Source: Anadara kagoshimensis (lineage: Eukaryota; Mollusca; Bivalvia; Arcoida; Arcidae). From it: DNA of 64,000 bases. Below are positions 1-64,000 of the stretch, one piece after another (position 1 is the stretch's first letter; every line of letters begins with the position of its first letter). Below the pieces are notes generated by a model. The model did not search any database, was not told where the DNA came from, and was given only the letters and a program-made list of their open reading frames with translations. Both the position numbers and the translations under genes were made by a program. The stretch spans positions 40,290,514 to 40,354,513 of the forward strand of contig CM037864.1 of assembly GCA_021292105.1 (NCBI GenBank), given 5' to 3'.

Positions 1-244
1 ATAAAACTAGATTTTAAACCAGATAAAATCAGATATACAGAAAAATAATCTACATTAGATAACATGTCCAAATTACGCCTTTATCTTTGTAGTAATTTGA
101 TTCTTTTGAAATGTAAAGAAAACTGTCAGTATGTGTGTGTGTGTAATACACTAGAAATGAATGCTTTAAATGCACCATGAAACATAAGTTCACTAATGTG
201 TATCAAACTGTGTATGAGCAAATATGCATGAAGAATATGTGTAC

Positions 245-268
245 CTCTCTCTCTCTCTCTCTATCTCT
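245..268. repeat. (CT)n microsatellite
   Basis: A short, nearly uninterrupted CT dinucleotide run ending in CTATCTCT. Confidence 0.85.
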
Positions 269-1003
269 GGTATATGTCTTGCTACTTTAACATGAGATAA
301 CTTTTGTAAATGCAACATAGTGGTAAAAGGAAAATAGGAAGACATTTTTACCTTATAAGGGATTTCCACATAGTAAATATTTTACATGCAGTTCAAGGGG
401 TAAAAATCTTATTCAAATACTCAAAATCAGAATAGGTAACGTAAAGGATAAAACATTGATGCATATGAAAAACAAGTTTTGTTGAAAATACTAGAGAAGC
501 AAGTTTTTTTTCTAACTTTTAAGGATCATGCAGGCCATATCTTATGTTAAAGGTGAAAGTCCTTGTATGGGTAATGTTATCATACATGCATAAACTGTTA
601 GTCTAATCCCTAAGTCTGTTTGAGCTTCTTAAAATTATGTGTTTTATGAATCTCCCAGCATGAAGCAGCTAAAAAAACATTATTATAAGAAGATAAAGAT
701 GATCCCATCAGGTAATACTACAAAACTTTTACTTTTGAATGTTTTAAGCTCTCAGTGTTACACCTAGACTTTATGACATTAATTCTAGACACACAGTCAG
801 TTATAAATGAATTAAAATAAAACATGAAGTCTAAATGTATGTAACTCTGGTTAAACATAAATCATTTATGTATTCTACAGGTCCACAGGAAATAAGGTTA
901 TAAAGTGTGAAGACACCTAGACATGAAGGAACTCTTAAAATATAACAGAAAATATTTGTTATTCAGGTCAACTGTAAAATATTAATAACCCTTATAATGA
1001 TAC

Positions 1004-1520
1004 TGAAAAGATAACATGTGGACAAGTAGCCATTGAAATATGTGGGCAAGTATCCATGGAAACATGTGGACAAGTAGCCATTGAAATATGTGGAAAAGTA
1101 GTCATGGAAACATGTGGACAAGTAGCCATGATTGTAGTAGGTTGAAGACCATGGTGAGCTACATCACACATCCTTTAGCAAGAACATACTACCAGTCCAT
1201 TTCTAATGATACTGAAAAGGAAACATGAAGGCAAGTAGCCATGGAAACATGTGGACAAGTAGCCATGATTGTAGTAGGTTGAAGACCATGGTGAGCTAAA
1301 TCACACATCTTTTAGCGAGAACATACTACCAGTCCACCTCTAATGATACCGAAAAGAAAACATGAAGGCAAGTAGCCATGGAAACGTGTACCAGTAGCCA
1401 TGGAAACATGTGGACAAATAGTCATGGGAACATGTGAAAAAGTAGCCATGATTGAAGGTTCAAGATCATGATGGGCAACATCACAGTCCTTTTGCAAGAA
1501 TCTTCTACCAGTCCACCCAG
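1004..1520. repeat. 24-bp minisatellite with 137-bp higher-order unit
   Basis: A 24-bp motif of the form acaagtagccatggaaacat + gtgg is repeated four times in succession from about 1022. A longer unit containing GTTGAAGACCATGGTGAGCT then recurs at 1141 and 1278 (137 bp apart) and, more diverged, at 1458. Each long unit ends with more 24-bp blocks, so the array has two levels. The small open frame across it is a by-product. Confidence 0.85.
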
Positions 1521-1854
1521 CTGCCGAATGAATATATGGCATGCCATCCAAGGAGGACACCTGATTAGGTTGTAAGCTCAGGACAGAGATTGGAGATATT
1601 TGTATATATTACTTACACATTGCCTGGGCCTGACATTGATGAGCACCCTTCTTGTGTACAGAATTCTGATATAACACCATACATTAAGTTTACATGGTTA
1701 AAAAATGAGATTGCTGAAAATTAAAAATAAAAACATTTATTAACAATTATCACCATAACTATACGTTTTTTAATACATATATGTACTGCCAATAATTCTA
1801 ATACTCTTTATGAGCATTACTTTTCTGTCCACTTTCATTTTGTAATATCATACA

Positions 1855-1985
1855 TACATTTTACACTGAGCACCCAGCCTCACTTGAAAGTTCACATGTT
1901 AAACCTAATTTGTTAGCTCAAAAGCCTTTACTTTGCTTCTGAATTGTGATTTGGACATAGATTAGTATGTTTGTTTTTGATCGAT
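1855..1985 (+). repeat. dispersed repeat D, fragment
   Basis: The stretch reads ...gagcacccagcctcacttg..., then ttcacatgttaaacctaatt, then a ttgtgatttggacat block and agtatgtttgtttttga. The same order of blocks occurs at about 3300-3515 and 31160-31530, and on the opposite strand near 16280 and 57165. I cannot assign the family to a transposon class. Confidence 0.65.
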
Positions 1986-3082
1986 GTTTTGATGGGTAAA
2001 ATCATAACTAAATTTTATTCCGAAAACTGTGATATCATCACTATTGGATGACACTTGGCATATTCAGTGGCGTTTTCCAACAGCCCCTATAACTGCAGAC
2101 CAAAAAATGATAAAGTAAGATCTAAACCATAATGTAAAACTATTGGGTTTATGTCAATTATTGGAGATCCAAAATTTTTGATGAAATGCATTCTAAACAT
2201 AAATCTTATGTAATAAAGTTTGCATAGCCATATCATCTAACTCTAGCCTCTGTGATCTAGGGACATACAAAGATGAAAGTACAGTAACTAAACCATGGCA
2301 ACACTATTAATGTTCATTTTCGGTGATATTTATAATCTAAGGTAATTAAATTTAGTCATGATATTCTAATGAGTCTACACATTCTCATGTCATAAAATAT
2401 CCAGAGCATAACTAACTTGGACCAGATTTTAACTCCAGAATATTCATGTTCATTCTTAAAGGTACACTTAACAAATACAGAAATAGTAAACAAATCCACT
2501 TGTTCTCTATACTGCCTTTGGTCTGATACCGGCATAGTATTGTCTGAACACCTCTGACTATCTCATAATCTGCCTGGTTCATGTAGAAAACAGAGATGCA
2601 TTTTTAAACTAATGGGCTGAGAACATTTTTTGTTTTTCACCCAAGCTGAATCAGTTTATTGGCATCATTGTGATTGTAGGTCTAAAGCTCAGTAGGATTA
2701 AACCAAATACCTCCAGCTACCTGCCTGGTTAGTGTATTGGTGTTGGCAAAGAAATGCAATTTTAAAATTTGTAAGTTTTTGCAAGTTAATTGAGTTTGTT
2801 GGCAAGCTTTGTATCACACAGGGTAAATTACTTTTGTCATTGTTGGTCTAAATTTATGATATGATTGTTATTTGGAGTCAACCAAACACCCCTTGCAATC
2901 TGCCTGTTTGGTATAGAAAGTAGAAAAACATTCTTGCTCTTTCTTGACAAGGGTTAAAGTACTAGTAACATTATCTGGAAAGCTTATAACAATGCTGATG
3001 TGACATTATAACACAATTTGACAGATTACACAACATCTAGGTATATCAGCCATTGTTATCTACTGCAGCTGTTTATACTTAC

Positions 3083-3249
3083 TATGTGTAGCACACCATT
3101 CATTGTAATCTAGACTGTGAGGTAATGCTACTAATTTGTAGAAATCTGCATCTATAAGTCTCTCTTTTAAACACTGATCTTCTAAATACTGTCTATATTC
3201 CTCTTGTGTAGGCGGCGTAGGTGAATCTTTGTCTTTTCTTCTCCCCTTC
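3083..3249 (-). CDS. mob2: MOB2-like kinase activator, coding exon 2
   Basis: MOB2 proteins are non-catalytic adaptors. In known systems they bind the N-terminal regulatory region of NDR/STK38-type kinases and modulate them in competition with MOB1. The exon encodes KGRRKDKDSP, a Thr/Pro stretch, QEEYRQYLEDQ, then DADFYKLVALPHSLDYNEWC and ATH, the spacer and first helix of the Mob domain; LPxxLDYNEW is the family signature. The 3' splice site reads TTTCAG (AG at 3251-3250) after a pyrimidine-rich stretch, and the donor is GTAAGT (3082-3077). The exon is 167 bp, enters in phase 2 and leaves in phase 1. The phase fits exon 1 exactly and restores a Gly codon. The charged KGRRKDKD head and the DYNEW form fit MOB2 better than MOB1 or MOB3. 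The later Cys/His zinc-site residues are not in this exon. The frame stays open upstream to an ATG at 3380, but that is intron. Confidence 0.92.
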
Positions 3250-3299
3250 CTGAAATTATACAGAACAGAAATTATAGTAACACCAATCTTAAATATAGC

Positions 3300-3515
3300 T
3301 CTCACAAAATGGTAAAAGTTTCCAGAGCACCCGGCCTTATTTCCCTTGTGGAAGGTCATGTGTTTAACTTGGTTTCCCAATTTTCAAAGTTTTTTTTTTT
3401 TTTTTTTTTTTTTTAACTTTACTTTGGGATTGTGATTTGGACATGGATTGGTATGTTAGTTTTAACTTTGCTCTGGAATTGCAATTTGGACATGGATTGG
3501 TATGTTTGTTTTTGA
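3300..3515 (+). repeat. dispersed repeat D copy with T25 run, next to exon 2
   Basis: It contains agagcacccggccttatttcc, a tgtttaacttggtttcccaa block, ttttcaaag, an uninterrupted T25 run (3390-3414) and two tandem copies of the aatttggacatggattggta block. It lies only about 50 bp on the intron side of the exon 2 acceptor, so it fills the region just upstream of the branch-point zone in the sense of transcription. Confidence 0.7.
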
Positions 3516-4613
3516 CTTATTCAACATGTCTAATTGTCTAACATATGAAAATTTGAAATTTAAACAGTTAAACAGTTTGATAGTCAGATATTTATGTTGA
3601 TTTTTTATGCTACTTCATCCAGCTAGACCCACACTACAAATGAAAATAACGATGACAATAAACAGTGTGTTGCAGTGTAGTTCGTCTGTGTACAACTTGA
3701 TAGCCAGAACAACCATCTCCATTTTATTATGACTGAACATTTACAATACCTCAAAACCAAGATATATGCTGACATGCACTACCTTGTTTTGGTAACATAA
3801 TGTTTTTATTTTATACGGCAATCCATTTCATTACCTCTGGCACAAATACAAATTATATTAAAACCCTTTATCAAAAGTTAGCTTAGGAAATTGCTTTATT
3901 TTCTACAAGAAATACATTATATAAAGTCACAGATTCTTTGGAGTCATTTCTCAAAACAATCAAGATTCCCCAACACAATCTGAAGATACAAGTTCACCCA
4001 ACTTTTTTGTTGTATAATGCATATGAGGATACACATGGTATATTCCAATATGTCCTTATTAAATATTTGTAGCCTTTTACCGATAAAATACAAAGTTACA
4101 ATTTGTCTATCAAATAAACGTAGTATGAATATTTCAGGGATATGCCTGACTGAAACCCCCAAAAAATTATCACTTTCATCTCTAACAGAAATCTGTAATT
4201 TTACAGTTTATAAATTTAGAGAAATCATTCATCTAAATTCACTTGATGTTCATTCTTCGATCAATAAACACAAATAACAAAACGAGAAAAATATGAACTT
4301 TGAAACGTATCATCATCGCTTTACAAAAGACCCGTACATTGTGGACTCGCTCACCTTTATAAAAATACACAGCACGAGTTAGAGAGAGACAGAGTTGAAG
4401 GTATATTAGGCAATTAGTAAAAATCTCTTGTCAATTCTCTTACATAATCAGATTAATCACGTAAATGTGTTTAAAAAAACAGACACTTTAATGTAGGTAA
4501 TTGATTGAATACACCTGAGAATGAAGCATCATTAAGGGAAGACGTGTCTAAATTATCATGCTGCAACAGTCAACTTGAAATGTTTTATGTTATATAGGTA
4601 CAATTCAGAAGTT

Positions 4614-4698
4614 ACCTGTTGATTTTAAACGTTTCAAGTCGCTTCAATAATAATTAGCCAAAAACAACTGTTGATTTTAATTGTTTCAAGTCATTTTA
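4614..4698. repeat. two-copy tandem duplication
   Basis: The block ctgttgattttaaacgtttc aagtc at 4617 recurs as ctgttgattttaattgtttc aagtc about 53 bp later. Confidence 0.7.
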
Positions 4699-4944
4699 AA
4701 AACCACAGTTAAAAGGCAATTAAATCAATTTTATGCAATGTGTACATAAACCATCCTATATGGTAATTATCAGTCAGCTAGTTAAAGATGGATTGTGCAA
4801 TAGAACTAACTACTTGATGCTGTGCTTACAAGACTATTATTACAATTTAGAATCTTCTGATGTTTAAAACAAATTATTTGAATCCTTTTAACAAACAACT
4901 TTTTTTTTCCATTACAATTAACATATAGCTAGCTGGGAAAGTGT

Positions 4945-5085
4945 GGTTTCAATGTGTGTTTTCATCTTAGTTGTGTCTTGTTTTTGTTAATTTGTTGTGA
5001 TTTGTTCTTTGTTTCAATATGTGTTATTTCATCTTAAATTGTGTCTTGTTTTTGTTCATTTGTTGTAATTTGTTCTTTGTTACTT
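4945..5085. repeat. about 67-bp tandem duplication
   Basis: Two copies of a TG/TTTG-rich unit follow one another. Each begins tttcaat(g/a)tgtgt and contains ttgtgtcttgtttttgtt and an atttgttctttgtt end. Confidence 0.75.
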
Positions 5086-5126
5086 TAGCTATTTCTAGGT
5101 ACCAGTGCATTTTGTATATATATATA

Positions 5127-5274
5127 CAGTAAAACCTGATATTGTGACCAACTCTACATATAGAGACCACATGTTCATTAAGACCCCTTTGCTTCACATT
5201 TCAACCAAAAATAACCTCTATATAAAGAACACCTGCCTATAATGCCCATAGTTTCACATTTACTGGTTTTACTG
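5127..5274. mobile_element. TA-flanked MITE with CAGTAAAACC ends
   Basis: The element starts CAGTAAAACC and ends GGTTTTACTG, a perfect 10-bp terminal inverted repeat. It is flanked by TA on both sides (5125-5126 and 5275-5276), giving 148 bp. Internal text of the type 'tctatataaagaacacctgcc' matches the MITEs at 36615 and 62563. A TA duplication and CAGT ends are typical of Tc1/mariner/pogo relatives; that assignment is an inference. Confidence 0.8.
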
Positions 5275-5359
5275 TATGTTATTAGCTGTGTATATATTCC
5301 ATATGAAACCCCTTCAAAAAATTCAATATGAAATGTAGCATTTGGACTGACAAGAAGGG

Positions 5360-5512
5360 GAGACAGAATATCAGAAAACACCAAACCTTTAATTACATTC
5401 AAATATTTAGCATGCTGCAATAGACTCCAACTTGGACCAGGGAAGGGGACCCGCCCGTCAGGACCAGAATATCAGAAAACACCAAACCTTAATCACATTT
5501 AACCATTTTGCC
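5360..5512. repeat. about 101-bp imperfect duplication
   Basis: The sequence agaatatcagaaaacaccaa acctt occurs at about 5366 and again at about 5467, with diverged but alignable text after it. Confidence 0.6.
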
Positions 5513-6559
5513 TTCCCCACACTCCACTTGACCATATGTGATATAACACAAAATTAATTTGTGGTATGAAAGAGAACGACCTCTACAAAATGTGAACCCT
5601 TCTGTAGAAGGAGCATCATTCATTAATCTAGCCAGAATGATAATTCTGTGTCAGTTTACTGATAAAAGATAATACAAGACTCTGTTCTTATCTTACCTCA
5701 TCATTCAACAGTATTGTGTTAACAATTTGGTCTCAAGGATTAGATGCTCAGTATCAAGAAAGAAATCTTATTCTATTCTTTAATCATTCATCATCAAAGA
5801 CGGCTCATGATAGGTGATCTTGTCAACAATGACATGTGTATGAAGGTTCAAAATGGGAAATGCTAAAAGCTTCTACACAGAAATTTACCCAGTATGTGTC
5901 TTTTCATGATGTTTGTATAGGAGTGATATTAAGGCAGTCAGTTCAAAGACCAATATAACCATTGACATTCAACAGCAACTGACTAGATGAACATTTCCAA
6001 TCAAACAGAACATGAAAGGCTATCTACTTGAGTAAGTGAGGATTGTTATAAGTTATGTTTTCCGGGTCTTATCCATCTTTACATGGAGCATGTTGGGGTT
6101 AATTCAAATATGACAAATATTACTTATATGAAATTTAAATACTTTTAATCTTTTATCATCTTAATAAGATCATCATCATCTATGATAATAAAAATAAACA
6201 TCAAGAAGAAAACTGCCAAGGGCTGAAAAAATTTATGATAAAAATAAAAATATCTCCGAGTGTCATAAAAACAATATGACTGAAATGACAAGAAAAATTT
6301 ATCAAGTGGAAAGATACAATGTTCACCTTGCTGTAAGATAATACTGATTAATGATTCAGTATTCCTTAAAGCCCTAACATATCAATAAACCATCAGGAGG
6401 TTTTGGTATATATACAAATCTAGTTCCAAAAATAGTCAAGTAAAAACAAAAATTTGGCTCCAACTAAAGCAAAGTTACAGATGAACTCTTTAAGACATGC
6501 TATGACAGCTGCTATTTATAACAATTTTATTAAATATAGAAAAGTGACCTTGGACAATT

Positions 6560-6626
6560 ATTTTAACCCACTAGGCCAAAGACGAAGATGAAGCTATTTT
6601 AACCCACTAGGCCAAAGATCAAGCTT
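6560..6626. repeat. 36-bp tandem duplication
   Basis: attttaacccactaggccaa followed by aga(c/t) occurs at 6560 and 6596. Confidence 0.75.
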
Positions 6627-7420
6627 TATACTTACAGGATAAAATATCTGGAAAAACTCATAACACACGTCTTCATTCCACAAGTATAAATCCCAAATAT
6701 AAAAGTCCAATACCCAAAATAAAAGACAACTGATGAAAACCACTTCAAAATTTAAGAGCCTGAAAATCACTTTTTAACTGAAACATTACTGGTACCATAC
6801 ACTAAAGCTTCACAATTAAACATCTAGAGCTGAACTTCAGAAGTACATCTAGAAATGATACCATCTTGATAATAGTTGTCCTCCCTTTGTCTGTGTCATC
6901 AGAGAATATGAATAGTAAGATAGTCATCACCATATACACCTATTGAGGAAAGGATATAAAGGAAATGAGATGTGAATTCAGATAATCATTGATACATTAA
7001 TTAATGAAGTTTGATGTAGGTCACAACTAATGACACAAATCATGTATATTATTAACTTCCCCCCTGAATTGACGACACACATGACTTATCTTAAGATTTT
7101 TGGTCAATGACTTTCTCTATTCTTTCTTTGCCAAGTCAGTGCCATCACAATTGTCCTGTACATATTTTATAATATATATGATGTACATATATGTTTTATG
7201 ACTGTCAGATATAAACTTTATATTGTTCTATCTCCCAAAACAGAAACACATATCATATATGTTTCTTTTATATTACAACATTTCTGCTGATTTAGCATTT
7301 AACATGTTTATATAAACTGTGGTAACATTTTTTTTCAGTATTACAAAGTGCCCCCTCTTTTTCTAAACATACACATTTTTCATACAACAAACAACTTAAA
7401 CTTTAGATAAATACAAACAC

Positions 7421-7485
7421 CAAAGTGGCAAAATGAATGCAAAAATCAAAGTGGCAAAATGAATTCAAAAATCAAAGTGGCAATT
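7421..7485. repeat. 26-bp tandem repeat, about 2.5 copies
   Basis: caaagtggcaaaatgaat(g/t) recurs at 7421, 7447 and 7473, exactly 26 bp apart. Confidence 0.8.
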
Positions 7486-10400
7486 GTTGCTGGATATAGA
7501 AATGAATCCAATGATAAAATAGTATCCATTGGCACTGTGATGTGGTTGTTGTACTATTGGAGGACCTCTAACAATCCAACTTGCAACCCATGTTCCATCA
7601 GTAAATTGTAAATGCTGTTGGCATCATGCAACATCATTGTAAATGACACTGAATGGGCAATTACTCAAAAACAACAACTTAAGTGTTGACAATGTCCAAT
7701 TTATAATGCAGTCAAATCTTTTAAGTTAAATGGTTAAAGTTTAAAAGTGTTTTAGTTAATTATTTAACTTTGTATAATATATAATACAAACTCCAGATGC
7801 AATTAGTTCATGTAAACATATCAAAATGGGTGTGGCAACAGATTGCTGCACATCATGTACTCAGCAACATTGAGTTTAAACAAACCAAACTGGTGGCATA
7901 GATGAAATGTATGCAATCATTAGTCAGAGTTAGAAACAACATACCAAGAGATATTTTATACAAACCAGACAGAAAAATTTCAAAAAACTTCAGTTTTTCA
8001 TAAACAAAGATGGCTTCAATTACAAAATTTTTGAGTTACGCCCATATTTGAAAGCTTAGTAAATTTAATTTTAATAGTAATACTTACAAAGACTTAAGTC
8101 CCATGTTTGGATATAGCTTTTTAAACATAAGTAAAGATAACTTTATAGTTCTAAATTAAAACCAGTTTAGAAGCCACATTTCTACGTGCAAAATTACCAG
8201 TAGATAAAAAGGTTTGATTATGTTCAATATACAAAATGTGGCACAGCTGTGAAGGCGATGATAAGTAAAACACCTCCATGAAACAAAATCCACATTTCAT
8301 CGATTTATTCGATTTTATTTTTATTATATATAGGTATATATAATGTATATATATACAGCCAACATATCAACATAGTGTGTAACATCAAAAATGAGCGCTG
8401 TATGTGGTATGTGACAATGTAGAAATCCATATCTTCTATACATTTTAATTACAGAAATACAGTATTGAATAGGTGACAGCTGTCATCTAATTTATCATTT
8501 GAAGATGAAACTCAAATTTTGGATCCTTGCTGCCCCCGTTTTCCATACATTTCTTCTAGAAATTTCCATCAACAAAATGCTGACATGGAAATTTTTTCAA
8601 AAATATTCCATTTCCCAACAGATTAATATATAAATGGAATATTTCCACTTCCCAAAAGGTTATTTTTTCTAATTCCAGTACTTGGTAACAAGAGGAGCTA
8701 TCTCTTATTTCAAAGTATTACCTATATATATATGTCTGGCAATGTTAAGATCAAAATACATTATAACAATAACTACATCTCTGGCATATTTTGGAATGCT
8801 ACTTAAAACTATTGATATTACTAAGAGTCATTACTATTGCTTTTGGAATCATTACTTGTGTTTTCATTTGAGGTAAGGAGTTGTCAATTCAATAGTTAGA
8901 ACTTATTGCATTATGCATTTTGTTTTGGCACCCCCCCCCCTTCTCTACCTTTATTAAATTCTCCCACTTGCAATAAAAGTTATCTTCATTACACAAAGGG
9001 GTAGAGTTTGCAAAAGGTTACATACATGTATTACCCCGGAACATACATAAAATTCTGAATTTGAATTCAGTGTCATAGTGTGATATATTTTGAATTGCAA
9101 ATGCCAAAAACATTTCTTAGTTGCAAAAAATAATCCCCCTTCAACACTTAATACATTATAAAGCTACATTGGTCAGTTACTTCATAATGTCTTAATTTTA
9201 AAGACTTACAAAATTATTTTGTATATATTCAGGTTTTGTCAAACTTATAAGGTGATTTAGTTGTAAATGTGTAGTTGAGTACAATGGGGTAAAATCCTAA
9301 AGTGGTATAACATTACCCCACTGTGTTGTTAAATGACGTGATTGTCTGACAATTATGTATATCCATGTACACAGTCGGGTATAACTATGTACCCAGATAA
9401 AACACAATACACCTAATTGATTAAAATAGCTTAAACGTGACAGATAACAAGCTAATATATAATTAAAATACTTATATTTAACAGCTAAATACATCATTTC
9501 AGGGTGATAATGTTTTTTATGAATATAGGTTGCATACTGATCTATGTATAATAACTGTCAACAACAAGCAAAAACAAGATATCTGTGGATCATGGTTCTT
9601 GCCTGAAAAGTTGATTGTTTCTGTCATTATTATTTTAATTGTCCAGTTCTGTTGGTAGACTTGAGTCTCGAGTAATTGCTTTTAACACCCCAAACTTGTG
9701 CAAAGACAGTCAGTTCTGGAATAGTGAAAGAAAAACCAGTGTCCAGACAAAACTGCTGACCTTCAATAAGCAAACTTGAATAAGGACCTGACCAGATTGA
9801 GCCTAAGCATTGAGAGGCATGCATTAGATCACTTGGTCAACAAAGTCCCTCTGTTGGTAGAGCACTGCTTTGTTGCTTTGATGACTTAAGCTTTAGGTAG
9901 TAGTTTTGCCAATGCTTATCCTGAAGAAAAATGTTTATCTATTTATTGATGTATTGTAATAGATGCAACGGTTTGTCAAGGAAAACCTGTTATGCATCAT
10001 CCCAAGAGACCAGTTAAAACAGAAATTACAGTAAGCTACTTTTAAGATGGTAAATTTGAAACTGCAGTCATTTTATAAAATTGCTTTTGCAGAGTGTATC
10101 CCCAACACCCTAATCTAATTGAATATTAATTATACAGTATACTTTCTGAAAATTTAGATAGTTTGGTGCTATTGTATTCCATTTGTTAAATCTACAGGTT
10201 AAAGTGTAACCTATATTAAAACATTTTTTTTTTTAAAAAAAGAACTAAAAATATACTGTAACACCTTCCCAGACAACTTTTTAAATGTGTAGTTTTAACT
10301 GAAATATCAAGTTTGACTGGTTTTAAAGTTGTATACCATAAAATATAAATAAATGTGTAAACATGAATATCAGTACATATCTATTTTCATGAATTTTATA

Positions 10401-11269
10401 CTTCAAATTGATTGTTTACATTTACAAAAAGTCCCAAGAATAATGGGTTATCTGCACAAAACCAAAATTTCATTTCCTATGCGAATTACCAATTCTTTAT
10501 TCAATGAGCCACATATGTGGTACATCAGGTGATAATACATCATACACAAAATTAATGTGACAATGACAAACTAACAAACTGAGCTTGACAAAAATTACAT
10601 ATTATATTTTCTATATAATATTAAGCATAATATGCCAAGTGTGTGATTATGTTTAGCAGAGGTGCACATCTTTTGCAACACCAACAATTTTCTGTCAAGA
10701 TCAACATTTACAACTAAAATGAAACAGGAATAACTTTACGTTATATAGACTCTATTATCAAACAAATTTTGCAATACTAAGCAGTTCTTATGTACTAATA
10801 AAGTTAACTGTCCAGATCAACATCAAAGTGGTCATAAATGTGAGACCCTTACTCCCACATGGTCATCACCTCACCATGATATAACACTATCCAGAACTAA
10901 TTTAATATCATTTATACTTTTATTAATAAATCCTTTATGTTTATTTAAAAGCCAAATAATGGTCAACTGGTCATTAAAATGTCAAACAAGCCTTGTGGGC
11001 AAAAATTAGTCCACCATTTAGCCAGCTGATAATGGACACATGTTGTGGTCAAGTACAAACAATCATTATCTATATAATATATGGTGTACATATATATGAT
11101 CTAATATTTGATTTTATACAACAATTTAGGTAATGATTATATGTAATGTTTTGGTGAACTTTGTGACTTTTTATGTTTACCTTAACAGTTTCTAAAGGTT
11201 TTTGTTAAAAGGTTAGAGCAAGGCAATACACCATACAATAAATATACATTATACATGTACTTATTCCAG

Positions 11270-11405
11270 GTTTCAACAAATTTAAAATTATTACTAGCCA
11301 AATTTCCAAATTGGTAAAAATATAGTCCTTTAAAAGTATTTTTCATAAATTTAGCTTTCTTTAAGAAAGCATTTTAGAGAAAATAGTAGCCAATATGGTG
11401 ATTTC
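11270..11405 (-). repeat. dispersed repeat E, inverted fragment
   Basis: On the minus strand it carries the order 'ttggctacta', 'cataaaattt(a)gc' and 'tttggaaatttggctagtaa' seen in the plus-oriented copies at about 21540-21715, 28227-28400 and 42735-42910. Class unknown. Confidence 0.55.
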
Positions 11406-11876
11406 AAATTAGTCATTGCAATGAACAAAATCATTGATTGTATAAATTTGTATCCAGATAATGAAACATTTAGATTTATTTCATTAAAGACAGAAAAACA
11501 ATAATACAGATTTTATTGATCTTAATATTTGTTAATAAATATAACGCAATTCACAGATGGTCAAACTATTGACAACCCTACTGAACACTTAACGATTGAA
11601 ATTTTCACTCATACACGAGTGATTCACTAGCCTACATGTACCAATGATTTCACTTCCAAGATTTAAGTCTTCATCTCAGCAACTAACCCAAAGCCACACC
11701 ACATACCCCTTTTGAACTAAAGTTTTCACTTCATAGCTAAGAATTGATTTATTTCAATTTCTTGTACCATTCATACCCAATTGAAAAATCTTGACTGCAT
11801 GAGATGAAAATATTCATTCCTCTTAATTTCAATGAAATATGAGAACAAATCTTAATGGTGAAAATGTTAAAGTGGA

Positions 11877-12278
11877 TGGTTGGTTGGTTGGTTGAATATT
11901 GCTTAACGTCGCATCAGCAATTTTTCAGCTATTCGCGACGAGAACTATTTTATTAATCTCTATGGATTAATCTATGAACAATTTTATGTATGCATGTGAA
12001 GTGCGAGTGTGTTGTATGGTCTGCCTTGTACTAGCGCGCACTCAGGGCGACTTTAACGTGCTAGCTCACAGAGTCAGTACGCCGCAGACAAGCGTACCAC
12101 TCCCCCAGTCCATTATACTGATACTAGGTGAATCAGTAAAGGCCAAGGGCAAGGAAAATTCACTTTTATAAGGAAAATTCACTTTCCCACATGTGGTCCG
12201 AGCGGGACTCGAACTCACAGCGGTGAGAGACCCTGGATTTGAAGACTGACGTCTTATCCATTAGGCCACCGCGGCCTC
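11877..12278 (-). mobile_element. tRNA-derived SINE, family B (full length, with TSD)
   Basis: Read on the minus strand, the element opens with a tRNA-like head: A-box-like TGGCCTAATGGATAAG and B-box GAGTTCGAGTCCC. The body reads toward a 3' tail of (AACC)n, seen on the plus strand as ggttggttggttggttg. A 12-bp direct repeat TGTTAAAGTGGA flanks it perfectly (11865-11876 and 12279-12290). The unit is 402 bp. It landed in the first copy of an older tandem duplication, whose second copy starts near 12379 (aatttcaatgaaatgtgaga). The short plus-strand ORF inside it is noise. A second, diverged copy is at 46472-46814. Confidence 0.93.
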
Positions 12279-12861
12279 TGTTAAAGTGGAATAACTTGTG
12301 GAATAACATGAATTTATTCAGATTTTGGTTTTATCCTGCTTCTGAGTACATTTGGACAACATATAATTATTTTTTTGTAATTTCAATGAAATGTGAGAAT
12401 AAGCCTGAAGTGTGAAAATGTTAAAATGGACTGAAGTTTTGATTCTACCCTGCTTCTCAAGTACATTTGGACAGTGTGTATAAAGGTGAAACGGTTGGTT
12501 AAGTAATAAGTATCATATATACCAGGGCAATACAACTGAGAAAGAGTGATGGAAATCTTTTATGTTTATTATCTGTATCATATAATATGTTTCTATTTAC
12601 TGGAGCAGCAATAATTTATCATAGCCCCACTAGCCATAATCATACAAGACAACAATATATGTATGGCCTGATCAGTCCACTAGCTAGCTAGCCGAAGGTC
12701 AGGTGTTCAGGTCAGCTGTATACATAATGGGACATTGAACTGTATCAGTAACAGGTGTATATGTACCAGAAACAAGAGGCCCATGGGCCTGATACGCTCA
12801 CCTGATAACTAATGGCTAGCTGATAGATTTAAAGAAAACATAAATACTAAACCCCAATGAC

Positions 12862-15270
12862 TTTTTTTTTTACATCATGATAACCGTTGTATTAATACCT
12901 ACAACATTCTAGTATACATGCCTATACAAAAAGTTAATAGTTTTCAAGATAATAAACCATTTCAGTATTGTTTCACATCTGTGACCTTGACCTTTGAACC
13001 CATGACCTTTTTCTATACATCAAAATGATCGTTGTATCGATACCTACAACATTCTAATATACATGCCTATACAAATGTTTATAGTTTTCGAGATAATTAA
13101 ACATTTCGGTATTGTTTCGCATATGTGACCTTGACCTTTAAACCCATAACCTTTTTCTATACATCAAAATGATTGTTGTATCAATATCTACAACATTCTA
13201 ATATACATGCCTATACAAAAAGTTTATAGTTTTGGAAATAATTAACAATTTCGGTATTGTTTTGCATCTGTGGCCTTGACCTTTGAACCCATGACCTTTT
13301 TCTATACATCAGAATGATGATTGTATCAATACCTACAACATTCTAATATACAAGCCTATACAAAAAGTTTATAGATTTTGAGATAATTAACCATTTCTGT
13401 ATTGTTTCACATCTGTGACCTTGACCTTTGAACCCGACCTTTTTCTATACATCAGAATGATCGCTGTATCAATACCTACAACATTCTAATATACATGCCT
13501 ATACAAAAAGTTTATAGTTTTCGAGATAAATAACCATTTCAGTATTGTTTCGCATCTGTGACCTTGACCTTTGAACCCATGACCTTTTTCTATACATCAA
13601 AATGATCGTTGTATCAATACTACAACATTCTAATATACATGCCTATACAAAAAGTTTATAGTTTTCGAGATTATTAACCATTTCGGTATTGTTTCGCGTC
13701 TGTGACCTTGACCTTTGAACCCATGACCTTTTTCTATACATCAAAATGATCGTTGTATCAATACCTACAACATTCTATTATACATGTCTATACAAAATGT
13801 TTATAGTTTTCGAGATAATTAACCATTTCTGTATTGTTTCGCGTCTGTGACCTTGACCTTTGAACCCATGACCTTTTTCTATACATCAAAATGATCGTTG
13901 TATCAATACTTACAACATTCTAATATACATGCCTATACACAAAGTTTATAGTTTTCGAGATAATTAACCATTTCGGTATTGTTTCACATCTGTGACCTTG
14001 ACCTTTGAACCCATGACCTTTTTCTATACATCAAAATGATCGTTGTATCAATACCTACAACATTCTAATATACATGCCTATACAAAAAGTTTATAGTTTT
14101 CGAGATAAATAACCATTTCAGTATTGTTTCGCATCTGTGACCTTGACCTTTGAACCCATGACCTTTTTCTATACATCAAAATGATCGTTGTATCAATACC
14201 TACAACATTCTAATATACATGCCTATACAAAAAGTTTATAGTTTTCGAGATTATTAACCATTTTGGTATTGTTTCGCGTCTGTGACCTTGACCTTTGAAC
14301 CCATGACCTTTTTCTATACATCAAAATGGTCGTTGTATCAATACCTACAACATTCTATTATACATGTCTATACAAAATGTTTATAGTTTTCGAGATAATT
14401 AACCATTTCGGTATTGTTTCGCGTCTGTGACCTTGATCTTTGAACCCATGACCTTTTTCTATACATCAAAATGATCGTTGTATCAATACTTACAACATTC
14501 TAATATACATGCCTATACACAAAGTTTATAGTTTTCGAGATAATTAACCATTTCAGTATTGTTTCACATCTGTGACCTTGACCTTTGAACCCATGACCTT
14601 TTTCTATACATCAAAATGATCGTTGTATCAATACCTACAACATTCTAATATACATGCCTATACAAAAAGTTTATAGTTTTCGAGATAAATAACCATTTCA
14701 GTATTGTTTCGCATCTGTGACCTTGACCTTTGAACCCATGACCTTTTTCTATACATCAAAATGATCGTTGTATCAATACCAACAACATTCTAATATACAT
14801 GCCTATACAAAAAGTTTATAGTTTTCGAGATTATTAACCATTTCGGTATTGTTTCACATCTGTGACCTTGACCTTTAAACCCATGACCTTTTTCTATACA
14901 TCAAAATGATCATTGTATCAATACCTACAACATTCTAATATACATGCCTATACAAAATGTTTATAATTTTCGAGATAATTAACCATTTCGGTATTGTTTC
15001 GCGTCTGTGACCTTGACCTTTGAACCCATGACCTTTTTCTATACATCAAAATGATCGTTGTATCAATACCTACAACATTCTAATATACATGCCTATACAA
15101 AAAGTTTATAGTTTTCGAGATAATTAACCATTTCGGTATTGTTTCACATCTGTGACCTTGACCTTTGAACCCATGACCTTTTTCTATACATCAAAATGAT
15201 CGTTGTATCAATACCTACAACATTCTTATATACATGCCTATACAAAAAGTTTATAGTTTTCGAGATAATA
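12862..15270 (+). repeat. 145-bp tandem array, about 16.5 copies
   Basis: The GTGACCTTGACC landmark, with single-base variants, recurs at 12981, 13125, 13270, 13415, 13558, 13702, 13847, 13992, 14137, 14282, 14427, 14572, 14717, 14862, 15007 and 15152. The steps are 143-145 bp and almost all exactly 145 from 13847 on. Each unit includes tacaacattctaatatacat, an agtttatagttttcgagata block, and TGACCTTTGAACCC followed by ATGACC. Variants recur every fourth unit (see findings). Confidence 0.97.
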
Positions 15271-15730
15271 AATATAATCAGAGGTAAAAAAAATTAGGTC
15301 ACGACCTTCACAATTGACCTTGACCTTATTTTGAAGATACTAACAAGAAGATGTCAAAACTGAAAACCCCATGTCATTATCTGGTCAAATAGTCAAGTTA
15401 TAACAATTTGAAGCTATTTTACGATTTTTTCAAAATTAAACGCAAAAACGCGTAACCTATTTTTTATCCGATTTTTACAAAATGAACAAACTATAGGCTT
15501 AAGACCCTAGAGAAGCCAAATATCACATCAGATTTTTTCTCCAATCAGTACTTTCGGAGAAGAAGATTTTTTAAGATTTTTGCACCCCTAGGTCACCTTG
15601 ACCTAGTTATGGTAGCCATGGCAACGCCACGAACAAATCTGAATTGCACCGGCCCATATATACTTCTGACAAAGTTTCATTAAAAACTGTCCAGTAGTTT
15701 CAGAGGAGAAGTCGAAAATAGGTGTTAACG

Positions 15731-15777
15731 ACGCACACACGCACACACGCACACACGCACACACGCACATACACACG
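15731..15777. repeat. (ACACACGC)n microsatellite
   Basis: About five tandem ACACACGC units at the right end of the Helentron-like element. Confidence 0.9.
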
Positions 15778-16047
15778 CTGCGCTATGCCATAAGCTCACA
15801 TGACCTTCGGTCAGGTGAGCTAAAAAGTCAACAAGGACAAAATACTTGTGTCCAATAATGCATGGTCAATATGGTCATATAAAACATTTATATGTGCATG
15901 TTTATTGTTGTGTATATGTTATTATGTACATATTTATACTTTTTTATGTGTGTGCATGTGTGAGGTGCTGACATTAACTAATTCAGAAACGCATTTCCAT
16001 TCTAAGATCACAAATCCTGGATTTTTTTACAATAAACAGAGTAAATT

Positions 16048-16118
16048 CAGTAAAACTTCATTATAGTGCCCCTCAATTACTTTGTCCCTCTGTCCTCTTG
16101 CTGTCCTCAGTTTTACTA
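16048..16118. mobile_element. degenerate CAGTAAAAC MITE, short
   Basis: CAGTAAAACTTCATTATAG at the left faces CAGTTTTACTAA at the right, about 70 bp in all. It resembles the 5127-5274 element, with the last base of the right terminus changed and no clean TA on the left. Confidence 0.45.
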
Positions 16119-16279
16119 ATTGTCAGATTTAACATTTTATTTTTCCTAGGAGTTCTGTTATTGAAATACAATGTACCTTTTATAATATCAAAATCGACTT
16201 AAGAAATGTTAGCAATAAATCCAGGGTAAAAAAATTGAAATTGATAATGTTGATCTTTTATTTATCTCTTTTCATTAAA

Positions 16280-16510
16280 AACAAACATACCAAACCATGT
16301 CAAATTCACAATCCCAAAGCAAAATAAAAACTATGAAACCTGCAAATGAAGTTATATACATGAACTTCTACCAAGGAAGTGAGACTGGGTGCTCTGGAAG
16401 GGTAACCATCCCCTGTTTAGCTAACTAAAGCCAACACATGCGTAATCAAAATTGAGAATGAAAGAAACATGGAACTATGGAATGTCAAACATATCCAGGG
16501 TAATTTCGGA
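16280..16510 (-). repeat. dispersed repeat D, inverted copy
   Basis: The order on the plus strand is aaacaaacataccaaaccat, cacaatcccaaagcaaa, a tgaacttctaccaaggaagt block, gggtgctctggaagggtaac, then gaaagaaacatggaactatg and catatccagggtaatttcgg. The same order occurs at 57165-57400 and in part at 29205-29400, which defines a family of roughly 250-300 bp. Confidence 0.75.
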
Positions 16511-18194
16511 CACAGAGATATTATTTAGTTTAGCAGTGAAGTAAAATATAGATAACCCATAATCTGGGTATGATGAATCAACAATGAACTAAAAACAATT
16601 AAAATGCTCTCCTTCGAAATTATAGGAGACATACTTAAATTTTACATGAAACATGCACTATTTACAGGTCAAAGTATTGGACACACCTGAACCTTACAAG
16701 TGCATCAAAGTTTTATAAATAGATGTACATATCTTTTGTTTTTACAATATCTAGGAGTTTCCAACAATAATAGTTTTAATGTTGTGTCAGATAGCAATGT
16801 CCTCGGTTACTGCCTAGATCAAAGAAAATGTGATAAAAGTAGGCATGGTGCATAACTGCAGTTGGAGTATGCATGACATTCTAATCCATATAATGTAGGG
16901 ATTCAGTGCCATGGTGGCCATCTCGAAGAATAAAGACAATGCTTACACTCTTCATCAGGACTACTCCATTGCACTTAAGATGAATATGAAGAATACCATT
17001 TTCAACAGTCTCAATTCTTTTTCCATGCACATAAGGAATATTACCATGTCAAAAATTCTATTTCAAGGTAAAGAAAAACAATAATTTGTGAACCTAAAAT
17101 TGATATGTGCTTTCTGATTTTGAAAACAAGTCTTTATTTTTCAGACATAACATGATGGCAGCAACTTGCACACACACACACATGTATGCACAAACTCAAT
17201 TACTTACAACAAGTTTAGCTTATGACCTTACGTAACATTTATGTCATTCCATAAACCACAAAAGTAGTTTTTAATAACATCATAAATAAAATGCTGGGTA
17301 ACCCAGCAAAGGCAACTGCATAAGGCATTAAATAGATTTTCAATTATTAGGGTAACATCTGCTGTCACGAAAAGGCTATTACAGCAAAAGAAAATAATGA
17401 TCGTTTTAGAGATTTATACAGAAATAATTCAGGAAAATTTAATCAGATTTATTATTTATAATGCAATTGTTGAAAGGCATCAAAATTAAAATCAAGTGTA
17501 AACTGACGCATAAATATCACATAGATTTGTCATTAAAAAAAATATCAACAACCTGTTGCAACATTATGTAAATATGGCCAATCAAATGCATAATATATTA
17601 TCACATGATCAATTTCACCTGCATGATCTTACCTGGATAACAAGAACAACTCCCAAAAAGGTGTTTGTCGAAGAATTCGCAAACACATCATCAATACCTT
17701 TATGGAAACTAAACTATACTGGCACTTGTGTTGATAAGGCAAAAATCAGGTAGAATACAAACTTGAGGACATCAATATGAGGCAGAAACTACAGGGACAA
17801 CAGCTGGTTAAAACCAAGCAGAGATGAGCCAATAGAATTAACTATAATTTAACATATGATATCCGAGGAGGAGGAGGCTGAACAAAATATAGACAATCTA
17901 TTTAAGTTTGTGCGACAGTTTTCTCTCTCCCTCCCGAAGTTAATTGTTTTGCATAATCAGATAACATAATACCTTGTTAAGGTACGTTTTAATCGTTTGT
18001 AGTTTGGCTTTAAAAGGATTAATCATTAAGACAGATGATACATTGTGATTAATTAAATACACAAATAAAATTACCATGATTTCTGCACATATCTCTACTA
18101 GTAGTTATACAAATGTTTAAAAGCATTGAATCAATGAAAGCTAGATTTGGATATACGACACAACTATAAATGTCTCAACTTAGTATAACATGTT

Positions 18195-18275
18195 TCACTT
18201 TATTTGCCAGATTTCAAAGTTTTTATTTTGCTTTTGGGATTGTGCTTTGGACATGTACCAGTATGTTTGTGTTTA
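18195..18275 (+). repeat. dispersed repeat D, terminal fragment
   Basis: gccagatttcaaagttttta, ttttgggattgtgctttgga and accagtatgtttgtg match one end of family D. Confidence 0.65.
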
Positions 18276-19039
18276 GTTAAAAAACTTTTTTAATGACGTA
18301 TATAAATTGATATTCATGATATACAAACAGGTTTTTCTTTTGCAAGTATTCATTATAAAATCTGAGAAAATGTTTGTAAATTGTTGATTTAATTTTTTTT
18401 TTTTTTAATTTTCAACGTTTATCAATTGAGATATTCATTGTCAGCTAATTCTTAAAGAGTTTTTTCTTCTTTTTTTTACTGGTATTTATGATATAACATG
18501 AGAAAATGTCTGTAAATTAATGTCTCTTATTTTCTCTCCTGAGAGGTAACTATAAATTCAATATTTAAGTTGATAGTCTTAATTAATATCATGATATAAA
18601 AAGCTGTCATATACAAATTTATGTACCAATGACCTTTGACCTGGACACCTATTTACAGGACTGAAAAACCAGTACAAACTATCTTATTAAAAAATTGTAC
18701 TAAGAAACCTCTATGTGCACACCAGTTACAGATGACCTTTGGTCACTACACAGCTATTCATCACACTTAAAACTGAAGTCCAGTCCAAGATAAATATATA
18801 TATGACCACACACAAACAATAAACAATCAAAACAAACTTCTCAAAATACTAATTAAAAAGACACCAAAATAATGGCAAAATTACCACTTTGTAAATGAGT
18901 AACTATTTGTACCTACTACAAATATTTCTGAAAATTAAATTCTTTTGAACTGGCAATTTTGTTAAAAATTTACTTTACACATTTTTAAGTTTAACAATTT
19001 TGTGTATAACCTTAAGGTTACCTTTATCTATGATTTATG

Positions 19040-19330
19040 TATCTAAGGACACACATGGTGTCCGGGTGATCTAAAGTGTCGGTCTAGGGATCACAGCACC
19101 TCTAACTGCCTAGGTTGGAATCCCAAGTCGGGATTGATCCTAGTGTGAGAAACTTTGCTACTTTCCATGCCGAAGGTCAGTATTATTCTATGGGTATTTT
19201 GGTTTCTTCCACTATCCCTAAACTGTCTGCTTTGATGTCCGTGAAGTAATCTTGACTTGGGCATAGAACTTCAATCCAGTATACTCCACTCCAAAGGAGA
19301 AATTAACTTTGCAGCCCTACCAAGTTTTCT
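19040..19330 (+). mobile_element. tRNA-derived SINE, family C
   Basis: A tRNA-like head (ggtgatctaaagtgtcggtc, then B-box-like GGTTGGAATCCC) leads to gatcctagtgtgagaaactt, a tttcttccactatccctaaa block and aatcttgacttgggcataga. Diverged copies with the same order are at about 36225, 40640 and 53800 (plus) and 48240 and 55150 (minus). No target-site duplication is evident. Confidence 0.7.
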
Positions 19331-21289
19331 GTACACTAACTTTTAAATTTTTAAATAAGGAACTATTCTAAAGATCCGTATTTCACAATTATATCATCTT
19401 AAAATCAATATTCAAACAAGAACATAGAAATCTGGCTCTGACTTAATCCTGTGTCAACAATTTAAAAGCAGAAAAAGACAAATAAAGCAATGTAAAGGGA
19501 AGAAAAACCAATAACAAATACACTTCTAGTAATCTCTAAAACACCAATTAGGCTTATTGAGCAAGAATTTTGTTTGAAAAGAGCTTTTTGATCTTGGAAC
19601 TTTTTATGTTATCTTGAAACAAATAAGGAAATATCATGATGATGTCATCGATATAATTCTAAGATCTAGTGCTAATTTAGGGCACCTTGCTATTTAGAGA
19701 AACAAAAGCAGCAGAACAAAGACAGTTGACGCCCACTTCACAAACATAAACCCCACTACAAGTGAAGTGGTAATGCTAAATAAAGGAAGTTAAAACAGTC
19801 TTGTTATAAGATGATGTATAAATTTTCTCCTTATCTCTACAATACATTACTATAATATCCGGATGTTATAGATTGGGATATTGGCAATCTTAAGTTACAA
19901 TGGTAATCTTAAGTAGCCAAATTTGCTCTTGCACTTAATGTGTTTATGTACATTTGTTTTTCTTTATGGCTCCTCATATTTATCAAATTTACACTTTTGT
20001 TTATGAGAATTTAATTAGTTTTTATCAGAAGAAAAAAAATATCCAAACAAAATTACCTAGCTACACATGTATGAGAGAGATAAAGGATCAAGTGTTTCCA
20101 ATCTGAGTAGACCAATACGCAAGAAATTTAATAAACGATTTTATTTAATCTGCGTTTCCATATCGTATAACTCATATAACTCATGTATTTACCGTGATAA
20201 GGCAAGTCAAAAGATCAAAACAATTGAAAACATATAGAGAAAAGCATATATCTTTTTAATACGTGTACTTTTTTTAATTTTGAACTAAATTAAAATATGC
20301 TTTTGAATGCAGTGGTTCAATCTTTAGACTGCATTATAAATTAACTGTCATAGAAATACATGTCCCAGTAGTCCCCAAGGACAATATAGTAAAGAAAGCT
20401 AGATTTTAGGTTTTAATATAAAAGTTTGAACTTCAATGCAGAATGAACTAATTGCAATATTATGTAATATCATTGCATAACCTATTTATACAAGTCAGGT
20501 AGAAATGTGTCAACTCTTAGATTTTAATTAAAAACCATTAAGAATATAATGATAATAAATAAATAAAGTCCTGGTACTGCTTATTATTCAAACACCACAA
20601 GGTTCCAATCTCGTCCATTGGAAGTTTTAACACCAAGTCTCTAACCGCTGATATTATTACATAATTTTTAAGTCGAGTATTAAAAAACTACTGAAAACAG
20701 GAAATAAAAACAGAGAAATTAAAAAACCCCAAAACAGTGATACACAATCACATAAAACTACAGCGTGGAGACTAACCAGCATGAGAACTCTAATCTACAA
20801 ACAGGAAATAGAGAACATATCACATAAAACAAATTACCAAGTCATACAATCACCAAAAGCTTGAAAAAACATCTCCCATATGGTGCTGTTAATTAATTCT
20901 GATAGCATATAAACCATCAACACAAATCAATAATTTCCTCTTGTGTTTTGCCAGATTCTTTGACTGTTCTGGACTGCTTAAGGCTTAATAGAACGTAACT
21001 GACATATTTGTTGCAATATTAATTTATAATTACACAATAGTTCTTCATTGATCGGCTTATCAAGACAGTAATTATCAGTCACATTATAGAGAGATAGTTA
21101 TCAGAAAGTTTTCACCGCTTCATTACTAGTACATGTACTACCTGACTTAACTCACAGAGTACAGATTAAAACCAATAGATACTAAAACACTCTGGGAACT
21201 CAGAGAGCTAATCAATACAGACAGTATTAACTATATATTGTACCTTAGGCTGCTGACCGCAATATGTGTTTATTGTAAAGGTTTGGAAA

Positions 21290-21720
21290 ATGCTGAATCA
21301 TGAAAAAAAAAAAAAAAAAAAACTTGCAGTAAAAGCTGGCCTTTGATGGCTATAGAAGATTTCCAACAGTTTACCTAACTATGTTTTTTCAGTTCCTGAT
21401 AGCCAAAATCCAAAATCATCATTGGCTGCTACTAATTTCTAAGAAACATAGAAAATGTTGGAATCATGGAAAACAAAATTGCACTAAAAGCTGGCTTTGA
21501 AAGCTAAAGAAGAGTTACAATAGTTCATTTTTTGTTTCCATTCCTGATAGCCAAAATCACATTGGCTACTAATTTCTGAGAAAGTCTTTCAAAAAGTACC
21601 GGGTAACCTATTTTTGCAAAGTTGTTAAAAATACTTAAAAAGCATTATATTTTCATAAAATTTGGAAATTTGGCTACTAATAATTTCAAAATTTGTGGAA
21701 CTTGGCTTATTGAGTTTTGT
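21290..21720 (+). repeat. dispersed repeat E, partial tandem duplication with A-run
   Basis: Two successive copies carry aaaagctggc(c)tttga, a ttcctgatagccaaaatc block and ttggct(gct)actaatttct. The second continues through ctttcaaaaagtaccgggta to tttggctactaataatttca. An A-run (about 21303-21321) lies near the start of the first. The family recurs at 28210, 42700 and 44265. Confidence 0.7.
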
Positions 21721-22677
21721 CATCCACAACATGTTAATGAAAACTGTACAAATTAAATTTAAATGTTATTCTTCATGCAGCTATCATTAGATTCATTAGC
21801 AAACTTGACAACACTATCTCTTGATCACACAACTTCACAAGTCATTTGCTTTCAAACAAAAGTATAATTTCCATCTAACAGAAAATAAATTTACATTTAA
21901 ACTACAAATAAACAATGACATTTTGTTGTCTATAATTAGACTACATAGACATAGACATAAAGCCTGGGTTATTTTTATCCATATTTCAAATGTTTATATA
22001 AATGGAATATAAATAAACTATATCTAGCTAATAAAAGGCACAGTTTACTGTGAACCTGACCAAGTGAACATTTTTATGACAATCCATTACAATGCAGTCA
22101 AGAAATGCATAGATCAACAACCAAACTTGACTCCTTTCTGCTTAGTGCCAATAACCAGATGCCCAATGAATCTTAAACAACTGATGGGCTCACCTAATGA
22201 ATGCCAAAGAACAAATCTTTTGTGATCAACTATATGTATTCACTTTGTAAATCTCATCATGAGCCAAAATGCCCAAAAGCCAAAGAGGTTTTCAATATGA
22301 ACAGATCTGTTATAACCATGCAGAGCTGAAAATCTGAGACAAAGCTGTTGCTCTATTTATGAATGCTGTGTCAAAATGTTGCTTGTGTATTTTGAAAGTG
22401 TCTGTCCAAATATTAATATTTCAAAACCATATCTTATATATCCAAATTTCCTACATTTGTATGATATTTGTAATTTCATAAAGAGTTTATAAAAGGTTTC
22501 TCTGATACAGCTTTATCCATGCAATAAGTGTATGGATACACCAATACACCATTCTAAACGGATATAAAATTTTATCTTCAAACATGTAAAGAAGTAATAA
22601 CAAAGGTGCATGTATAAACATTGTTGTAACATAATGATATATAAATGTAATAAAAGTAAGAGTTTTATAAGACTTAC

Positions 22678-22712
22678 CAGAGATTGATTACAAACAGCAT
22701 GCCTGTTGTCAT
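22678..22712 (-). other. candidate alternative first coding exon of MOB2
   Basis: On the minus strand an ATG at 22712 opens MTTGMLFVINL and reaches a strong donor (CTG followed by GTAAGTC) in phase 2, the phase exon 2 requires. Splicing would give ...NLWKGRRKDKD. It is only a candidate. Similar in-phase ATG-to-donor stretches exist by chance at 8088-8104 (MGLKS) and near 6630 and 46395, and no promoter or conservation can be judged here. Confidence 0.2.
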
Positions 22713-22773
22713 CTTGATGGAGGAACCTAACTTGAACATTTACAAAACATTAATATACAAACAGACTGCCTTG

Positions 22774-23010
22774 TAAAGCTTTATGTCCCAACAAGTCTGG
22801 TAAAGCTTTCGTGTACCACTAATGGTAAATCTTTGTGCACCACTAAGTCTTGTAAAGCTCTATGTCCCACTTAGTCTGGTAAAGCTTTTTGTGCACCACT
22901 AAGTCTTGTAAAGCTCTATGTCCCACTTAGTCTGGTAAAGCTTTCGTGTCCAACTAGTCTGCTAAAGCTTTGTGTACCGACTATGTCTTATAAAGCTCCG
23001 TGTACTATTA
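22774..23010. repeat. 27-bp minisatellite, about 9 copies
   Basis: taaagct recurs at 22774, 22801, 22853, 22880, 22909, 22936, 22963 and 22991, with taaatct at 22826; steps are 25-29 bp. Units alternate between a 'tatgtcccac' form and a 'gtgcaccact' form, so part of the array repeats as a 54-56-bp dimer. Confidence 0.88.
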
Positions 23011-23973
23011 ACTCTTTATTTAATCCTTAATTATAAAACTGCTTGTAATCAAAATTATATCTTCACAATAACAAAACTCCTTATACACTTCCGTCCTTCC
23101 TCCTCACCCGATATCATCCGATAAAGTCACATGTAATATTAAAATCCCGGGAAAAGTCTCCACTTGTTTTTGTTTTAACACAAGGTACTTCTACTTAAAC
23201 ATTACAAGTAGATGTAAATAACATATACAGTATATAATGATATTTTTCAACATTTAAAATGTCACAAAATTAATGTCATGTCAAATTTAAAGTGACTTTT
23301 ATCACTCAGTATAACTGATCATGTGAAAGGTTAATTCCACTGAATTTTTACACCATGTGATGAAACTGACGCTATTTGTTGAGATAAACCTCATTATTAT
23401 CACACCTTGTCTATACAACAATCAAGCTGATAGTTGTCATGTCAATGCACCTATCTACTGATCAGCTGATTTTTCAATCCCTGTTTAATTTTTGTACAAC
23501 TACCTATTACATACGAATCATAGACTTAAATGATCAATATTTTCATGTAAATAAACCTGAGTCATGTGCGACCTCAAAACCACATGGAAGGATTTATAAG
23601 AATAGGTATATAGTGTATACATGACGTCCTATTACTATTGATATGCAAATCAGGATATGGGTCTGTCAAAATCCTCCCTTCTCATTGGTCGAAAAAGGTG
23701 GGCAGTCAAAGTTGTTACAAACACTTAAACTTAGGAAATGAGGGTTTACCTGGTGTTCTATTTATAGACTATATATACCTGTATTTAATGTATTTCCTTA
23801 GTGTCTTGTATATTAATCATGCTCTAATTAAGTGAGATAATAATTATCTTTAATGTTGTCCGCAAATTAAATGTATATGAGATCATGACAAGGACATAAA
23901 ATGTGGTCTTGCATATCTTATAACCCTATGGCTATGTAACCTATGGTGTAATCCTACTATCAGGTCATTTGTT

Positions 23974-23976
<3 letters not shown>

Positions 23977-24014
<38 letters not shown>

Positions 24015-24037
24015 CCTCTCCTCTCTCTCTCTCTCTC
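23977..24037. repeat. (TC)n microsatellite
   Basis: About 60 bp of TC dinucleotides, interrupted by a few CTCTC/CTCC slips. Confidence 0.95.
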
Positions 24038-24047
24038 ATACCCTTTA

Positions 24048-24290
24048 AGCATGAAACTTGAAATTTGAGAAAAAACACAAATTATCTTACAGGGTTAATT
24101 TTAACCCCATTTCCCTTAAAGAAGAATTATGAATTTTGTTTTATCACCATCATCATCATCATCATCATCATCTCTCTCTCAATACATGAAATTTGAAATT
24201 TGAGAAAAAAAACATAGCAGATCTTGAAGGGTTGATTTTCAACTCCATTTTACTAAATGTAGATTTTTTCATTTTTGATATTTTTATCAT
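24048..24290. repeat. about 134-bp duplication around a (ATC)n tract
   Basis: aacttgaaatttgagaaaaa and a gggttaattttaaccccatt block recur as aatttgaaatttgagaaaaa and gggttgattttcaactccat. An ATC trinucleotide run (24145-24172) lies between them. Confidence 0.7.
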
Positions 24291-24614
24291 CTGACAATTA
24301 CCATCTATTTATAATGCTGTCTATTTATAATTTTCATGACATAATTTTTTTACAGAAATTCTGATGAAGCTATACCCACTTCCAGGTAGATTCGTGCAGA
24401 CAAACATAAGAAGTTGATCACGGAAAATTTCCTGTTTTAGACATGCAACTCTGCAATCTACCCAGCCTCTTAATTAAAAGTAAGGATATACTGTTTCAAT
24501 AACAAAGAAGATTACAGGATAAATTACTTTGTAAAAGATTATAAGCCATCACTGACAATAAATCATATCCACTATCTTAAAGAGAACTGATATTAACAAA
24601 AACATGATGTATAG

Positions 24615-24858
24615 TTAATGTGCATCCTATTCACAATTAATCAACATCACATTTAACTGAAGCAGACATATCACTGCACAGGAGTTCCTTAAACATGTAA
24701 AATTGTGTAGTGATTGTACACTGTTCATTTAAATACTGTACACATACACATGTAAATTGGGCGCATACCGGTAATTTATGTGCATCCTTTTCACAATTAA
24801 TTAACACTACATTTAACTACAGAAGAAATATCATTGCAAAGACATAAAATTGTGCAGA

Positions 24859-24902
<44 letters not shown>
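24615..24902. repeat. about 158-bp duplication ending in (CA)n
   Basis: tgtgcatcctattcacaatt aatcaacat near 24620 recurs as tgtgcatccttttcacaatt aattaacac near 24780. The second copy runs into a (CA)21 microsatellite at 24861-24902. Confidence 0.75.
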
Positions 24903-24903
<1 letters not shown>

Positions 24904-25373
24904 AGTGTTAAATCTAGAAATCTATGTTTCGGCCCAAAACTTTTGGGGTCATCCTGGTCCAGGGTTTTAGAAATCTGGGATCACTGTTTTCAAAAATTGG
25001 ATCAACATGATTAATAAGAACAACTCAACCAATGCTAAAAAGATGGACCAGAGTTGGTCAACAGGGACAAAATTATTACTTAACATGCAATGGCACAAGG
25101 GGCCCATCATATTGAACACTAAAGCATACTATTCATAAAAATACTGTATGTATACATACACATGTGCATCAGGGTTTGTCTGAAAATATTAGCTTATAAA
25201 TACATTAGTGATAAGATTACCGGTAATCAAGATTTCAATTAAGACACGTAAAGGTTCTATATCTTTTGATGTTGTAAATCAAAAACTTGTGTAATGTGAA
25301 ATTTACAATGCAATCAGTTTCTTCTTAGACTCTTTACCTATTATAACAAATAAGAAATTTCACCAAATCTGTC

Positions 25374-25912
25374 AGTTTTCAAAGTTTTTACTTAACTTTT
25401 GGGATTGTGATTTGAACATGGACTAAGTTTTTACTTTATTTTTGGGATTGTGATTTGAACATGGATCAAGTTTTTAACTTTTGGGATTGTGATTTGAACA
25501 TGGACCAAGTTTTTACTTTATTTTTGGGATTGTGATTTGAACATGGACTAAGTTTTTACTTTATTTTTGGGATTGTGATTTGAACATGGACCAAGTTTTC
25601 ACTTTTTTTTTGGGGACTGTGATTTGAACATGGACCAAGTTTTTACTTTATTTTTGGGATTGTAATTTGAACATGGACCAAGTTTTCACTTTTTTTTTTG
25701 GGACTGTGATTTGAACATGGACCAAGTTTTTACTTTACTTTTGGGATTGTGATTTGAACATGGACCAAGTTTTTACTTTATTTTTGGGATTGTGATTTGA
25801 ACATGGACCAAGTTTTTACTTTACTTTTGGGATTGTGATTTGAACATGGACCAAGTTTTTACTTTATTTTTGGGATTGTGATTTGAACATGGACCAGTAT
25901 GTTTGTGATTGA
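25374..25912 (+). repeat. 43-bp minisatellite, 12 copies, grown inside repeat D
   Basis: GGGATT/GGGACT landmarks occur at 25401, 25444, 25483, 25526, 25569, 25613, 25656, 25700, 25743, 25786, 25829 and 25872. Nearly all steps are 43-44 bp; one is 39. The unit is gtgatttgaacatggaccaa + gtttttactttatttttggg. The outer flanks (gtcagttttcaaagttttta on the left, gaccagtatgtttgtg on the right) are the single-copy sequence of repeat D. Confidence 0.95.
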
Positions 25913-26185
25913 TTCCATTCTCATCTCAATAGATTTAAACTAAATTTTACAAAACCTTCATTTGGTTTAGTTTTCACTTTAGGTTTCCAAATGTCAATGA
26001 GAAGTTGGTAGCTGGAAGTAGAAAGCATGCCAGTTTGATAACACTATCATTTAACAAAGTTGAAAAAATAAGATTCTGAGAGAAAAGAATATATACTGTA
26101 ATATTCTGGAAACAACTTTGAAAAAATAAGTTTCTGAGAAAAAAAGAATATATAAGAGTCTGGGTAACCATTAACACAAGAAGTA

Positions 26186-26780
26186 TAATGAGCTTAATTG
26201 CTCAACTGAAGACACATGTCTAATATATTTAGCAGTAGTTTGATAAACAAAAATTAGGTTGCATAAACTAAATTGCTGCTCTGCTGTTCCCCTATTAGGA
26301 CCCCTTCTTCCAAGAGTTTTTATAAGGAATTCCACTTCCTAGATTTTTATAAATGAAATACTACTTGTCTCAAGGATACTAGTTGCTAAAAATATATGCA
26401 ATTTTTGCTACTTTATGGTTTCAAAATTTACAGGAGGTCCACTACAGTTTCCTTATTTTGGGCCCACAGTTAGAAACTTCATGTCATAAGGATGCTAGAT
26501 AATAAATATCTTAAGTTTAGCACTGAAACTTTTTAACAAGATTTTTTAACATTTTCAATTTTTCCCTTTTAAAGGGCTCAAGGGGACATAATCCACTTAT
26601 TTGTGCAAATCTGAAAACCATTTACCTAGACAAGAAATTGTCAAAAATCATCAAGTTTAGCCTAGTAGTTTTGAGGCGATGAATAAAATGTAAAAAGTTT
26701 TAGACAGATGATGCACAAAGGAAGAGGGGATGACAGATGAGGAAACATAGCAATATCTCATCTGAGCCTTTGGTGTCTAC
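26186..26780 (+). mobile_element. decayed Helentron-like/non-autonomous element
   Basis: The left part reads aatgagcttaattgctcaac tgaagac, and the right part gacagatgatgcacaaagga... followed by atctcatctgagcctttgg. This is an eroded form of the 'gctcacctgaag ... cacctgagccttcgg' ends typical of such bivalve elements. The interior has 'aagtttagcctagtagtttt gagg', comparable to the right-hand region of the 12771-15826 element. No target duplication is recognisable. Confidence 0.5.
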
Positions 26781-27507
26781 ATGATGACCTCGGAGTATAT
26801 CGGGGTGTTCCACACCCAAGTCAACAATAATACTCCCCAAATATTTATATATTATGGCAGACAAGGGGAATAAAAAGATGAGCAACCTTTACTGTCATAC
26901 AGTAGTCATAAAAATTTTACTGTTTCTCAATAAAATTGTCTGAACTGAAATAAATACTACATCATTTTATTAGTTCTGTCTTTCAAAGCTTTCAAATCTA
27001 AAGTGCAAGAAATATTGAATTTATATAACAAATAAATAAAGAGTGGTCAACCACACCCCTATACAAGTAGAAATTTCCTTCATAAAAATCAATAAATCAT
27101 CTCAAATTCAATTTAAGACTTGGGACATATTTTAATCTGAAGTGTATAGGTTATATATAGCTCTACACTTCTGATAATTCAATTATTGACCATGGTGACT
27201 TCCAAGACAGTTTATAGTAAGAATCCATTTATGACGTGAATGGATTTCTTAAATAAGACAAATCGCCAAATAGATGATTAATCACAGCCTCTTGATTTAT
27301 AACTTATTTTTCTTCTCTTTAAAAACAAAGATTGATTAATTGATTTATAAAATTGGGTTTAATATCTTAGCTTTTTATATGTTAAAGTTAGACATATTCA
27401 GATATCAGGAAGAAATTTGAAGTTAAACCATCTATTGACTTAGGGAAATGACTACAGTAAAACCTTGTCATATTGCCCCTCCTAAAGTTGAAATCCAAAA
27501 TCAATGT

Positions 27508-27822
27508 CGAGTTGAGTAATGGTGTTTAACGTCAGAGTAAAGAATATTTTACTTATATCGAGATGTCACCAGCTATAGACGAAGGTGCAGAAGTTTTGCC
27601 TGTGCATTGCACTAACGGCATTATACAGCAGGGTTCTTTATCGTGCCAAGCCTACCTAAACCTTGCTTATTTTATGTTCCCATTCGAAAAAACCATGACT
27701 TTTATTTTGTAATGCAGAGTGCCTGGTGAAAGAACAGTCACTACCCACTTTCAAGTCTTGGGTCAGAACAGACCAGAGATCGAACCCACGACCTCCCACT
27801 TGCGGAGCAAGCAGATGTAACA
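27508..27822 (-). mobile_element. tRNA-derived SINE, family A
   Basis: On the plus strand it reads gagttgagtaatggtgttta acgtc, then a ttacttatatcgaga core, gcattatacagcagggttct, and near the end the complement of a B-box (gatcgaaccc) with a disturbed A-box region (ggagcaagcagatgtaacag). It abuts an older CAGTAAAACC-type MITE fragment (27455 onward). Its right end is altered, so no TSD is clear. Confidence 0.88.
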
Positions 27823-28209
27823 GGGAATTTGTCACAAACAGAATAACACAACTTGTGATTTCTAGTTTGTAAATAAACTTAGTTTATATTCATAGTCTAT
27901 AAATTTGTTTACAGTCTGCAAAACAATGTTGAGAAACATTATCTCTTTTAATGGCTGTGGAGCTTAAATTGGATTTTTATCTTTATTGGTAGTTCAAATG
28001 ATACCAAACATTTACACTTTCTAATGATGAACGTGTTCATGGGTGAAAAGGTTTCAAATGGGCATGAAAATTCCTAGTGCCAGAAATCACTTGTAACTAA
28101 TCAAATAGTGACATATTTTCACGATTGTAAAACTGGTCATGAAAATCTCTAGTGCTAGAAATCACTGGTAGCATTATTTTATATACATGCTATACAGAAC
28201 AAAACAAAC

Positions 28210-28400
28210 AGTGACATGGTTTTCGTTTCCATTCCTGGTCAGCAAAATTACTATTTCTGATAAAATTCTTTCAAAAAGTGACCTATTTTAGCGAATTTGT
28301 GAAAAAATACTTTATAAAGGACTATATTTTAACACTTTTTATAAATTTGGCTGCTAATTATTTAAATTTGTGGAAACCTAGCATGATTTCACGAGTCCAA
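28210..28400 (+). repeat. dispersed repeat E copy
   Basis: ttccattcctggtcagcaaa, aattctttcaaaaagtgacc, 'tttggctgctaattattt' and aaatttgtggaaacctagca follow in the family E order. Confidence 0.7.
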
Positions 28401-29204
28401 TACCACTTGTGATGATGTTTCATCAAACAGAACAAATTCACTCATTCCATAAATCATTTCTATTAATAGATTAGGTACTAAGTTCATGTCTATATTAAAC
28501 TTTCCTGTTTAGTGACTTCAGTTTTATTAATAAGATGCAAATCCCTTAAAAAAATCAAAATATTGAATGTATGAAGATTTTGATTACTGGTCAATTTAAA
28601 GTCATTTTTAGATGACCACAATCACACTTGATATCTTATAACAATGACCCCTGGCCTTCTATGTCTACCCACAAATCATGATAAGATAATAGACCTAAAC
28701 TGGATGTTGTCCTTGGGAATGATTAAATATTTGTACATCTACACACATTTATTTAATCCTGTTATGATAATCAGACTGATGTCCCGAGGTCAGTCTCCAT
28801 AAAAACTATTTATATGCTTGGCTCACTTAAAAATAGTTTAATACCCTAGATATTTAACGACACATTAGCACCCTTAACTCAAAAACCCTTCAAAATCAAT
28901 GTTACTATTGACTTATCTAGTATAAGTATATATATATGTACATATACATTACCTGATTAAATACTTAAATAACAGAGATTACATAACTTCTTACATATAT
29001 ATCACAAATTACTCAAATTTTAAATTTTAAACACATCATTATGTAGATTTTTTACAAGTACAACAGGGACCTTTTTACACTTAGTATGATCACATATATT
29101 CTAGTTTTGCACCATATATCAACAACATGGAGTCTTTTCACAAACCATTGTCCAAACCATGTTTTAAGCTTGAATTCTACTCAAAGGTAAAACATTTTAA
29201 ATTT

Positions 29205-29400
29205 TCAAACCAGCAAATTAAGTTAAACACATAGAAGTAAGGCCAGATGATCAAGAAGGGCAAGCTCCTTCTGTTAAGCTGCAACACCAACCACATATGA
29301 AATCAACAACGAGAATGAAAGGAACATGGAACTATGGAATCTCAAATATATGGTACCAAGGATAATTTTGGATACAGAGACATCATACTATTATCAGACA
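29205..29400 (-). repeat. dispersed repeat D, inverted partial copy
   Basis: aaaccagcaaattaagttaa, then gaatgaaaggaacatggaac, tatggaatctcaaatat and a ggataattttggatacagag block match the D copies at 16280 and 57165. The middle is diverged. Confidence 0.65.
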
Positions 29401-29774
29401 GCCAGATTGGGGTTTGGGACTGATTGATCATTTGGACTTCAAAAAGTGAAGGCGTTTGTCACAGAGCACTTAATCCCCAGCATGCTTGGCATGTTAATGG
29501 AGATACTGTATGTAAAGCTTTTACATAAAACCTTGACCATGAAATGACTTCAAATTTAAGCCAACAACCTCTTGATTTAATAAATGTTAAAATAAATCCT
29601 TTGGATAACAAGATGTTGCATCTATTAGGGTTTAAGTTGAGGACAAACAAAAAAGACTGACATTTGGTCAATAAGGTAAACAGAACGTGAACCAACATTT
29701 GGACAAAATTTTGTTGAAACAGCTGATTACTGTTGAAAATCAAAATGCTTGCTCTAAAAATATCAGTATACATA

Positions 29775-30150
29775 AGGCATTAATGATGTCATTAAACACG
29801 ATTGGAACTTAAATGTTATTAAAATGGCTGGAAATGGATTGAATGATGTTGTAAAGATTTATCGATGTCATTAACATAGCTGGAAATGGCTTACATGACA
29901 TTGTAAAGATTACCAGTAATCAACCTTATTAAGATATTAACAGGGTCAGAAATGGCTTGAATGATGTCATCAACTTGATTGAAAATTGTTTACATGTCAT
30001 TAACATGGTTGTATATGGCTTAAATGATACAGTTAATATGATTGGAGACAATGCAAATAGTGTCAAGCTTACCGGTACATTTTTAAAGGATGTCATCAAC
30101 CTAGTTGGAAATGGCTTAAACGTTGTCATTAACATGGTTGAAAATCCATA
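29775..30150. repeat. degenerate minisatellite of about 30-33 bp
   Basis: Variants of aatggcttgaatgatgtcat + taacatggttg recur around 29825, 29885, 29950, 30015, 30090 and 30110. Because the unit is near 33 bp, both strands stay open. The plus strand gives an apparent repeat GLNDVINLIEN / GLNDTVNMIGD, and the minus strand FKPFxTxLMTS-like text. No start context or conserved domain supports a gene. Confidence 0.65.
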
Positions 30151-31159
30151 AATTCTATAGCAACCAAGTATCAAACAAATAAGAGGTCCTGAATTTGTAT
30201 TATGCCAAATGTTTTCATATTGTGAAATAATAATAAAAAAAAAAACAAGACTCCAATTTTGCTGAACTAGATCTTGCAACAAAAAACTTAAAGAAAATTT
30301 TATTTAAACTGATCCATTAAGTCTGAGAGTGGAGTTGGAACCCAAATGCAAAAGGAATACACATAAATCTCAAGCAATTAGAGGTACTATCTCTTTGATG
30401 TTGAAGATACTCATACTAGTAATTGACATATATACAGTTCATTAACACAGACAGTAATTACAATACTGGCCTGGTCAAACCACATGAAAAACCTATATAC
30501 ACCTATTATATATATATATATCCCGTTATATGCTCAATACAAACACTCATGGTATGTACATGTATACCATATAACCTGATTTAGTGTATTTGCCAAAATG
30601 CATGATTTGACAAAATCTAATTAGTAGTACTAGCCATACAGTATTTAATTATACATATAAACCAGATGGTATCACTAACCATATAGAAAGCCAAACAGCT
30701 TTGGTAACTCAATGCTGAATTTACCAACTATTACCGGCATATCTACAATCTTATCAGGCATTCACTCGTTGTGTCGGTCGGATATATACTCCCACATCAA
30801 CTATAGACAAACTTGATCTTTTATTGACAATATTCTCTAAGACTTTCTATCATGCTTATGATCTGATTTCAAGACTCCTTTGTTATTGGTATTATGTATA
30901 TTATTTCCATACATAACTATATACCAGTATGTTCTGTCTATGTGTTGTCATGATGCCACAACACAATTTCAAGACATCTGTTTATTGACAAGGTTTTAAG
31001 ACAAATAGAGTAGTATATCAAATGTAAACTATGACAAAAATCAGTTCTTTCATTGAAAGACATGAATCAAGGTATAATGTTTTATTATTTCTCAGTATGA
31101 TGTCATTATCTTTTCATCCTAAATGTGACAAGTGTAACTAGCTAAACAAGAAAGGTCTA

Positions 31160-31530
31160 ACCTTAAAATGCACCCAACCTTATTTCCCTGGTGGAGAGTT
31201 GAGTAATGGTGTTTAACGTCCCAGTCAAGAATATTTCGCTTATATCGAGAGACGTTGCCAGCTATAGGCAAAGGTGCAGAAATTTTGCCTGTGCATTGCG
31301 CTGATGGCATTATACAGCAGGGTTCTTCATCATGCCAAGCCAACCGTGATATGGGACCTTGTTTATTTTAAGTTCCCATCGGAAAGAACCGTGACTTTCA
31401 ATTCATAATGCCGGTTTCCCTGGTGGAAATTCACATGTTCAACTTAATTTGCCAGTTTTCAAAGTTTTTAATACTTAGCTTTTGGGATTGTGATTACTTG
31501 TAAGACATGGACTTGTATGTTTGTGCTTGC
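31160..31530 (+). repeat. dispersed repeat D split by a SINE
   Basis: Left part: cttaaaatgcacccaacctt atttccctggtgga. Right part: tttccctggtggaaattcac atgttcaacttaatttgcca, then the cttttgggattgtg block. Removing the SINE (31196-31414) and one copy of the duplicated site rejoins a continuous D element. Confidence 0.85.
31196..31414 (-). mobile_element. SINE A, 5'-truncated, with 13-bp TSD
   Basis: It is the tail-proximal part of family A: gttgagtaatggtgtttaac, the ttcgcttatatcgagagacg core and gcattatacagcagggttct. It stops at ttcataatgccg, before the tRNA-like head. TTTCCCTGGTGGA occurs perfectly on both sides (31183-31195 and 31415-31427). Loss of the tRNA end with an intact tail is as expected for incomplete target-primed reverse transcription. 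Confidence 0.92.
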
Positions 31531-32389
31531 GTCGCATCACTAAGCAATCCAATTTCAAGACACTCATTTATTGACAATGGCATAGCTTTAAATGACACAA
31601 TACACATAGGTTGTGTTACAATAGAAATATGCGGCTGTATTGAAAGACTTGTCATGATGCCACAATATTTCAATTACAATATACAGCCCACATTGCAAAG
31701 ACTTGCCTAGCACAATGTACTATGTCAATGGAAACTTTATTTACAATGCAATGTCACACTAGCAAGGTGTTATTTTATTGGAAGACTTTCTATTCCATTC
31801 TTGTCCAAATATATTGGAGTTGTTTTCAAAGACTTTATATACATATAGCTCAATGTCACAATGACAAGGAAGGGGATTTCTATTGTTCTGTGAATACTAT
31901 GTATGTATTGAACACAATTTTATTGACAATATTCTTAGAGACTGTCCTATGTCACAATGCCATGACGTTTTTATTCATCAATTCTTGGCAGCTTGGTAAC
32001 ACAATATTGTATGATTGATCAAGTCTTTAAATAACCATGATCAATAGTCAGCCGCATTGGCAAACACGGATAAACCAGTATAAACACAACATTTGGAAAA
32101 ACCTTGATATTTTTTTCCGTATAGGTTTACGGTAAATGAAAATCTAATATTGTACATATGAAGAGAAATATTGATTTACAGTAGGGTAGATTATTGCATA
32201 AATACAATTCTAGTTATGTACAATAAAATTTCCTGGTAGTTTTAACAGATGAAGCATTTATATAAAGCCTCATTTACATTGTACAAAGTGATAACGAAAT
32301 GCACTTAAACACAAGACCTAGCATCCCCTCTCAATAAACTGGATGATAAGTATATATTGACTTTCTTCCTTCTTATTTCCTGCTTACAT

Positions 32390-32930
32390 GTTTTTCGGAA
32401 ATTTGTCATAACTATTAAAACAGCTATATAACCTATCTGTTAAGACTGATTGATTTAGAACAAATAGAGACCAGCTCAAAATGAATTACCAGTTATATAA
32501 AATATATACAATAAAGTTATCAATTATTAACAAAATCCCTATTAATTCTTGCTGCTGCTGCTGTTTTGCTGGGTTTTTTTTAGAAATTTGTCATAACTCT
32601 TAATTAAATCTGTGTTGCCTGTTAAGATTGGTCAATTTAGAAGAAAAGAGATCATTTCAAAATGAATTTTTCATTAATTTTGAAATATATCCAATAAAGG
32701 AATGATGAATTTTTTTTTTAAATTTAGAAAATTGTCATAACTATTAAACCATCTGTGTTGCCAGCTAAGACTGATTAATGTAGAATATTTATAACAAGAT
32801 CAGCTCAATTCAATTGGTAACAATTAGAATATAGTGAGTTACACAATTTACAAGAAATGTATTACCAGTAACTCTTTTGTATACTTTCAGAAAATTTGTC
32901 AACTATTAAACAACTTTGTTATTATTTAGT
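32390..32930. repeat. degenerate tandem repeat, about 4 units
   Basis: '(g)aaatttgtcataactattaaa ...', then 'ctgttaagactgattgattt agaa' recurs from about 32398, 32583, 32727 and 32890. Spacing is irregular (about 145-185 bp) and the units are heavily diverged. Confidence 0.55.
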
Positions 32931-34242
32931 AAATAATGGCAAGATAAAGATGAAGATGTTTGAAATGATGAAAAGGCTCAGGAACTCAAATGTTTGACTA
33001 AATTTGAAAATTTTAAAGTCTTCATGGACTGGTATCTTTGTTTTTGATAATAATAGCTCATTTTATAAGAGATGTTCATCTAAGTTATCATTATCAACTA
33101 AAACTCATTGATTCTAATTCTTATATCTGGTATTTGATGGCATAGTTTTACATACAGACATTAGCATATTTTACAATAAACTTTGCATAAATGCCCTGTA
33201 AAACCTTTTTGATCTAAGATCAAAGTGTATTTTGATATGTTTTACATGTATGTGTAAGTTATCTATATACTGTACAGAACTAAGATGTAAAATGGTATCA
33301 CTATGGGCCAGTTTTTGTTTTTTCTTGTTTAAATAAACATCTGGTAAACTATATCATGCAAAATCTCTTCTTTGTAAACACAGCAGTAAATTCAATTTCC
33401 TTTCACTTATCTTCAGAGGTTCAGAAATTATAGCTTATAACTGACCACTTAACAATCAAAGAAAAACAGCTAGAAACAAGAAACAACTCCAAACATAAGG
33501 CATTTACATCTACAAAATACATAAATTTTTATTGGTCTTACACTTAGACAGGTTTCAGATCAACAGACTTAACACTCCAATGTTTCAATAATAGACAGGA
33601 AAGAACTACACTGAGCACAACATACTATCAGGAGTTCAAAATTATGTTTTGCATTGGAATGTGTAGGACCTTTTGCATTCTTTGTTGGCAGGTCCCATAT
33701 AAAGTTTTGAAAGTTCAATATCAACATCAATAAATGCAATTAAGCTATCATAAAGAAAGAGCAATATTTGGTAAAATGATGCAATTCCATCAGGCATATT
33801 ACAATTTAAATATCAAGGGTCCTAATGAAGAATAAATAGGTCCTGGACCTCAGACCTGGGGAATTTGGAACCCCTGACTTTGTTTAACTAATTTGATGCA
33901 AATTAATTTGTTTCAAAGATTTACAAAGGTCCAACCAGTCTTTACCATGCCATATGACCCATAATCGAATGAGCTATATAGCACAGTAAGCAATAAACAA
34001 CTGGGCATCAGAAATCTTCAAACTGAAGTGTGTTGACAACTCTCATGACTTTTTTCATAAACAATTTAAATCAAGATTCTAACTGTCAAGGAAAGCACTG
34101 TTTATATCACATCAAAAGGATAATGATGGTCTATTATATCCATTATATACCTCATAAAGAATATACAGCATCAAACAAACTTTGTGACCCATTAATAACT
34201 ATATGACAAGATAATCCTCATCCTGTCCTACATAAAGAACTT

Positions 34243-34500
34243 AGCAATGATGCTCTGGCATGGATTGGACAGGTCCTAAAAAAGAACCACACAATATAAC
34301 CAAAACTGCTCTGCACTGGACACTGAAGGTAAAGACGTAGAGGAAGGCCAAAGATTGTATGAAGGTGCACTGTGGAATCAGAAATGAACGATTCACAACA
34401 TTCATGGGCCAATCTGCAAAAACTGGCAAATGACAGACAAAAGTGGAAAGACTTGGTTGTTGTCCCATATGCCAGAGGGCGTAACAGGCAGTTAGTAAGT
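34243..34500 (+). pseudogene. decayed LINE reverse-transcriptase C-terminus and 3' end
   Basis: Reading the plus strand across frameshifts and stops gives WIGQVLKK, then ALHWT, then RRRGRPKIV, then an acidic stretch VESEMNDS and WANLQKLANDRQKWKDLV. This is the C-terminal tail after the reverse-transcriptase domain in many non-LTR retrotransposon proteins (W-x-G-H-V ... ALxWxPxGKRxRGRPKTTW ... DRxxWxxLV). At least three in-frame stops and one frame change make it non-functional. It ends in ttagtaagtaagtaa, a short repeat-like 3' end. The roughly 115-residue open frames on the minus strand here are antisense to this debris. Confidence 0.8.
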
Positions 34501-34894
34501 AAGTAATGATGCTCAAGCACCAAAAACAACAACCCCATGAACAAGTTATCACTGAATTGGGATGACATTCAAAAGTTTCCATCAATCAAACCTCAACTGG
34601 GATATCCATGTCTTCTGACCCCAAAAAACATGACCAAAATATGAATAGCCACAGGCACATCCACTTCATCCCAAAATTGTTTTTGTAGTTTCATAAAGAT
34701 TTGTTAAATAGTTTTCAAGAAAATTAGACAAAGTGTTGACAGAAGAAATGATGTAAACACTAATCACCCCCCACATCATTTGGTGGACATAACTATAAAC
34801 TTCTTGTCTAGCATGAAATTAAAAGTGACACTATTTCTTTTGTGAACAAATTGGTTGCACTTCAAAAGAAAATGCAATATGAATCTTTGTTAAG

Positions 34895-35400
34895 CAATGT
34901 TTTTAGGACTTTTTTTAACTCACTATAACAAAAAAATCTGAATTAAACAGCTAGGAGGAACAGTATTTCTGCATAACTTAATTTCCAATATATATCAATT
35001 TGTAAGATAATTTTTGAAGACTTGGTTTTCAATTAACTATGACCCAAAAACAGAATTCAACAGCTAGGAAGAACAATATTTTTGCATACCTAGATTTGCG
35101 ATTTATTTTTTGTATATATCAATTGTTAAGCAAATTTTTTAGGACTTGATTTTCCAACTCACTATAACCTAAATGTATTTGAATTCAACAGCTTTCTACA
35201 TATCTAGATTTTGCAATATATATCACTTTTAAGGACTTGGTTTTCCATTACACTATGACTAAAAAATGGAACAGCTGGAAGAAACAGTATTTTATCAAAT
35301 GGTAAGCAAATTTTAGGACTTGGGTTTTTCAACTCACTCAAAATTCAACACTTATTCCTGCATACCTAGACTATATCTCAAAAGGTTAACATACAATTCA
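34895..35400. repeat. degenerate tandem repeat, about 5 units
   Basis: Variants of aggacttggttttcaactca ctatgac occur near 34903, 35018, 35143, 35232 and 35314. Each is followed by aacagctaggaagaacagta-like text in various states of decay and deletion. Confidence 0.65.
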
Positions 35401-36224
35401 CATGTACAACAATCCAAATACTGACTTGTGATGGAAGAAAATGAGGAAGAAATGCCATCAAATACAGAGATACTGACCAGTGATGGAGGAAATAGACAGA
35501 GAAATTCCATCAAATATATAGATAACTATTATTAAATATAATTGAAGCTGGCAGTAAGTATATATACATGTATTAAACTTGTCACTTCACATATACTACT
35601 CCATAACGGGACATATTTCTTGTCTTATACAATAATTTAGTCACTTATTATGAAGCTTGTTGTCAGAACTAAATGGATATGTTTATAACTATTGGCATAA
35701 TGGTTTCTATATGTGACCTTTTATTACTAAAACTTTGATAACTTAAGCCTTAAGTTCTCACCAACTTGACCTTTCAGATAGTCAAACAAAATTAAAATCA
35801 ATAGAAACTCAGATCTTGGACATAAATTTTATCAAGGTAAAGGTATACCATTTCAAACTCAAATTTCCACTAATCTAAGGATAGCTCAGTTGTTTTTTTT
35901 AACCTAGTTTTACATAAATAGCCCAAGTTCTTTAATTTTTACCTACATTTTTTACACAGATAGGTAATAATGTTAAGTGTCATCTGAAGTGCTTGCTACC
36001 TAAACACTTGTAGTTAATACTTTTACATAGCATTGCCAAATCATGATAAAAGCACAATGGTTTATCATGATCATCAACATTGCATCTGATCAATGCATGA
36101 AAAATTAAGTGTAAAAATAAATACATTTCTAGCTACTTTAATCTAGTAATAGTTTGTAATATTTCAAATGGACTGTATTTGAAGCAATAAATGACAAAAA
36201 TTGTTTAAAAGTTGAAATGTGTGT

Positions 36225-36420
36225 TGGTCTTGGTGACAAGAAGTCTTAAATGTGGGCTTATAGACCATAGTGTCTCATGGCTTACATTCAAATCCCACAC
36301 TTTCAGATCCTAGTTTGAAAATGTTTCTTCTAAGATCCGTAGTATTCTCCATGAACTTCTGTTTCCTCCAACCTCACAGAACTTGCATGTACTTTTAATT
36401 AAAATGAAAGAATCTTGCCT
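36225..36420 (+). mobile_element. SINE C, diverged copy
   Basis: A weak tRNA-like head with ttcaaatcccac leads to gatcctagtttgaaaatgtt, tctgtttcctccaacctcac and gaatcttgcctgaggtgcaa, matching the order at 19040. Confidence 0.6.
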
Positions 36421-36614
36421 GAGGTGCAAAATATTTCTACTCCTGACTCAAATCTTTAAAATGCAAAATTTATACTCCATTGGACTGATTCTGATTTTAT
36501 CATTGGTCGCTGAACATATTTTTCAAGTTTGTGGTCCATTCTTAGGGTTCGTAGAGACTTTAATACATGCATGTCCATCAGTCACATCAGATTATGCAAT
36601 CTATATTACACATA

Positions 36615-36795
36615 CAGTCCAACCTGTCTTAAAGGCCACCTCTATATAATGGACACCTGCTTATAAAGGCCACAAGAATTGTATCCAATTGTTCTGAATT
36701 TATATTATTTGAACCTGTATACAAAGGCCACTGGCCCATAAAGGCCATTTTTAATGGTTCCCTTGGGTGGCCTTTATAGACAGGTTTGACAACTG
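36615..36795. mobile_element. MITE with CAGTC.AACCTGTC terminal inverted repeats
   Basis: The left end CAGTCCAACCTGTCTTAAAG followed by GCCACC faces GGTGGCCTTTATAGACAGGT followed by TTGAC, an imperfect inverted repeat of about 25 bp, and a TA precedes the left end (36613-36614). Interior blocks of 'aaaggccac' make it self-complementary. It resembles the shorter 62563-62664 copy; a Tc1/mariner/pogo origin is likely but not shown. Confidence 0.8.
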
Positions 36796-37604
36796 CATAC
36801 AGTATATTCTTCAATATAAATGACAAAACCTAACAAAGTTAATTATTAAGCAAATGCAAAGTTAAATAATATGCAAATTATTCCACCTTTTGAGCATTAA
36901 ATTTTAATTAAAACAAAAGATTTATGGTCAGTGTTAAATACACATTATATCTATTCTGTTAGGCAGACCTGTCCAGATTTAATTAATGTCCAGTAGTGGT
37001 AATAGTCGACCAGGTAGACTATTGTCATACATGACAAAAACTCAAGAAAAACATGTGTACCATATCTACATAATTATGTATATATACTTCTTGTACATTA
37101 ATATGTAATTCTGAAGACAATTTACATCTATCATACAAAAATATCTGCCTTTGAACATTAATTTTGATCTTACTTATACCTTTTCTGATGGAAAAATTGA
37201 ATTTTGATGTCACAATTTAATACACCTGAAGTTTGCGTTTGATGTAAATATCTTTTTTGAAGAAAATTCTGATGAAAGAGAATGATGTTTGATGTCAGTG
37301 TGTTAATATATACAGATATATACATACAGATTGTAATTAGTGCAAAAAAAGATGACAGTTAAACCATGATTATCTAATTTAACAACCTAAAAAACATGAT
37401 TTTGACCTTTAAAATGGCTGTTTAACACATGACAATATTTAGTAGACTCATTTTTACTTCATCATTTATTAAAATTTATACATGTATATCAATTATTCCA
37501 ACCTTCCAGAAACTAAGTAAGCTGCAATCAAAGACTAAGAAACCTGCAATCAAAGACCTTCACTATATTGTAATTATGTATCATGATTATCCAAGCACGT
37601 AAGA

Positions 37605-37939
37605 GTTGAGAGTCGAGTAATGGTGTTTAACATCCCAGTCATGAATATTTAACTTATATCGGTACATTGTCAGCTATAGGCAAAGGTGCAGAAATTTGAC
37701 CTGTCATTGTGTTGGTGGCATTATACAGCAGGTTCTTTATTGTGCCACACCTACTGTGATACCAGACCTCGTTTATTTTAAGTTTCAATCTGAAAGAACT
37801 GTGACTTGCATTTCATAATGCTGAGTGATTGGCTAAATAACAGTTCCTACCAACTTTCAAGTTTTGGGTCAGACTCGGTCCCACAGACCTCTCACATACG
37901 CAGCGAGCACTCTACCAACTTAGCTACTGCAGTGGTTCT
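37605..37939 (-). mobile_element. SINE A, full length, with 12-bp TSD
   Basis: It runs from gttgagagtcgagtaatggt through a ttaacttatatcgg core and gcattatacagcaggttct to the complement of a tRNA-like head (gagcactctaccaacttagc). AAGCACGTAAGA (37593-37604) and AAGCACATAAGA (37940-37951) flank it, one mismatch in 12. The length is 335 bp. Confidence 0.93.
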
Positions 37940-40639
37940 AAGCACATAAGAAAAATTACTAACATACTGTTCAAATACACCAGAGTCCATGTGTGAAATG
38001 CAAGGCAGTGTACCATGGCATTCTAAGCATGGTTTTTAAAACTTTCCATAGATGCTCAATTATTGAACACAGACACTCTTACAATAGCTTTGTTCTCAGT
38101 TATTGTTTTTCTTAAGATGGCGAACATTGTCAAAATCCAGTTCAAGATGCTTAATGATACAGTGGAACAACTGAAGCACAACAAATGCCATCTCATCATT
38201 AAGGTAACCCTAAAACTGGACCTGTGACTGTCTCTAGGCATTTCATTCGTTTCCATAATTTCAAAATAAAATGAAGGGTGAATTGTCTGGTATATCAGTG
38301 TTTAGAACAGTTTTGAACAATTAGCTTTTTATAGCTTTAGTTAGACATAGCTTAATAGAACATTACTTACTAAATTTACTGCTAGGATTTGAATCTTCTA
38401 CCCCAAAGACAATGCCAAGAAATTAGACCATGTTCATCTTTGAGAAGATTACTGCATAGGTGAAACAAAATTTTACACCTCCCTACTCCTGTCACCTGGG
38501 GCCATTTGTTCGAAACTTTTTAAGTTTAATCAGTGATTAACCATGAAATAAAAATAGCAATAAAAATCAACATAACAAAATTAATGTTTTTTTATCAATG
38601 TGCTGAAGTTTGATGAAATTCTATCTATTTTTTAAAATTTTCAAGTTTAATTTTGAAATTATGCATAATTCAAATTTTGACTAATCAATTGATTACACCT
38701 AATCAGGCTCCTTACAACTGACCCCTGGTGTTAGTGCTGTTATGTCAGAGTGTACTTGGACATCCATGTAAACATTTTTGTTAAGATTAAATCATATAGA
38801 TAATGTTATCCTTGAAATATCAGTTTGTCTGGGATCAACAAATTATCTACTTCTTAATGTTTTAATATTTCCAAAGAACTAAGATAACCTTGGCTTACTG
38901 ACTGTATATTTATATCATGTTTAAGTTTACTGTTTATCAAACCAATCTGTTTAGACAGTTGATGCACCAATAAAATGTTCCTCACAACTATTTAGGCCTA
39001 AATTATATCATCTACAGTGTGCTAGATAATGTTGGTTTAATGTAATCATTAATTTATCAGAATTTGAAAACACAAACAAGGAATAGTTTGTAATATTTTA
39101 ACTGTTTTTTTATTTTTAATTTAAGTGACAGAAACATGTACCAATAAGCTTTGTCAAAGATAGCCATCTAATGCTCTAAGTGTTGCTCAAAATTCTTGTT
39201 TTTCAGCCTTGTAAAAAATAACAAGATCACACAAAAATTGGATTAAAAACAATCTGTTCAAATGACTAGTAACTGTTTTATTTAATTTGTTTATAATTTA
39301 TTCTAAATTTCTTGATCAATTTCTTAGTTGGTTGTCACAAACACCCATCCTGGATTAGTTCAATTAATCTGAACACCATTAATTTCTAAGCAAGAGACTT
39401 CTTAAATATTCATATCCTCTCTAGATTATCAACCAGGAAGTGTAAATGAGCTTTTCAGCTGGTGACAGTATAATTCTTATCATGCCATGCTCAGCTGAGC
39501 AATATCTCTGGGTTAAAAAACTAATACTTCACTGGGGTGGCATGATTTAATCACTGGATGTGACAAAGATACTTCTAGAGGGAGAGTAAATTGACAATGA
39601 AAGTACAATCTTCAGGGCTGTAAAAATCAGCTGTCAAGGCTTCTTCAGGTCAATAAACCCCCTAGTGATACAACACTGTATGCTGATGACATATAAAATA
39701 TAATTTAAACCAGCAACCAAAGTGTACAATAGAGACACAATCCTATCAACACAATAGCAGGTGCTTATTACCACACAATTGTAGTTTGCATAAAATGAAT
39801 GGACAGTGTTCTGAAGTCTGAAGCCTGCTATTACAGAATACAAAATCACTGGGATAAAAGAAAATATGCAAGAAGAAAATGTAGGTTGAACTCAATGAAA
39901 CAGAATATAAAATATTTAAGAAGAAAATGTCTTTATCAGCAGAAAAGTTTTATATATAGTGAAGATTTCCTGGTCTTTATAAACTGGGAACACCGAAATA
40001 AGGAAGTATAGTCTTAAAAAGCTCGACTGATTTATAGTAATAGTTTCTTGAATGTCCATAAGGTTTACCTGTATATACTGAGAGGCACTTAGTCTTAATT
40101 TTACAAAGAGCAAACTTCATAAATGCAAAGATTATTTGAACATGTCAAAGTGAAGTGATTTATAATAATTTCTCCATAGTTGTAAGGTTCACCTGTATAT
40201 GGATAGGACCACTTAGCATTGACTCTTCAATGAACAAAACTTCATAATTGCAAAGACTCTTTGCAAAATGCCAAAGTGAATTCTCTCTCTATCTCTCTCT
40301 CTCTGTTTCCAATTTTGCACAGGTTCCCATTGTACCAACAACATAGCACCTTTGCTGACCTACATAAAGCATTAAGATAAACATAATCTGTGAATTATTA
40401 AGACAGGTCCACTTATATCATTTATTTTAGGTGTATTTGTTTGTTTTAGTAATAACATCCACATTGTTTGACCATTGAAGTAAATAACCTCATAACAAGA
40501 CAGTCATTTCATAAAACTCTTATAAGTTCAGAAAACAAGCTGGTGGTTTATTTCTAGTGCACATCCACTTACTAGAGCAATAACAGCCCTCTGCTCTTTG
40601 AAGCAAATAATCTCACAACATCACAGTCATTTCACTACA

Positions 40640-40860
40640 AAGGACCTCAAGTGGTCTAATGTGAATGCTTACAGATCACAGAGCCTCTAATTGCCTATTT
40701 TTAAATCCCACTTAGGCAGATCCTAGTGTGAAAAGGTTTGTAAGTTCACTTGCCATTTCACTCTGGTTGCCTCTACCACCCAAGAAATGATTGCCTCAAA
40801 ATAAGTGATATAATCTTGAGAGGGGCATAAAATACTCTTAATCAAATTAATTCCAATAAT
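40640..40860 (+). mobile_element. SINE C copy
   Basis: agtggtctaatgtgaatgct (A-box region), tttttaaatcccac, gatcctagtgtgaaaaggtt, the ttgcctctaccacccaagaa block and aatcttgagaggggcataaa follow the family C order. Confidence 0.68.
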
Positions 40861-42689
40861 TTCACTACAGCTGACACCCTTCACAGATCAGGAAGCCATT
40901 TCCACTGGATAAGATTGGTAACAAACATACTGTTTAACCATTAAGACAGTAATGACCATTAAGTAAATACTGGTAACCTCACAAGATGACCTCTATAACA
41001 CTACAACCTTGTTTACTAGATCTGATCAGAAGAACATGTGGCTTTGGAGTTATTTCAGAGTTACACCACTGACCAATGATGTTAGCCAAAGAATACATAT
41101 ATATATCGGCAACACGATGAAGAAACCCCTGTGGTAAAATAATTTTTCTTGGCATAAAAGAGAAAATAATCTGACTATAATATTAATTGTTTCCACCACC
41201 ACTACCTCTACTACTTCTGGCATATAGACAACTATTGATTATCATTATGTAGGTAAAAACAATGCTAACTAAATTTACTTATTTACTACTCATAATTATC
41301 TTACAGAGGTTACCTATTAACTGTTACATTTGTTATTATACAGCATTATTTAACTTCTAAGTTGTTACTATAGGCAAACAACATTGACCTGTCTGATTGA
41401 CCTTAAATTTGAAATATTTACAATGGACCAATACATTAATGTATAGGGTCAAAGTCACAGGTATTTATTTCCTGTATATATCATGGGGAACTTGTATTGC
41501 CCTTATATTAACTGTGAATCCTAACACTACCCATATATTGAGTGGATCCTCCTATATAAATATTCCAAATGAAAGGTCAAGTGGGCAGGTCCATGATGTT
41601 TGACTGTACAATTGCAGCAAAGTTGACAAGAGAAAGTTCAAAGAACAGCATATTCAGTCAAGTGTTACTAAAAATTTCATAACATTTTGACAAAAACTGT
41701 CTGAGCTGGCAAAGTCATGGCCACTGTATATTGTATCTTGGAATTTCAAAGGTACTTGGTATTTACAGATCCTTATGCACTGGGATTCTTTCATCTACAT
41801 GTGCATTGTATTGGTCTTTACAATTACAAAAGGAGTTAAAACCAACTCCCTTTATTGAAATGAAATTCAAACTTGACCTGCAACTTCTTTAAAGAAAAAC
41901 ACTACTATTAACAATGACTGTATAAAAAACCAATAAAAGACAAGCATGACTTTACAAACTTCAACAGGTAGCTTTAAATGTTTGTATATATGATCCAATG
42001 TTTTGGTTGTCAAACTGATAAATATCCTCAATGTATTTAAAAAGGTTTTTCAACCACAAAATGATTTTCTAATAAACCTTACACAATATCAGATTCCCAA
42101 TAATAGAGCAATATAGCAACTATTTCACCTATACATCTTGTGACAGGTGAGTGTGAAATGCAATACTTGGTGACGGGGTCGATAAACCTTGTACTGGATA
42201 CAGGAGGGTAGCATTTATAATATCTATAACCAAATAATTACTGTATTTAATGTTAAAATCACACTTTAATATACCTATATCACAACCAATAATGTTGCTA
42301 ATTTTCAATAAAGTGGCTCGAAAATGACCATATCTAACCCCGTTTCAGCTAGTTGAATTTAAAACGTTACAGCTAGTTGAATTTAAAATGGGTATACATA
42401 CATTGGCTACAAACATTTTTATATGATAAATGAACTATATCATTCTGTGAACTCTATTAAATCTTACAGGGGTATATACTGGTATATGTACACAAAATTC
42501 TATGCAACATTGCCTTACGTATTTGTATCATATTGAGTACAATTATTTTGTGTACTAGGCTGGCACCAAGATTATCTGATTCACACTATCAGATACAACT
42601 GCTGAAGGTCATTATTTTAGTACCACATGCTTTTGTTTCATGTTTCTATCACATTATTGTTGTTTTTTTTTTGTTTTTTTTTTGGTAAA

Positions 42690-42910
42690 TTTAAGAAGTT
42701 TTTGTATAAATCATATTCAAATCACTATCTAGGCTTCCGTTATTGGTAGTCAAAATTATCATTGGCTACTATTTCTAAGAAATCTTTTCAAAAAGTAACT
42801 TATTTTAGGCAATTTGTGATAAATTTAATATCCCTAAACTATATTTTCACAAATTTATATATTTTGGCTTTATTTTTAAATGATTTTCAAATTGTGGAAA
42901 CCTAGACTAC
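42690..42910 (+). repeat. dispersed repeat E copy after T-runs
   Basis: T-rich tracts (42662-42682) precede ttggtagtcaaaattatcat tggctactatttct, cttttcaaaaagtaacttat and attgtggaaacctag. Confidence 0.65.
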
Positions 42911-43518
42911 TGTTACTATAGAAAATCTAATTTGTACAATTAATGAACATACATAATAAAATCACAAAACTGATTAACTGATTAACACCTAACAACATTC
43001 ATTGTGACACAACATGACATCATCTACGACACTGTATCTAAATACAAACTGAATCAAAACATAATATTTAATTCAAAAGTAATTATTGCTGCTGTATAAA
43101 CAACATTTTACGCCTACCAGTACGCGTCTGCAATATGTAATGTAACAAATTTATTACTTAAATAGTTACTGTATTCAGATCATGCAAGAGTAGTTATGCA
43201 TAAAAAAATTGTTCTGACTTGTTCAATAAATTCAATATTTCATCAACATGCATGGTGTATGTTAATATTACGTAAACACTTGTGTATGCAGATAGTTTCT
43301 TTTGTAGCCTATACATTTGTATCTTTACACAACCCCTCATACAGAATGTACTCCCTTCAGAGATTAACAGTAATTACATTCATACATAAATCACATAAAT
43401 ACACAAGCTTACTATATAACAGATCTATTATCAATATAATATTGACTAAAGTATGTGTTCATTATCTGTTATAAAATATCTTATGTAATCAAACATCACA
43501 CTACATCTTCTGTATACA

Positions 43519-44062
43519 GGTCAATATTCAGTCCTTTACACAACTGTAACAACATCACATAACATTGTCAGTATGAATGATCAGGATTTATTTCAATATT
43601 CAGTCTTTTACATAACTGTAACAACATCACATAACATTTTCAGTATGAATGATCAGGATTTATTTCAATATTCAGACCTTTACACAACTGTAACAACATC
43701 ACATAACATTGTCAGTATGAATGATCAGGATTTATTTCAATATTCAGTCCTTTACACAACTGTAACAACATCACATAACATTGTCAGTATGAATGATCAG
43801 GATTTATTTCAATATTCAGTCCTTTACACAACTGTAACAACATCACACAACATTGTCAGTATGAATAAGCAGGATTTATTTCAATATTCAGTCTTTTACA
43901 TAACTGTAACAACATCACATAACATTTTCAGTATGAATGATCAGGATTTATTTCAATATTCAGTCCTTTACATAACTGTAACAACATCACATAACATTGT
44001 CAGTATGAATAAGCAGGATTCATTTCAACATTCAGTCCTTCACATCACAAGCATGAAATTTC
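43519..44062 (+). repeat. 72-bp minisatellite, about 7.5 copies
   Basis: Each unit contains tcaatattcagtcctttaca caactgtaacaac, then atcacataacattgtcagta and tgaatgatcaggatttattt. The unit is 72 bp, a multiple of three, and lacks a stop in one frame, so it reads as 24-residue repeats beginning MNDQDLFQYS for 169 codons. Unit-to-unit changes include amino-acid-changing ones (ND to NK, VLY to VFY, IVS to IFS), and there is no signal, domain or splice context. I treat it as non-coding. Confidence 0.93.
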
Positions 44063-44264
44063 TAACAAGACATCACAAGTGACAATGAGGTATTGTGTAA
44101 TAAAGGGCAATAACTCTGTCAATTTGAGTTCACCAGTTACAAAACACTTTACTCATGAAGCATGAAAACTGTACCAACACTTATAACTAGGTCAAAACTG
44201 TAACAGCACCCAAATCAACATTATAACAGCACCCAGCATCTGACAATGAAGTCAACATACTATG

Positions 44265-44400
44265 TTTTCATTCCATGTAGCCAAAATTGCCACCTGCTAC
44301 CAATTTCTGAGAAATTCTTAAAAATAGGAACCTTTTTTATCAAAGAATTTTCACACGTTTAGGAAATGTTTTTTTATTATGGAAACCTAGACATTGTAAG
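44265..44400 (+). repeat. dispersed repeat E, shortened copy
   Basis: ttccatgtagccaaaattgc, ctgctaccaatttctgagaa and ttatggaaacctagac match the family E ends; the middle is reduced. Confidence 0.6.
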
Positions 44401-44735
44401 GTCAGCATTATAAGATTATATCAATATCCAACATCTTATGACCAGGTCAATATCAAGTTTGTTGTGTATATTTCTATGGTACAACAAAACCATAAAGCTA
44501 CAGGGAATACAGTTTAGTTCCATCATTAACCGCAATCAATGCTGAGACACAACAATGATATACTTGTCTCAAACCAAACCAAACAAATCAACAATATATT
44601 ACCCAAATGACTAGGATTTTTTATGCTACATGCATAAGATATGTCAGTGTTACATAACAGCATGTGTCAAGTACACATATATGTATAAATGCTGTTAATG
44701 TTTTTTTCACAAAACGATCTAGAAATTTTTCTGAT

Positions 44736-44838
44736 GAAGAAGAACTTTTTTAGTGAGTGCAACTTCAATAATTCCATTACATTATTGAAGAAGAACTTTT
44801 TTAGTGAGTGCAACTTCAATAATTCCATCATATTATTG
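44736..44838. repeat. 51-bp tandem duplication
   Basis: gaagaagaacttttttagtg agtgcaacttcaataattcc starts at 44736 and again at 44787. The two copies differ only near their ends. Confidence 0.92.
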
Positions 44839-45726
44839 CTAAGTCTCGGCCAGTAAAATTCGAAAACATAAAGGGTTAAACTTAAACCTTGAAAGTTACA
44901 AGCCACTGATGTGTAAAGCGTAAATTCAGTAGGATACCAAGAGAAAATCAAATATTCTGCAAGAAGACAACGAACCCTAATTCAATTAAAAATAAACATT
45001 AGATGTATTCTTCCTCATATTGTCTGAACAGTGAGTAGAAGGTCAAAGTAATGCCAATCCAAAAACAATAAAATCAATGACATTCATGTCAATATAACCT
45101 TCAGACTTGTATGGTTATCCAATCACTTTCCTATCGCTCAATAAAACAGACAAAAAAAAAACAATACCAACATCAGATAAAGAGTGCTGCATCAAAAGAA
45201 GATACTGACTATAAAAACGACATAATGCCCTTAATCAAACTAATCAGATGAACTGCTTCACCTTCCTGTGACTTTGACCAATAACACCTTAATCACCTCT
45301 CTAACTTATTAAAGGAACCCATTCTTATCCAAATACATATATAAACAGGAAAGAAAAATCAATGTTAATGAGAACTGAAGTCATACCACCTGGATCTAGC
45401 TTCTTCAATAACCTTAATTGTAGTTGTGTTATCTAGAAACCAAACTGATACATCTTAATGTGTACAAACTAAATAAATTAATTTTACTATACTTCAATGG
45501 ATGTACACACATGTGTAATCTGTTTACATTCTTGGAACAATAATTAATTAGTTATTAAAAGATAAGTAATGAATAAACTTAGAAACATAGTTTGTTTTAC
45601 AACATGAAACCTTATGCTTATTTTCATACATAAATCATCACAATTTACAACAAATAGTAAAAGCTGTATAAATAATTCTTCATAAGCTATTCCTAAGATT
45701 TAGGACTTTCTGTATGTTCTATACAA

Positions 45727-46060
45727 GAGGGCCTCTGTGGCAAAGTGGTCTAAAGTACATGTTTACAAGTTACATATTACAGTGCCGCTCACTCTATATA
45801 ATTGTCATATTGCCAGTCATGCCTTTTATGTTCCCACACTGGCCGCCATCATGGTACTAAAGCAACTAATGATGTACTTGTGTTAGTGACATCATTAAAT
45901 GGCACAATTCAGGCCGAGTTTTAATTCTTTTTGTGTGTAATTCAAGCATGCTTGGCCTTTGTCGGAACATTCTTGGTGTGGCCCGCGATCCGTCAATTGA
46001 CAGAATTTTAACTGGGATGTAAAACTCCATTGATCCACTCTACCCTTCTATTAAATATTT
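45727..46060 (+). mobile_element. SINE C-related, badly decayed
   Basis: gcctctgtggcaaagtggtc taaagta looks like a tRNA-type A-box region, and the distal ttttaactgggatgtaaaac tccattgatccac resembles the 3' part of family C. The middle is unfamiliar, so this may be two fragments. Confidence 0.4.
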
Positions 46061-46471
46061 GAGCCAGTTTACCCATAAACAAGATTTTGTTACCCACCAT
46101 TGCCTTTTCTGGTCTTAATTTCTTTATTCAACTTTTGATGGTTTGGTAAAAGAAGTGAAATTTTCACATGACTTATGACACTAACGTTACTAACAAAAAT
46201 CTCCACAATGACAGCAACAGAAACTGACAATAAGTTAACACCTACACTAACAGCGAGTAATTCCTACATTTGTACAGATCTTGGTCACAACAAAAAACAA
46301 CAAAACCATGTGATACTGTTGTTGCAGTTCATGTTTGTGTAAAATTCAGAATACAACCGATATATAATGCATGTATCATTAAAACTATGACTTACAAATA
46401 GAAATTGAGATTCATACAAAGTACATAATGTACAATAAAAAGCCAATGTTCCAACTTCCAAGGGCACATAG

Positions 46472-46814
46472 AAGCTGCGGTGTTCTAATGGATAAGATGT
46501 CAGTCTAAAAATCCAGGGTCTCTCATTGCTGCGAGTTTGAGTCCCGCTCAGACCACATGTGAGAAAGTAAATTTTTCTTGCCATTGGCCTTTACTGGTTC
46601 ACCTGGTGTCAGTATAATGCGACTGGGGGAGTGGTATGCTTGTCTGCGATGTACCAACTCGGTGAGCTAGCACTTTAAAGTCGCCCTGAGTGTGCGCTGG
46701 TACAAGGCAGACTAATAAACACATTCGCACTTCACATGCATATACAAACTTGTTCATAGATAAAGCCAAAGAGATTCATAAAGTAGCTGAAAAATAGCTG
46801 ATGTGACATTCAAC
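46472..46814 (+). mobile_element. SINE B, diverged copy
   Basis: A tRNA-like head (ttctaatggataagatgtca, then B-box GAGTTTGAGTCCC) is followed by cagaccacatgtgagaaagt, cactttaaagtcgccctgag and agctgaaaaatagctgatgt. This is the same order as the minus-strand copy at 11877-12278. The AACC tail and a TSD are not visible, so it is older. Confidence 0.88.
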
Positions 46815-48060
46815 ATTTGTAGGGAAGATGACTCAGACTTGTTAATTGTTTAACAAACATTAAACTTGACCTATAACTTATCCAATATTAAAACTGCATA
46901 ATTCCACAAAAGAATTCAAAGCTATAAGGCTAATGTAACTGACATGTACAGACTGAACAGAAAGTAGAAACCTGTCATCTCAGTTTACAGAGAGGGGGAA
47001 GTCATTTTACACTTTACAATTATTACAATAAATGATTCACTAGAATGCATTATGCATGTAATGAATACAAGAGTGCAATCATTTCAACATAATTGAAAAA
47101 TACATACATTCAAAAATCAATTTAATGTAAAAACATATAAATTATGCATTGTAGTTAAATAACAGTATGGAGAGGCTTCACTTGATCACAATGTTGATTT
47201 ACCAAGAAATTCTAACATATCATATTTAGCATAAAATATGATACCTCTTTCAAAAGCACACCCTACTGGTTTAATGAATTACTTAAAAAAAGAGAAAAAA
47301 AAAACAAGACTACCATTTCAGTACTTTGATCATTAACTAGTGATATACAATTTTCTGTTAACACCAGGAATTGAAACTGAAGCTGGGAAAGATGTACAGT
47401 ATATCAGAAATGTGTGGAATAAAGTTTCAGTAATTTGTCCAGAAAAAAAAAACAAAAACAACTTAATCTTTCCATGATAATCCATTACCAGTACATATAT
47501 ATTTACCAAAAGAAGTATTATGTATCAAATTCCCCTGCCAATTATTTGACCTTGTAATAATGATTTATAGCATAAATACTGAAATTTCAGACCACAAAGT
47601 GCTGCTAACATCAATAAACCAGCAAGTGTTAAAATTATCTTGTCTAAGGAATACACAATACTTTATACATTTAAGGTTAGAAATTTTGATGGATCTAATG
47701 TAACATGTCCTACAAATTGAATTTACTGGAAATATACATTCTGTATATTAGTATTCATTCTAGGATTTTTCAGAGGGGGTATTTTCAAAAACACAACATG
47801 ACCTCAATATTTTTGCATTCATGTAATGCTAAATATGGCCCACTAAGGTCTTACTTATGGGGTCATTTGGCAAAATAAGGGAACAATGTCCCTTCTAGAA
47901 GGAACATTGCATAATGCATATATACAAAGTAAACTTGTTTCAAGTCAGAATAGACATTTCAGCATGGACTAAATGAAGGGATCCATCCTGTCTTATTTGT
48001 GCTAATAAGTTGAAATCTCAGCAAATATCAAGAAAGGGTTAGAGTATTGGTGTTTAACAA

Positions 48061-48236
48061 AGAATTAAATGTTCTTAAACCAATAACACAGAACTTGAGG
48101 TTCTTAAACCAATAACACAGAATTCAATGTTCTTAAACCAATAACACAGAATTTGATGTTCTTAAACCAATAACACAGAATTCAAGGTTTTTAAACCAAT
48201 AACACAGAATTCAAGGTTCTTAAACCAATATCAAGG
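48061..48236. repeat. 29-bp minisatellite, 6 copies
   Basis: gttcttaaaccaataacaca + gaa recurs at 48071, 48100, 48129, 48158, 48187 and 48216, exactly 29 bp apart. Each unit holds one CCAAT pentamer. There are no unique spacers, so it is a minisatellite and not CRISPR-like. Confidence 0.96.
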
Positions 48237-48239
48237 CAA

Positions 48240-48400
48240 TAAGTTCTGGATTGGTAGAAGGAACTGGAGAAAACCATAAAAAACACAAATCTTTGGCAAG
48301 ACAAAGTACAAATTTACTCATGCTAGGATCTGATTCGAGTAGAATTAGAGCCTAGGTTATCCTTGAGCTGGCATTATAGACCACTCAACTACCGATGCCA
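48240..48400 (-). mobile_element. SINE C, inverted diverged copy
   Basis: Read on the minus strand, the complement of gctaggatctgattcgagta gives a family C 'gatcctagc' junction. The complement of aactggagaaaaccataaaa gives the 'ggtttctcca' block. Confidence 0.55.
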
Positions 48401-49527
48401 GAAAAATAGAGAAAGGGATTTTTTCTTTACCTTGTTATTTTACTTGATGGCCAAATGTCAGTGAAATATGACCAAGTAATGTTCATTGTTGATCTGTGAC
48501 AATGTGGCTAGTCAGTGTGTTCACACAAAGTATTATATTTTAGTTTCCGCTCTTTGGTCATTTCAGTGTGTCTAGCATTGGTCTTGGAAACAAGTTAGGT
48601 TTTATCCAAACATTGCTAACAGCACTTCCTGCCAAGATTCAACAGAAATCTGTTTAAAGTATATAGACTTAAAAAAACATTCTATTATTATCTCCACAAG
48701 TGAATATCATGTGCCAATACCTATTAGATTCAAAGAAGGTTAACAATGAAGCTTGCACCTTTATTAACCAATTACACTGTCTGGCTATTTGCAAACAAGA
48801 AGTAAACATCATCTTGGAAAAAAGGCAAAGAGACTTTGAGATAGTGTAAGAATAATGAATTACTACAATTACTTGTCTGTTCTAATTCAAAGCAAGATCA
48901 ACACAACAATCTTTGATAAAATCAGTTTATAGAAAATTGCAAGATAGAGGGTTTCACATTAGTCAAAACCTTCAATGAGACTGACAATGACATACCCTAT
49001 TCCTTATGTTCTAAAGAACCCAATAGACCAGCTATACCACTGACACATCGAATCTGATATCCCTATAAGATTAGCAGGGGCCCAGTAGCCCAATGGGTAC
49101 TAAAAATCAGTCTGAGCCCCTTAATGTTTACACATTCTTTTATGAAGTGAGCTGGGCCCCTAACTCAAAACAGTTAAGCTTCATCCCTGCTATAACAGGC
49201 CTATATGACACAAACAAATCAAGGGACCCTGAAATTATGCCATGTAAACCCAAATAACAACAGGATTACAGGGAAACCTTGAAAAGACAGGAGTCTGACT
49301 ATCTTAGTAAGCCCTTTGAAATGAAGAAGTAACTTGTAAAGTATTGCTCTCTAAAGTCTCTTTTGTAAGAAGTATACATTTAAATCAAGAGTTCTAAGTT
49401 GGTAGAGTGTGTCTAAATTTTGAAGTCCCAGGTTAGAAACTGTTTGGCCCCTTATTTTGATTCCTAACACCATCAAAAAGGAGATGAAATATAGCAGCCC
49501 AGTTGGTAAACTACAGGTATATCAGAC

Positions 49528-49600
49528 CCGGTAGTTCAGTTGGTAGAGCAATTGGCTTTAGTGTTGAAGGTTCCAGGTTTCAAACCCTAGTCCAGCCCTA
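49528..49600 (+). mobile_element. tRNA-like head of a SINE, isolated
   Basis: GTAGTTCAGTTGGTAGAGCA (A-box) and GGTTTCAAACCC (B-box) are spaced as in a tRNA. The acceptor stem cannot be closed and the body continues into unrelated sequence, so I call a SINE head rather than a tRNA gene. A more worn A-box-like block (agttggtagagtg) lies at 49397. Confidence 0.55.
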
Positions 49601-49608
49601 TAGTGCAG

Positions 49609-50279
49609 GATTTATTGAAGGGGGTTTTACGTCTTAGTAAAGAATAATTCACTTATTTCCAGATGTCACCATCTATACATAAGGTGGCAGAAATTTGTGC
49701 TCAGGGCAGTGTGCAGGGAGTGAGTGAGTAATGGGGTTTAACGTCCCAGTCAAGAATATTTCACTTATATCGAGACGTCACGAGCTATAGGCCAAGGTGC
49801 AGAAATTTTGCCTGTGCGTTGCGCTGATGGCATTATACAGCAGGGTTCTTTAGCGTGCCAAGCCCACCGTGACACGGGACCTCGTTTATTTTCAGTTCCC
49901 ATTCAAAAGAACTGTGAATTTCATTTGGTAATGCAGAGTGCTTGGCGAAAGAACAGTCACTACCCACTTTCAAGTCTTGGGTCAGACCCGGCCGGGGATC
50001 AAACCCACGACCTCCCATTTATGGAGCGAGCACTCTACCAACTGAGCTACCACAGTGGTGCAGTGTGCAGGGAGAGTTCTTTAACATGACATGCCTACTG
50101 TGGAGCATCGATTTTTAAAGTTTCTTCAGAAAAATCACATTACTTTCATTTCTGAATTTATGCCAAGTGCTTGACGAAAAAACAGTCACTATCTTCTTTT
50201 TAAGTCTTGGTTGGGATTGAATCCATAACCTACCACATACAGAGCCAGTACTCTACCAACTGAGCAACCATAGTGGTGT
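49609..50279 (-). mobile_element. old SINE A interrupted by a younger SINE A
   Basis: The outer copy is 49609-49720 plus 50075-50279: tattgaagggggttttacgt ctt, ttcacttatttccagatgtc, then after the insertion 'agttctttaacatgacatgc' and finally ctctaccaactgagcaacca. A degenerate 12-bp flanking repeat (CCTATAGTGCAG at 49597, CCTTTAGTGTAG at 50280, two mismatches) may be its own TSD. Confidence 0.85.
49721..50059 (-). mobile_element. SINE A, full length, with 15-bp perfect TSD
   Basis: This is the cleanest copy in the window. It contains ggggtttaacgtcccagtca, the tttcacttatatcgagacgt core, ggcattatacagcagggttc and a complete tRNA-like head (complement of gagcactctaccaactgagc, with gatcaaaccc as B-box complement). 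GCAGTGTGCAGGGAG flanks it exactly (49706-49720 and 50060-50074). The length is 339 bp. Confidence 0.95.
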
Positions 50280-50965
50280 CCTTTAGTGTAGCTCCAGAGT
50301 TGATCCTGCATTTTTCCTTCACACGCTTACACTGACATCGAACAAGTATCAAGACAAACAACAAGGAAAACTCATGTGACCATGTGCCGAGCTAAAACCA
50401 AAGCAAAACGACCGTGGATTTGAAGGCCAACATCTTAACCACCTCACTTTCTGCAGACTCTAGTCACTGTTTGAGTTACTCGGTACAAATTCCTCAACTC
50501 AATATGATATTACCAATACCCTTATTTTTTTCTCATTATTTATTCACCAAGTCAATCTATTTTTAGAAATGATTCAAAAACTGTGTTTAATGAAACTGGA
50601 GTTGATCCAACAATGCATACCATGTCACAAATATTATTTCAGTCGCAAAAGTAAACAAAGATTTTAAAAAAATTGACAGACATAATCACATATCCTTCTT
50701 GTTTATCATCCATGACACTGACAGTCAGTAGGGTCTTCTTGGGCAGGCTAACCAAGTTCAACTGTGGCATGGTATGACAATGGAAATTCGAAATCAGTTC
50801 ATTGTTAATCAATGAGCCACGTGTGTTTACTTTCACAAGCACCGGTATTTTTCATTCATTGAATACAGCTCAGTCGATGAGTCTTGAATGATAACATGAT
50901 AAAGATAGGAAAAATCGATGTCAAATTTTTTATGCGTTTAGCACATAAAATATGCGCAATCTTAC

Positions 50966-50982
50966 CCCATAAACCAATCCAT
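50966..50982 (-). CDS. mob2: MOB2-like kinase activator, coding exon 1
   Basis: On the minus strand ATG GAT TGG TTT ATG GG is followed directly by the donor GTAAGA. It encodes Met-Asp-Trp-Phe-Met and two bases of a Gly codon, completed by the first base of exon 2 (3249), giving MDWFMGKGRRKDKD. From general knowledge, vertebrate MOB2 begins with the same short pattern (Met-Asp-Trp-Leu-Met-Gly-Lys), which is why I accept such a small exon. The start has A at -3 and G at +4. The segment is 17 nt (phase 2), and the phase match with exon 2 is exact. It sits beside a CpG-richer, promoter-like region. No competing coding exon was found nearby. Confidence 0.9.
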
Positions 50983-51160
50983 AGTATCTCGTAGATACTC
51001 CGGTAACTTATCCAGTTTGCTTCTTTTTTAGGTCGTCTGTAGTAAGAGGCTACATAAAAAACCTACACTTGCCTCTACACACGACCCGTTCATCCGTTGA
51101 TCCAAAACAATACATCAATATGGCGACCTCTTCCTGCGCATTATGGATGCGCAAAAAAGT
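50983..51160 (-). promoter_or_regulatory. putative MOB2 5' UTR and TATA-less promoter
   Basis: The region just upstream of the start codon has more CpG than its surroundings. It holds an ATGGCGACC block (51120-51128, similar to YY1-type start elements), a TTCC with adjacent TGCGCA (51135-51140) and a second TGCGCA (51148-51153), the half-site of NRF1-type motifs. A third TGCGCA is at 50953-50958 inside the intron. No TATA box is placed convincingly. The transcription start cannot be located from sequence alone. Confidence 0.5.
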
Positions 51161-53720
51161 TGCTGCAAGTCCAAAATGTCAACTTTCGGTTTATCGATTA
51201 GCAATGTTTTAACCAATAATTTTTATATTTTAAAATAATAAATTTATTTAAGGTACTTATCAATACAGTTTTAGGCGTTTTATCAATAATACAATCTTTA
51301 TTACCACCAGTCGACAATATACAACGTCACGACTTTAGAAAACCGAAAACGAAAGTAGACACTTGCCTATATAGACATAACATATATTTACACAGGGGAT
51401 TAAAAATCAATCCAGACATACCAGTATGTGTTTTAAAGATATAAACAGATTCTTTATTGACTTAGATATCAAATTTCCGAAAAACTAAGATAGCCCAGGA
51501 AACTGATATGAATGTTTAAAGTTCACTCGAGCTTATGTTACTTCAGCATTCAGTGTTTATTGGATGCCTAAAGGGTTTAATTGTATTTGTAAAGTGTTTG
51601 AAAATAATCTTCATAAAGCATCGGATGGAATAAGCTAAAATATTTTGTTAATTGCCTCCAACTAGTCAAGGTTATTATTTGTAAGTTGTATTGAATTTAT
51701 ATTACAAAAATAATGCTAATAATAATAACAACAACAATAATAAAATGCTTTGTCTATTGTCAAGTGTATTTTTTCATCAACATATTGATTTGCATTCTGC
51801 TTCTTAAACTACAATGAGCTTACGTGTTTGCAATGATTTCATTTACAGCTTTCCCTCTTGTAATGTTCAACATCTTTGAAACAAATCGAAATTCCACAAG
51901 CAGAATGTATAATAAAACAATAGTTCAAAATACGAGACCCGGTGTTCTGGAAGAATAAGCTTCTGTATTCCGGAAACACACAGTCATGCGGTAAATGATG
52001 GCATGTATACCGCTAGTTACTAGTAGTCAACATCATCATGCATGTTGTTGGTTGTTTTGGTTATTGTCACGTGTCCATTTATTTGCAGTCTATCAAGGTT
52101 TATTCTCACAGAGGCTTGGGCATGATAACTATTGTTCTGTTTGCTGGTTTTTTTTTTTTTTTTTTTGTCTTTTGCAATTTTGTTCAGTTCCCTTGACACA
52201 ACTGCACACAACAACTCGTAAGCTCATCACAACATCATATAGTAAAAAAAAATTAAAAAACCTCAAATTCCAAGTTTTCGAGAAGAGACCCCTGTTTTCT
52301 GGATCATGAACTGCTACAATTGATTGAAAAACGCCATGATGAGAGAGAGACATCAATAAATATCACTACCAGATTTGTGTTTCATATCATTTTATCATCA
52401 TATCCCAGAACAAGTACAGCCTGGTGCCATAAATGAGCCAACTTTTGTTATGACCGACTGTCACTTTAAATCATGACCAAAACAAAAGCGGATACATGTC
52501 TTGTTTTGGTAAAAATATAGTCATCACTTTGCGACGTTGCCTTTCTGTACCAGAACTTGTCTACAACGAAGGTGTAAACTGAAATACAGTCTTTGAATAG
52601 AAAACTGCATTCCAGGCAGGTTATTAGGTTTTTAGATTTCAACGTTTCTTCACAAAAAAATCAAACATTTTCAGGGAACTGGGGGCTGATCTGTGGAATC
52701 TGATTCTGTGTTTTCACTCCTCTGACGCTCGAGGCCGATGGCAGAGTGCATTATGAAATTGAAAAAAAATCATGCATCATTGCCATTGTGCGCTTCAAAA
52801 ACCCACCATCGGTTCGTATTACAATCCGGCTTATGTGGCAACACTAGAGAACATTTAATTCATTTAATTACTGATGACAAGGTGCACGTTTAAGTGCCCC
52901 CCTCATTGAAGACTTTGTCATCACTGACTAAATGTAACAAACAAAAGAATTAGGATAACGTTTGGAATACACACTTAGTGATTGTTCTGTTAAGTAACTT
53001 TAATCGTTACGTGAGAACATTCCTTTTAAAGTGTACTTTGATATCCATGAACTTATACCTTTCTCCTTTCCCCGCTCGTTTTAAAAATAGCTTTTAAAAG
53101 TGTCTGAAACTAAGGAACAATCACGTTACGGTGTGCTTAGGTTCGTTTTTCAACTTTATTTTTATTCACACTAATATGATTTTCTAAATGAATGCATCTT
53201 GCGATCGATGTTTGCACATTTGTAAGATCAATCAGGTTGTTTAAACATTCGGTAGTGTTATAACTTTTTTGTACATCTCCACGAGTGCTTTGTTTCGTTG
53301 TGTCATGCATTTTTAAATTGTCTTGCTACTGTCAAGTACATTTTAAGCTACGCTTTAATTGCAAGATCTGAACAACAACAGCAACAAACATTTTTGAAAG
53401 ACGGACCTTTGTTTTGATTCCGATGATTTTCGTCAAGTTGTAAAGTGAAGGTGTGTTTTTATCTGGCCAATTCCAATGGTGAGAATTTCCAGGTGATAAT
53501 TCTATTTTAATCTGTACCAATTAAAAGTTACGTGTGAACCTTCACGTAAACATGTTTAAATCTTGATGCTCATGCCCAGTGATAAAAAGTCGTAGTTACT
53601 GAACACACGTAGACACCAAGAAAACATTGCGATCCGTGAAACACGCACCTGTAATATATACATCAGATATTAATCTAAAATCAATTATCTGTTTGCGTTT
53701 ACGAAACACAGTGTGTCTCT
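51160..53720. other. upstream intergenic stretch, nothing recognised
   Basis: The sequence is AT-rich with a long T-run near 52148-52167 and an AATAATAACAAC-type microsatellite near 51716-51743. The short open frames around 51995-52356 overlap each other on both strands and cross homopolymers. No exon, RNA gene or transposon was identified. Confidence 0.6.
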
Positions 53721-53726
53721 TAGCTT

Positions 53727-53785
53727 TGTCATGTGCTACTTTTGAATTTTTATGAAATGATATAATTCAAAAGTAGCACATGACA
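53727..53785. mobile_element. 59-bp palindromic mini-element (TGTCAT...ATGACA)
   Basis: TGTCATGTGCTACTTTTGAA followed by T (53727-53747) is matched perfectly by its reverse complement at 53765-53785, a 21-bp inverted repeat around a 17-bp loop. Flanks GCTT and ATTT do not show a duplication. Confidence 0.8.
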
Positions 53786-53799
53786 ATTTAGATTCGGAT

Positions 53800-53990
53800 C
53801 CAAATCGGGCAGTTCCTAATGTGAAAGTTTGATAGTTAACTTGCCGAAAAACGGTGGTTTTCTCTGGATATTGTTGTTTTCTCCACTATTTCATAATTGG
53901 CCCCCCACTATAAGTAAGAGAATCTTGACTAAGGTGTAACACTCCATTGCTCCACTCAATCCCATGAATTCAGACAGGCATCGGGTATAC
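53800..53990 (+). mobile_element. SINE C, 3' part
   Basis: ggatccaaatcgggcagttc ctaatgtgaaag, ttgttttctccactatttca and agaatcttgactaaggtgta acactcc follow the family C body without a recognisable tRNA head. Confidence 0.6.
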
Positions 53991-54679
53991 CATATGACGT
54001 TTACTTGTGTTTGTTTGCCAAAATAAAGAAAATGCATTTGAATGACATGTACGTGCATGTCTTTGCCAATAGCCTTAACAGTCAAAACCTGAACACGACA
54101 GAGCAACTGAACTAGTAGCCTATAAACCTCCTGACTTTGAACAAGCACTTTATACATGTATTACGCCATTTAAAGCAATATTGAATGTTGTTGTTTAAAT
54201 TAATTTTGTCGGTAGGTACGTTTGACCTAATGCGAGTACTAATCGTCTTTAAAGCACCAATAAATTTGATCACTATTGATAAGAATTCCTAAGTCTAATT
54301 TTACTTGTACCGATAAGACACGAACTTGTTCCATTTACACAGAAAATGACCCAATATTTGTCAGTTGTCCAGCATTAAATTTCCTGATTTATTATCAAAC
54401 TATGATAGAATGTTTAAGGATTACTATCCTAAATTTACAGGAAATTTTCCTAGGAATTAAAACAAGAGGGAAATATTTCCAAGTTCTTTTCTATAACTAT
54501 AATTGTTTGTCATTTGTCATGAAGTGGTTTGCTGCACAACCATGCTGGGCAATCAAACATTTTTTCCATGATCCTGGCCAATCAAATATGAAATTTCTTC
54601 ACTTATTTAGACAACACAACATAATACTAACGTAACATGTTCATCAATATCTGGTGGAGATTTGATTTTCCAGTCGAGT

Positions 54680-54899
54680 TCAGTTGAGTAATGCTGTTTA
54701 ATGTCCTAGTCAAGAATATTTCACTTATATCGAGACGTCGTCAGCTATAGGCGAAGGTACAGAAATTTCTCCTTTCCTGCGCTGATGGCATTATACAGCA
54801 GGTTTTATTTTCGCTTATTTTAAGTTCCCATCTGAAAGAACCGCGACTTTCATTTCGTAATGCCAGTGCTTGGCGAAAAAACAGTCACTACCCACTTTC
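54680..54899 (-). mobile_element. SINE A, 5'-truncated, with 16-bp perfect TSD
   Basis: The tail and core are present (cagttgagtaatgctgttta, tttcacttatatcgagacgt, ggcattatacagcagg) up to acccacttt, but the tRNA-like head is absent. GATTTTCCAGTCGAGT occurs exactly on both sides (54664-54679 and 54900-54915). The length is 220 bp. Confidence 0.95.
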
Positions 54900-55149
54900 G
54901 ATTTTCCAGTCGAGTAGAACCTCCTACATCTAATCAAAACATTATATCGCATTAAGCAATTGGAATACTAGAAGTGAAGGATCTGGAAAAACCTACATCT
55001 CCATAAATGCAATACACTAATTAATATTTTGTAATTTATTCCCTTACAACTTCATGTGCATGCACTTTCTAAATAACGGAATATAGGCAGAACCCAAAAC
55101 GACCAACAACACTGAAAACTTAAGTAATAAAATCGAACTTTATCGCACT

Positions 55150-55262
55150 TTTTCAGGATCTGCCCGAGTGGGATTCTAACCTAGGTGGTCAGAGGCGCTC
55201 TGAGCCGTCAGCGTGTGCTTTACACCACTTTGCCACCGACATCTCCACTAGTGGTATGACAC
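55150..55262 (-). mobile_element. SINE C, tRNA-like head
   Basis: On the minus strand it reads a tRNA-type A-box region (GTGGCAAAGTGGTGTAAAGC), then GGTTAGAATCCCACTCGGGC followed by AGATCC, the head and junction of family C. The rest of the element is not clear. Confidence 0.65.
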
Positions 55263-56394
55263 AGGAAAAGACTGGAACCATCCCGCTTATTTTACAGGTC
55301 TAAATTCGCACATTTAAATATTTGAAAAAGATATAATTTACATTTAACCTTGTATGTTATCGTAGAAATATTTTTATTTTGTTTTATAAAATATTTTACT
55401 ATAGAAACTGATAAACATAACATAGCATATGACAAAAGTGCTAAAACTTCATTACTAGTAATGATTATACTCAACTCGTATCAGGCGCAGTTTATATTGT
55501 ATCAAATGTGTTTTCAAAATCGATAAAAGCAATCGAGAAAAATTCTTCATGCAATACATAACTATATGTAATGTAGTGTGTTTTATTGGAATGATACCTA
55601 TTATACTAGATAGATAAAATGTAGATAATTAGATGGACAAAGCAATATTGCAGAGCATAATTAAAATCCAATAACCTTGTAACATTAATCTTGTAAACTA
55701 ATAAATTGAATAACGGATTATCGTGATTAAACAAGGTAACTGAAATTAACCATGCACACGATTGAGATATAACACGTGTAGAATTTGATTAAAACCTCAG
55801 GACTGATTTAATTGGAACAATATATAAATCCCTAGGGGTAGCGTGGGTGTATCGATGCATCTAGAAAGCCAGCAATACTTGGTAACTGGTTTACGTCACC
55901 ATGGAAATATTGGTTTTCTTCCCGAGACTTTCTTTATAATCGTTTTTGTAATCCCTGACGTTGTCTTAATATTTTTATTTTGCGAAAAAGTATTTAAATG
56001 TACAGAATAGGTAAAATGAAAAGAAAGATAGGAATCCCAAAGATGGTCCTCAGAATAAAATTCCCATTACAGAAGGAGTATATTGGGACACCTTGCAATT
56101 GTAACAATTGTTTTATTTTCGTCAGTTGATTTGATAAAATCTCGTTATTAGACTAACTATCTTTTTGGTTGTGTAAAAATAGAAATTAAAAAAACCCTAT
56201 CATGGTTCTTAGAATGAAATTTCTATTACAGTTTGATTATATTATGGCACCTTGCAATTGTATCATCTGTTTATTGGATAAAAACCCATTGTAACTATAA
56301 CACTTAGAATGTGTTGTTTTAATGTTTTTGTTTTGCGCAAAAAATGGAAATTAAAAAACAAGCCTAACATGGTTTTAAGAATAAAAGAGTCTAT

Positions 56395-56520
56395 CACAAC
56401 TTGTGGTGCCAGATAGGGAAATCTCAACCCGAGTTCTAATATATTTGGTCCAGAACGAGGCTTTCCGAGTTCTAGAACGAGGGTTGAGATTTCCTTATCT
56501 GGCACTACAAGTAGTGATTG
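56395..56520. mobile_element. MITE-like inverted repeat (GTGCCAGATA...TATCTGGCAC)
   Basis: acttgtggtgccagataggg aaatctcaacccgagttcta at the left faces ctagaacgagggttgagatt tccttatctggcactacaag t at the right, an imperfect inverted repeat of about 45 bp around a short loop. Overlapping frames on the two strands give near-identical peptides (GLRFPYLA..VVIDS) simply because the DNA is palindromic. Confidence 0.8.
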
Positions 56521-56527
56521 ATTCTAT

Positions 56528-56697
56528 TTCTTGCACCAGAAAGTACAATATTCAATTTGAAATCAATTTCAACTTTCGGTACACCTCTGATTTTGTTGAT
56601 AAAAGATTGCGGGAAAAACGGCGTGTAGGCTATCTTGCCTGATGGAGATATCTTGCACCTCTCTTTTTATGGATTTTTCTATCTGGGGTGCAAGAAT
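56528..56697. repeat. second inverted repeat (TTCTTGCACC...GGTGCAAGAA)
   Basis: ttcttgcaccagaaag just right of the previous palindrome is mirrored by tttctatctggggtgcaaga a at 56676-56697, about 150 bp away. It may be the edge of another MITE or part of the same composite. Confidence 0.6.
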
Positions 56698-57164
56698 GAC
56701 ATTTCCAGATGGATTTCTGGACACCTTGCAACCGTAACAATTGTTTATTATCGTCAGTTGATTGGATAAACCCGTTATAAGACAAACAGACTGAGGACAT
56801 TAAATTGTTATTTAACCAGTGTTATTGAACAGATAAAACACATTTCATCACCGCGCCAGTCACATAGACAAGGTCGATGTAATCAACACAAACCTATATT
56901 TCTTTGACATTTTCCAACAAGCAATAATACCAAACACGACCGTAAAAAGGAGTAATTTTGTTAACGTTAATTAACTGCGTTTGTAAACAAATGAAGAAAC
57001 AGTTTTTACCGATTTGTTTTTCTATGTATTGAAAAAAAAATCATTGCTTAAACTGCAACCAGGAATGATTTACACTCGGGTTTTTTGGCATTTAACTTTC
57101 AACTACTTTAAATTGTACCATAAAAATTGGCGATTTTAGTCATATCTAATATAAACATACCAAT

Positions 57165-57400
57165 CGGATTTCCGGCATATCAAAACCATAAACCAAACCC
57201 CAGAGCAAAAACTGAAACTGGCAAATTAGATTAAACACGCGAGCTTCTAATAGGGAAGTGAGGTCGGGTGTTCCGGAAGGGTAAGTACCTCCTGTTTAGG
57301 TCATTACAAGCGTGTAATCAAAATTGAGTGTGAAAGGAACATGGAACTATGGGTGCCAAATATATCCAGGATGATTTTGGATATAGAGACATCATACTAC
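57165..57400 (-). repeat. dispersed repeat D, inverted copy
   Basis: aaactggcaaattagattaa acacg, agggaagtgaggtcgggtgt tccggaagggtaag, gtgaaaggaacatggaacta tgg and ccaggatgattttggatata gagacatcatac align with 16280-16510. Confidence 0.78.
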
Positions 57401-57649
57401 ATGTATAAAACACGAATTTGTCAGCTTTGTAAAATAAAATGAATAAAAATCAATTTTTCTCCCCATTGCTAATTGTTCCTCAATTTAGTGTTACTCAATA
57501 TAACAGGTGTCCGTCTAATATAAAGATACATAGCATTTGGTCGCAGTCAAAAACAAAACCTAAATATATGTAAACCATAATCTGCAGTTTAGATAATAGG
57601 GGAATTAAACGCCCAGTCTAAAAATATTCAGAGAACACAGCTATTTGAG

Positions 57650-58092
57650 TTGAGTTGAGTTGAGTTGAGTTGAGTTGAGTTATGGTGTTTAACGTCCCAG
57701 TCAAGAATATTTCACTTATATCGAGACGTCGCCAGCTATAGGCGAAGCTGCAGAAATTTTGCCTGTGCGTTGCGCTGATGGCATTGTCATATATCATTTT
57801 TTGAATTTAATCATAAAATACATTCAAAAAATGGTATTGTCATATACCAATTTTTGAATGTATTTTATGATTAAATTAAAAAAATGGTATATGACAGCAT
57901 TATACAGCAGGGTTCTTTAGCGTGCCAAGTCCACCGTTCCCATCGGAAGAACCGTGACTTTCATTTCGAAATGCCGAGTGCTTGGCGAAAGAACAGTCAC
58001 TACCCACTTTCAAGTCTTGGGTCAGACCCGGCCGGGGATCAAACCCACGACCTTCCACTTACGGAGCGAGCACTCTACCAACTGAGCTACCG
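57650..58092 (-). mobile_element. SINE A with (TTGAG)n tail and an inserted palindrome
   Basis: CAGCTATTTGAG flanks the element exactly (57638-57649 and 58093-58104). The tail is a (TTGAG)n run, followed by the usual core and, at the far end, a complete tRNA-like head (complement of gagcactctaccaactgagc). A 112-bp palindromic element (57785-57896) interrupts the 'gcattatacagcag' block. A roughly 27-bp internal stretch normally found after 'ccaccgtg' is missing. Without the insert the copy is about 331 bp. Confidence 0.93.
57785..57896. mobile_element. 112-bp palindromic element inside SINE A
   Basis: It begins TGTCATATATCATTTTTTGA and ends AAAAAATGGTATATGACA. The second half (from 57838) is the inverted counterpart of the first, so it is a head-to-head dimer of a roughly 55-59-bp unit. 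Comparison with intact SINE copies shows GCAT on both sides (57781-57784 and 57897-57900), a probable 4-bp target duplication. Confidence 0.88.
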
Positions 58093-58264
58093 CAGCTATT
58101 TGAGGAAAGAAAAATACTTAAAATACATTTTGGTCCTTCTATTTACCTTATTTCAACATTTTAATAATTTTTAAATTTTATTTTTATTTCTTTGATTTCA
58201 ACACACTACTAATGAAATTTTTTATTCCGAAACGTTCATATAATGCTTCAAAATTAAAACAGGT

Positions 58265-58545
58265 TTAAAACTAGAAAAACTGTGAGCCACAAGCTCACAA
58301 AAAATACCCCCCGCTCTCCCCACATGAAAAAATCCATCGGATCAAATTTTTAAATAGGAGGTGCACATCTACATTATATCACAAAGATTGTGTGAAAGTT
58401 TCATGAAAATCCATTGAAGGGTTTAGGAGGAGTTGCGGATAAGAGATAGGTACCCTAAGGTGTAACGGAAGAGCGGACGGACACACGGACGGACACCCCT
58501 ATCACTATATATTTCCACTTTTTAAGCGGGGGTATAATAATGTAT
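58265..58545 (+). mobile_element. short non-autonomous element with subterminal inverted repeats
   Basis: Near the left end are gtgagccacaagctcac and ATACCCCCCGCT; near the right end is AGCGGGGGTATA, its inverted match with one extra C. The interior reads gtgtgaaagtttcatgaaaa followed by a ggagttgcgg block and a GGACGGACAC duplication. The middle module resembles the right-hand region of the 12771-15826 element (aaagtttcattaaaaactgt ... cagaggagaagtcg), suggesting related non-autonomous families. Confidence 0.65.
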
Positions 58546-58559
58546 CCAGGTAAGGCCAC

Positions 58560-59060
58560 TATAAGTTAAGTTTTTATCATTTAGAAGTTTCAAAAGAAAC
58601 GTTGAGTGCAAATTATTATTAGTAATGGTTCATAAAGTAACATATTAGTATGAATAAATAGTAATTAAATTTATTGTTGTGCAATGTATAGATTTTGCAT
58701 GTAAATTAAACTTACAGATACGCTTTTGAATACATTGTTTTTGCTTTTATAAGAATATTCGGCAGGTTGTTAGTATTCAATGCGGTAAAGAAATTGTGCC
58801 CAAACATAATAGCCCTAGCTGTCTTCGGAATGTAAAAGGCGCGATGACAAAAATGTATGATCTTAGAATCATAGACATCTCGCTGAATATTTCAAAACTA
58901 TAAAGAAACATTTGAAAATGACATTGCAACATTGCGTTAGGATGATATGTTAATGAATCCCATTTGACAAATTGCTATTTCAGAACAACGTAGTCAAAAA
59001 TAGTTTGTGATTAAAACATTTTGAAGATACAGCAGATAGGACAAAATGGTAGATAGGGTT
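58560..59060. other. unannotated stretch
   Basis: AT-rich sequence in which I recognise no exon, RNA or repeat. Confidence 0.5.
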
Positions 59061-59071
59061 TTGTATGCTTA

Positions 59072-59130
59072 TGTCATATACAATTTTTTAAATTTAATCA
59101 TAAAATACATTCAAAAATATATATATGACA
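59072..59130. mobile_element. 59-bp mini-element (TGTCATATA...TATATGACA) with 4-bp TSD
   Basis: TGTCATATACAATTTTTTAA ... CATTCAAAAATATATATATG + ACA closely matches one half of the 57785-57896 element. CTTA lies directly on both sides (59068-59071 and 59131-59134). Confidence 0.85.
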
Positions 59131-59589
59131 CTTACACTATAACACTATCCTATGTTAATAGACTAATCATGCATTTCTTCATTGAACCCAGTAGCATCAA
59201 CTTAATATAAGCTTAGGCTTGAACTGTAGTCTCAATATAATTTTATGAAGAAATCTTCTATCTTTATCTGAAGCCACTGAGGACACTTCACCTCAAAACA
59301 CAAGTAGTTAAGAAAAGCAAAATGTTTTTATGATAAACACATGATGGGTGTTCGTAACATGACTTTGAAGTATATGTATTTGGATGAAATCTGACCATTG
59401 ATCTTATTAAAGCTTATATATCCTGGTAAATGACAACTTCAACAATTCAAATTAATTTCTTAGAGACATTATGTTAATCCATCATTCCTAAGAAATAAAT
59501 TAAATACAATATCAGTTAAGATGCGTGGTTCATAGGCGTAGACATTTTATAGATAGTGTGATGTATCGTCCACGTGTTATGCATGATAT

Positions 59590-59695
59590 TGTCATGTTTT
59601 TTATGAAATAAATTCAAATAATACATTCAAAAGAAGCACATGGCAGCTACTTTTGAATGTATTATTTCATAAAAATTCAAAAGTAGCCCATGGCA
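59590..59695. mobile_element. about 106-bp palindromic element, same family
   Basis: It starts TGTCATGTTTTTTATGAAAT and ends attcaaaagtagcccatggc + a. Internally aatacattcaaaagaagcac atggca is followed by its inverted counterpart gctacttttgaatgtattat ttcat, so it looks like a dimer of the 53727-type unit. Flanks ATAT and CTAT match at three of four positions. Confidence 0.75.
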
Positions 59696-60034
59696 CTATT
59701 ATCATTTTAAAATATTATTTTAACAAGTATATGTATCTAGACCAAATATTGGAATTTAAGAAATTTGATGAAAAAATAAACTAATGAAAAATAGAAAAAA
59801 ACAAGTTATAACAGAAACGAAATGTACTTTGCAACAGCCAATGAAATCAAGAACACGAGGCAATAAACGTTTTGTAAAAAAGCGGGCAAAACATAAAGGA
59901 AAGACAAGCAAAGCTTTTAGAGCGCTGTATTGTAACATACCGTAATGCTTATTCTACATGTTTAACTTTCAATAGTGTTTCACTTACATTGGTTGAAATA
60001 TTATAAGACGAAGGGCTTTACAAACGCACCGTAC

Positions 60035-60935
60035 TTAAAAACAACAACAATAGTAGCAGCAGTAACAACAACAGTAGCAGCAATGGCAAGAACTGCAGTA
60101 ACTTTGACAAAAGCAGCAATATTTACAAGCAATATTTACAAAAGCTGCAGCAACAACAATAGTAGCAGCAACGGCAAGAACTGCAGCAACTTTGACAAAA
60201 GCAGCAATATTGACAACAACAGCAGCAACAACAATAGTAGAAGCAACAGCAAGCACTGTAGCAACATTGACAAAAGCAGCAATGTTAACAAAAGCAGCAG
60301 CAACAACAATAGTAGCAGCAACAGCAAGAACTGCAGCAACTTTGACAAAAGCAGCAATATTGACAACAACAGCAGCAACAACAATAGTATCAGCAACAGC
60401 AAGATCTGCAGCAACATTGACAACAGCAGCAGCAACAACAATAGTATCAGCAACAGCAAGATCTGCAGCAACATTGACAACAGCAGCAGCAACAACAATA
60501 GTAGCAGCAACAGCAAGAACTGTAGCAACATTGACAACAACAGCAGCAACAACAATAGTAGCAGCAACAGCAAGAACTGTAGCAACATTGACAACAACAG
60601 CAGCAACAACAATAGTAGCAGCAACAGCAAGAACTGTAGCAACATTGACAACAACAGCAGCAACAACAATAGTATCAGCAACAGCAAGATCTGCAGCAAC
60701 ATTGACAACAGCAGCAGCAACAACAATAGTAGCAGCAACAGCAAGAACTGTAGCAACTGACAAAAGTAGCAATATTGACAACAACAGCAGCAACAACAAT
60801 AGTAGCAGCAACACCAAGAACTCTAGCAACTGACAAAAGCAGCAATATTAACAAAAGCAGCAGCAACAACAATAGTAGCAGCAACAACAATAGTAACAGC
60901 AACACCAAGAACTGTAGCAACTGACAAAAGCAGCA
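60035..60935. repeat. CAG/CAA-rich compound minisatellite (57- and 75-bp units)
   Basis: The landmark CAACAACAATAGTA recurs at 60151, 60226, 60301 and 60376 (75 bp apart), then at 60433, 60490, 60547, 60604, 60661 and 60718 (57 bp apart), then at 60791 and 60864 (73 bp apart). The long form differs by an 18-bp acaaaagcagcaatattg-type block. Because 57 and 75 are multiples of three, several frames on both strands stay open for 200-264 codons (Ser/Asn-, Thr/Ala-, Val/Ala- or Leu-rich). None looks like a real protein. Confidence 0.95.
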
Positions 60936-61435
60936 ACAAAATCATAAAAAACAACAGTAACATCAACTTTATCAAAACCAACTGACAACAAGAACAACAG
61001 CTTTATCATAACCAACCAACAACAGCAACAACATCATAAAAAACAGCAACAGCAGCAACAACATAATAAAAAAACCAAACCACTTGGCAACATGTTGTTA
61101 TTAGATTTAGTGTCTGTACAAAGTCTGGATACCTGTCATCAATATTCTCAATACTGAGTATATGTTTATCTTGTTTTCTGATATCATTCGTTTGTTGTTT
61201 GTTGTGTATTTTTGCTGTTTCAAATGAGTTGCAAAATACACGTCCATGTTCTATTACGCATTGCATATGTAAACCAAGTCTACAAACAGAAAATCTCGAC
61301 ATTTTTCAACTTCACTTACTTCAATCTCTCCTGGTGAAGAATTGGGCAGACATTTTTCAAACCATGGATTAATAATGACCATAGTTACATGGGGTTTGGA
61401 AAGCCTTCTGAACATAATTGAATGAAGATCTCCAC

Positions 61436-61735
61436 TAAAATGGTAGAGTGTTCTGTTTTTAGTTTTTGACTGACTAGATGAACATTTTCAATGGAAACTC
61501 AGGTGATTTTTTTTTACCAACTAGATGAACATCTCCAATGATATGGTAAATGATCTGGTTCTTACTTTTGAAGAATTGACGAACGTTTAAATGAAAACGT
61601 AGGTGATATAGTTGTTTTTTTAACCGACTATACATGAACATCTCCGATAGTATGGTAGATGATCTGATTTTTATTTTTGACCGACTAGATAAACACCTCC
61701 TATGAAACGTAAGTGATATATTTTTTTTTGTTCCA
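61436..61735. repeat. degenerate tandem repeat, about 5 units of 50-60 bp
   Basis: gactagatgaacat(t/c)t and its variants occur near 61470, 61518, 61577, 61625 and 61681. Units alternate between a 'caatgatatggtaaatgatc' form and an 'atgaaaacgtaggtgatat' + T-run form, so the basic repeat is a dimer of about 105-110 bp. Confidence 0.78.
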
Positions 61736-62562
61736 TCAGCACATTTTATAGTTTGTAAAGTGATATGAACCTCCACCACGTGTACAGGTCAAACAAAATT
61801 TGGCGTTTTAACATCCGAGGGACAAACTGTTAACAGGTGAAACTAGGTCGATATCTCAAGTTTGTGTTAAATTCTGGGTCTATGTACACGTTACTGTTCT
61901 ACTTGTAATTTAAAGGTCTTAAAATTACAGAGCATACAGGATACAAGGTAAGTCAGCGGTTAAAGAGGTGTCTCTAACCCGATAAGGACCGTTATCTTTG
62001 ACATTAATAATCCAAAATAAATAGAATAAAATGTCCAAATTTATCTTCTCAGAGATCTAATGTGTTTCTAAAATATCACAGACGATAAAGAGTATCTAAG
62101 CCAGAAAATCGCAGTTAAAAGCTAGGTCGTTATAATTTTAACACAGATGTGAATAGTTTTCAAAATAGACCAGAAATGCTGTATGCAAAAACCAACAAAC
62201 CCTCTGATAGCTCAGCTATCTATATGATGACAGCCTATATTATCATGGCTTACTTGGTCGTAGCTCACGGAATCTGGTATTGTGAGTTATAAATCAGCTA
62301 TCTATCGGATAGCTGTCTGATAACCTATATATATCTGGCAGTTATACCATAGATATCTGCCGTGATCCAAAAGATACCTGAATAAAAACCCTCAATACCT
62401 GCTGAAAATTATTTTGACTTTTCACTATCTCTGGTTTTACTACCCAGAGATGTTCATATTTGTTCAGGCATTGATGACACAATATTCAATAAAAAATCAC
62501 TTTGTATGTGCAATTGTTTGATAATAAAAATATAAGGATACCCATCTGAGTTTTCCAAAATA

Positions 62563-62664
62563 CAGTCGAACATGTCTTAAAGGTCATCTCTATATAAGGA
62601 CCACCTGTCCATAGATGCAACTATTGCTGGTTCCCTTAGGTTGTATCAATAGACAGGTTTGACT
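62563..62664. mobile_element. short MITE (CAGTCGAACATGTCT...AGACAGGTTTGACT)
   Basis: The terminal inverted repeat is about 14 bp with mismatches; TA precedes the left end (62561-62562). The interior tctatataaggaccacctgt and the ends match the 36615 element. Confidence 0.75.
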
Positions 62665-62669
62665 ATGAT

Positions 62670-63680
62670 ATCGTTAAAAAAATTCTAACAAACACGTGCA
62701 TATAATTTTTTTCAAAGTATGCTAGTATAAGATCAAAATTAGAGTTGTCGCGTATTTGTTTCCCAAACATACCAGCTTCAGGTTTATTACCCATGGGTGT
62801 TCATATTTGTCTATAAAGAAATGACGACGTTGCACTTTGGGTCTGAAAAAAAAGTACATAAAATGCGAAGACTTAAAAGTTGTCTTTAACAAATCCCTTT
62901 ATCTAAGACCGATTTTCAACGAATGTGTGAATTAACCATTTGGTATGATAAGGTTTATTCTGTTTTAATTTTGCATTTTATATGTACATTGAGAGCTGTA
63001 CAGCACTGTTGCTAAACGACAACATTGACGAAGACATTTTGCTATGAACTGCAGTGCCTGTCCAAAGCCAGGGGTCTGCAATAAAATATTTGTGTTTAAT
63101 TGTTTTCTTATCTCTTTCGTTAATTGTTATGTGTTCTTGGTTCCTTAGGCTGAGACAAAGTACATTCATGCACGTGTCTTTAAAAACAAAGTTTGTATTT
63201 CCTCAAACGCCATAAGAAAACTGGTCAAAATGAATTCTTTATGTAAATAAGCGGGTTATTAAAACCCTATAGACACGTATCAAAATACTTAATATAACTC
63301 CACATACAACAGATACTTTTTTGTCATCATTTTCGTTCATTGTCCGTCCAAAGTTGAGTGGTTTCAATATATAGATCTATGTGTATTTTGTGTGTTTTCA
63401 AATTCTCAGGCATTTCATGGGTGTCGTTGTGTCGCGTTTGTTCTTTACGTTTCTGTCGAGTCTTATGATTTCTATAATCTTCTATGATGCTTCTGTCATA
63501 CAAAAAGATAAAGCAGAATAATGCCTTATTAATGGAGCATATTTCTTACTCCTTGATGCCTAAAATCTTACTATTTCAAAACGAAACCCGTTGATACACC
63601 CGACTTCGGACGGGCACTGACCGTAAAAATATGACAAGGTATCCAAAGAATATTTTGGAGCATTTTAATAAGACTATTTT
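62670..63680. other. unannotated stretch
   Basis: I see no exon, RNA gene or repeat that I can support here. Confidence 0.5.
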
Positions 63681-63750
63681 TTTAAAATATTTTTTATTTA
63701 TTTTATTTTATTTATTTTATTTTATTTTTTTTATTTTATTTTATTTTATC
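63681..63750. repeat. (TTTTA)n microsatellite
   Basis: About 65 bp of TTTTA pentamers with occasional TTTA and longer T slips. Confidence 0.93.
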
Positions 63751-64000
63751 AGTTCCGAGAGGCAAGAGGAATAACTCTGATTTAAACTTAAAACCACCGA
63801 CTGACTCTTTGGCGTGAGAAGGTAAAGAAGTGCAGTATCCATGCAATGGCGTCTTGTTTGGAAAGGTTGATTTTGATTGTTGATTTGGATCAGAGAAATT
63901 AGGACTGTTATGTTCACAAAATGACGTTTAGATGTTTGTTATGTAGCTAAGATGTAGCCAATAAATCCGGACAGATGACTGCAACATGTTGAGAACAATT

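Follow-up and report, generated by a model that had tools for sequence, protein, structure and literature searches.

The minus strand of the window, the whole 64,000-nucleotide stretch of DNA analysed here, very probably holds the 5′ part of an animal MOB2 gene whose 17-nt start exon is joined to the rest of the coding sequence across a 47.7-kb intron (Table 1). Both exons of the original prediction were found in place: a start exon of MDWFM + GG with a phase-2 GTAAG donor, and a second exon that opens in the matching phase after TTTCAG and gives the joined peptide as claimed. The predicted separation of 47.7 kb agrees with the gap measured in the window sequence.

Table 1 Features of the candidate MOB2 locus, in window coordinates.
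Feature	Position	Strand	Description
Probable 5′ UTR and promoter-proximal region	50983-51200	minus	Limits are the analysts' choice; CpG observed/expected 1.00 over 50983-52000
Exon 1, coding part	50982-50966	minus	17 nt; reads ATGGATTGGTTTATGGG = MDWFM + GG
Intron 1	50965-3250	minus	47,716 nt; CpG-depleted
Repeat-matching stretch	3320-3515		From self-comparison; contains in-frame ATG 3359
Exon 2	3249-3083	minus	167 nt; phase 2 in, phase 1 out; reads KGRRKDKDSPTPPTQEEYRQYLEDQCLKERLIDADFYKLVALPHSLDYNEWCATH
Exon 3	1713-1617	minus	Reads TISFFNHVNLMYGVISEFCTQEGCSSMSGPGN + GT

Exon 1 ends on two bases of a glycine codon and is followed directly on its 3′ side by GTAAGATTGC, with the phase-2 donor GTAAGA beginning at 50965. 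The acceptor TATAATTTCAG (TTTCAG) precedes exon 2, its AG ending at 3250. Exon 2 opens with the missing third base of that glycine codon and then continues as KGRRKDKD; GTAAGTATAA lies directly 3′ of exon 2. Sequence, phases and splice-site signals make a splice junction between these two exons the most likely arrangement. Upstream of exon 1, a stop codon (TAA 51030) lies in frame, with no in-frame ATG between it and the start at 50982. Five further ATGs occur within the 400 bases before the exon 1 ATG.

The original prediction named exons 1 and 2 alone, and to these we add exon 3, which ends at a GTAAGT donor whose first base is 1616. Use of GTGTAA at 1618, a weaker donor, would instead end the exon at 1619. 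Joined, the three exons encode 93 amino acids (MDWFMGKGRRKDKD...SMSGPGN; full product MDWFMGKGRRKDKDSPTPPTQEEYRQYLEDQCLKERLIDADFYKLVALPHSLDYNEWCATHTISFFNHVNLMYGVISEFCTQEGCSSMSGPGN), and the gene must continue past the window end after exon 3.

Membership of the MOB family was seen in a comparison of the 93-residue product with the Pfam family PF03637 (Mob1_phocein), which it matched over residues 35-91 with an E value of 4.9e-18 and a score of 66.2 bits against a curated cut-off of 27. The match covers profile positions 2-58 of 170, the remainder of the domain lying beyond the window; the last 54 residues of exon 2 alone scored 17 bits (E 0.0061), under the cut-off. The zinc site of the MOB family consists of two cysteines and two histidines. 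In the product, the C-x4-C of EFCTQEGC aligns with MOB1, and the two histidines are expected in exons beyond the window.

For the class within the family, the yardsticks were provisional N-terminal sequences of fly Mob2, human MOB2, MOB1A, MOB3A and MOB4. Against these provisional sequences the product scored 103 bits with fly Mob2 (54% identity over 87 amino acids), 92.0 with human MOB2 (48% over 89), 62.8 with MOB1A (36% over 89) and 60.1 with MOB3A (50%, over only 50 amino acids), and gave no match to MOB4. The alignment to the human MOB2 yardstick, the start of which we take to be MDWLMGK, begins at residue 1 on both sides, and six of the first seven residues are alike; the fly piece used begins at the K after the exon join and is uninformative on exon 1. 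Common to the product and the human MOB2 yardstick are YLE, LP..D.NEW and FF.H.NL.Y..ISEFCT...C, and perhaps the MDWxMGK start; common to it and Drosophila Mob2 are K.RRKD, YLE, LP..LDYNEW.A.HT, ISEFCTQ.GC and GPGN. Of the residues aligned with these two sequences, 46-52% are unlike. MOB1A and MOB1B share the Mob1/phocein domain and supply the best PDB matches, but the MOB1A N-terminus used here (MSFLF...) is unlike MDWFMG. Among the MOB proteins compared, MOB2 is thus most likely the nearest, ahead of MOB1, MOB3 and MOB4, a class assignment that depends on the provisional yardsticks.

A comparison with the PDB (E ≤ 0.001) returned 18 distinct chain sequences, headed by MOB1B (5.1e-13). Yeast Mob2, the Cbk1 partner, came 14th among the 18 (5ncm_A, E 7.3e-11) with a match to query residues 21-90 that leaves exon 1 outside, and no animal MOB2 was among them. 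By itself this search gives MOB2 no preference, MOB1 ranking first. The predicted MOB2 start exon joined to exon 2 is supported by the family, the N-terminal layout, the phase, the splice-site signals and the CpG footprint described below.

In the literature text searched, none of MDWLMGK, MDWFMG, MDWLMG, MDWLVG and MDWLMR occurred, and a search combining MOB2, first exon, isoform and N-terminal matched a Neurospora furfural paper only. Neither exon, intron nor 'splic' appears in the main text of a paper on MOB evolution (PMC2684140). Six stretches of viral contigs fitted a pattern, and none of the six encodes a relative.

CpG content changes close to exon 1. With 32 hand-listed repeat intervals masked, the CpG observed/expected ratio was 0.23 in the intron (39,864 unmasked bases) versus 0.80 at 50983-64000; the corresponding GpC ratios were 0.94 in the intron and 0.98 at 50983-64000. 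When the sequence was divided once by the proportion of C residues that precede a G, the best break fell at 50322 (222 of 7,051 to the left and 247 of 1,917 to the right). Its support interval, 49470-50842, lies 140 to 1,512 bases downstream of the start codon, and none of 1,000 permutations of 500-base blocks reached its strength. Before dispersed repeats were masked, the break fell at 49714, inside such a repeat. At a resolution of about 1.5 kb, the break does not separate exon 1 from another start within that distance.

Methylated CpG decays over evolutionary time, and a transcription unit running leftwards through the window from about 51 kb would leave such a mark. We infer that the CpG boundary may be the trace of gene-body methylation that starts just past the promoter. 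In the Pacific oyster, according to PMC4378273, methylation climbs sharply past the start site and then holds a plateau along gene bodies. The same paper reports methylation of young repeats also, and of 54-58% of genes, so the mark is not confined to gene bodies and a given gene need not carry it.

A cluster of TGCGCA and CGCCATNTTG sites, presumably NRF1-like and YY1-like, also lies around exon 1. Three of the four TGCGCA sites in the window lie at 50953-51153 (total of four against an expected mean of 3.5). The sole CGCCATNTTG match of the whole stretch is at 51116-51125, and 10 of 100 shuffles contain one or more. As promoter support this cluster is post hoc and weak.

How specific is the start exon? 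We searched with MDW[LF]MG + GTRAG, a pattern written after the exon had been seen and modelled on the start taken for human MOB2, so that its figures express specificity and do not amount to a blind test. The window holds one match and no more at up to three mismatches, none of 100 shuffles holds any, and base composition predicts about 6e-8 matches across the 60.75 kb that lie upstream of exon 2. A generic exon of this kind, by comparison, is common: upstream of exon 2 there are 47 phase-2 ATG-to-GTRAG pairs on the strand, at 31 distinct donors, versus a mean of 46 (range 29-70) in 60 Markov sequences.

These pairs bear on the possibility that the 17-nt exon is one of several first exons of MOB2, with other intronic or upstream starts giving other N-termini. 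Their number provides ample candidates but equals the Markov expectation. Two of the 47 begin with MDW, and MDWxMG is read only in 50982-50966; the other MDW start, at 12113-12070, reads MDWGSGTLVC... and lies inside a dispersed repeat. Alternative first exons are favoured by the frequent presence of additional promoters in long first introns and by intron bins that are less CpG-poor than the rest when unmasked (0.59 at 4001-5000, 0.51 at 20001-21000, and up to 0.99 at 12-16 kb, where the satellite lies). On balance we consider such additional starts possible but rather unlikely. A long first intron is usual in kind, as first introns tend to be longer across a wide range of species, according to PMC2518113.

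Translation might instead begin just before exon 2 and make the far exon unneeded. The original prediction had warned of a spurious ATG at 3380; its actual position is 3359, the only minus-strand ATG in 3300-3420. The frame is open from the stop TGA 3386 through exon 2, and this is the sole in-frame ATG between that stop and the exon. It falls, however, within a weak repeat match (3320-3463, 69% alike to 16278-16399); 3411-3515 is in parts 75-84% alike to copies near 16.3, 25.4 and 25.9 kb. The extra residues also look, by eye, unlike the MOB N-termini used as yardsticks, and the TTTCAG acceptor downstream leads straight into the completed G and the K that the MOB2 layout calls for. We rejected this start as very improbable. 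That the 17-nt match is a coincidence, the true start exon lying elsewhere, is similarly hard to credit: the exon is very short and its junction is read from sequence, but the pattern is unique and its shuffled and expected counts are those given above, the phases agree and the CpG break adjoins exon 1.

Our preferred model is therefore of a MOB2 gene with the far start exon. Transcription would begin near, or slightly upstream of, 51.0 kb, the putative start site, and the short exon 1 would contribute five and two-thirds codons, beginning with the start codon. Once the 47.7-kb intron had been spliced out, exon 2 would finish the glycine codon to give MDWFMG-KGRRKDKD.... By analogy with MOB2 elsewhere, the protein would be expected to bind and regulate NDR/Tricornered-type kinases. 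PMC7096357 describes Mob2 of human and fly as a binder of Tricornered-type NDR kinases, with both activating and inhibiting roles reported, and as a competitor of class I MOBs. The role predicted here is taken from the MOB2 literature, and we saw no sign of a different one.

A broader reading, which we hold to be doubtful, would make the MDWxMG start exon an ancient separate unit common to MOB2 of distant animals, kept apart by the long first intron to let alternative promoters swap in other N-termini. The gene-structure reading is sound without new biology, and the gene itself is ordinary. Its interest is as a case in which the right protein start hangs on 17 coding bases some 48 kb off. The CpG footprint of gene-body methylation may help to place invertebrate gene starts from sequence alone and could aid annotators in choosing among tiny first exons.

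Other genes were sought in the window among its 25 open frames of at least 90 amino acids: ten of these, 97-124 amino acids long, matched no Pfam family at E 0.1, and the exon 2 frame entered the Pfam search as part of the joined protein. ARAGORN found no tRNA in the window, and Rfam gave no match there at gathering scores. A satellite-like array inside the MOB2 intron (12857-15269) consists of 16.7 copies of a 145-base unit, of which the last nine neighbouring pairs are 93-97% alike; its CpG observed/expected ratio of 0.95, versus 0.23 in the masked intron, suggests that it is perhaps young. A dispersed repeat family occurs at 27506-27813, 31191-31415, 37603-37936, 49721-50059, 54672-54905 and 57669-58095, with aligned parts 74-94% alike. 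Stretches from 50049 and 58089 on the minus strand fit a relaxed pattern of tRNA-like A and B boxes in the style of a SINE, though ARAGORN called no tRNA in them.

A second dispersed repeat is present in inverted copies, both intronic, at 11945-12279 and 46470-46786 (82% alike over 336 aligned bases). At 43489-44082, 7.3 copies of a 72-base tandem unit contain a plus-strand open frame of 197 amino acids that is probably mechanical, 72 being a multiple of 3. A CAGCAA-like array at 60128-60939 shows nested periods of 18, 57 and 75 bases, with several frames open on both strands.
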